A stretch of 44,686 bases of DNA, taken from contig JAILFM010000136.1 in NCBI GenBank assembly GCA_024697575.1, forward strand, positions 1 through 44,686, read 5' to 3'. This DNA is from Clostridiales bacterium (GTDB lineage Bacteria > Bacillota > Clostridia > Oscillospirales > Acutalibacteraceae). The notes below the pieces were generated by a model, which was not told the DNA's origin, ran no database searches, and saw only the letters and a program-made list of their open reading frames with translations. Numbering within the stretch: the stretch's first letter is position 1; the number at the start of each line of letters is the position of its first letter. The position numbers and the translations under genes were made by a program. Shown here one piece after another: positions 1 through 44,686 of the stretch.

Positions 1-1
1 T

Positions 2-3000
2 CTCACCGTTGAAGCGGGAACCGAAAACGACACTATCCCCGCCGGCACATTGAAGTGCACACCGCTGACTGTCCTCACTCTTAAGGCGCAGTGGAGAGCG
101 AACGAATACGCGGTCACTCTCAACGCCAACGGTACGGACAATGCGGAAGGCTTCACAAAGAACGCCGTTTATGAAGAAGGCAAGACCGGCACCGTAACAT
201 TCAACGTAACCTATGACAAGACATATCTTGACGGTTACAAGACGATAGCGGACAGCGCTGAAGACCTGCCGACAGCTTACCTCACCGGCTACATCTTCGA
301 CGGCTGGTACACAATCAAAGACAGCGACATCACAACGAAGAATACTTCGGCTTCAGGCAACGACAACGCCAAGTACCTTGTCACGAAGGACACCTTCTAT
401 AACACCGTTAACGGCAAGACCTACGAAACCGGCAAGGCAGTCCCGAAGGCTCACACCCTCTACGCTCACTGGACGGCGATAACCTACACCGTTCACTACA
501 ACGCCAATGACGCGACCGGCGGCTCAACAGCCGACACGAAGCATCAGTATGACGTGAGCGAGGATATCAGAGACACCAAGGGTAACCTCAACGAAAACGG
601 CTTCGAGAGAATCTACACCGTTACCTACAATATCAACGACAGCACGCAGTCTAACGGCACAACGGCAGCGTCCTATGCGGCTCCTCTGAGCGCGGCTAAC
701 ACCACATCGACCTACACCTTCGAGGGCTGGTCGGCGTATGAGGCAAAGGATGTCAACACAGCGCACAGCGAATCCTGGAACCTCAGCAGCGCGGCGAACA
801 GCGGTTCTGTCTATCACAACAACCTGTCTTCAACGCAGGGCGCGACGGTTCAGATGTACGCAATGTGGGATTCGCACGAGATCACTCTGCCCACACCGAG
901 CAGAACGGGCTACACCTTCAAGGGCTGGTATACTGTCAAGTATTCGAGAACTCAGGCGGCTGCCCAGGCGAACTTCATCGGCAACGGCGGCGACACCTGG
1001 ACTCCGGAAGCGGACATCACCCTTTACGCCTACTGGACACCGGATACCTACGAAGTCACCCTTGACAGCGAGAACTATTCAACTCAGAGCTCAATGGTTG
1101 ACCACGCGGCTACCAATGCCGGCACCGTAAAGGTCACGGCAACCTATGACAGCCCGATGCCGGCGGCGACAATGCCCGCTAAGAGCGGCTACACCTTCAA
1201 TGGCTACTTCGTCACGAAGACAGCTGCTGCGGCGGCAAGCGCGGCGGATTACTACACGAACGCGAACATCAGCGGCGACCAGTATTACAACGCGAACGGC
1301 TCAAGCGCGAAGAACTGGGTCATCGCGAGCGACACGACTCTCTACGCGAAGTGGTCGAGGAACGAATACACCGTCACCTACAAGAACGCTGTTGCTCTTG
1401 ACGAAAACGGCAATGCGTTTGAAGGCGCGGTCATGCCGCAGGATGATGTGAGACTTGTCGCGAACGACGGCACACTTACAAACAACAACTCCTTCACAAA
1501 CGGAACGGGCTTCAGGTTCGATAATGAAAAGAACACGATTGAAGCGACGCTTCAGGCAAATCCGCTCGGCGGTACAACGGCGGCAACCTGGGAAGTTCCG
1601 TTCATACTCAGAAAGGCGCAGGCGAAGGGCTATGACTTTATCGGCTGGACACTGACGGCAACAGGCGGCAAGTTCAGAACCGGTATGGGCACAACGGCTG
1701 ATCCCTACAGAGAGCTTGACACCCTTGTTGTCAAGTACACGGGTGAAGATGCAATCGGCTTCTTCGACAAGGACGGTAACGCTGTTAACATCGATAACAA
1801 GACTCTTAACGATGTTCTTGAAACTGAGGGCAACAGCTACACACTTGAAAATGCGGCTTATATGTATATCCCCATCGGCTCCTACGGTCATGTGACGGCG
1901 AGCGCCATCTGGCAGGTCAAGGCGTGGGATGTGGTCTTCAACGTCAACACATCGGCTCTGACAGTCCACAACCCGCCGAAGACCCACAGCAACTGCCCGT
2001 ATGAGACGAACGGCTCCTACAGCGTAAGAGTGAGATATGACTACGCTGTACCCGCGGTCGGTAAGGCGACAAGCGGCGCAACCGAAAACACGGCGCTTGT
2101 GATGCCCACTTATGAGGGCTACACCTTCCTGGGCTACTTCACTCAGGCAACCGGCGGCACGAAGTATTACACCGCAGACGGCACACCGTGCCACGGCAAC
2201 AGCACCGACCACCCGCTGTGGAAAGAGTCTGAGACCACTCAGAACCTCTACGCTCACTGGCAGGAGAACACCTACGAAATAACCTACGCTCTTGACGGCG
2301 GCACATTGCCCGCAGGCGCGGCAGACGGCACGGGCGAAGGCAGCAAGGCTCAGTATTCAATCAGCAACACTGACTACACGTTGCCCGCGCCCACAAAGAC
2401 CGGCTACACCTTCGACTACTGGACCGTTGAGGACGAAGGAACATATTCGAACAGCAACTGGCGTGTATTTGACAATGTAAATTCCGTTGAAGGCAACCAG
2501 ATTGCTTCCGGCACAAATATGACCGGCAGGTTCGGCAACGTCACTCTCAAAGCCAACTGGCACATCAACCAGAGCACCTTGATTGTCAAGGTCGGCGGCG
2601 GCGAGACATGGACCTACACCGTGCCCGACAAGTCACAGATTCTCAAGGTGACCGGCTGGAGTGAGAGCGACACCTCGGTTTACAACGCCGAGACCGGCGT
2701 CATCACCGTCACCGGCGACGGCAGCGAACACAGCGTTGTCAGGATCACAGCTCCGTACGGAACGGTTCTTGACAACATCCCGGCACCTGCCAAGACCGGC
2801 TACAAGCTCAAGAACTTTACGCCTGACAACACCAATACCGACACCTCCGTCGGCGGCGTGTTCACACAGGGCAGCACCACCGAGACAAGGCACAGAGCCA
2901 CAGCCGATATCGAAAACAGCGAGGATAAACGCGAGACTGAGACCATCAATGTCTTCACCTTCGGTTCCTACACCTTCGGCGCCATCGACGGCGAGTCGTT

Positions 3001-6000
3001 CACAATCAGCACCTACGGCTCAGGCAACTGGAACGCGATAACGTATCAGGTTGTGTTTGAAGGCACTCAGAAGGATACCGGCGAAATGGTCAACGAGACG
3101 CAGAAAGCCGCGAACGAACCCAAGAACGTCTGGTGGCTCAAGTACGGCGAAAACAGCGATCTTCCCGCCAACGCCTTCTCGAAGGCAGGCTATGACTTCG
3201 TCGGCTGGACGAGCGCGCTGTTCAACTGGCAGAAGGATAAGCTCTATTCCGACAGCGGCAATACTCAGGAAATTGAGCAGCTTATCTGGCGTCAGGGCGT
3301 CGCAATGGCAGACGGCAGAGACAGCGGCGGCAATACCGTTAAGGTTCAGAAGTTCACTGCGAGAACCGTCAACTACTATCTCGACGGCCATTCAGTCCGC
3401 AACCTTGCGACTGAGCAGAACGACGCTGTCACCCTTTACGCCATCTGGAAAGCGAGACAGTACACGATTACCGTTAACAGAATGAACGGTAAGATCGGTA
3501 CCGATCCCAACACGATGGGCAATATCGACCCGGCAGTGTTCACACTCACCGGCTACTACGATGAAGACCTGAGCACCTTCGAGTTCAAGCTCAGGTACAC
3601 GACCGGCGGCTCAACATATGAGACAAGCAATGTCAACAGCAACGGTCTGCCGCAGGGCGACAGCACCGGCAAATATGTTGAATTCACGGTTTACAGAAAC
3701 TCCTGGTTTGCGGGTTCATCAACAAAGGCTTATCTGAGCCGTTCCGGCTACTCCTTCAAGGGTTGGAGCTCAATCGAGGAAGAGCCGAGGCTTGAGACAG
3801 CGTTTGACCAGACAAAGACCCTGACAAATTCGGTTCGCTTCTCAAGAAGCAGCGTCCAGTTCAGCGAAGTTGACGGCAGCGCGAGCACCGCGACCATCTA
3901 CGCACGCTGGTCACCGAACACCTACAAGGTAACCTTCGATCTGAACAAGCCCGAAAACGCAAGCAATGACATTTCAGCCGCCTTCACTGCAAACTTTGAC
4001 GCAAGGCAGACGGCCAATGACAGACCCAAACCCACCTACCGCCTTGTTAAAGACGGCGATGAGAAGAACATCAGCTACGAGCTTGAAGGCTGCTACTCCG
4101 GCGACACCTACAAGGTGATAACAGACACGCCCGCCCTTAAGGGCTGGACCTTCGTGGGCTGGAACACCGAGAAGAACGGCTCCGGCGAGTGGTACGACGG
4201 TTCGTCGACGGTGAAGCATTACATTGACGATAAGGGCAACGAATACTCCGAGGATGAACTTGACATCCTCACCGTCGCGGGCGGCGCAAACACCTATTAC
4301 AGAAAGTCAACGCAACTCACAAGGATAGGTTCAACCGCTTATTACCATGACGGCGTGTTCAAATACACCGGCAGCGAAATCGTATCTGTTCACGGCAGGA
4401 CGTATAAGAAGGGTTCCGACATCAACATCGTCACCGTCACTGAGAACGCAAAGAAAACATTCAAGTATGAAGGCGACCAGGCCGGTCAGGCGCATAACCT
4501 CTACGCTCAGTGGCGCGCCTCAAGCTACACCGTGGCTTACATCGGCGGCAGCGAGACAGGCAGCAACACTTATGAATACACTCCGGCAGCTTACAGGTCG
4601 AACGGCGAGCTTATCGGCAACGTCAAGCAGTACAGAATCGAAACCGGCTTTGACGATGAAGGCTATCTGTATGAAAACAGAATCGAAACAGCCTACGCTC
4701 CCTACACCCAGACCTTCACCTATGACACTGCGCAGGAGATGACAGCGAACCTTTATACGCTTGAAAACGGCGACGAGCACTGGTTCCTGAGCAGCTGGAA
4801 GTTCTTCAACGAGAGCGGCTCAAAGGACTATGTCGGCGGTTCCGAAATAGCGGACGGTATTGTTGACGGCGACGGCAAGACTATCAAAGTCTACGCAGTC
4901 TGGGCGCTTCTGAGAATCAGCAGCAAGAAGGGCACATACGACTTCGGCGCGGCGGCGGCTTTCAAGGTTGTTGATATCGCGGCGCATGAAAATGCGGAAG
5001 GCGTCAGCGTCGGTGCGGACAGCGTACCTTCGAATGCGGTTCTTACCTTCGGTCCCGCGCTCTCGGTCGACGGCAACGTCAACACCGTGAGCACAAAGAG
5101 CAATCTTGAAACAACCGACTTCAGCGGCAGCGGATACAAAGTGGTTGAAGTGAAGCTGAGCGACATAAGCTCGAGCCAGACGATAATCGACCGCATCGCA
5201 AACTTCATACCCGGCAGCGGCTGCAGCGGTGTTCAGACCTTCTATTACGAGCTGTATTACGACGGTCAGTATATCTGCGAAAAAGTTGTTATGTACCCGA
5301 GAAACGTTGTTCTTTATGAGGATGACTCCTTCAGCGAAGGCGACTCCGTATTCAACGACGGTCACAACAACGGCGCCGGCTGGTACAAGCAGGGCGAAGG
5401 CAAGATAACGACCAACAGCGAAATCAGCACGGTATTCGGCTACTCCAGCGCTCTTGACCCGTATAAGCTCAGAAACAGCGCGGATCCGAGCACGAAAGCT
5501 CTTGCCAAACTTTACGAAGCGGGCACATTCAGCGGTTCGGTTGTCACAAAGACGATTCTGACGCCTCAGGTTCCCGTCTCGACAACAAGAGAGTTTGAGT
5601 TCACCGGCAGAGGCTTCGACCTTGTGTCAGCCTGCGGCAGCAACAACGCGGCGCTTGTCATCTACGTATGGCAGAAGGACGGCGACAACTATAACCCGAT
5701 AGCCATAACAACGGTTGACACCTACACCGGCAGCGGCAACGAGCTGCTTGTCAACGGTCTTGAGACTCAGGTTCCCGTATATCACTTTATGGCGAGTGAA
5801 GAGGCAACGTACCTTGTTCAGGTTTACGCGGTATTCCTTGACGAGGGCGGCGCAAATGTCAACTCCGCCGGCGAAAAAGACATCCGCTCATCCGTCATTA
5901 CTCAGCTTGAGGACTACGGTCTGTATGTTGAAGATGAGATCTTCGATATGAAGTGGATGGATGAAAACTCAGTCCTTAACGGCGGCACCGGCAGAGCACA

Positions 6001-7162
6001 GGCTCAGGATGACGACGAGGTTCTCAGCGGCGGGGCGACGGTAATGCTCGGCTACATCGACGGCATCAGAGTTTATGACCCGTCACTCGGCGACAAGAAC
6101 GAAGAGAGCGTTTATCTTGCAAGCGAGCTCAACGCAGAGTTCTACAACATAATGCAGTACTCGCTTGAGGGCGAAGGGTACAGATACGACGACGGCGATC
6201 TTGAATACAAGTTCGAACCGAACGAAGTTTACCTGAAGCAGAACGGCAAGACGGCGTTCAAGGTTCTCGGCCTTAACGGCGATGTGGGTGAAAAGGTTAT
6301 GGTTTCACTCAGAGCGGTTCAAGGAGCCGGCAAGGTTGAAATCTACGGCAAGGATATGAGCAACAAGCTCACAATCGAGAGTGTTGAGCACGCGACCGAA
6401 ATGTACTATGACATTTCCGGCTATCTCAACGGTACGAACGGCTATGTGGTGATTCAGAACATCGGCACCGGCATTGTTGCCGTGGGCAATGTCAAGATAA
6501 CAAGCGAGACCAATTCCGGCGCGCGCATTGGCTACCTTGACGAGGACGATGCGGACGACATCAACTCCGCCTGGAACGCCATGGCTTCGGTACCCTCAAC
6601 AGAGTATCAGTACTCGTTCGAGGCTATCAACGAGCCTAAAGAGATTGAACTGAGCCGCGTGATAATCACACCGGATCCGGGCGATAACAACGATAACCCG
6701 GGCGGCAATAACGACAACCCCGGCGGTAACAACGATAATCCGGGCGGCAACGATGATCCCGGTAATAACGACACTCCGACCGGCGACACTCCGAAACCGG
6801 CGTCCGTAAGACTTAAGGGCAACAACCGCAAGGACACCACACTTGACTACAAGACGACCATTACCTTCCATGCAGATGTAAAGAATGCCTTCGGTATTGT
6901 CTGGTACATCAATATCGGTGACAAGACTTATTCATCCGATAAGCTTGACCCGAGCAAGTTCACCGTCGGCAAGGACGGCAGCCTGACAGTCAAGAACGTG
7001 AAGGAAGACTTCTCGGTTTACTTCACCGCGAAGGATTCAGCCGGCAAATCCGCAGCTTCACAGACACTCAGCTTCAAGGTTAAGAACAACTTCTTCGCGA
7101 AGCTTGTGGCGTTCTTCAGGACCCTGTTCGGCAGCGGCAAAACGGTCGACTGGACCGACTGA
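2..7162 (+). CDS. Giant secreted/surface protein with ~12-13 InlB B-repeat / Listeria-Bacteroides repeats (Flg_new-like), NNDNPGG linker, C-terminal Ig-like domain; 5'-truncated by window edge
   Basis: Frame is open from base 2, upstream of the TTG called at 50. Repeated GYTFxGWxT...LYAxWxxxxYxVTxN motifs; Asn/Pro/Gly linker; C-terminal domain ending NNFFAKLVAFFRTLFG; no LPXTG. Confidence 0.9.
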   Translation, partial: LTVEAGTENDTIPAGTLKCTPLTVLTLKAQWRANEYAVTLNANGTDNAEGFTKNAVYEEGKTGTVTFNVTYDKTYLDGYKTIADSAEDLPTAYLTGYIFDGWYTIKDSDITTKNTSASGNDNAKYLVTKDTFYNTVNGKTYETGKAVPKAHTLYAHWTAITYTVHYNANDATGGSTADTKHQYDVSEDIRDTKGNLNENGFERIYTVTYNINDSTQSNGTTAASYAAPLSAANTTSTYTFEGWSAYEAKDVNTAHSESWNLSSAANSGSVYHNNLSSTQGATVQMYAMWDSHEITLPTPSRTGYTFKGWYTVKYSRTQAAAQANFIGNGGDTWTPEADITLYAYWTPDTYEVTLDSENYSTQSSMVDHAATNAGTVKVTATYDSPMPAATMPAKSGYTFNGYFVTKTAAAAASAADYYTNANISGDQYYNANGSSAKNWVIASDTTLYAKWSRNEYTVTYKNAVALDENGNAFEGAVMPQDDVRLVANDGTLTNNNSFTNGTGFRFDNEKNTIEATLQANPLGGTTAATWEVPFILRKAQAKGYDFIGWTLTATGGKFRTGMGTTADPYRELDTLVVKYTGEDAIGFFDKDGNAVNIDNKTLNDVLETEGNSYTLENAAYMYIPIGSYGHVTASAIWQVKAWDVVFNVNTSALTVHNPPKTHSNCPYETNGSYSVRVRYDYAVPAVGKATSGATENTALVMPTYEGYTFLGYFTQATGGTKYYTADGTPCHGNSTDHPLWKESETTQNLYAHWQENTYEITYALDGGTLPAGAADGTGEGSKAQYSISNTDYTLPAPTKTGYTFDYWTVEDEGTYSNSNWRVFDNVNSVEGNQIASGTNMTGRFGNVTLKANWHINQSTLIVKVGGGETWTYTVPDKSQILKVTGWSESDTSVYNAETGVITVTGDGSEHSVVRITAPYGTVLDNIPAPAKTGYKLKNFTPDNTNTDTSVGGVFTQGSTTETRHRATADIENSEDKRETETINVFTFGSYTFGAIDGESFTISTYGSGNWNAITYQVVFEGTQKDTGEMVNETQKAANEPKNVWWLKYGENSDLPANAFSKAGYDFVGWTSALFNWQKDKLYSDSGNTQEIEQLIWRQGVAMADGRDSGGNTVKVQKFTARTVNYYLDGHSVRNLATEQNDAVTLYAIWKARQYTITVNRMNGKIGTDPNTMGNIDPAVFTLTGYYDEDLSTFEFKLRYTTGGSTYETSNVNSNGLPQGDSTGKYVEFTVYRNSWFAGSSTKAYLSRSGYSFKGWSSIEEEPRLETAFDQTKTLTNSVRFSRSSVQFSEVDGSASTATIYARWSPNTYKVTFDLNKPENASNDISAAFTANFDARQTANDRPKPTYRLVKDGDEKNISYELEGCYSGDTYKVITDTPALKGWTFVGWNTEKNGSGEWYDGSSTVKHYIDDKGNEYSEDELDILTVAGGANTYYRKSTQLTRIGSTAYYHDGVFKYTGSEIVSVHGRTYKKGSDINIVTVTENAKKTFKYEGDQAGQAHNLYAQWRASSYTVAYIGGSETGSNTYEYTPAAYRSNGELIGNVKQYRIETGFDDEGYLYENRIETAYAPYTQTFTYDTAQEMTANLYTLENGDEHWFLSSWKFFNESGSKDYVGGSEIADGIVDGDGKTIKVYAVWALLRISSKKGTYDFGAAAAFKVVDIAAHENAEGVSVGADSVPSNAVLTFGPALSVDGNVNTVSTKSNLETTDFSGSGYKVVEVKLSDISSSQTIIDRIANFIPGSGCSGVQTFYYELYYDGQYICEKVVMYPRNVVLYEDDSFSEGDSVFNDGHNNGAGWYKQGEGKITTNSEISTVFGYSSALDPYKLRNSADPSTKALAKLYEAGTFSGSVVTKTILTPQVPVSTTREFEFTGRGFDLVSACGSNNAALVIYVWQKDGDNYNPIAITTVDTYTGSGNELLVNGLETQVPVYHFMASEEATYLVQVYAVFLDEGGANVNSAGEKDIRSSVITQLEDYGLYVEDEIFDMKWMDENSVLNGGTGRAQAQDDDEVLSGGATVMLGYIDGIRVYDPSLGDKNEESVYLASELNAEFYNIMQYSLEGEGYRYDDGDLEYKFEPNEVYLKQNGKTAFKVLGLNGDVGEKVMVSLRAVQGAGKVEIYGKDMSNKLTIESVEHATEMYYDISGYLNGTNGYVVIQNIGTGIVAVGNVKITSETNSGARIGYLDEDDADDINSAWNAMASVPSTEYQYSFEAINEPKEIELSRVIITPDPGDNNDNPGGNNDNPGGNNDNPGGNDDPGNNDTPTGDTPKPASVRLKGNNRKDTTLDYKTTITFHADVKNAFGIVWYINIGDKTYSSDKLDPSKFTVGKDGSLTVKNVKEDFSVYFTAKDSAGKSAASQTLSFKVKNNFFAKLVAFFRTLFGSGKTVDWTD
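6686..6780 (+). repeat. Degenerate 21-bp tandem repeat encoding the NNDNPGG linker
   Basis: Three consecutive units aac-aac-gat-aac-ccg-ggc-ggc (with synonymous variation) followed by a degraded unit. Confidence 0.85.
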
Positions 7163-7176
7163 TAATCAACTGACGG

Positions 7177-7212
7177 TTTTCCTCCCTCCCTTTGAGGGGG
7201 GGAGGGAAGCCG
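7177..7212 (+). terminator. Putative hairpin terminator after the giant surface gene
   Basis: ttttcctccctccctttgagggggggagggaag: strong GC-rich inverted repeat 15-20 nt after the stop codon. Confidence 0.5.
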
Positions 7213-7273
7213 AAGACAGACGGCGGGGAATCCTCAGCCGGACTGTAATTAAAATTAGATGTGGAGAAAAAAT

Positions 7274-7819
7274 ATGAAAAAATTTGTTTGCCCCGTATGC
7301 GGCTATGTTCACGAAGGTGATTCCGCGCCCGAAAAATGCCCCCAGTGCGGTGTTCCCGGTTCAAAGTTCACCGAGATGAAGGATGAAAATCTCACCTGGG
7401 CTGCCGAACATGTTGTCGGCGTAGCCAAGGGCGTTGACCCCGCGATTATTGAAGGGTTAAGAGCTAACTTCAACGGTGAATGCAGTGAGGTCGGCATGTA
7501 TCTTGCAATGGCAAGGGTTGCCTACCGCGAAGGGTACCCCGAAATCGGTTTATATTGGGAAAAAGCCGCTTTTGAAGAGGCGGAGCACGCTGCCAAATTT
7601 GCCGAGCTTCTCGGCGAGGTTGTTACGGACAGCACAAAGAAGAACCTTGAAATGAGAGTTGAGGCTGAAAACGGCGCCACCGCCGGTAAAACCGAGCTTG
7701 CGAAGCTTGCCAAGGCTCAGGGCCTTGACGCTATTCATGACACCGTTCATGAAATGGCGCGCGACGAAGCAAGGCACGGCAAAGCGCTCAAAGGTCTTCT
7801 TGACAGATATTTCGGTTAA
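7274..7819 (+). CDS. Reverse-type rubrerythrin (N-terminal rubredoxin domain + ferritin-like diiron domain; NADH peroxidase family)
   Basis: [29 protein letters not shown] (two CxxC) followed by ExxH/EARH ferritin-like helices. Start moved from 7259 to ATG 7274, which has an upstream ggag. Confidence 0.92.
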
Positions 7820-7870
7820 AAACAATATCATGGGCTGTCGCATTTAAGCGAAAAACAAACAGAAGCCAAA

Positions 7871-7905
7871 AAGGCTCGCGGGGTTATGAAAAACTCCGCG
7901 GGCCT
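7871..7905 (+). terminator. Rho-independent-like terminator after rubrerythrin
   Basis: aaggctcgcggggtt-atgaaa-aactccgcgggcctt stem, followed by tgatttt. Confidence 0.65.
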
Positions 7906-7920
7906 TTGATTTTGCTCTCT

Positions 7921-7947
7921 CAAGACAGGGGACGGTTCTCTGCCTTG
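7921..7947. repeat. REP-like imperfect palindrome (caagacaggggacggttctctgccttg)
   Basis: Imperfect inverted repeat CAAG.CAG...CTG.CTTG in intergenic DNA; resembles the 'gacaggggacggttctctg' motif common near Y1/RAYT transposases in Firmicutes (from memory). Confidence 0.4.
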
Positions 7948-7957
7948 CTTTTTTCTC

Positions 7958-7986
7958 TTGACAAATTTTTGCTTTATTAATATTAT
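7958..7986 (+). promoter_or_regulatory. SigA-type promoter for the VWA gene
   Basis: TTGACA (7958-7963), 17-nt spacer, TATTAT (7981-7986). Confidence 0.6.
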
Positions 7987-8053
7987 ATATATTGGATAAA
8001 ACTATACGAAACGTTCAAACAACAGTTTAAATCTATTTCCGGGAGGTATCGCT

Positions 8054-11000
8054 ATGAAAAGAACAAAGAGCGCCGTAAGCATTCTTTTAGCTTTTTTGAT
8101 GCTTTTAAGCTGCGCCGGCACGGTTATGCCCGCCTTCGCTCTTGGTGAAGACGATAAGCTTACAAGCGTTGACGCGGCGGTTGAAACACTCAGGGGCGGC
8201 AAATGCCCGCCGAAACAGATGTATTCATCGGAGGGAGATCAGAACACATACACAGCCGAGGCCATTTGCTGGTACGATACCGAGGGCAACGAGCTGAGCG
8301 ATGACTTTGTCTTCACCCTTGACAATGATTACTGCCTTTTGTATTCCGCTACGGCGACCGGTTACCATTATTTTGACATTAATGACCTGCCGGAAAGCTA
8401 TGTCAACGGCATCAGAGCGGTCCCTCTGGGCGATAAGGATGCCGGCCTTCCGGCATGGCTTAACACCGAGGGCTATGAAGGTAATGACAGGACTCAGTAT
8501 TATTTGGTAACATTAACAGCGTTTGACGACGGTGTTATCGATATGTTCAAGGTAACAATCGATGCTCGCGAGGGCTACACCGGCATGGACTACGATAAAC
8601 TCATCACCTTAAGCGGCGCGCCCACACAGCTGAGCGACAAAATGCAGTTAAACGGCGTTATTATCAAAAACCTTTCAAACCCCGACGACACGAGCGGCGT
8701 TATGAAGGTCGGCGATACCTACAGCATTGAGTTTGACGTTGAAGCGAGCGAAGGGTACAGGTTTTCACCCTACGGCACGGTGGTGACTGAGGGCTGCATC
8801 TACATCAGCGCCCAGTGGTCGCTGAACACAGAAGACCCCGAAAATGTATATGTCTATATCGCGTGCGAAGCGTGGAGCGAAGTTAATGACAGCGAAGAGG
8901 GCGAAGCGGACCTTATAACCGGCAAAACCGTTGATTTTGCCGACGGCACTGCGGCTGTCACACTTTCGGCTTTTTGCGAAAAGATGAACGCGAGGGTTAA
9001 GTACAGTTCGGAACCTGTTGACATAGTGTTGCTTATAGATACGTCAAGGTCGATGATACTGTATAATATGGCAAACAACAAGACCCGTCTTCAGGTGCTC
9101 AAGGACACCGCGACAGGTTTTATTGACAATGTAAGCGAGCGCGCGGGAACGAGCGGAGCAAACCACAGAATGGCAATAGTGACATTCAGCTCCTCCGCCA
9201 AGAGGATGACCGGGTCCTCAAACAGCACCGCGTTTGTCGACGCCCGGAGCGAAAGCTCATCACTTAAAAGCATTATCAATAATCTCAGAGGCGACGGCGG
9301 CACAAGGGCGGACTACGGCTTTGATACCGTTCAGAGTATCCTCGCCGCCAATAACGACGGGCGCAAAAAGGTTGTCGTGTTCTTAACCGATGGTGTTCCG
9401 ACAACAAGCTCCGAATTCAACGAATCCGTTGCCAACAGCGCAATAGCTATTGCAAACAACCTCAAAAACACTTACCTTGCCGATATTTACGCTGTCGGTA
9501 TCAGCGTTGACGCAAACCCCAGGGCGCAGATAGTTGAAAATCCGAGGGCCGAAGAAGACAAGATGAATATGTTTATGCACTTTGTTTCTTCAAACTATCC
9601 TCAGGCAACCCAGATGCGTTCCGGCGGCGAACAGAAGAGTGACGGATATTTTATCACAACCGAGGATGAAGAAAGGCTCTCCGAAATCTTCAGCGGAATT
9701 ATCAGCGAGCAGCTTTCGGGCGTTATCAGATTTGAGGACCTTACTTTCTGCGATAAGATTTCAAAATATTTCACCCTCACCGCAGAGCAGGAGGCAGCGC
9801 TGCGCGGGGACCTTGTTGAAAGATACGGCTTAACAAATGACGATATTATAATCACAAGAAACAGCGACGGCACGACGGATATTGAAATTCATCACCTCTC
9901 GCCCAAGCGTGTTTATGAAAACGGAATGCACACGGGCTATGAAATCAAGGTTAACTTTAACGTAACCGGGAATGAAAATATGATGAATCCCGGCTCATAT
10001 CCCGTGACAGTAGCCCCCGAGGGCAAGGTGAAGACAAGCGACGGTCAGACAGCGGCATATTTTGAAACACCGGATGCCGTAACGGTTTCCGGCTCAAGGG
10101 CAATTGTAAAGTACATCATCGGTGAAACGGTCTATAAAATCAAAGACACTGCCATCGGCGAAGCCGTAACAGCGCCCGACACTGAAACTATTCTCTGGGA
10201 TATTGAAGAAAATCAGACTGTAACCTCCGCCGTGACAACGGTCACAGGGCATTTCACCGGCGACACTCACACGGTCACTCTGCATATCGGCGACGATACA
10301 GATATCAGTGAGTATTACGAGGGTCAGATTATTGTTGTGCCCGAGGTAGGCGAGATTGAAGGTTATCTCTTTGCCGGATGGGATATTTTGATCCCCGCCG
10401 TTATGGGCAAAGAGGATGTTGAGGCAACGGCGGCTTTAATCCCCCATACGCACTCATTTGAAGTTACTTCAATCACGGGTGACTGTGAAAGCGGCATGAC
10501 AACGGTTGAAACCTGCGCCGGCTGCGGCAAAACAAAAACTTCGTTTACCGAGCCGTCAACTCACCAATACACTGCCCACATAACAAGCGACAGCGGTGAA
10601 CATTCAAAAGCAAGCATAGTCTGCACAAAGTGCGGCAAGGTTTATCAGGAAGAGACCACAATCAACTACAAGGCGGCTTCAAGTATTTTCACGGGCGTCA
10701 GCCGTATGATAGACATTACAATGACGGAAGACGATGTGTCGATTCAACCCGACGGCACAATCACCGTTAAGGTTGCGCTTGATCCGTCTCTTGCGAATAA
10801 ACTGTTTATCTATGTATACCGCATAAATGAGGACGGCTCAAAAACAAGGGTTGACTGCGAAAAGAAAGACGGTATGCTCTACCTCTACCTTGACCATTTC
10901 AGCCTTTACCTTCTGTGCGATGAGGAGAGTACGGACAACCTGCCCGGTTATGAAGAAGTGGCGCAGGCTGTAAGCAACTACAGAGAGGTTATAATAAACG

Positions 11001-11329
11001 GCGCGCCCGAAAGCGGTGAAATGAAGCTTGATTACGGCAAAACAGCTGTCTTCACCTGCAAAGCGGACGGTATGCAAAAGAATGAAAAAATCGTCTGGGA
11101 TGTTCAGGGAAAAGTCGAATCCTTCTCCGTTTCACCCGACGGCATGACCTGCACGGTTCAGAAGGGCACCGGCGATTATACCGTGACGTGTTCTCTTCTT
11201 GACGAATATGACGCTGTGATAAGCCGGACAAGTGAAAAAATCACCGTCAACCGCGGGTTCTTCATCATTCTCAAGTGGTTCTTTATTCATCTGTTCAAAC
11301 CCGATGCTCTTATTTGGGAGCAGAAATAA
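8054..11329 (+). CDS. Secreted VWA-domain surface protein with CxxC motifs and C-terminal Ig-like domain/aromatic tail
   Basis: Signal peptide MKRTKSAVSILLAFLMLLSCAGTVMPAFA; MIDAS DTSRS in VDIVLLIDTSRSMI, later VVVFLTDGVPT; CAGCGK/CTKCGK; C-term NRGFFIILKWFFIHLFKPD; RBS gggagg. Confidence 0.9.
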   Translation: MKRTKSAVSILLAFLMLLSCAGTVMPAFALGEDDKLTSVDAAVETLRGGKCPPKQMYSSEGDQNTYTAEAICWYDTEGNELSDDFVFTLDNDYCLLYSATATGYHYFDINDLPESYVNGIRAVPLGDKDAGLPAWLNTEGYEGNDRTQYYLVTLTAFDDGVIDMFKVTIDAREGYTGMDYDKLITLSGAPTQLSDKMQLNGVIIKNLSNPDDTSGVMKVGDTYSIEFDVEASEGYRFSPYGTVVTEGCIYISAQWSLNTEDPENVYVYIACEAWSEVNDSEEGEADLITGKTVDFADGTAAVTLSAFCEKMNARVKYSSEPVDIVLLIDTSRSMILYNMANNKTRLQVLKDTATGFIDNVSERAGTSGANHRMAIVTFSSSAKRMTGSSNSTAFVDARSESSSLKSIINNLRGDGGTRADYGFDTVQSILAANNDGRKKVVVFLTDGVPTTSSEFNESVANSAIAIANNLKNTYLADIYAVGISVDANPRAQIVENPRAEEDKMNMFMHFVSSNYPQATQMRSGGEQKSDGYFITTEDEERLSEIFSGIISEQLSGVIRFEDLTFCDKISKYFTLTAEQEAALRGDLVERYGLTNDDIIITRNSDGTTDIEIHHLSPKRVYENGMHTGYEIKVNFNVTGNENMMNPGSYPVTVAPEGKVKTSDGQTAAYFETPDAVTVSGSRAIVKYIIGETVYKIKDTAIGEAVTAPDTETILWDIEENQTVTSAVTTVTGHFTGDTHTVTLHIGDDTDISEYYEGQIIVVPEVGEIEGYLFAGWDILIPAVMGKEDVEATAALIPHTHSFEVTSITGDCESGMTTVETCAGCGKTKTSFTEPSTHQYTAHITSDSGEHSKASIVCTKCGKVYQEETTINYKAASSIFTGVSRMIDITMTEDDVSIQPDGTITVKVALDPSLANKLFIYVYRINEDGSKTRVDCEKKDGMLYLYLDHFSLYLLCDEESTDNLPGYEEVAQAVSNYREVIINGAPESGEMKLDYGKTAVFTCKADGMQKNEKIVWDVQGKVESFSVSPDGMTCTVQKGTGDYTVTCSLLDEYDAVISRTSEKITVNRGFFIILKWFFIHLFKPDALIWEQK

Positions 11330-11390
11330 ACGTAAGGTTAAAAAAGACAACTTTTAATAAATAATTATAATTGAAAGGAAACTGCTTTTT

Positions 11391-13178
11391 ATGAAACGTT
11401 TATCCGGCAGAATCCTGAGTGTGATTCTTGCGTTAACGCTGTTGCTTGGCTCTTTTGCAACATTTGCGGCGGCAGAGCAAAAAGATACCGGAGCTGCTTG
11501 CGGCGGCGATTGCGGATACTGCCCGGTTATCCTTATCCCCGGCAACTTCCAGTCGCCGGTCTATCTGTATGACGATGACGGCAACAAAGTTGAATCCATG
11601 GCGCTCGCAACGGGACTGTACGCGGATTTTACCGCGAAGGATCTGATGCGCTATGCCGTTAAGCTTTTGACTCCTTTTTTGGCTACCGTTGCTTTGCAGA
11701 GAGACGCCGGGCTGTCAAAAGCTGTCGGAAATGTCGTGACTCAGGCGTTTCAAAAAGACTTCAAGGATAACGAGGGTAATCACCTTTATAACATAAGACC
11801 CACCGTATATAAACAAAGCATGGCAAGCTATTCTGCCGAGGAGAAGCAGTTTATTTATAACCAGTTCCCGCTTAAAGGTTATTCCGAAATAGCCGGTGAG
11901 GATCATTTGTTCTTCTTTTCATATGATTCCCTGGGCTCGATTTCTGCGTTGGCGGATGACCTGTATAACTATATTCAGACTGTTAAGGAAGAGACCGGGC
12001 ATGACAAGGTTAATCTTGTTCCCGTCAGCCAGGGCGCAACCATTGCCGGCGCAATGATTGAAAGGTACCGCGACGAAGTTGCCGGAGACCTTCACCGCAT
12101 AGTGCTTGCCGTTCCGGCGCTTGACGGCTCATATCTTCTGGGCAAGATTTTCAGCAGCGGTTTTAACAAAAGCGACGAGTTCATATATCACGATCTTTTC
12201 CCCTTCCTGCTCGGTGACAGCGCGGCGGCATACGCTTTGAACCTTGCTATCCGCCTGTTGCCCAGAAGCGCTGTGAATAATATCTTTGACAGCGCGGTGA
12301 AGGCTATGGAGCCGGTTGTTGTCAATTCCTCTTGTATGTGGGCGCTGACACCCGCTTCCGAATATGAAACGCTTTATCAGCGGTATATGACAGACGGTAG
12401 CCGTGAGAAGGTGCGCCGGGAGGTTGAATTCCTGCATACCGCTCAGGCAAATATACGCGACAATCTGTTGTACCTAAAGAGCACCGGCATAGAAATATTT
12501 GACCTTGTCAATTATGACGGAAAGTTCTTTCCTCTCTTTGAAGGGTGGGAAAAATACAACGCCGACGGTATCATCCAGGTGGACTCCACCTCCGCCGGAG
12601 CGTACAGTGTACCCATAAACGAAACTTTGCCCGCTGATTACAGGCAGAAGAACACCTATTGCACCTGCGGCGGCAATCACATTTCTCCCTCACGCACTCT
12701 TGACGCTTCGACAGGCTATTTATGCGAAACAACCTTCTATTTTCAGTACGGCGAGCACATCGGCTCGGCGTTCAACGATGTTTTCATCCGCCTTGCGATC
12801 GCTTTGCTGACAGATGACACTCTCACCTCAGTCCATTCTTATCCCGACAGATTTCCGCAGTTTAACACGGTGCGCCAGGGCGGTTTTGCTATGAGAGACA
12901 CTGTCGCCAAGGTGCGTAAAGAAGTTGATTTTAAATCTTTAAACTCAAAAGACCGTGAAGAACTGACGGCTTTGCTGGATGAATGCGACGCAATGCTTGA
13001 CAGCACCGTTGTTGACCTTGACGCGTACAAAAGCGCCGGTCAAAGGCTTGACGACATTCTTGTTCGCATAGGCTATATGCCCGCGCCGGAGCAGCCGTCA
13101 CGCTCTCAGGTTCGCTTGACAAACTTCCTTCACAAATTGAGCGAGCGTATTTACTCTTTACGCGGCGCAAGAAAATAA
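11391..13178 (+). CDS. Secreted alpha/beta-hydrolase, LCAT/lipase-like
   Basis: Signal peptide MKRLSGRILSVILALTLLLGSFATFAAA; CPVILIPGN oxyanion-type loop; nucleophile-elbow-like VNLVPVSQGA; RBS gaaagga. Confidence 0.75.
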   Translation: MKRLSGRILSVILALTLLLGSFATFAAAEQKDTGAACGGDCGYCPVILIPGNFQSPVYLYDDDGNKVESMALATGLYADFTAKDLMRYAVKLLTPFLATVALQRDAGLSKAVGNVVTQAFQKDFKDNEGNHLYNIRPTVYKQSMASYSAEEKQFIYNQFPLKGYSEIAGEDHLFFFSYDSLGSISALADDLYNYIQTVKEETGHDKVNLVPVSQGATIAGAMIERYRDEVAGDLHRIVLAVPALDGSYLLGKIFSSGFNKSDEFIYHDLFPFLLGDSAAAYALNLAIRLLPRSAVNNIFDSAVKAMEPVVVNSSCMWALTPASEYETLYQRYMTDGSREKVRREVEFLHTAQANIRDNLLYLKSTGIEIFDLVNYDGKFFPLFEGWEKYNADGIIQVDSTSAGAYSVPINETLPADYRQKNTYCTCGGNHISPSRTLDASTGYLCETTFYFQYGEHIGSAFNDVFIRLAIALLTDDTLTSVHSYPDRFPQFNTVRQGGFAMRDTVAKVRKEVDFKSLNSKDREELTALLDECDAMLDSTVVDLDAYKSAGQRLDDILVRIGYMPAPEQPSRSQVRLTNFLHKLSERIYSLRGARK

Positions 13179-13203
13179 AAACAGCCCTTCCGGCTGTGAA
13201 AAA

Positions 13204-13275
13204 GAAGCTGTAAATAAACAGCTTCATTATAAAAAAATCCGGAGCCGACTTTTTTCAAGTCCTCCGGATTTTTTT
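13204..13275 (+). terminator. Two consecutive hairpins; second is tccggagccgacttttttcaagtcctccggatttttt (left copy of a duplicated terminator)
   Basis: gaagctgt/acagcttc hairpin, then atccggag...ctccggat stem followed by T7. Confidence 0.8.
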
Positions 13276-13290
13276 CAGGTCATTTATCTA

Positions 13291-13452
13291 AGGAAACGCT
13301 GATTAAATCGCCGCACTCATAACGGCGGCATATTTTCCGCCTGATTTTGTCTCAAATCTTGAAATAAACAAATTATTTCTGCAATTTTTCGACTTCATCA
13401 GTCGAAAAACCTGCTCGCCGTTCTAAACACCCCGATTTAATCAGCGTTTCCC
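13291..13452. mobile_element. MITE-like element copy 1 (~162 bp, 19-nt TIRs, TA target duplication)
   Basis: TIR ggaaacgctgattaaatcg (13292-13310) / cgatttaatcagcgtttcc (13433-13451), flanked by TA at 13289-13290 and 13453-13454; near-identical copy at 44431-44592. Confidence 0.9.
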
Positions 13453-13472
13453 TAAAGCCCTTTTTCATGCTT

Positions 13473-13817
13473 TCACACCGATCTTGAGTTAGCTGCTACG
13501 ATAGCATCATTCACATATTGGTTTAGACTGATCCCATTGCTTTTTGCGCGTTCTGCTGCGATCTGATGAGTGCTGCGGGCTGTGCGAACCGTAAATTTTC
13601 CGCTGTATTCCAGTACTTTTTGCGCATGAATTTCAGGAACCGGAATATCATATTTCTTAGCGGATTCAATCCATTCATTCTCATTAATTTCCAATTCGTG
13701 TATCGCTTCTTCAGCTGTTTCTCCCTGCCCCACACAACCTTCCAATGCAGAACTTGCCGCAACCCAGAATACATGATCTTCAACTTGCATGAGATTAACT
13801 GTGAATGCGTATTTCAT
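13473..13817 (-). CDS. hicB: HicB-family antitoxin
   Basis: HicB-like fold sequence (WVAASSALEGCVGQGETAEEAIHELE...) plus C-terminal RHH-like SLNQYVNDAI; 4-bp ATGA overlap with the upstream hicA-like ORF. Confidence 0.85.
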   Translation of the reverse strand: MKYAFTVNLMQVEDHVFWVAASSALEGCVGQGETAEEAIHELEINENEWIESAKKYDIPVPEIHAQKVLEYSGKFTVRTARSTHQIAAERAKSNGISLNQYVNDAIVAANSRSV

Positions 13818-14098
13818 TTTGATTGTTCCTCCCTGATCTTGTCAATCAAATCTTTTACCTGTTTAACATATGCTTCCTGAACGGTCTTTCCATGATGGGG
13901 AATCGGGATTACTCTTGCAAAGCTGCCTTTATACACAATCTTGGTATGATTGCCGCCTGAGTCAATGATACATCCGAAATGTTCCGCTATAGCGGTGATT
14001 TCATTGAACGTTATGTCATTCGGTAATGGCTTTCTATACAACTTTTCAAGTTTCTTATCCAAATTTCCACCCAAATCATTCACTCCCCTTTGCATCAT
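13814..14098 (-). CDS. hicA: HicA-family mRNA interferase toxin
   Basis: LPNDITFNEITAIAEHFGCIIDSGGNHTKIVYKG...IPIPHHGKTVQEAYVKQVKDLI; overlaps the hicB start. Confidence 0.82.
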   Translation of the reverse strand: MMQRGVNDLGGNLDKKLEKLYRKPLPNDITFNEITAIAEHFGCIIDSGGNHTKIVYKGSFARVIPIPHHGKTVQEAYVKQVKDLIDKIREEQSK

Positions 14099-14100
14099 CT

Positions 14101-14129
14101 ATGATACTATATACGATACCATTTGTCAA
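14101..14129 (-). promoter_or_regulatory. hicAB promoter with two GATAC direct repeats (candidate HicB operator)
   Basis: Minus strand TTGACA (rc 14124-14129), 17-nt spacer, TATCAT (rc 14101-14106); GATAC at 14103-14107 and 14115-14119. Confidence 0.55.
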
Positions 14130-14138
14130 AGAAAAATT

Positions 14139-14177
14139 ATCCGGAGCCGACTTTTTTCAAGTCTTCCGGATTTTTTC
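14139..14177. terminator. Right copy of the duplicated terminator atccggagccgacttttttcaagtcttccggatttttt
   Basis: Nearly identical to 13237-13275. Confidence 0.75.
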
Positions 14178-14201
14178 GGGTTATTTATTTAAAGCCCTTT
14201 T

Positions 14202-14897
14202 TCAGCTGAGCAGAACTTCTTTGTTTGTGCCGTAAAAAATATCGCTTTTTCCGCTTATCATTTTACAGAATTCTTCAAACTGCGCCCAGGTGTTGTGAAC
14301 GTCAAACTCATATGAGTGGCCCCATATATACAGGATTTTGGGAGTGTCCGTTTCAAGCTCAAGAAATCTTCTGCCAAGGTCGAACAATTTTTCAAAGTCC
14401 ATGTGATAGACAGAGGGCTTAAATTCATAAAGATTTTTTTGCGGTTCAAAAGAAGCGTTGCTTTCTATCGTCCGGCAGTATTTCGCTCCTGTATTGTTTC
14501 TGATGATTTCGGAAACTCTGCTGTCATAGTTTTTGCCGCCGCAGGGGTAGGCAAAGCCGACAACCTCATAACCTGCATATTCCGAAAGACGGAGCCTGTC
14601 CTGTTCAACCTGATTTATAATTTCCTCTTCGCTGAGCTTTGTCAGCAGGGGATGGGTCAGAGTGTGCCCGGCAATCTCATGGCCTGAGTATATGGTTTTT
14701 ATTTCCTCCGGCTTCGGCTTGCAGTGAGCGACGGTTACTCCGTCAATGAAAAGTGAGTTTGATGTGCCTAAATGAGCGGAATTGATGTTAAAGGTACATT
14801 TAAGAGAGTATTTGTTGAGAATTTCGATAAGCCTTTTGTCCTGCGTTACGCCGTCGTCATAGCTGAACGTGACGGCTTTCTTTTTGCCTGCAAACAT
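14202..14897 (-). CDS. Polysaccharide deacetylase (NodB/CE4 family), no signal peptide
   Basis: MFAGKKKAVTFSYDDGVTQDKRLIEILNKY...; HEIAGHTLTHP; start at 14897 with aggagg upstream (ORF track start 14966 is upstream read-through). Confidence 0.85.
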   Translation of the reverse strand: MFAGKKKAVTFSYDDGVTQDKRLIEILNKYSLKCTFNINSAHLGTSNSLFIDGVTVAHCKPKPEEIKTIYSGHEIAGHTLTHPLLTKLSEEEIINQVEQDRLRLSEYAGYEVVGFAYPCGGKNYDSRVSEIIRNNTGAKYCRTIESNASFEPQKNLYEFKPSVYHMDFEKLFDLGRRFLELETDTPKILYIWGHSYEFDVHNTWAQFEEFCKMISGKSDIFYGTNKEVLLS

Positions 14898-14915
14898 TTT
14901 TTGCCTCCTTTTTTT

Positions 14916-14947
14916 AGGGAAACGCTGATTAAACCGAAGCGTTTCCT
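14916..14947. mobile_element. Internally deleted MITE remnant (two TIR ends only)
   Basis: agggaaacgctgattaaaccgaagcgtttcct: left TIR joined to an inverted right-end sequence, same termini as the 13291 and 44431 copies. Confidence 0.7.
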
Positions 14948-16695
14948 CAGAACCACACGGTGACAAGACTTTTTCCGTCCTGACCTGCCGCTGCGTAATC
15001 GGTAAGGATGAGATTGCCTTTTTCAGTATTAACGCTTATGCGTATTTGTTCGCCCTCATGAGGGGAGAGAGCTTCATATGTAACAGCGCCGTTTTCATCT
15101 CGTGTAAACATTATCTTTTCACCCGGTTTATACGCCGGGGTTTTTGCCGTATCTGCGGCAAGAGCATATCCGCCGAAATTAAAGGTGCTCTTGCCGTTAA
15201 TCGTTTCCTCTTTAAACAGCGGTTCGGTGACAAATTCTATCGAATCTCCGTTGCCGATACTGTTGAAAATATAATAACCGCCTTCCCCGGCAATATCTTT
15301 TTCTTTTCCCGCTGTAATACGTGTGTAATTATCTCCCCCAGTCAGCTTAAGCGTAAAACGCAGGTCTTCGGGGGCGGTTATTTTGATTTTGCCCGGTGAA
15401 ACGGAAATGCGAACGGTATTGTCTCCGACAGATGTTTCATATTCGCCGCATTCAATATAATTGACGCTTATCGTGCCGCCTTTTTCCGTGACGCACATAA
15501 GCGGATAAAGAGCGAATCCCGCCGACGCGATGCATGCGCAGCAACCGAAATATGAACCGTTAGCAAATTGCTTGAAACCGCCGATTCCCCTTGCCCTTGA
15601 CCCGTCGCAGACAGGGGAGTAGCTGTCAAAAACCATTCCGGGAAGAAAAACTTTCTTTTCCATGCCGTACTGTTCATATCCGTTTATATTCAGCGCCCCG
15701 GACAGGGCGTTGAGCGCGCTTTTTCTGAAGGCATTTATATATTTTTTGCCGCCTGTTACATTGAAAAGACGGGTAAGAAGCCTCATAAGCGTTACGGTGA
15801 CGCAGGTTTCCTGCATTATTTTATCACTCGGCTCAGTCTGTTTGACGGTGGAATTGTCAAACAGCTCATGTGTGCAGCCGCATGAGCCGATTGCGGTATA
15901 ATCTGTCTTAAGAACGCTGTCTGTGAATTTTATGACACAGTCAAGGTATTCTTTTTTGCCGGTAACTTCATAATAAGCTAAAAGCCCTTCAAAAAAGCTC
16001 ATCGTTTCATAAGCCTTTGTTTCGGGGAATTCAAACGGCGCCTTACCCTCGTTGACGCAGTGAATCAGATTCCCCTGAGCGCATCCGCCGGATTTTATTA
16101 TATATTCGGCAAAATCAAGGTATCCGGTGTTTTTTGTGTCGGCATAAAGGCGTACAAAGGGTTCGAGGATGCTTGCGGAATTGACAGAGCCCCAGTAAAG
16201 GCCGGTGTCAAGAATGTTGATTTTTCCTTCGCCTATATGCTCTGTTATATAGTCAGCGTGGGCGACAAGCGCCTTCATTATCCTTTGTGAAAAAGCGGGG
16301 TCATCGCATATATCCAAATAATGCTGAAGACCGGTCATGACATATTTGCGCGCCCATATATCCCAGCCGAAAAACTCGTTTTCGACGCTGTACGAGCTGA
16401 TTCTGCCGCTTTTTTCCTGCTTTTCAAGAAGCCCTTTCACGGCTTGGGTGAGCGTGCCGTAAAGCTCGGGTGAGCGCGTAACGGAGTAAACAAGGCAGGC
16501 GCCCCTCATCATCTTACCCCAGTATTCGCCGCGCCAGCCGCGGTCGTTATCGTCAATACCGGACGAAAAGACATTGACGCACTTTTGCCAGAGCTCAGTG
16601 TCAAGAAGCTGTTTTTGCATGATTATACGAAGATAATCGTCAAAAAAGCCGTCGATTTTCAAAACACGGGAAAACATCATTTGTCTCACTTTCAT
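14947..16695 (-). CDS. GH127/DUF1680-like beta-L-arabinofuranosidase family protein
   Basis: GWRGEYWGKMMRGACLVYSVT..., YFGCCAC motif, six-hairpin-type sequence, no signal peptide. Confidence 0.7.
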   Translation of the reverse strand: MKVRQMMFSRVLKIDGFFDDYLRIIMQKQLLDTELWQKCVNVFSSGIDDNDRGWRGEYWGKMMRGACLVYSVTRSPELYGTLTQAVKGLLEKQEKSGRISSYSVENEFFGWDIWARKYVMTGLQHYLDICDDPAFSQRIMKALVAHADYITEHIGEGKINILDTGLYWGSVNSASILEPFVRLYADTKNTGYLDFAEYIIKSGGCAQGNLIHCVNEGKAPFEFPETKAYETMSFFEGLLAYYEVTGKKEYLDCVIKFTDSVLKTDYTAIGSCGCTHELFDNSTVKQTEPSDKIMQETCVTVTLMRLLTRLFNVTGGKKYINAFRKSALNALSGALNINGYEQYGMEKKVFLPGMVFDSYSPVCDGSRARGIGGFKQFANGSYFGCCACIASAGFALYPLMCVTEKGGTISVNYIECGEYETSVGDNTVRISVSPGKIKITAPEDLRFTLKLTGGDNYTRITAGKEKDIAGEGGYYIFNSIGNGDSIEFVTEPLFKEETINGKSTFNFGGYALAADTAKTPAYKPGEKIMFTRDENGAVTYEALSPHEGEQIRISVNTEKGNLILTDYAAAGQDGKSLVTVWF

Positions 16696-16811
16696 TCAGG
16701 AAATATCTTTTCTCAGCGGTCACATCTTAACAGAAACAGGGCGGGTATGTCAATGACGGGGGATTATTTGCATGAATAATACCAGTTTTTCAAAAAATAT
16801 CTATGAAACTA

Positions 16812-16853
16812 TTGACAAAAAGAAAATAACTGTATATAGTGTATATATACACT
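16812..16853 (+). promoter_or_regulatory. Promoter with perfect palindromic operator AGTGTATATATACACT overlapping the -10
   Basis: TTGACA 16812-16817, 17-nt spacer, TATAGT 16835-16840; palindrome 16838-16853. Confidence 0.7.
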
Positions 16854-16874
16854 GATGCGCACAGTGAGGTATAT

Positions 16875-17258
16875 ATGAATATTATTATCAGCAATTTGTC
16901 GGGGAAGCCCATTTATGAGCAGATTTATGACCAGATAAAAGCTCAGATTATGTCCGGCGTTTTATCCGACGGGGAGGCTCTGCCGTCAATGAGAGCGCTT
17001 GCCGCGGAGCTGAAAATCAGCATCATCACCACAAAAAGGGCTTACGAAGACCTTGAAAGGGACGGCTATTTAGTAAACGTTCAGGGCAAAGGATGTTTTG
17101 TGAAAGGTATGAATCCGGAGATGGTCAGGGAAAACCTGCTGTTTTCAATTCAGGAGCTGTTCGAAAAAGCGGTCGATATGGCATCTGTCGGCGGAATAAG
17201 CTTTGATGAAATGGAGCAGACTTTGAAATTAGTTTATATGGAGAAAAACGATGGCTGA
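16875..17258 (+). CDS. GntR-family (YtrA-like) transcriptional regulator
   Basis: GKPIYEQIYDQIKAQIMSGVLSDGEALPSMRALAAELKISIITTKRAYEDLERDGYLVNVQGKGCFV; ATG at 16875 with an upstream gtgagg. Confidence 0.9.
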   Translation: MNIIISNLSGKPIYEQIYDQIKAQIMSGVLSDGEALPSMRALAAELKISIITTKRAYEDLERDGYLVNVQGKGCFVKGMNPEMVRENLLFSIQELFEKAVDMASVGGISFDEMEQTLKLVYMEKNDG

Positions 17259-18126
17259 AAATGTGATTGAATTTAAAAATGTTGCGAAGGATTACGGTGA
17301 TTTTAAACTTGACGGCATATCTTTCGCCGTGACGCAGGGCAGTGTGTGCGGCTTCATAGGTCAGAACGGCGCGGGCAAGACAACCGCGATTTCCATTCTG
17401 CTTGATATTATCGGCAGGGATTCTGGTGAGGTTTATCTTTTCGGGCAACCGGTTGACGGCAAGCGCTGTCATTTGAGAGAAGATGTTGGCGTGGTGTTTG
17501 ATGAAATGGGCTTTCACGAATTTCTCACCGCAAAGCAGATAAACACAATTCTTAAAAACTCCTATAAAAACTGGAGTGAAGAAACCTTTTTTGACAATCT
17601 GAAAAAATTCTCTCTGCCGTCAAACAAAAAATGCGGCGCTTTTTCACGCGGGATGAGGATGAAGCTTCAGATTGCCGCCGCGCTCTCACATAACGCCAAG
17701 CTGCTTGTTATGGACGAGCCGACAAGCGGACTTGATCCGATAGTGCGAAATGAAATTATGCAGATTTTCAGAGAGTTTGAAATGTGTGAAGACCATACTA
17801 TTCTGCTTTCTTCACATATTACGGGGGACCTTGAAAGAATAGCCGATGAGGTTGTTTTCATAGACGGCGGAAAAATTGTTCTCGCGGGTAATAAAGATGA
17901 TATTCTTGAAAAGCACGCCATGCTCAAATGCTCAAACAAAGAGGCGGAGAAAATAAGCGAATCTTTTATTGTGTATAAAAATCAAAGCGCCTACGGCGCG
18001 GAAATTCTCGTCAATGACGCTAATTCGTGCAAAAAGCTTTATCCGGGAATAATTACGGAGAAAGCAACGCTCGAAGAAATAATGATAAACTATGTAAACC
18101 GAGTTAAAACCGGCGTTGCCGGATGA
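17251..18126 (+). CDS. ABC transporter ATP-binding protein
   Basis: Walker A GQNGAGKTT, signature SRGMRMKL, Walker B LLVMDEPTSGLDP. Confidence 0.95.
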   Translation: MAENVIEFKNVAKDYGDFKLDGISFAVTQGSVCGFIGQNGAGKTTAISILLDIIGRDSGEVYLFGQPVDGKRCHLREDVGVVFDEMGFHEFLTAKQINTILKNSYKNWSEETFFDNLKKFSLPSNKKCGAFSRGMRMKLQIAAALSHNAKLLVMDEPTSGLDPIVRNEIMQIFREFEMCEDHTILLSSHITGDLERIADEVVFIDGGKIVLAGNKDDILEKHAMLKCSNKEAEKISESFIVYKNQSAYGAEILVNDANSCKKLYPGIITEKATLEEIMINYVNRVKTGVAG

Positions 18127-18887
18127 GGCATAACAATATGAAAGGTCTTATAATCAAAGATTTATACTGCCTTAAAAAGCAGTTTCAAACATTCGCCTTC
18201 ATAATAACCGGAGTGATGGCAGTTGGCTTGATGTTTGTCCTGAGCGTTAATTACGGAAACCTCAGACCGGCTGTGTCCGGTATGGAGGAAGCGGGGTTTG
18301 ACATAACAATGTCGGTTAAAATCGCTGTTATGTTTTTTATGCTTTTGCCGCTTGTCTGTGCCGGAAACATTGCGGATTCGTTTGCCGACGACAAGACAGC
18401 TTCATTTTATAAAGTCGCCGCTTCTTTGCCGACAACTACAGGGAAAAGAGTAATGTCAAAATTTGTAACCGCCATGCTGTTTCTTGCGTCGGGTCTTATT
18501 ATTGATATTGCTGCGGCGGGAGTTATTTCGTGTGTTTCGGATATAATGGTGTTTTCAAAATGTATTTCGCTGCTTGTTTCAATTTCCGCCTGTGTAATGA
18601 TAGGTATGTCGTTAACGAATACGGTGATTTATGCCGGTGTGCCGCCGCTGTATTCGGTGTATATTCCGCCCCTTACGGCGGGGATCATATTCTTTGCGGT
18701 CAAAATTAAGAGTATTATTAACGCGCTGACAAGCGGTGATGTAAGCGGCATGGCAAGGTTTGTGAACGCTGTGATAAAAGCTTTTGAAGAACACCCTGCC
18801 GCTTTTGCGATTTCAGCTTTTGCGGTCGCCGCCGTATCATGGTTCGTTTCGACCCGGCTTGCCTTAAGAAAGAGAGGTGTGGCTTAA
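18123..18887 (+). CDS. ABC-2 type permease (alternative start 18138)
   Basis: Six hydrophobic segments; ATGA overlap with ATPase gene. Confidence 0.8.
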   Translation: MRHNNMKGLIIKDLYCLKKQFQTFAFIITGVMAVGLMFVLSVNYGNLRPAVSGMEEAGFDITMSVKIAVMFFMLLPLVCAGNIADSFADDKTASFYKVAASLPTTTGKRVMSKFVTAMLFLASGLIIDIAAAGVISCVSDIMVFSKCISLLVSISACVMIGMSLTNTVIYAGVPPLYSVYIPPLTAGIIFFAVKIKSIINALTSGDVSGMARFVNAVIKAFEEHPAAFAISAFAVAAVSWFVSTRLALRKRGVA

Positions 18888-19636
18888 TGGGCGGACTGCT
18901 GTATAAGGATTACCTTGCGGTGAAAGCAAAAAAAATCGTTTATATTATTCTCGCGCTCACCGTGCTGTTTGCTGTTTTGCGTATTGTTCTGCCCGGCGGT
19001 GACAACGAAAACTCCGAAGGCTATACATATGACGCGCTTATGTGGGTGTTTCCGGCTTTGCTGGTGTTTGCCGGCATAGGCATCCCTTCTGCATGGACAA
19101 AAGCCCTTATTGCGGGTGATGAAAAAAAGCAGACACAGGCTGTGATTAAATCTCTTCCGCTCGGCAAAAACACCCTAATCGCTTCAAAATATATTTTTAC
19201 GGGCGTTACGGTCTATGCCCTGCTTTCGGCTGAAATAATATGGTGCACAATCTATTCTTCATTTGCCGGGAACAACAGTTTTTATTCTTTGATTGAAGTC
19301 CTCACTTCGTTTCTGATAATTTTTTCAAGCGCGTCAATACTTATAGCCGGGGTTGAACTTCCGTTTTTTATTACAATCGGCAGCAAAAAAGCGACAACAG
19401 TCAAAACAGCTTTGCTTGAATTTCTGTTTCTTCTTGTTATCGCATATTTATTCTTCGGTAATATAGACGCTTTGGGGAATTTTGATTTGTTTGATTTTAT
19501 TGAATGGGCAAAGACCCATGATTTTGAAATCAATGTAACTGCGGTTCTTATGCCCGTGATTTCATCTGCGTTTTTTTACCTTTCGTACAGGCTAACATGC
19601 CGGCTCAACAAAAACAGGGAGGCAGACTATGACTGA
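18887..19636 (+). CDS. ABC-2 type permease
   Basis: MGGLLYKDYLAVKAKKIVYIILALTVLFAV...; multiple TM segments; start at 18887 touching the upstream stop. Confidence 0.75.
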   Translation: MGGLLYKDYLAVKAKKIVYIILALTVLFAVLRIVLPGGDNENSEGYTYDALMWVFPALLVFAGIGIPSAWTKALIAGDEKKQTQAVIKSLPLGKNTLIASKYIFTGVTVYALLSAEIIWCTIYSSFAGNNSFYSLIEVLTSFLIIFSSASILIAGVELPFFITIGSKKATTVKTALLEFLFLLVIAYLFFGNIDALGNFDLFDFIEWAKTHDFEINVTAVLMPVISSAFFYLSYRLTCRLNKNREADYD

Positions 19637-20534
19637 TAAAAAAGCCGGAAATGAAAGAAAGCTTTTGCTTAAAAATCTTCTGATTTATCTTTTCATAACA
19701 TTTGCTTTGTCATGGTCCGCCGTTTTTGCGCTGAATTTGTCGGACATATCAATTGATTTTGCAGACGGCTCCGCAGGAGCGGCAAATTTTGTGACCACCT
19801 TCGGTATGCTCTGCCCCGCTCTGGGTATGATTATTACGAGATTTATCACCAAAGAGGGTCACGCTTTTTCCGGCGATGGCTCGATGATGCTCGGTATTGA
19901 CCTTAAAAACAGGAAATATGTTTTTTATATAATTGCCGTTTTACTGCCGTGGATATATTTTGAACTCGGCAATCTTCTCAAAATTGTTCTTCAGCCCGGG
20001 TGCTTTGACAGGGAGTATTTCAGCGCCGTTGATTCCGATGTCCGTACAGCGTATATATATCCGCTGATGGGTATAGTGTCCGGGGTGTTCTTTTCGGTCG
20101 GCGGTCTTGGCGAAGAACTCGGCTGGCGGGGTTATATGATGCCGAAAATGATAAAGCTTTTCGGAAAGGTGAAGGGCGTTGTTTTCGGCGGAATAATCTG
20201 GGGCATATGGCATTGGCCGCTGACATATGCAGGGCATAACTTCGGCAAAAGCTACATAGGGTATCCTTTTGCGGGCTTTGCCGCAATGTGTTTTATCTGT
20301 ATTGTTACAGGCATTCTGCTCACTTTTCTGACTGTCAGAACCGGCAGTATATGGCCCGCGGCGATAATGCATGCGGTTAATAACACAAGCCCCTCGATTA
20401 TTCAGTTTTTCAGAAATCCCGATAAGGCTGCGGGGATTATGACAAACAGTATTTTCTCATGTTTTGTATATTATATCCCCGCGCTGATCATCGCTGTATT
20501 TGTGCTTATTGTGTGGACGAAAGACAAAAATTAA
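19629..20534 (+). CDS. CPBP-family intramembrane (CAAX-like) protease
   Basis: GGLGEELGWRGYMMPKM and WGIWHWPLTYAGHN motifs, final HAVNNT segment; 8-bp overlap with the permease gene. Confidence 0.88.
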   Translation: MTDKKAGNERKLLLKNLLIYLFITFALSWSAVFALNLSDISIDFADGSAGAANFVTTFGMLCPALGMIITRFITKEGHAFSGDGSMMLGIDLKNRKYVFYIIAVLLPWIYFELGNLLKIVLQPGCFDREYFSAVDSDVRTAYIYPLMGIVSGVFFSVGGLGEELGWRGYMMPKMIKLFGKVKGVVFGGIIWGIWHWPLTYAGHNFGKSYIGYPFAGFAAMCFICIVTGILLTFLTVRTGSIWPAAIMHAVNNTSPSIIQFFRNPDKAAGIMTNSIFSCFVYYIPALIIAVFVLIVWTKDKN

Positions 20535-21878
20535 TCAGATGAGCCCCTGAGCCATCATGGCGTTTGCAACCTTGACAAAGCCCGCGATATTAGCGCCGGC
20601 GACAAGATCATAGCCAAAGCCGTATTGCTCGGCGGCGGCGGCTGAGGAGTCATGAATGTTGACCATAATCGAATGCAGCTTTTCGTCAACCTCCTGAGCG
20701 GTCCAGCTGTATCTCATGGAGTTCTGGCTCATTTCGAGAGCGGAAGTCGCTACGCCGCCTGCATTAACGGCTTTTGACGGCGCGACGGCTTTGCAGTTTT
20801 CTTTCAGGAAGGCGAGAGCGTCGTTGGTTGTGGGCATATTGGCAACTTCAATGTAATACGGAACGCCGTTTTCGGCGATTTGCTCCGCTTCTTTCATACC
20901 TATTTCGTTCTGAGTGGCGCAGGGCATGGCGATGTCGACCTTAACGCCCCACGGCTTCTGACCGGCGAAGAATTCAACGCCGAATTTGTCGGCGTAGTCC
21001 TTGACCTTGTCTCTGCCGCTCGCCCTCATCTCAAGAAGATAGTCTATCTTTTCATCTGTTACGATTCCGTCGGGGTCATATATATATCCGTCCGGGCCGG
21101 AGATTGTGACCGCTTTGCCGCCGAGCTGCGCGATCTTTTTTGCCGCGCCCCAGGCAACATTGCCGAATCCGGACAGAGCAACCGTTTTGCCCTTGATATC
21201 TTCACCGAAGTGCCTTAGCACCTCCTGTGTGTAGTAAACCGCGCCGTATCCGGTGGCCTCGGGTCTTATGAGAGAACCGCCGTAAGCGAGCCCCTTGCCG
21301 GTTAAAACGCCGTTTTCAAAGGAGCCTTTAATTCTTTTATACTGACCGTAAAGGTATCCGACTTCTCTGGCACCGACACCTATATCACCTGCCGGCACAT
21401 CAACATCCGGACCGATGTGTCTGTAAAGCTCCGTCATGAACGCCTGGCAAAAACGCATTATTTCACCGTCGCTCCTGCCCCTCGGGTCAAAGTCGGAGCC
21501 GCCTTTGGCGCCGCCTATGGGCAGACCGGTCAGGCTGTTTTTAAAGGTCTGTTCAAAACCGAGGAACTTCATTATGCCGATATAAACGGACGGGTGAAAG
21601 CGCAGGCCGCCTTTAAAAGGACCGATAGCGCCGTTAAACTGAACTCTGTAGCCTGTGTTTACATTGACATTGCCGCTGTCGTCAACCCAGGTGACTCTGA
21701 AGGTTATAACTCTTTCGGGCTCAACCATTCTCTCAAGAAGGCCGGCTTTTTCATATTCCGGGTGCTGATTGACAACGGGTTCAAGAGAAGAAAGAACCTC
21801 GGTCACCGTTTGAACAAATTCCGGTTCAGAAGAATGCTTCTTCGCAACTGCGTTGATTACATTTTGAATATAACTCAT
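20535..21878 (-). CDS. gdhA: NADP-type glutamate dehydrogenase
   Basis: GPFKGGLRFHPSV, GLPIGGAKGGSDFDPRGRSDGE, full-length hexameric GDH sequence; upstream aggaaacaaaatg. Confidence 0.96.
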   Translation of the reverse strand: MSYIQNVINAVAKKHSSEPEFVQTVTEVLSSLEPVVNQHPEYEKAGLLERMVEPERVITFRVTWVDDSGNVNVNTGYRVQFNGAIGPFKGGLRFHPSVYIGIMKFLGFEQTFKNSLTGLPIGGAKGGSDFDPRGRSDGEIMRFCQAFMTELYRHIGPDVDVPAGDIGVGAREVGYLYGQYKRIKGSFENGVLTGKGLAYGGSLIRPEATGYGAVYYTQEVLRHFGEDIKGKTVALSGFGNVAWGAAKKIAQLGGKAVTISGPDGYIYDPDGIVTDEKIDYLLEMRASGRDKVKDYADKFGVEFFAGQKPWGVKVDIAMPCATQNEIGMKEAEQIAENGVPYYIEVANMPTTNDALAFLKENCKAVAPSKAVNAGGVATSALEMSQNSMRYSWTAQEVDEKLHSIMVNIHDSSAAAAEQYGFGYDLVAGANIAGFVKVANAMMAQGLI

Positions 21879-22048
21879 TTTGTTTCCTCCGAAAAGTCTG
21901 TATTTATCCGATTATAACACTTATAAACATAAAATAAAACACTTAAGTAAACTTTTATTAAAAATTCATTCGTTTTGCGGTATTGTATTTGTTCGAGGTT
22001 TAGAATATAATGAGATACATCATACAATTGTCAGAGGGTGAGAGATAA

Positions 22049-22150
22049 TTGCTTTATGAAGCAGAAAATGCCACCATCTCGACCTTGGACGATATAGACT
22101 CTTTTCAGCAGTGTGATTCAGGGGCATGTCAGATAGGAGTATATATATGA
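22049..22150 (+). CDS. Putative 33-aa small ORF (LLYEAENATISTLDDIDSFQQCDSGACQIGVYI), TTG start, ATGA-coupled to the next gene
   Basis: RBS-like gagggtgag at 22034-22042; stop TGA 22148-22150 overlaps the ATG at 22147. Same frame upstream: ATG 22010 ... TAA 22046. Confidence 0.4.
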   Translation: MLYEAENATISTLDDIDSFQQCDSGACQIGVYI

Positions 22151-22860
22151 CTCAGAAACAGCAAGTCATTGAAACCATGAAGAATAACGGCGGATACGCT
22201 ACATTTCAACAATTGAATTGCATGATAAATTTCAATGCGTGGAAAACAAAGACACCTCAGGCGAGCGTAAGACGAATTGTTCAAGAAAACGATGAGTTTT
22301 TCAGGATAAAACCGGGACTTTGGGCACTTACGGATTTTAAGAAAGAGGTACTCAGAAAGTTTGATATCCGGGAAAATAACAAGGACAGTGAGGATGCCTT
22401 TACACACTCATATTATCAGGGCATGATAGTCGAGCTCGGAAATATGCATAATTTCAGCACATATGTTCCGAATCAGGATAAGAATCGTTTGTTCCTTGAA
22501 AAGCGTTTATTTGAGATAACAACGGAAACGGAGCTTCCGCCATTCACTTATGAGAGCATTACAAGAAGAGCAAAGACGGTGGATGTTATCTGGTTTAATG
22601 AAAGAAAAATGCCTTGCAGATTTTACGAGGTTGAGCATTCAACAAATATATCGAACTCTTTGGATAAGTTTTATGAATTGCAGGATTTCCGCGCTGATTT
22701 TTACATTGTTGCGGACGAAAGCAGACGCAGGCAATTTGATTCACTTATGGAACGGTCTATGTATAGCCAAATTGTAAAATATGTGAAATTTTTCAACTAC
22801 GATAATCTTGTGTTGCAATATGAGAGGGAAAGTTTCCTTGCCGGTATGGACAGAATATAA
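22147..22860 (+). CDS. Winged-helix (HARE-HTH-like) + putative PD-(D/E)XK nuclease-like protein
   Basis: N-term VIETMKNNGGYATFQQL...RRIVQENDEFFRIKPGLWALT (wHTH); C-term TVDVIWFNERKMPCRFYEVEHSTNISNSLDKFYELQDFRADFYIV (D...ExE core). Start at 22147 with taggag RBS. Confidence 0.55.
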   Translation: MTQKQQVIETMKNNGGYATFQQLNCMINFNAWKTKTPQASVRRIVQENDEFFRIKPGLWALTDFKKEVLRKFDIRENNKDSEDAFTHSYYQGMIVELGNMHNFSTYVPNQDKNRLFLEKRLFEITTETELPPFTYESITRRAKTVDVIWFNERKMPCRFYEVEHSTNISNSLDKFYELQDFRADFYIVADESRRRQFDSLMERSMYSQIVKYVKFFNYDNLVLQYERESFLAGMDRI

Positions 22861-22868
22861 GGGGATTT

Positions 22869-22924
22869 GCCACACTCATAACGGAGGCATCTTTTCCGCC
22901 TGATTTTGTCTCAAATCTTGAAAC
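22869..22924. mobile_element. MITE internal fragment (no TIRs)
   Basis: gccacactcataacggaggcatcttttccgcctgattttgtctcaaatcttgaaa matches the internal left part of the 162-bp elements. Confidence 0.85.
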
Positions 22925-22958
22925 ATATCAACATCTGTTTGTGCTCAAGAAATTAATT

Positions 22959-22986
22959 TGACATTCGTTTTTTTTTGTAATATAAT
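22959..22986 (+). promoter_or_regulatory. SigA-type promoter upstream of the pilT-like gene
   Basis: TTGACA 22959-22964, 16-nt spacer, TATAAT 22981-22986. Confidence 0.65.
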
Positions 22987-23022
22987 ACCCAATGGATTTA
23001 TCTACGAAAATGGGGGAGTTCT

Positions 23023-24078
23023 ATGCGCTCATTTGAGGAACTTGTCAGTACCGCCGCTGCAGCCAGAGCGTCTGATATACATATTTGTACAGGTTATGCG
23101 CCTTCAATGCGTCTTCATGGTGATATCCGGCCGATTGTCGAGGGTGCGCTGACTGCGGAAGAAGCGCAGTCAATAGCCTACAGTATTTTGAATGATGTCC
23201 GTAAAGAGACTTTGAAAACAAAGGGCGAAGTTGACTTTGCCTACACCTGCTCCGGTACCCGTATGAGGTGCAATGTTTACCATGAAGGCGGCAATGTCGC
23301 CTTGGCGGTGCGTCTGCTTTCAAAGGGTGTTCCGGCGTTTAACACTCTTGGCCTTCCGCCGGGGCTTCTTGAAATGTGTGACAAAAAGAGGGGCCTGATC
23401 CTTGTTACCGGTATCACCGGCAGCGGTAAGTCAACCACATTGGCGTCAATTGTTCAGGAGATTAATAACAGGCACGATTATCATATTCTGACAATCGAAG
23501 AGCCTGTTGAATACATATATGACAAAGGCCGTTCGTTAATTAACCAGCGTGAGGTCGGTTCGGACTCTACGTCTTTTGCCTCCTGCCTTCGCGCCGCTTT
23601 GCGTCAGGACCCTGATGTTATTCTGCTTGGCGAAATGCGTGACAGTGAGACAATTTCAACCGCTATCAGCGCGGCTGAAACCGGACACCTTGTTTTGTCA
23701 ACCCTTCATACCGTCAGCGCTGCGGGCGCGGTTGACCGTATTATCGACTCTTTCAATCCCCATCAGCAGCAGCAGATAAGGTCGCAGCTTGCCGAGGCGC
23801 TTGAGGTAGTTGTTTCACAGCAACTTATTCCCCGTGCCGACGGCGCCGGCCGTGTGGTTGCGTGCGAGGTTATGTTCTGCAACAACGCCGTGCGTTCACT
23901 CATACGCGAGGGCAAAACATATCAGATTCCCAACACTATGCTGACATCCAAAAAGCAGGGTATGCAGCTTATGGATGACGCAATTTATGACCTTTATGCC
24001 CGCGGCAAAATATCGGCGGATAATGCTGTTAAATTTGCTCAGGACAGGGAGATAATGGGCAGGAAGGTCATCATATAA
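23023..24078 (+). CDS. pilT: PilT-type ATPase (type IV pilus retraction / T2S family)
   Basis: GITGSGKSTTLAS, LTIEEPVEYIYDK, RAALRQDPDVILLGEMRDSETISTAISAAETGHLVLSTLHT. Confidence 0.93.
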   Translation: MRSFEELVSTAAAARASDIHICTGYAPSMRLHGDIRPIVEGALTAEEAQSIAYSILNDVRKETLKTKGEVDFAYTCSGTRMRCNVYHEGGNVALAVRLLSKGVPAFNTLGLPPGLLEMCDKKRGLILVTGITGSGKSTTLASIVQEINNRHDYHILTIEEPVEYIYDKGRSLINQREVGSDSTSFASCLRAALRQDPDVILLGEMRDSETISTAISAAETGHLVLSTLHTVSAAGAVDRIIDSFNPHQQQQIRSQLAEALEVVVSQQLIPRADGAGRVVACEVMFCNNAVRSLIREGKTYQIPNTMLTSKKQGMQLMDDAIYDLYARGKISADNAVKFAQDREIMGRKVII

Positions 24079-24131
24079 CGCACTCGTTTGTTGGCAGACA
24101 CAGTTAAGCTTCATAATCGGAGGATTTGTAA

Positions 24132-25349
24132 ATGTCCAATTTTATCTATACTGCTCTTAACGAAGAGGGCAAAGAAGTCAAAGGTACCGTGCAGGCGGAG
24201 AATAAAGAAGAAGCTATTTCCAAAGTTAAAGCCAAGGGCATAACGCCCTTAAAGGTTGAAGCGCAGACGGCGATGAACTCGTCAATCACTCTCAGCTTTC
24301 TTCAAAAAAAGCCGACACCTAAGGATATGTCGCTGTTTTGCCGCCAGATGGTGTCGATTCTGTCCGCCGGCGTAAGTATGTCGGAGGCGCTCGAAATGCT
24401 CGGCGAACAGACAGAAAATAAAATGCTTAAAGATGCAATTGTCGGCTGCCGTATGAGAATCGAGGGCGGTTCATCAATGAATGAGGCGATGCTTGACTTC
24501 CCGAAGGTTTTTCCCGATATTTTTGTGACTATGATAGCTGCCGGTGAAGAATCCGGTTCACTTGAGATTTCTTTCACTCGAATGGCTGAGAAATTTGAAA
24601 AAGATACAAAGATGAAGGCCCTTGTCAAAAAATCGACAATGTACCCCATCGTTCTCGGCATTATTGTTGTTGCGGTTATCGTCTTCATGCTCAGTTTTAT
24701 CGTTCCCAAGTTCCAGGATTTCCTTGGCTCTCTGGGCGGTTCGCTTCCGCCGCTGACGCAGTTCATTGTTAACGCTTCCGACTTTTTCAAAGCTCATTAC
24801 ATTCTTATTATTTTGGCCATAGTTGTGCTTGTTGTGGCTTTCAAGATGTTCAAAAAGACCACTTTCGGCCTTCATCTTGTTGATAAAATCAAGCTTAAAG
24901 CTCCGCTTGTCGGTAATCTTACGGTGAGAACCGCCTGCTCAAACATGATGAGAACGCTTTCGACCCTTATTTCAACCGGTATTTCGATGATAGATGCCAT
25001 TGATATCTGCTCCGATACAATGACAAATGTCTATTATAAAGAAGCGATGGCGTCCATTAAGTCTGAGGTGGCTCAGGGTACCGCGCTTTCCGAAGCGATT
25101 GAAGGCACAAAGCTTTTCCCGCCGATGGTCTTTCATATGACCAGAATCGGTGAAGAAACCGGTAATCTTACGGCCATGCTCGACCGCTCTGCCGACTATT
25201 ATGACCAGGAAGTTCAGTCGGCGACCGAGGCGATGACAGCCGCTCTTGAACCGATTATCATCGTTGTTATGGCGGGCATTGTAGGCACGATGGTTATTTC
25301 GCTTCTTATGCCCATGATGAGTATGTACGATTCACTCGACTCCATTTAA
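24132..25349 (+). CDS. pilC: PilC/GspF-family inner-membrane platform protein
   Basis: YTALNEEGKEVKGTVQAENKEEA; FCRQMVSILSAGVSMSEALEML; duplicated T2SSF domains. Confidence 0.92.
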   Translation: MSNFIYTALNEEGKEVKGTVQAENKEEAISKVKAKGITPLKVEAQTAMNSSITLSFLQKKPTPKDMSLFCRQMVSILSAGVSMSEALEMLGEQTENKMLKDAIVGCRMRIEGGSSMNEAMLDFPKVFPDIFVTMIAAGEESGSLEISFTRMAEKFEKDTKMKALVKKSTMYPIVLGIIVVAVIVFMLSFIVPKFQDFLGSLGGSLPPLTQFIVNASDFFKAHYILIILAIVVLVVAFKMFKKTTFGLHLVDKIKLKAPLVGNLTVRTACSNMMRTLSTLISTGISMIDAIDICSDTMTNVYYKEAMASIKSEVAQGTALSEAIEGTKLFPPMVFHMTRIGEETGNLTAMLDRSADYYDQEVQSATEAMTAALEPIIIVVMAGIVGTMVISLLMPMMSMYDSLDSI

Positions 25350-25373
25350 TCAGAAAAATATCTATCAAAACCG

Positions 25374-25407
25374 AAAGGGCGGTGTAGGCTTTTGTACACC
25401 GCCCTTT
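25374..25407 (+). terminator. Rho-independent-like terminator after pilC
   Basis: aaagggcggtgta-ggcttttg-tacaccgcccttt. Confidence 0.75.
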
Positions 25408-25425
25408 ATGATTAATTAATCCGGG

Positions 25426-26370
25426 GTGATTCTAATTTATATCGATACTGCAAAACATATGTATTCGGCGGAATGTAACGCCGTTAAAAGAGGGGTTGAT
25501 TTTGCTCCTTTAAACGACAGCAAAGTCAAAAAAATGCTCCCGCCCCGCCTGCCGGTTTCACACAAGGGAACCTACGGCACGGCGCTTTTAGCCTGCGGCA
25601 GTGAAAAAATGCCGGGTGCCGCATGCATCGCGGCGTCGGGCGCGCTCAGGAGCGGAGCGGGACTTGTTAAGCTTGTTTTTCCTTCCGGAGCATACATACC
25701 GATTGTTTCAAAACTTACCGAAGCGGTTTTTGTGCCTGTTAAACCAAACGCTGAAGGGACCTTTGACAGCGAAGCGGGGGAAGAAATTATCAGACAGGCG
25801 TCGTCGGCGTCGGCGCTGCTTATCGGATGCGGTATGGGAGTTAACAAAGACACGGTGCGCACCGTTCAAATGGTTACCCAAAAAGCGGAGATACCGCTTG
25901 TGGTCGACGCAGACGCTTTGAACGCTTTGAGCGCCGATACCGGAGTTTTGAAAAAAACGAAGGCACCCGTTATTATTACTCCCCATCCCGGGGAAATGAG
26001 CCGCCTTTGCGGCAAGCAGATAAATGAAATCCTCGCCGATACCGTCGGAACGGCGCTTACATTTTCCGCTTCTTACGGAGTAATAACTGTTCTGAAAACA
26101 GAAAATACCGTTGTGTGCAGCCCCGAAGGCAGGGTGTATATCAACACGACCGGCAACTCGGGTCTTGCGAAGGGCGGCAGCGGAGATTTGCTCTCCGGTA
26201 TGATGGTGTCACTGCTTGCCCAGGGAATGGATCCGTATGAGTGCGCCTGTATTGCCGTTTATCTTCACGGCAGGTGTGCAGACGAGGTTGCCGCAAAGCT
26301 TTCACAGCGCGGTATGCTTGTGAGCGATATGATAGATTACCTTGCCGAATTTTATTCAAAATATGAATAA
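25426..26370 (+). CDS. nnrD: ADP/ATP-dependent NAD(P)H-hydrate dehydratase (YjeF C-terminal domain only)
   Basis: SHKGTYGTALLACGSEKMPGAACIAASGALRSGAGLVKL; VVDADALNAL; ITPHPGEMSRL; NSGLAKGGSGDLLSGM. GTG start as called; ATG 25459 possible. Confidence 0.9.
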   Translation: MILIYIDTAKHMYSAECNAVKRGVDFAPLNDSKVKKMLPPRLPVSHKGTYGTALLACGSEKMPGAACIAASGALRSGAGLVKLVFPSGAYIPIVSKLTEAVFVPVKPNAEGTFDSEAGEEIIRQASSASALLIGCGMGVNKDTVRTVQMVTQKAEIPLVVDADALNALSADTGVLKKTKAPVIITPHPGEMSRLCGKQINEILADTVGTALTFSASYGVITVLKTENTVVCSPEGRVYINTTGNSGLAKGGSGDLLSGMMVSLLAQGMDPYECACIAVYLHGRCADEVAAKLSQRGMLVSDMIDYLAEFYSKYE

Positions 26371-26454
26371 ACAAACAGCTTATAATATTTACACACTGTT
26401 CATTGATTTAATCATTTTATGTGATAAAATCAGTTCACGGTAAGGTGAAAACTA

Positions 26455-27318
26455 ATGATAGGTTATGTCAGAATATACAAGCCCGAGCTTAAAATAAAAG
26501 AATATGAGTTTTATCGCGGGGTTTACTGCTCGCTTTGTAAACGGTTGTGCAGGGACTACTCTCCTTTGGCCTGTCTTCTGCTCAGTTACGATTTTACCGT
26601 TGCCGCTCTTGTTAAAATTGCTTTGAGCGAAAATGAATGTTCTTTCAAAAAAAGCCGCTGCCATTTTAATCCGACGAAAAAGTGTTTAAACTGTAACGGC
26701 AGTGTTGACCTTGGCGACATAGCTGCGGCGGTGATAATAACGCTTTATTATAAACTGCTTGACAACCTCAAAGATAAGGGGCTTTGGCGCAAAATTGCGG
26801 CTGCCGTTTGCTTTTTGCCGATATGGCTTATGCACATAAAAGCCAAAAGGATTTCGCCTGAGATTGAAGAGATTATTTTTAACGGTATGCAGCTGCAGGC
26901 AAAAACGGAAAATGAAAAAGATGTTTCCGCTGATGCCGCCGCTCACCCGAGCGCTCATACGCTCGGCAGCATTTTTGCCCTTGTTGATGAAAGCCGACGT
27001 GATACTCTTTACCGCCTGGGTTATATGCTCGCAAGGTTCGTCTATTTATCCGATGCCGCGGATGACTATAAGGACGACTCGAAAAAAAGGAATTTTAACC
27101 CGTATATCATCAAATTCGGACCGTATACCCCCGAAAATCGCCAAAAGGTCAACAAAAGCTATGAGTGGTCGTTTAATCTGATACAAGTTGAAATTACGAA
27201 AGCGTTTGAAGAGCTTAACGTTAAGCGCTGCGGCGAGTTGCTTAACAATATTTTTACATTGGGAATAAAAGCGAAAATGGAAAACATCATCTCTGAAAAG
27301 GGTGTGAAAAATGATTAA
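26455..27318 (+). CDS. DUF5685-like Cys-containing protein
   Basis: MIGYVRIYKPELKIKEYEFYRGVYCSLCKRLCRDYSPLA...; CxxC; helical protein typical of this family as recalled. Confidence 0.7.
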   Translation: MIGYVRIYKPELKIKEYEFYRGVYCSLCKRLCRDYSPLACLLLSYDFTVAALVKIALSENECSFKKSRCHFNPTKKCLNCNGSVDLGDIAAAVIITLYYKLLDNLKDKGLWRKIAAAVCFLPIWLMHIKAKRISPEIEEIIFNGMQLQAKTENEKDVSADAAAHPSAHTLGSIFALVDESRRDTLYRLGYMLARFVYLSDAADDYKDDSKKRNFNPYIIKFGPYTPENRQKVNKSYEWSFNLIQVEITKAFEELNVKRCGELLNNIFTLGIKAKMENIISEKGVKND

Positions 27319-27943
27319 TCCTTACCTTGTTCTCGGGGTGCCCCAGTCTGCAAACCGTGCGCAGGTTGACGCGGCATACCGCACACTTGCGCTCAGGTAT
27401 GAAAATAACGCTTCTAAAATTCAGGAGATTAATGACGCGTATGACAGTATCATCATGAATCTTGCATCGAATGACAACTCCGGCTCATTCAAAAGGAGAG
27501 CAAATCCGTTTACAGGTAAAAAGAGCTCTTATGACTCGTCCTATACGGGCGGTTCTTCATATGGAGAGTACGATGATATAAGGGCGAGAATCAATGAAGG
27601 AAGGTTTGAGGATGCCCAGGTTCTTCTTGACGGCATCCCGCTTTCGTCACGCGATGCGCAGTGGCATTATCTCAAAGGTACGCTTCTTCGCCAAAAGGGC
27701 TGGCTGGACGACGCTGCGGAGCACTTTTCAAAGGCGGCTTCAATGGAACCGTCAAATTCCGCATATCGCGCGGCTTTTGACGAAATCAACCGCCAAAGAA
27801 GCGGCGGTTACAATACAAGCCGTGCAAAAAGGGTCCGAAGAACATCTATGTGCGATGACGACTGCTGTGATTTATGTTGCGGGTTAATGGTGCTTGATTC
27901 ATGCTGTGAATGCATGGGCGGCGATTTGATTGAATGTTGCTGA
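27311..27943 (+). CDS. J-domain-like protein lacking HPD, TPR-like helices and Cys-rich C-terminus
   Basis: MINPYLVLGVPQSANRAQVDAAYRTLALRYENNASKIQEINDAYDSI; C-term CDDDCCDLCCGLMVLDSCCECMGGDLIECC; 8-bp overlap with upstream gene. Confidence 0.8.
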   Translation: MINPYLVLGVPQSANRAQVDAAYRTLALRYENNASKIQEINDAYDSIIMNLASNDNSGSFKRRANPFTGKKSSYDSSYTGGSSYGEYDDIRARINEGRFEDAQVLLDGIPLSSRDAQWHYLKGTLLRQKGWLDDAAEHFSKAASMEPSNSAYRAAFDEINRQRSGGYNTSRAKRVRRTSMCDDDCCDLCCGLMVLDSCCECMGGDLIECC

Positions 27944-27950
27944 GGGAAAA

Positions 27951-28484
27951 ATGAAACAGACAAAAAAATGTGCTTTGGGCGGTATTATTGCCGCCCTTTC
28001 GCTTGCTGTGATGATTTGTGTGGCGCTTGTACCTTTTATGACCTATGCTCTGCCGGCGGCGGCAGGCGCGCTGCTTGTGATAATTGTTATTGAAATCGGC
28101 AAGAAATGGGCTTTTGCCGTCTATGCCGCCGTGGCTCTTCTGGGCATTTTTCTTGTACCCGATAAAGAGGTGGCGGCAATGTACCTCGCTTTTTTCGGCT
28201 ATTATCCGATTTTAAAGTCGGCAATCGAAGGGCATACCGGCAAAATTACCGGTTTGCTTTTGAAAGTTGCGGTGTTCCTTGTGACAATGATTGCCTCATA
28301 CTGGTTGCTTATTAACCTTATGGGTATTTCCATTGATGAAACGGAGCGCTTCGGAGTGTGGGCGTATCCCATCCTTTTGGGTATGGGAGCTTTTGCTTTT
28401 GTAATGTATGACTTTGTTTTAACAAAGGCGGTTATAATCTACCTCAAAAAATGGCGGAGAAATATATCTGCGTTTTTGAAGTGA
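27951..28484 (+). CDS. Integral membrane protein of unknown function (~5 TM)
   Basis: MKQTKKCALGGIIAALSLAVMICVALVPFMTYALPAAAGALLVIIV...; start 27951 with gagggaaaa upstream. Confidence 0.7.
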   Translation: MKQTKKCALGGIIAALSLAVMICVALVPFMTYALPAAAGALLVIIVIEIGKKWAFAVYAAVALLGIFLVPDKEVAAMYLAFFGYYPILKSAIEGHTGKITGLLLKVAVFLVTMIASYWLLINLMGISIDETERFGVWAYPILLGMGAFAFVMYDFVLTKAVIIYLKKWRRNISAFLK

Positions 28485-28499
28485 TAAAATCTTTTTTCC

Positions 28500-28529
28500 T
28501 TGACATAAAAGAGAGGGATATTGTATAAT
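28500..28529 (+). promoter_or_regulatory. SigA-type promoter for the GH109-like operon
   Basis: TTGACA 28500-28505, 18-nt spacer, TATAAT 28524-28529. Confidence 0.65.
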
Positions 28530-28569
28530 CAATCGGTATTTTCGGAATATTTATACTTTGGAGTTTAAG

Positions 28570-29865
28570 ATGAAAGAAACCGTCAGAATCGGATTTATCG
28601 GCCTTGGCGGAAGGGGCACCGGTATGCTCGGCGAATTGCTTGAGTGTGACGGCGTTACCGTGCCTGCCGTTTGCGATAAGTATGAAGACAGAGCCCGAAA
28701 GGGCGATGAAATAGTTTTTGAAAAAACCGGCGTTCATCCGGACGTTTATCTGAATCACAGGGAGCTTCTTGCCCGTGACGATATTGACGCCGTTATGATT
28801 GACACCACGTGGATAACTCATGCGCGTATTGCAATTGACGCCATGAGAGCGGGCAAGCACTGCGCCATGGAAGTCGGTGGAGCGGCGAGCGTTGAAGAAT
28901 GCTGGCAGATGGTAAGGGCGAGCGAAGAGACCGGCAAATTCTGCATGCTGCTTGAAAACTGCTGCTATGACAGAAAAGAGATGGCGCTTTTCAATATGAT
29001 GAAAAAGGGTCTTTTCGGCGAGCTTGTGCACCTGGCGGGCGGCTATGAGCACGATTTGAGGGATGAAATCTGCCTTGGCAGAGAGAACCGCCACGGCCGC
29101 CTTTATAATTTCCAGATGCGTAACGGCGAGCTTTATCCAACGCATCAGCTCGGACCGATTTCAAAAATGCTCGGCATCAACCGCAAAAACCGTTATGTCT
29201 CTCTTGTTTCAATGGCGTCAAAATCAAGGGGACTTAACAAATGGATTAAGGAAAACAAAGGCGAGGACTATGACCTTGCCGATTACGCCTTTAACCAGGG
29301 CGATGTTGTGACAACAATGATAAAATGCGCTAACGGTGAAACGGTCGTTTTAACTCACGACTGCTCGACGCCCAGAAACTATTCAAGAGCTTACAGAGTT
29401 CAGGGCACCAAGGGTGTTTATATGGAAGACGGGGACAGTATCTACCTTGAAGACAGCACTCCGCACGCCGGCGGCTGGAGGCATGACCCCGAAAAATTTG
29501 ACAAATATCTTGAAGAATACGATCACCCGCTGTGGAAGAAGTACCGTAAAGACGGCATTCACGCAGGGGGTCACGGCGGTATGGACTTTCTTGTTCTTTC
29601 CGCTTTTGTCGAGAGCGTTAAGCTTGACGCTCAGCCGCCGATTGATGTTTACGACGCGGCGACCTGGATGGCTGTGACGGTTCTTAGCGAACAGTCAATA
29701 GCTTTGGGTTCAAGCGCCGTTCCTTTCCCGGATTTTACGAGCGGCATGTGGATTGACCGCGAGCCGTACCGCCGCGGGCAGTTCTGCCTTGAAGAAGTGT
29801 GCGAGGACTGTTTTAACCCGGATGACTTTCTTACATCATCTGTCAGCACGCAAGTCGGAGAATAA
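28570..29865 (+). CDS. Gfo/Idh/MocA-family oxidoreductase, GH109-like
   Basis: RIGFIGLGGRGTGML Rossmann motif; AGKHCAMEVGGAASVEECW; GGYEHDLRDE; start at 28570. Confidence 0.8.
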   Translation: MKETVRIGFIGLGGRGTGMLGELLECDGVTVPAVCDKYEDRARKGDEIVFEKTGVHPDVYLNHRELLARDDIDAVMIDTTWITHARIAIDAMRAGKHCAMEVGGAASVEECWQMVRASEETGKFCMLLENCCYDRKEMALFNMMKKGLFGELVHLAGGYEHDLRDEICLGRENRHGRLYNFQMRNGELYPTHQLGPISKMLGINRKNRYVSLVSMASKSRGLNKWIKENKGEDYDLADYAFNQGDVVTTMIKCANGETVVLTHDCSTPRNYSRAYRVQGTKGVYMEDGDSIYLEDSTPHAGGWRHDPEKFDKYLEEYDHPLWKKYRKDGIHAGGHGGMDFLVLSAFVESVKLDAQPPIDVYDAATWMAVTVLSEQSIALGSSAVPFPDFTSGMWIDREPYRRGQFCLEEVCEDCFNPDDFLTSSVSTQVGE

Positions 29866-29903
29866 TCCGGCTTATTCATTAACATAACGGAGATTGATTG
29901 AAT

Positions 29904-30842
29904 ATGAAATATTATATCGGAGTTGACGGCGGCGGAACAAAAACGGCATTCGCCCTTTTCGATGAAAGCAAAAAAATGCTTGCCTTTCATGAAGGCCCCG
30001 GCAGTAACCACGAAAACCTTGCAACCGGTTTTCAGGGCGCAAGTGAGATTATCATGCAGGGGATTGAGACGCTTTGCAATAAGTCGGGGTTAAAAAAGGA
30101 CGCTATCGCATTTACCCTTATGGGTCTTGCGGGTATTGACCACCCTTATCAGCACGACGCAATGTGTGAACTGCTCAAGGATAAGGGCCTTAAGAATTTT
30201 GAGATTTTTAACGACGGATTTATCGTTATCAAGGCAGGCAGTCAGACAGGCAGAGCAATCGGTTACAATTGCGGCACGGGCGTTTGCTGTAACGGTATTG
30301 ACAAAAACGGCACCATGCTCCAGCTTATGGGTTTGGGTTATTTTTCCGGCGATATTTCCGGCGGTGAAAATATTGTTACAACAGCCTTCAGCTTCATTTA
30401 TGACGAACTCTTCCTCGGCCTTGAAAAGACACTTCTGACCGATATGGTTATGAAAGAATACGGCTTTAATGACAAAAAAGAGGTACTTACGCTGATTGAG
30501 AAATACGAGTCTGAGGATTGCAGGCAGTACATCAGGCAGATGATAGCGTTCTTCTTTGAGGCGGCAAAAGCGGGCGATAAGCGTTGCCTGGAATATTGCG
30601 AAAAAATGGCTCAGAGAGGCGCCTGCTCCATTGCGGCAGTTGCAAGGGAGCTTCAGTTTGACGGGGACGAAATAGAAGTTGTTCTTTCGGGTTCAATCAA
30701 TGTCAAGCTTGACAATAAGGTGTATCTTGATATGCTTAAGACTCTTGCTCAGGAAAAATGCGGCAGAAAGCTGAAATTTATAAAGCTTACAGACCTGCCG
30801 GTTACGGGCTGCGTCAACTGGATTTTACAGGATTATCAGTAA
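29904..30842 (+). CDS. BadF/BadG/N-acetylglucosamine-kinase-type sugar kinase
   Basis: MKYYIGVDGGGTKTAFALFDESKKML...GPGSNHEN; GYNCGTGVCCNG; VVLSGSI. Confidence 0.88.
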   Translation: MKYYIGVDGGGTKTAFALFDESKKMLAFHEGPGSNHENLATGFQGASEIIMQGIETLCNKSGLKKDAIAFTLMGLAGIDHPYQHDAMCELLKDKGLKNFEIFNDGFIVIKAGSQTGRAIGYNCGTGVCCNGIDKNGTMLQLMGLGYFSGDISGGENIVTTAFSFIYDELFLGLEKTLLTDMVMKEYGFNDKKEVLTLIEKYESEDCRQYIRQMIAFFFEAAKAGDKRCLEYCEKMAQRGACSIAAVARELQFDGDEIEVVLSGSINVKLDNKVYLDMLKTLAQEKCGRKLKFIKLTDLPVTGCVNWILQDYQ

Positions 30843-30897
30843 TATATAAGCGCAGGTTTTGTATTGCGCTTACCTTATTAAAACAGAGAGGTGTGTT

Positions 30898-32178
30898 ATG
30901 AAAGAAATTAATGTTGCGGTTATCGGTTCAGGCAGCACATACTGCCCCGAGCTTATAGACGGTTTTCTGAAAGCGCAGGATTCGCTTAAGCTTAAGAAAA
31001 TTTCCTTTATGGATATTGACGAGCGCAAAAGGACCATTGTCGGCAACCTTTGCATAAGAATGCTCAGGGCAGCCGGCGTTGATTGTGAAACTATGCTTAC
31101 GGATGATCTTGATGCTGCCCTTGAGGGCGCGGATTTTGTCGTTACCCAAATCCGTGTGGGCAAACTGCCCTGCCGCCATCTTGATGAGACGATACCTCTT
31201 AAGTATAACCTTATCGGTCAGGAGACAACGGGTATAGGCGGCTTTTTCAAGGCGCAGAGAACGATTCCCGTTATTAAGAATATCTGTGACAGAATCGAAG
31301 CTGTCTGCCCGAACGCGTGGCTTATCAATTTCACAAACCCCAGCGGTATCATTACGGAATTTGTCCTTAACAACACCAACGTCAAGTGCATCGGCCTTTG
31401 CAATGTTCCCATTGATATGATAGACGATGTCAAAGATGATGTCGGAGAGATGGATTACACATATGTCGGTCTTAACCACCTCAGCTGGATGACAAGCGTC
31501 AGGGTCAACGGAGAAGAGCTTATTGACAAGCTTATCGGCGAAGGCTTTACCCCCAAGGTTATGGCAAATATAAAAGACGACGGTTTTTCACTTGAAACAC
31601 TAAGGGCGATTCACGCCATTCCCTCTTCATATCTTCAGTACTATTATTGCAGGAACGCAAAGCTTAAGCATCTTCTTGAGGGCGAAAAATCCCGCGCGCA
31701 GGTATGCATGGAGATTGAGGAACAGCTTCTTGAAATGTACAGCGACGAAGGTCTTTATGTAAAACCCGCTCTTCTTGACAAGCGCGGTGGGCATAAATAT
31801 TCACTTGTTGCCGTAAATCTTATCAATTCCATAGCAAATGATACGGGTGACCTTCAGGTTGTCAACATTAAAAACGGCGATACTCTCCCGTTCCTGAAGC
31901 CGGACGATGTTATTGAAGTTGCCGCTCATGTCGGCAAGAACGGCGCTGTTGCCGTGCCCGTGGGCGAAGTGAAGAACGACCATATAATAGGTCTTATGAC
32001 CGTTGTTAAAAAATACGAGAATTATACCGTCAAGGCGGGCCGCGACGGTGATGAAGAGGCGGCTCTCAACGCTTTGCTCATTCATCCGCTTGTGGGCGAT
32101 TATGAGGCGGCAATCGGCTGCTTTAACGAGATGAAAGAAGCTCACAAAGAGTTCCTGCCTCAGTATTTCAATAAATAA
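30898..32178 (+). CDS. Family 4 glycoside hydrolase (6-phospho-glycosidase type)
   Basis: VAVIGSGSTYCPELIDGFL; TQIRVGKLPCRHLDETIPLKYNLIGQETTGIGGFFKAQRTIPVI; LINFTNPSGIITE; CNVPI; GLNHL. Confidence 0.93.
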   Translation: MKEINVAVIGSGSTYCPELIDGFLKAQDSLKLKKISFMDIDERKRTIVGNLCIRMLRAAGVDCETMLTDDLDAALEGADFVVTQIRVGKLPCRHLDETIPLKYNLIGQETTGIGGFFKAQRTIPVIKNICDRIEAVCPNAWLINFTNPSGIITEFVLNNTNVKCIGLCNVPIDMIDDVKDDVGEMDYTYVGLNHLSWMTSVRVNGEELIDKLIGEGFTPKVMANIKDDGFSLETLRAIHAIPSSYLQYYYCRNAKLKHLLEGEKSRAQVCMEIEEQLLEMYSDEGLYVKPALLDKRGGHKYSLVAVNLINSIANDTGDLQVVNIKNGDTLPFLKPDDVIEVAAHVGKNGAVAVPVGEVKNDHIIGLMTVVKKYENYTVKAGRDGDEEAALNALLIHPLVGDYEAAIGCFNEMKEAHKEFLPQYFNK

Positions 32179-32188
32179 GGGTATAGCC

Positions 32189-32737
32189 GTGGAAAAGATT
32201 GTTACATCCCTTGACGGCGTTTTCATCATTGAGCCGAAGGTGTTCGGCGATGAAAGAGGCTGGTTTTACGAAAGCTATTCGGCAGGGGAGTTCAAAAGGC
32301 TCGGTATCGATACGGTTTTTGTTCAGGATAACCGCTCTTTTTCGGCAACCAAGGGGACTTTAAGGGGTCTTCACTGCCAGAGGGGAGATGCCGCGCAGGC
32401 AAAGCTGGTTTCATGTACCCGCGGTGAAATAATCGACGTTGCGGTCGATATCCGCTTTTCTTCGCCGACGTTTTTGAAGCACATTGCCGTCAGTCTCTCT
32501 GCGGCAAACAAAAGAATGCTTTATATTCCACGGGGATTTCTTCACGGGTTTTTAACCGTTTCCGATGATGTTGAACTTTTGTATAAGGCCGATAATCTCT
32601 ATTCACCGGCTGATGACAGAAGCGTGCGCTTTGATGACCCGGCAATCGGCATTGACTGGGGCGAAGGAGACTTCATCCTTTCTCAAAAAGACAAAAACGC
32701 GCCTTTTCTTAAAGACAGCGATGTTTTGTTTGACTGA
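32189..32737 (+). CDS. rfbC: dTDP-4-dehydrorhamnose 3,5-epimerase
   Basis: DGVFIIEPKVFGDERGWFYESYS...FVQDNRSFSATKGTLRGLHCQR...VDIRFSSPTF...MLYIPRGFLHGF. Confidence 0.94.
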   Translation: MEKIVTSLDGVFIIEPKVFGDERGWFYESYSAGEFKRLGIDTVFVQDNRSFSATKGTLRGLHCQRGDAAQAKLVSCTRGEIIDVAVDIRFSSPTFLKHIAVSLSAANKRMLYIPRGFLHGFLTVSDDVELLYKADNLYSPADDRSVRFDDPAIGIDWGEGDFILSQKDKNAPFLKDSDVLFD

Positions 32738-32811
32738 TATAATATTTCGGAATCTTAAATACCGGCGTACAATGTCCGGCGGTTTTAAATCCGCGGTTTT
32801 TCGGAGGTATT

Positions 32812-35535
32812 ATGCGAAGGAAACATTTTACCGGAGCGCTATCAATAATCATTTCATCATTTTTATGCCTGCAGGTTTTTGCCTGCGGGCTTTATGCGTT
32901 TGCACAGGGTGAAGAAACACAGGAAGAAAAGGACAGTGTATTTTCTCTTTATGAAGGTGACGAGCTGACTCAAGGCGATTACATAATCGTAAGTGAGAAC
33001 GAAGCTAAGGCGCTGAAGGTGTCATCTTCCTCTTCTGCTGCCCCGGGTACTGCGGATATAACGCTTTCAGCCGACGGCAGAACAGCTGTTCTGCCGGCTG
33101 AAAACAAACAGGGTGCCGTTTTTACCGTAACTTCTGCTGGTAACATATCTTTGCCGGAGGGGACGGAATATGACGTTTATGACGAAACGGGATCTTTACT
33201 GACAGAAAACAGCCTTTTTACCTTTAAGAGCGGTGAAAAGACCCTTTGCGCCTATAACGACGGCGGCTTTGCGCTGAGAACCAGTATCGGCACAAACAGA
33301 TACTCTTCTTTTGCCGTCAGAAAAGCCGGAGGAGCGGGGATTTATTCAATCTCGGGCTATGATTTTGAAAACAGTGCCGGTGTTTCTTTCGGCTTTGAAA
33401 ACGGCACTTTTTCCTCTTACCCATCCCTTTCTGCATCCCTTGTTACCGGCTCTGTTGTTGAGGAACAAACGGTCTATATCTATACTGCATCTGTTACAAA
33501 CGAAAAAAATTATGTTATCCTTAACTCGGTTACCATCAGTCAGGGCACCTCGGCTGACAGAAATTCACCCGCAAACGATGACGGAGTAGTAGCAAATACC
33601 GAGGTCACCCTTCATGAAGCTGACTCATATATCGCCGAAAAGTATGTAACAGGCGCTCCTTCAAACGCCGTCTGGTATTTTGAAGATACCGGCAGCGGTA
33701 TAGCCGTGTCGAACGGGTCGCTTTATCTTAACTACAGCGGCGGATTGATTCTTCAAAGCGACTTTGTTGCCCCGTGGACATATTCCGACGGGAGACTCAG
33801 CGGTGAGTTTTCCGGAACGGTGAGATATTTAAGACTGAGTTCCGGCAACTGGACCGGAGGTCAGACAAAGACCAACGCCTATCTTTTTGAAGAGACGACT
33901 GCGGAAATCGAAACAACGCAAACCTTTTACAGATATACATCCGATGAGGAATACGATGTCCGCCTCTATAAATATCAGGGCGAGGCGGTTGACATTGAGG
34001 TGAATGACGATACGGCGTTTTTCAGCGCCTTGTCTGCCTTTGACTTTGATGTGCTTTCAAATGACACCCTGCCTTCGAATGCGGTTTTGAGCGGTATCGC
34101 GGCGGCGGACAGCTTTGAAAACAGCGCCGGCGGATTCAGCGAAAGACCGGTTCAGGTGTCGTCTTCGTTTTCACTCCGGAACGCTTCGGTTGTTCTTGAC
34201 GGCGGAAAAATCAGCGTAACGCCGCTTTCGTTTGACGGCGCAGTCAGATTTATTTATGAAGTGACGGCTTACGGCAGATATTATTACGCTTTGGCTGTTG
34301 CCGTGCCGAAAAGCGAAGCTGTTATCGGCAAAGACGATCTTACGCTCAGCGGTGAATGGAGCCCCGTGACATATAACGGTATTCAGGCAAATCAGGCTGT
34401 TTTAAACGCTCAAACTCCGTCGGGGCCGACGGCGTCATTCACCTTTAAGGGAACTTCTTTCGATTTAAACTGTACCGTCAGCGATGATACGGGTATTATA
34501 TTTGTTAAGGTATATTCCGCCGGCGGTGAGCTTTTGGCAAACTACTTTGTCGACACCCATTACGGCTGTCAGCCGGACAGTGACGCATTCACCTGGGTGC
34601 AGACGGGTAAAATTATCAGCGGCGTGCCCGTTATCCGCTCCGAAAACTTTGATTACGGTACATACAACGTTGTGATTGAGCCGCGGTATTCCTCCTTTTT
34701 CGATGCAAACGGTTTCGGATATTCAAAGGCGATAATCGAAAGCGTGACCGTGTATAACCCCTGCGGCGATGCGGGTTCAATGGACAGCGTCGTTAAAGCG
34801 GCGTATATGGCATCCGGAGATCTTTCGCCCGTTTACCTTAATATCAAAAACAGTCTTGTCAGCGCAGAGCAGGCGTTTGATGTAGGCTCTCTTCCTGCCG
34901 GCGCCGAATATACCGGCGGTCTTCTGGTTGACGGCTTGACCAGTCTCGAAACGGATGACTATGAAACATTCATTAAAAAATATAAGGTAAGCGGACCTAA
35001 TAATGAGGTTTATCTTGCCAAAGGGCAGGCGGTTGTTTTCAATATCAGCGTTACGGGTGCCACACAGCCGGCAAAAGCGCTCCTCGGCGCAAAAATCGCC
35101 TTTGATCCGGGTGAAAGCGCGTCGGTTCTGGTGATGAACAAAAACTCATCGTCATATACTTCTTTTACACTTGATTCTTTTAACACTGCCTTTTTTGACA
35201 TTACCGGCAATATCACCTGGAACCAAACGGAATCCGGTTTTGTGTCCGCTGAGCCGATAGTTATCTTCAATAATTCCGACAGTGTCGTTTCCCTGACTGA
35301 CATAAAGCTTTCGTTCAGCATTGAATCGGCGCCGCGGATAATGACGATGTCCGTTAATAACAAAATTCTTTCCAAAGCCGGCAGTTTTATGCGTTCAAGC
35401 GAAAACAACTCACTGCCGGAGGCGAATGCAATGCTGTTTTCAAACCGCAGAGTTGTTTCCGTTATTGAGTTTTTCCGTATAATATTTGAAAGATTTCTTG
35501 CTCTGTTCCAAAGCAGAGAATATCATAATTTTTGA
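32812..35535 (+). CDS. Secreted surface protein of unknown function; C-terminal module shared with the giant protein at 2..7162
   Basis: Signal peptide MRRKHFTGALSIIISSFLCLQVFACGLYAFA; ggaggt RBS; C-term VSVIEFFRIIFERFLALFQ; no LPXTG. Confidence 0.85.
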   Translation: MRRKHFTGALSIIISSFLCLQVFACGLYAFAQGEETQEEKDSVFSLYEGDELTQGDYIIVSENEAKALKVSSSSSAAPGTADITLSADGRTAVLPAENKQGAVFTVTSAGNISLPEGTEYDVYDETGSLLTENSLFTFKSGEKTLCAYNDGGFALRTSIGTNRYSSFAVRKAGGAGIYSISGYDFENSAGVSFGFENGTFSSYPSLSASLVTGSVVEEQTVYIYTASVTNEKNYVILNSVTISQGTSADRNSPANDDGVVANTEVTLHEADSYIAEKYVTGAPSNAVWYFEDTGSGIAVSNGSLYLNYSGGLILQSDFVAPWTYSDGRLSGEFSGTVRYLRLSSGNWTGGQTKTNAYLFEETTAEIETTQTFYRYTSDEEYDVRLYKYQGEAVDIEVNDDTAFFSALSAFDFDVLSNDTLPSNAVLSGIAAADSFENSAGGFSERPVQVSSSFSLRNASVVLDGGKISVTPLSFDGAVRFIYEVTAYGRYYYALAVAVPKSEAVIGKDDLTLSGEWSPVTYNGIQANQAVLNAQTPSGPTASFTFKGTSFDLNCTVSDDTGIIFVKVYSAGGELLANYFVDTHYGCQPDSDAFTWVQTGKIISGVPVIRSENFDYGTYNVVIEPRYSSFFDANGFGYSKAIIESVTVYNPCGDAGSMDSVVKAAYMASGDLSPVYLNIKNSLVSAEQAFDVGSLPAGAEYTGGLLVDGLTSLETDDYETFIKKYKVSGPNNEVYLAKGQAVVFNISVTGATQPAKALLGAKIAFDPGESASVLVMNKNSSSYTSFTLDSFNTAFFDITGNITWNQTESGFVSAEPIVIFNNSDSVVSLTDIKLSFSIESAPRIMTMSVNNKILSKAGSFMRSSENNSLPEANAMLFSNRRVVSVIEFFRIIFERFLALFQSREYHNF

Positions 35536-35543
35536 GGTTAAGA

Positions 35544-35783
35544 ATGAAAATTCCGTATTTTGCTCCGGACATTAGTTTTATTCCTCTTGACATTACCGGC
35601 ACAGGAGCGTCAAACTGCAGCGGCGCAACTGCCAACAATACCGACGGCAGCTGTCAGGTTACGGTCAATGACCTTAATACAACGCTGATTAATAAAGGCA
35701 CGTGCGAGGCTTATTCGCCGTCGCTCGCTTCGTCCCTTTGCTACTACACATCCGTTGACGGTCTGACGGTTTTCGGTTCATAA
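35544..35783 (+). CDS. 79-aa protein with four Cys, unknown function
   Basis: MKIPYFAPDISFIPLDITGTGASNCSGATANNTDGSCQVTVNDLNTTLINKGTCEAYSPSLASSLCYYTSVDGLTVFGS; gaggttaag RBS; 8 nt after the previous stop. Confidence 0.6.
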   Translation: MKIPYFAPDISFIPLDITGTGASNCSGATANNTDGSCQVTVNDLNTTLINKGTCEAYSPSLASSLCYYTSVDGLTVFGS

Positions 35784-35797
35784 AAAGGGGGTAAAGT

Positions 35798-37063
35798 ATG
35801 CCTGCTCCTCTTGCGGACAGATTAAGACCCGACAGCGTCGAACAGATGGTCGGGCAGGGGCATCTGCTTGCCCCGGGCAAACCGCTTCGAAGCATTATTG
35901 ACAGCGGCGAAGTGCCGAATCTGATTTTTTACGGACCGCCGGGGGTCGGCAAAACGACTCTTGCCGGTATAATCGCAAAAAAAACAAATCGATATTTAGT
36001 CAAGCTTAACGGCACAACCGCCGGAACGGCGGATATCAAAGAGGCTGTTTCAAAAATCGGCACTCTTGAGGCTGTCAACGGTGTTTTGCTCTACCTTGAT
36101 GAAATTCAGTATTTCAACAAAAAACAGCAGCAGACGCTGCTTGAATATATCGAAAGCGGCGAAATCACGCTTATTGCCTCCACCACCGAAAATCCGTATT
36201 TTTATGTTTATTCCGCCATTCTCAGTCGTTCAACCGTGTTTGAATTCAAGTTTGTTACTCCGCAGGAGGTTGAAAAGGCGGTTATCAGAGGGTTTGACTT
36301 TCTTCAGAAAGAAAGAAAAGAAAAATTCGTTATTGAGCAGGGAGTTGAAAAGCATATTGCTCTTGCCTGCGCCGGCGATGTGAGAAAATCGCTTAACAGC
36401 GTTGAGCTTTGCGTCCTTTCTTCATTTGTTAAAGACGGTGAGAGGCTCATTACTCTTGAAAATGCAAAGCAACTGACTCAAAAGAGCGCAATGCGCTACG
36501 ATAAAGACGGCGACGAGCATTACGATATAGTTTCCGCTTATCAGAAATCTATGCGCGGGTCGGACCCTCAGGCCGCCGTGCACTACCTTGCAAGGCTTCT
36601 TGAAGCGGGCGATTTACCCTCCGCATGCAGGCGGCTGATGGTTTGCGCATGCGAGGATGTGGGGCTTGCCTATCCGCAGATTATTCCCATTGTCAAGGCG
36701 GCTGTCGACGCGGCGATGATGGTCGGACTGCCTGAGGCGAGAATACCTTTGGCGGACGCCGTTATTCTTGTTGCCACTTCGCCAAAGTCAAACAGCGCCT
36801 ATAATGCGATTAACTCGGCTATGGCGGATGTTGCCGCCGGCAGGACAGGGCCCATACCTCGTCAACTTCAGAACAAGCATTTTGACGGTGAGGATAATAA
36901 CAATAAGGGTCAGTTCTACGAATACGCTCATAATCATCCCGGGCATTGGGTGAAACAGCAGTATCTGCCCGATGCCATTAAAGATAAAATCTATTACGAA
37001 TACGGCGACAATAAGAACGAGCAGGCTGCCCGTGCTTATTGGGAAAGGATAAAAAATGTATAA
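35798..37063 (+). CDS. rarA: Replication-associated recombination protein A (MgsA/RarA AAA ATPase)
   Basis: [58 protein letters not shown]. Confidence 0.95.
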
Positions 37064-38069
37064 GCTTATGTTGCCCGACGGTTACAAATCCGTTCTCACC
37101 CCGCGTCAGACCCAGCTGGCAATTAAAAAGGTGAAGGATTTTTTTGAAAGAGATCTTGCCATTCAGCTTAACCTGACACGCGTTTCTGCTCCGCTCTTTG
37201 TCGGCTCGGATTCCGGTATTAATGACACTCTTAACGGCGTTGAACGCCCCGTCAGCTTTGATATCAAGGATATCGACAACGGCAACGCAGAGATTGTCCA
37301 TTCTCTGGCAAAGTGGAAAAGGCTTGCTCTTAAGCAGTACGGTTTTGAAGCGGGCGAAGGTCTTTACACCGATATGAACGCGATAAGGCGCGATGAAGAT
37401 ACCGACAATATCCATTCTGTCTTTGTTGACCAGTGGGATTGGGAAAAGCATATCGAAAAGTCCGACCGCAACCGCGAAACTCTTCACAACACTGTCAGGT
37501 CAATTTACAGAGCGTTAAGGCATACCGAGAGATATATAGCGGATGATTACGCTTTTGTTGAAAGGAATTTTCTGCCCGACAAAATCACTTTTGTCACAAC
37601 TCAGGAGCTTGAGGATATGTTCCCCGACCTGACTCCGAAGGAGAGGGAAAACAGAATTGCGCGTGAGAAAAAAGCCGTTTTCATCGAGAAAATCGGCGGC
37701 GCTCTCAAAAGTGGACAAATCCATGACGGCAGGGCGCCCGATTATGACGACTGGGAGCTTAACGGCGATATCGTTGTCTATTACCCGGTGCTTGACATAG
37801 CGTTTGAGCTGTCATCTATGGGTATTCGCGTTGATGAAGATTCGCTCTTAAAACAGCTTGAGATAAGGGGCTGCAGCGAAAGAAAGAACCTGCCCTTCCA
37901 CAGGGCTCTCTTAAACGGCGAGTTACCGTATTCAATCGGCGGCGGTATAGGTCAGTCGAGAATCTGCATGTACTTTTTGAGAAAGGCTCACATCGGCGAA
38001 GTGCAGTCCTCAATGTGGCCCGAAGGCATGATAATTGAGTGTAAAAAAGCGGGCATTGAACTTTTATAA
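37056..38069 (+). CDS. asnA: Aspartate--ammonia ligase
   Basis: [70 protein letters not shown]. Confidence 0.95.
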
Positions 38070-38091
38070 ATAACTATAGGGAGGCGATTTT

Positions 38092-38916
38092 GTGAAACTC
38101 GGAATAATCGGCGGTTGGGACGAGCCCGGCTTCAGCTATGTTAAAAATAAGGGACTTGACTGTGTTGAGTTCTGCGTTAATCATAACCACGATGCTGCGC
38201 AGTTTCTTGCCGGCGCCGGAGAAGTCAGACACTTAAGCGAAAAATACGGCATCCCCGTTGCGTCAATGGGCAGATGGGGAATGGAGAGAATTGACGAAAA
38301 CGGTCAGGTTATCGGGGATGCGCTCAATGCGGATTTGGCGCTTATTGAAGCCGCGTCGATAATCGGCTGCCCGGTTTATAATGTCGGCGTCAACTATACC
38401 GAAAAGCTTTCTTTCTATGAAAACTGTCAAACGGCAATTTCCTATCTGAAAAAACTTATTGCCTTCGGCAGGGAAAAGGGTGTAAAAATCGCCACATACA
38501 ACTGCGACTGGTCAAATTTCATCTATGACGACAGGGCGTGGAGCTTTATTCACACCGCTCTGAGCGACCTCGGCATAAAATATGACGCTTCACACTGTAT
38601 AAACAGGGGCGGGAATTATCTTAAAGAACTGAGCCAATGGGCAAACAGAGTTTACCATGTCCATATCAAGGGAAATCTCAGGATTGGCAACGATACCTAT
38701 GATGATGCGCCGGCGGGGCTCGACAATGTCTGCTGGGGCGGAATATTTGATATTCTCTATTCCGTTGACTATAACGGCGCTCTGAGCATTGAGCCGCATT
38801 CGAGCTACTGGAAGGGCGCAAAGGGTCAGTGGGGCGTTGACTTTACAATCGGCTTTATCCGTAAATTCATTATGCCGGAAGATTACGCCGAGAAAAATGA
38901 AATATATATGCCTTGA
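38092..38916 (+). CDS. TIM-barrel sugar phosphate isomerase/epimerase family protein
   Basis: MKLGIIGGWDEPGFSYVKNKGLDCVEFCVN...KYDASHCINRGGNY...VYHVHIKGN; aggag-type RBS. Confidence 0.82.
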   Translation: MKLGIIGGWDEPGFSYVKNKGLDCVEFCVNHNHDAAQFLAGAGEVRHLSEKYGIPVASMGRWGMERIDENGQVIGDALNADLALIEAASIIGCPVYNVGVNYTEKLSFYENCQTAISYLKKLIAFGREKGVKIATYNCDWSNFIYDDRAWSFIHTALSDLGIKYDASHCINRGGNYLKELSQWANRVYHVHIKGNLRIGNDTYDDAPAGLDNVCWGGIFDILYSVDYNGALSIEPHSSYWKGAKGQWGVDFTIGFIRKFIMPEDYAEKNEIYMP

Positions 38917-38948
38917 CATTAACAGTCAATAAAAAACGGGAGGAAAAG

Positions 38949-41399
38949 ATGACGGAGATCTTTAAAAACGCAAAGTTTATCACAACCGATTTTACGCAGT
39001 ATTTTTCTTCGGGCAACAGTCCGTGGGGTCAGGCGAGGCCGCCTTATTACCAGCACAATGACCTTGTCCGCTGGAAGGGCCTGCCCATGTTCACAAAGGA
39101 CTTTGAGGTGGATAACACCGACGGGGCGGTTATGGCGTTTACTGCGCTTGGCTGCGTTGAAATTTTCATCAACGGCAAAAAAATCGGCAATGATGAAATG
39201 AAGCCCGGCTGGTCGGACTATCATAAGCGCGCTTTATTCCTCGAATATGATGTTTCTTCATATCTTGTGAATGGTAAAAACAGGATTTTAGCCGTTGTTT
39301 CACCCGGCTGGTACATAGGCAGAATTGCCGGCGGCTGGTACGGCGACGGTACTCCCGCCGTTATGATTGCAGTTAAGGGCAAAAATGAAATCATTGCCAC
39401 CGATGAAACATGGCTTTCGACCGTCGGCGGTCAGATAAGAACAGCCGATATCTGGGACGGCGAATACCGTGACGCATGTGAAGATGACTATACGGTTTTA
39501 TCACAGCCCGGATATGAACTTAAGGATTGGGAAAACGCATCGATAACGGAATATAAGGGCGTTGTTACGCCTTTTGTCGGAACAACCGTCAGGGTTCGCG
39601 AAGGTCTTGACAGAGCGCCTGAAACGGTAACGGTTTTTGACGGTATCGAATATAACGGCTCCGACTTCGGTAAGATTCATGTCAGCTTAGAGACAGACAA
39701 GCTGCCGGTTAAAGTCCTCAGGGGACAAAAGGTTGTTATTGATCTCGGTCAGGAGATTGTCGGCAGGCTTAAAATAAAGGTTAAAGCCGCTCAGGGCGTA
39801 ACAATTAAGATGAGGTACGCCGAATTTCTTAACGACAGCGGTTTAATATCAAGGGGCAACGACGGTCCGCAAGGCTCGGTTTATACAATTAACCTTCGCT
39901 CCGCCCTTGGAAAAGCCTATTATGTCACCACGGACGGCGAGCAGACCTATGTTCCCTCTTTCACATTCTTCGGATTCAGGTTTGTTGAACTGTCTGCGGA
40001 CGGAGAGGTTGAATACCTTGAAATGACGGGCGAGGTTGTCGGCAACGATAACCGCGAAACGGGCTCAATCGTAACGTCTCATAAGCTTGTCAATAAACTT
40101 TTTTCAAACGCTCTCTGGGGTCAGAGAGGAAACTATCTGTCTGTACCCACGGACTGCCCTCAGCGTGACGAGCGCCTGGGCTGGACGGGCGACGCGCAGG
40201 CTTTCAGTGTAACCGCCGCTTATAACGCCGATGTTTACGGCTTTTTCCGCAAATGGATGCAGGATATGCGTGACAGTCAGGGCGAAAACGGCTCTTACGG
40301 CGACGTTAACCCCCGTGTCGGCTGCTGTCACAGCGATGATGCTTGCGCCTGGGCGGACGCCGGCATAATAATTCCGTATAATCTTTACAAGATTTACGGC
40401 GACGATACAATGATAAAAGAGCACTTTGACTCTATGGAAAAATATATAGCCGGTATTCTTGACAGAAACGGGCTGTCGGGTCCCATACCGCGTTACGGCG
40501 ACTGGCTGGCTTATGACTGGTGTGACAACAAATTTATGTCAAGTGCTTATTTTGTTCATGACCTTGATATGATGGCGTATATGTGCACCGTTGCCGGCAG
40601 AGAAGACCGCAGGGATTATTATCTTGACCTTCGTAAAAAGGCTCACGGCTATTTTATGGATAATTTCACCTGTGACGGTGTTCTCAAGGGAACAACTCAG
40701 TCTGAAAAAGTTATGTGCCTTGCCTTTAATCTGATTGATGATGAAAAATACGCAAAACAGCTTGCCGATGAGCTTGAACAGCAGATAAAAGATAACGGCG
40801 GCAGACTTTCAACGGGCTTTTTGGGCACATATAACCTGTGTCCCGCTCTTTCAAGATACGGCAAAAGCGAGACGGCTTACACTCTTCTTATGCAGCGCAA
40901 CGAGCCGTCATGGCTTTACAGCATTGATCAGGGCGCGACAACCATTTGGGAGCGCTGGAACTCATACACCAAAGAAAAGGGCTTCGGCGATGTCGGCATG
41001 AATTCTTTTAACCATTACGCTTACGGTTCGATCGTTGAGTGGATGTATATGTATATGGCGGGTATTAAGCCGCTTGAGCCCGGCTTTGCAAAAATCGGGC
41101 TTGCACCCGTAATCGACACAAGAAGGGATGAGGATATCCCTGAGGGTCAGGAGAGGATGACCTTTGTCAAAGCATCATTTGATTCCCCAAAGGGTCTGAT
41201 AAAGAGCGAATGGTCGACAGAAAACGGTTTTGAATATTACTGCCTTGTTCCTCAGGGCGGGAAAGCGGAGCTGAGGCTGCCGAAATTTGCCGGCGCGTCT
41301 TCACTTACCGTTAACGGTAACGCTGTTGTCAAAGAGGATGACGGTGAGGTTTGTGTGTTTGACCTTGAAGGCGGCGAATACAGCTTTATTCAGCGTTAA
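38949..41399 (+). CDS. Alpha-L-rhamnosidase (GH78), no signal peptide
   Basis: VSPGWYIGRIAGGWYGDGTPAVMI; VPTDCPQRDERLGWTGDAQAFSVTAAYNADVYGFFRKWMQDMRD; start at 38949 with gggagg. Confidence 0.93.
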   Translation: MTEIFKNAKFITTDFTQYFSSGNSPWGQARPPYYQHNDLVRWKGLPMFTKDFEVDNTDGAVMAFTALGCVEIFINGKKIGNDEMKPGWSDYHKRALFLEYDVSSYLVNGKNRILAVVSPGWYIGRIAGGWYGDGTPAVMIAVKGKNEIIATDETWLSTVGGQIRTADIWDGEYRDACEDDYTVLSQPGYELKDWENASITEYKGVVTPFVGTTVRVREGLDRAPETVTVFDGIEYNGSDFGKIHVSLETDKLPVKVLRGQKVVIDLGQEIVGRLKIKVKAAQGVTIKMRYAEFLNDSGLISRGNDGPQGSVYTINLRSALGKAYYVTTDGEQTYVPSFTFFGFRFVELSADGEVEYLEMTGEVVGNDNRETGSIVTSHKLVNKLFSNALWGQRGNYLSVPTDCPQRDERLGWTGDAQAFSVTAAYNADVYGFFRKWMQDMRDSQGENGSYGDVNPRVGCCHSDDACAWADAGIIIPYNLYKIYGDDTMIKEHFDSMEKYIAGILDRNGLSGPIPRYGDWLAYDWCDNKFMSSAYFVHDLDMMAYMCTVAGREDRRDYYLDLRKKAHGYFMDNFTCDGVLKGTTQSEKVMCLAFNLIDDEKYAKQLADELEQQIKDNGGRLSTGFLGTYNLCPALSRYGKSETAYTLLMQRNEPSWLYSIDQGATTIWERWNSYTKEKGFGDVGMNSFNHYAYGSIVEWMYMYMAGIKPLEPGFAKIGLAPVIDTRRDEDIPEGQERMTFVKASFDSPKGLIKSEWSTENGFEYYCLVPQGGKAELRLPKFAGASSLTVNGNAVVKEDDGEVCVFDLEGGEYSFIQR

Positions 41400-41474
41400 T
41401 GCCCTTAATTAATGCGGAAAAAGGTTTAATTTAAACATTTTTCACAAAAAATGCACTTAAAAGTCAGCTACATT

Positions 41475-41517
41475 ATACCAAAATGGTATGGATTTTAGTT
41501 TTATTATTTGTTATAAT
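41475..41517 (+). promoter_or_regulatory. Candidate operator ATACCA-AAA-TGGTAT upstream of a -10 TATAAT for ppdK
   Basis: Perfect 6-3-6 inverted repeat at 41475-41489; TATAAT 41512-41517; ppdK ATG at 41559 with ggagg. Confidence 0.5.
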
Positions 41518-41558
41518 ACTTTGGCTAAACAGAATATATTTTATTTGGAGGAAAACAT

Positions 41559-44195
41559 ATGTCAAACAAATGGGTTTACATGTTCGATGAAGGTAATATG
41601 TCAATGCGCAACCTTCTCGGCGGCAAGGGCGCTAACCTTGCGGAAATGACCGAAATCGGTTTACCCGTTCCTTACGGCTTCACAATCACTACGGAAGCCT
41701 GCACACAGTATTACGAAGACGGCAGACAGATTAACGACGAAATCATGGCTCAGGCTATGGAAGGCGTTAAGAAGATGGAAGAAAAGAACGGCAAGAAATT
41801 CGGCGATCTTAAAAATCCTCTTCTTGTTTCGGTTCGTTCCGGCGCGCGCGCTTCAATGCCCGGCATGATGGACACCATTCTTAACCTCGGTCTTAACGAC
41901 GACGTTGTCGCCGCTATGATAGCCGGTAACGACGACCCCGCTTTTGAAAGATTCGTTTACGACTCATACAGAAGATTTATCCAGATGTTCTCCGACGTTG
42001 TTATGGAAGTCGGTAAGAAATATTTTGAACAGCTCATCGACAAGATGAAAGAGGAAAAGGGCGTCAAGTTTGACATTGAGCTTACCGCCGCCGACCTTAA
42101 AGAGCTTGCCAACCAGTTCAAAGCCGAATACAAGAACCAGCTCGGTGAAGACTTCCCCTCTGACCCCGTTGTTCAGCTCAAGCTTGCTATCGAGGCTGTT
42201 TTCCGTTCATGGGACAATCCCCGCGCAAACGTTTACAGAAGAGACAACGATATTCCCTATTCATGGGGTACCGCTGTTAACGTAATGCCCATGGTATTCG
42301 GCAACCTTAACAACCAGTCCGGTACGGGCGTTGCCTTCACAAGAGACCCCGCTACAGGCGAAAAGAAGCTTATGGGCGAGTTCCTTATCAACGCTCAGGG
42401 CGAAGACGTTGTTGCCGGTGTCCGCACCCCGATGCCCATCGCTCAGATGGAAAAAGAGTTCCCCGAAGCTTACAAGCAGTTCATCGAGGTTTGCGATATT
42501 CTTGAAAACCACTATCACGATATGCAGGATATGGAGTTCACCGTTGAAAACAAGAAGCTCTATATGCTCCAGTGCCGTAACGGCAAGAGAACAGCTCCCG
42601 CCGCTCTCCAGATAGCCTGCGACCTTATCGACGAAGGTCACAAGACTGAAGAAGAAGCCGTTATGATGATCGACCCCAGAAACCTTGACACTCTTCTTCA
42701 TCCTCAGTTTGACGCAACCGCTCTTAAGGCCGCGAAGCCTATCGGCAAGGGTCTTGGCGCTTCACCCGGCGCAGCATGCGGCAAAATCGTCTTCACCGCT
42801 GAAGATGCCGAAAAGTGGAATGCAAAGGGCGAAAAAGTTGTTCTTGTTCGTCTTGAGACCTCACCGGAAGACATCACCGGCATGAAAGCCGCTCAGGGTA
42901 TTCTCACCGTTCGCGGCGGTATGACCTCACACGCAGCTGTTGTTGCCCGCGGTATGGGCAAGTGCTGTGTTTCCGGCTGCGGCGACATCGCAATGGACGA
43001 AGAAAATAAGAAGTTCACACTTGCAGGTCAGACCTTTACTGAGGGCGACCCCATCTCAATCGACGGCTCAACCGGTAACATCTACGCAGGCATTATCCCC
43101 ACTGTTGACGCTCAGATAGCCGGCACATTCGGCAGGATCATGGCTCTTGCCGACAAATACAGAAAGCTTAAGGTTCGCACCAATGCCGACACGCCCGCCG
43201 ACGCCAAAAAGGCCCGCGAGCTCGGCGCTGAGGGTATCGGTCTTTGCCGTACAGAGCATATGTTCTTTGAGGCTGACAGAATTGCGGCGTTCCGTGAGAT
43301 GATCTGCGCCGACACTGTTGCCGAGAGAGAAGCAGCTCTTGATAAGATCCTTCCCTATCAGCAGAATGACTTCGAGGCTCTTTATGAAGCCCTTGAAGGC
43401 TGCCCCGTTACAATCAGATTCCTTGATCCGCCTCTTCATGAGTTTGTTCCCACCGAAGAAGCCGACATTGAGCTTCTTGCAGCGGCGCAGGGTAAGTCTG
43501 TTGAAGACATTAAGACCCTTATCGCTTCACTTCATGAGTTCAACCCCATGATGGGTCACAGAGGCTGCCGCCTTGCCGTTACATATCCCGAAATCGCCGC
43601 TATGCAGACAAAGGCTGTTATCCGTGCGGCAATCAACGTTAAAAAGGCTCACCCCGATTGGGATGTTAAGCCCGAAATTATGATTCCGCTTGTTTGCGAA
43701 ATCAAGGAGCTCAAGAACGTAAAGAACGTTGTTGTAGCGACTGCGGACGCTGAAATCGCAGCAGCGGGCGCCGATCTCAAGTATGAAGTCGGCACAATGA
43801 TTGAAATCCCCAGAGCTGCTCTTACGGCTGATGAAATCGCAAAAGAAGCTGACTTCTTCTGCTTCGGCACCAACGACCTTACCCAGATGACATTCGGCTT
43901 CAGCCGTGACGATGCGGGCAAGTTCCTCGGCGCTTACTATGACAGCAAGATTTTTGAGAGCGATCCGTTTGCAAAGCTTGACACCAACGGCGTAGGCAAA
44001 CTTATGGAAATGGCAATTAAACTCGGTAAGCCCGTTAATCCGTCACTTCACTGCGGTATCTGCGGCGAGCACGGCGGCGACCCGACTTCCGTGGAATTCT
44101 GCCACAAGATCGGTCTTGACTATGTCTCCTGCTCACCCTTCCGCGTGCCCATCGCCCGCCTTGCAGCGGCTCAGGCAGCTATCAGCAACAAATAA
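41559..44195 (+). CDS. ppdK: Pyruvate, phosphate dikinase
   Basis: FDEGNMSMRNLLGGKGANLAEMTEIGLPVPYGFTITTEAC; TVRGGMTSHAAVVARGMGKCCVSG; LHCGICGEHGGDP. Confidence 0.97.
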   Translation: MSNKWVYMFDEGNMSMRNLLGGKGANLAEMTEIGLPVPYGFTITTEACTQYYEDGRQINDEIMAQAMEGVKKMEEKNGKKFGDLKNPLLVSVRSGARASMPGMMDTILNLGLNDDVVAAMIAGNDDPAFERFVYDSYRRFIQMFSDVVMEVGKKYFEQLIDKMKEEKGVKFDIELTAADLKELANQFKAEYKNQLGEDFPSDPVVQLKLAIEAVFRSWDNPRANVYRRDNDIPYSWGTAVNVMPMVFGNLNNQSGTGVAFTRDPATGEKKLMGEFLINAQGEDVVAGVRTPMPIAQMEKEFPEAYKQFIEVCDILENHYHDMQDMEFTVENKKLYMLQCRNGKRTAPAALQIACDLIDEGHKTEEEAVMMIDPRNLDTLLHPQFDATALKAAKPIGKGLGASPGAACGKIVFTAEDAEKWNAKGEKVVLVRLETSPEDITGMKAAQGILTVRGGMTSHAAVVARGMGKCCVSGCGDIAMDEENKKFTLAGQTFTEGDPISIDGSTGNIYAGIIPTVDAQIAGTFGRIMALADKYRKLKVRTNADTPADAKKARELGAEGIGLCRTEHMFFEADRIAAFREMICADTVAEREAALDKILPYQQNDFEALYEALEGCPVTIRFLDPPLHEFVPTEEADIELLAAAQGKSVEDIKTLIASLHEFNPMMGHRGCRLAVTYPEIAAMQTKAVIRAAINVKKAHPDWDVKPEIMIPLVCEIKELKNVKNVVVATADAEIAAAGADLKYEVGTMIEIPRAALTADEIAKEADFFCFGTNDLTQMTFGFSRDDAGKFLGAYYDSKIFESDPFAKLDTNGVGKLMEMAIKLGKPVNPSLHCGICGEHGGDPTSVEFCHKIGLDYVSCSPFRVPIARLAAAQAAISNK

Positions 44196-44257
44196 AAGCT
44201 GATTACCCGAAGGGTTATCCGGAAAATCATAAACGAAATTTTATCTGAATAAAACTT

Positions 44258-44288
44258 GCTCCCCAATCTCGCAATGAGGTTGGGGAGC
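44258..44288 (+). terminator. Hairpin downstream of ppdK (gctccccaa...ttggggagc)
   Basis: 9-bp perfect stem; no long T tract. Confidence 0.45.
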
Positions 44289-44311
44289 TTGGTACATACA
44301 GTGGTTATGTT

Positions 44312-44404
44312 ATGTTGAAATCAATAAAAAAATCTGTCTTAAGTATAAATTACAGACTGTATTTTGCGCTGCTGGTACTTGGATTTTGTCCGATGTATAT
44401 TTGA
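44312..44404 (+). pseudogene. Possible 5' remnant of a MATE-type transporter gene
   Basis: 30-codon ORF MLKSIKKSVLSINYRLYFALLVLGFCPMYI* resembles a MATE N-terminus (NYRLYFALL..G..P), then ends; a MITE begins 26 nt downstream. Confidence 0.35.
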
Positions 44405-44430
44405 TTAAGAAAGAAAAAATCCGGTTCTTA

Positions 44431-44592
44431 GGAAACGCTGATTAAATCGCCGCACTCATAACGGCGGCATCTTTTCCGCCTGATTTTGTCTCAAATCTTG
44501 AAATAAACAAATTATTTCTGCGGTTTTTCGACTTCATCAGTCGAAAAACCTGCTCACCGTTCTAAACACCTCGATTAAATCAGCGTTTCCCT
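44431..44592. mobile_element. MITE-like element copy 2 (~162 bp)
   Basis: ggaaacgctgattaaatcg ... cgattaaatcagcgtttccct, internal sequence near-identical to 13291-13452; TA at 44429-44430 and 44593-44594. Confidence 0.9.
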
Positions 44593-44686
44593 TAACATGA
44601 TACAGAAACATTTTCATTCCGAACTTTCGGGTCATTTCATGTTATTTTGTCTTCGGATTTTTCATAGTACTTCGTCGGAAGACGGG

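Follow-up and report, generated by a model that had tools for sequence, protein, structure and literature searches.

In E. coli PBP5 (DacA), an amphipathic helix of about 18 residues at the extreme C-terminus holds the protein on the outer face of the cytoplasmic membrane, and PBP5 without this helix is soluble (PMC2909392). Other anchoring suffixes have been recognised in the literature by C-terminal homology on unrelated proteins together with exchange with other anchors (PMC3237569). Regarding export, the YSIRK-G/S signal peptides are described in two reports as a distinctive extended type that co-occurs with a C-terminal LPXTG anchor (PMC5962339, PMC11898559). The way in which large proteins are retained on the surface of Clostridia without SLH domains is poorly known. 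Here we analyse a stretch of 44,686 nucleotides, hereafter the window, which is one contig (JAILFM010000136.1) of a Clostridiales bacterium assembly of 2.16 Mb in 179 contigs (GCA_024697575.1), and in which a preliminary description had pointed to three secreted proteins with a common C-terminal tail.

Tails of the window proteins

The tail, described as FFxx[LI]xxxFxxLF, is indeed present at the C-termini of all three proteins, 8-10 residues before the stop, and all of them lie on the forward strand. The first is a large protein with InlB (Listeria-Bacteroides) repeats in its translation (2..7162; Pfam PF09479, E=8e-27), whose 5' part lies beyond the contig start. An Ig-like domain of an undescribed family (6788..7090; placed by a 25-member alignment, AlphaFold pLDDT 84) precedes its tail FFAKLVAFFRTLF (7091..7129), which ends 10 residues from the stop, matches the tail HMM at E=1.9e-13 and is modelled by AlphaFold as a helix. 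The second is a von Willebrand A protein (8054..11329; Pfam VWA_2, E=2e-13) with a signal peptide called by heuristic, an Ig-like domain (10955..11257; placed by the alignment, with a weak Pfam Ig_3 match, E=0.0017, below the cut-off) and a more hydrophobic variant of the tail, FFIILKWFFIHLF (11258..11296; 10 residues from the stop, tail HMM E=1.7e-12). The third is a signal-peptide protein of 907 residues without any Pfam domain above the cut-off (32812..35535), and it carries a bare tail, FFRIIFERFLALF (35470..35508), 8 residues from the stop and without an Ig module. Furthermore, a lipase-like signal-peptide protein (11391..13178) ends in a probable degenerate bare tail, LTNFLHKLSERIYSLRGARK (13116..13175), which was assigned by homology to three lipases with clearer tails (L378, L382 and L384). 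A loosened regular expression, applied to the window frames of at least 60 residues, gave one extra match, which is not convincing (a frame of 75 residues), and a very narrow version of the DNA pattern gave no match.

The similarity of the Ig-like modules before the first two tails was borne out, since BLASTP of both modules gave E=0.002 (tail included) and both align in the 25-member family. The same is true of the lack of LPXTG, as a search for [LSNP]PxT[GNS] returned no match in the three proteins. Secretion of all three can be read only in part: the second and third proteins have signal peptides, whereas the export of the first is not readable in the window because the protein runs off the contig start. 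The spacing difference claimed for the third tail (x3 instead of x2) did not hold, although the motif is there, because this tail fits the same ungapped register of 13 residues and the difference depends only on which F is counted. We used the ungapped register because a MAFFT alignment of the three tails alone misplaced the third one. Actually, the third tail belongs to another subtype, RRVV(S/T)VIEFFRIIFxxF, common to an otherwise unrelated protein of 832 residues of the same genome (L388); the C-terminal stretch RRVV(S/T)VIEFFRIIF is all that these two proteins have in common (E=1e-6).

The window also holds genes resembling those of type IV pili or type II secretion (23023-25349; a PF00437 ATPase and a PF00482 PilC-like protein), with further ORFs downstream.

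Number, position and distribution of the tails

The own genome was examined as a sample of stretches. A degenerate DNA pattern of the tail matched 68 times in it, versus 11 for the same pattern read backwards, and the FFxxLxxFFxxLF version matched 18 times versus once (binomial p of about 2e-11 and 4e-5 respectively, treating the matches as independent). Read in frame, these matches comprise around 15 genuine tails in the assembly, lying in long frames at a distance of 1-18 residues from the stop, the rest being background in random frames or internal positions. One further tail-bearing frame (L296, C84:14880-14975) contains an in-frame TAG and is perhaps a decayed gene. The consensus is V-K-V-[NK]-x-G-F-F-x-K-L-x-A-F-F-[KR]-x-L-F-G-x-L-P-x-[VI], in which the column frequencies carry some bias, since the search pattern behind many of the rows prescribes several positions.

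Regarding the position, in 57 complete tail-bearing frames 56 of the 59 profile matches finish no more than 12 residues before the stop. Simple scripts served to call genes and signal peptides. The heuristic found a signal peptide in 41 tail carriers, and five further carriers (L039, L041, L232, L086 and L119) have one behind a GTG start or in an upstream-extended frame, so that a signal peptide is present wherever the N-terminus of a carrier can be read, and the remaining carriers are truncated or broken frames. Therefore, the tail does not occur at internal positions or in cytoplasmic proteins as often as at secreted C-termini. On signal-peptide proteins the broader class of bare helices shows only a moderate enrichment (Fisher p=0.05 and 0.06 in two genomes), which counts against the retention reading.

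At least two tails are internal. In L066 (genome G012) a signal peptide, an Ig module and the tail are followed by a CAP/SCP-like domain, the order of the modules being reversed, and in L146 the Ig module and tail are followed by InlB repeats. Thus, the tail is not confined to the very end of a protein, and this speaks against a C-terminal signal that is cut off. Two carriers, L115 and L302, are possible lipoproteins, and L115 has only half an Ig domain, after a PTTxPTT linker. If they are lipoproteins, a second anchor would be redundant, which counts against a role in retention.

Outside the own genome, every one of the 24 genus mates sampled gave between 3 and 27 matches to the tail profile at E<=1. 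The matches were clear in 23 of them (best E 2.5e-8 or lower, or close) and weak in one genome that is 64% complete. Among 300 genomes of the family, 20 matched, from 10 of 135 genera, and the matches were strong and multi-copy in four genera. Genomes of fifteen other families of the order gave at most weak matches (best E about 0.01), and among 391 genomes drawn from the class the own genome alone matched at E<=1e-4. From these samples, which judging by the titles are mostly MAGs, the tail is restricted to one lineage. The named matches come mostly from rumen, omasum, colon and faecal assemblies (labelled Clostridia, Ruminococcaceae, Oscillospiraceae or Clostridiaceae), and nearly all the carriers found are from uncultured assemblies. 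The broad DNA pattern is informative across the family for the richest genomes only, since a poly-T background dominates it. Matches in Bacteroidota, Cyanobacteria, archaea and other groups were discarded as chance, as their readable frames gave no convincing secreted C-terminus.

These scattered matches and the poly-T stretches do make a background from which a chance resemblance, or a likeness of low-complexity hydrophobic ends, could arise. Nevertheless, we consider this explanation practically untenable, because the HMM E-values go down to 1e-17 in genus mates, the pattern is in excess over its reversed form, and the matches are biased both toward the stop and toward signal-peptide proteins.

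The proposal that the tail is undescribed was also supported. No model in Pfam or NCBIfam, the described CTERM families included, matched six Ig and tail modules above the cut-off in searches with E up to 10, and six tail strings had no match among 5.39 million open-access papers.

The Ig-like domain and the character of the helix

In most carriers the tail follows an Ig-like domain at the C-terminus (25-member alignment), and bare tails are found on phosphoesterases, lipases, short proteins and the third protein of the window. AlphaFold predicts the Ig and tail module as a beta sandwich in which the tail is a helix (102-113) followed by a short strand, and a Foldseek search with the module found only generic Ig, PKD and Fn3 relatives (E>0.005). 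The helix and the next strand are predicted with high confidence adjoining the domain, as would be expected if the helix simply completed the fold of the Ig-like domain and packed on it. However, the domain is modelled equally well with and without the tail (pLDDT/pTM of 84.0/0.75 versus 84.2/0.73 for the two models), tails exist without any Ig domain, and conservation is far greater in the helix, the best-conserved part with five invariant F, than in the Ig domain, which taken alone has 13-35% identity to the window copy. Therefore, we regard a mere packing role as very improbable.

The tail had been described as amphipathic, and this is true of most copies. In most tails the hydrophobic moment has its peak at 100 degrees, and shuffled sequences reach the same value in at most 0.5% of cases for 9 of 15 tails. 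Most copies show a wide face of F, L and I and a net charge of +2 to +3, the exception being the von Willebrand A protein of the window, whose tail is uniformly hydrophobic (moment 0.22), a point against the membrane-anchor reading given below. A helix of 13 residues is too short to span a membrane.

We favour, with some reserve, the reading that the tail is a C-terminal suffix for surface retention which acts as a membrane anchor in the manner of PBP5. By this analogy the tail would probably be an in-plane anchor in the cytoplasmic membrane, at the outer leaflet, with a dedicated Ig-like domain presenting it in most carriers and direct fusion to the protein in others; it would bind the membrane, stay uncleaved and retain its protein in vivo. 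Nevertheless, the residues after the helix are also conserved (G-x-L-P-x-[VI], partly biased by the search pattern), beyond what simple partitioning into the membrane would need, and this counts against a plain lipid anchor.

The tail might instead be a docking helix for a specific surface partner (a wall polymer, or a protein of the membrane or wall) rather than for lipid. This would fit the nearly invariant aromatic positions, the conservation after the helix (with the bias just mentioned), the strand that AlphaFold places there and the presentation on a dedicated Ig-like domain, and the restriction to one lineage would fit a lineage-specific receptor. However, the bare tails diverge strongly in sequence and still remain amphipathic, and no candidate partner was identified; we therefore judge docking to be rather unlikely, although worth keeping in mind.

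Signal peptide, exchange of anchors and known systems

Some carriers have an extended signal peptide of about 43 residues, MKxxKxxLSxLLCLxMxFGTVAVGGxGFAExLDAxSVKASA (L032, L101, L107, L124, L139, L145, L388 and L390). Its late motif, [VIL][KRS][AV][SNHAK]A, occurs in 11 of the 40 tail proteins with a called signal peptide versus 4 of 236 other signal-peptide proteins, and none of these four is a convincing example. In five of seven genus genomes, a profile of the extended signal peptide gave 20 matches of nearly full length, and the tail is present in all 18 of the matched proteins that have a readable C-terminus; these 18 cases are not independent, because the profile was built from tail proteins, some of which share N-terminal domains. 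This suggests that a subset of the carriers would form one export class.

The main evidence for retention comes from comparing homologs. In a phosphoesterase family (contig C37), the three paralogs of the own genome (L040, L373 and L372) all have a signal peptide and an amphipathic C-terminus. Among their homologs, L368 has SLH repeats and L369 has a sortase-type C-terminus, whereas L374 and L375 have an N-terminal TM helix and end just before the position of the tail (...PGDNNISFSLD and ...PADNNVSFDLH respectively, versus ...PGDRDITLPAFG plus tail). L376 and L377 have neither signal peptide nor tail. Thus, homologs that are cytosolic or anchored otherwise are without the tail; three more were not counted, because of a contig end (L370), an unclear frame (L367) or another C-terminus (L371). 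In a lipase-like family, five members have the suffix (L378, L382, L384, L383 and L387) and four stop without it (L380, L379, L381 and L386). Retention is supported by this exchange of anchors, which is complete in one protein family. Since relatives have known surface anchors in its place, the tail probably represents an undescribed means of surface retention.

Many C-terminal homologies per genome on unrelated signal-peptide proteins, together with the behaviour of a suffix, are also the hallmarks by which processed sorting signals were discovered (PMC3237569), and therefore the tail could be a signal that a dedicated enzyme processes, as is the case for LPXTG, PEP-CTERM, GlyGly-CTERM or MYXO-CTERM. 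However, it has no helix of TM length, no basic C-terminal cluster and no upstream signature motif. The 57 carriers showed neither an LPXTG-like tripartite C-terminus nor an inner TM, and in the place of a C-terminal TM helix with a basic cluster there is an amphipathic segment of 13 residues. Moreover, exosortase (PF09721) is absent from the own genome and, as shown above, some tails are internal. Therefore, processing seems improbable to us, and the tail resembles a suffix for retention more than it does a sorting signal that is cut.

We also considered that the tail replaces a missing sortase, and this was ruled out, because the own genome has three proteins with the sortase domain (PF04203). 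Genomes of other families that lack strong tail matches likewise have sortases, whereas the SLH domain (PF00395) is found in none of the 25 genus genomes. The sortases of the genus mean that anchors other than the tail are available to it. Probable SPxTG-type sortase substrates of the same genome are two short signal-peptide proteins (L210:1264-1719 and L215:3227-3862) with SPDTS or SPSTG followed by a TM helix and basic residues.

Taken as a retention suffix, the tail would allow surface proteins to be listed from sequence alone and would predict the localisation of many hypothetical proteins, and it might be of use as a display tag. More tentatively, an extended signal peptide plus an amphipathic helix presented by an Ig-like domain might constitute a sortase-independent route of surface display in a clade of gut and rumen Clostridia, with up to around 26 proteins per genome attached non-covalently either to the membrane or to a lineage-specific receptor.

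Regarding the known systems, the tail resembles the LPXTG/sortase, PEP-CTERM/exosortase and GlyGly-CTERM/rhombosortase signals in that many unrelated signal-peptide proteins of a genome share the C-terminal region only, which behaves as a suffix and is exchanged with other anchors (PMC3237569). Nevertheless, it lacks their architecture of motif, TM helix and basic residues, being short, amphipathic and not strictly terminal, and no enzyme was found for it. With SLH, CWB2 and other wall-binding domains it would share the nature of a non-covalent surface module, and SLH occupies the same place in L368, although the tail is a single helix with no relation to them in sequence or fold. The nearest parallel for the pairing of an extended signal peptide with a C-terminal anchor is YSIRK-G/S with LPXTG, but here the sequence is ..VAVGGxGFAExLDAxSVKASA, the anchor is another one and the role is putative. 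Finally, the tail is like the anchor of PBP5 in being a C-terminal amphipathic helix on an exported protein. The scanned window carriers included no penicillin-binding D,D-carboxypeptidase, having VWA or InlB-repeat domains or no domain above the cut-off. Whereas the helix of PBP5 belongs to one enzyme family, here a putatively membrane-binding and lineage-specific suffix is found on many unrelated proteins, where it is often presented by an Ig-like domain.
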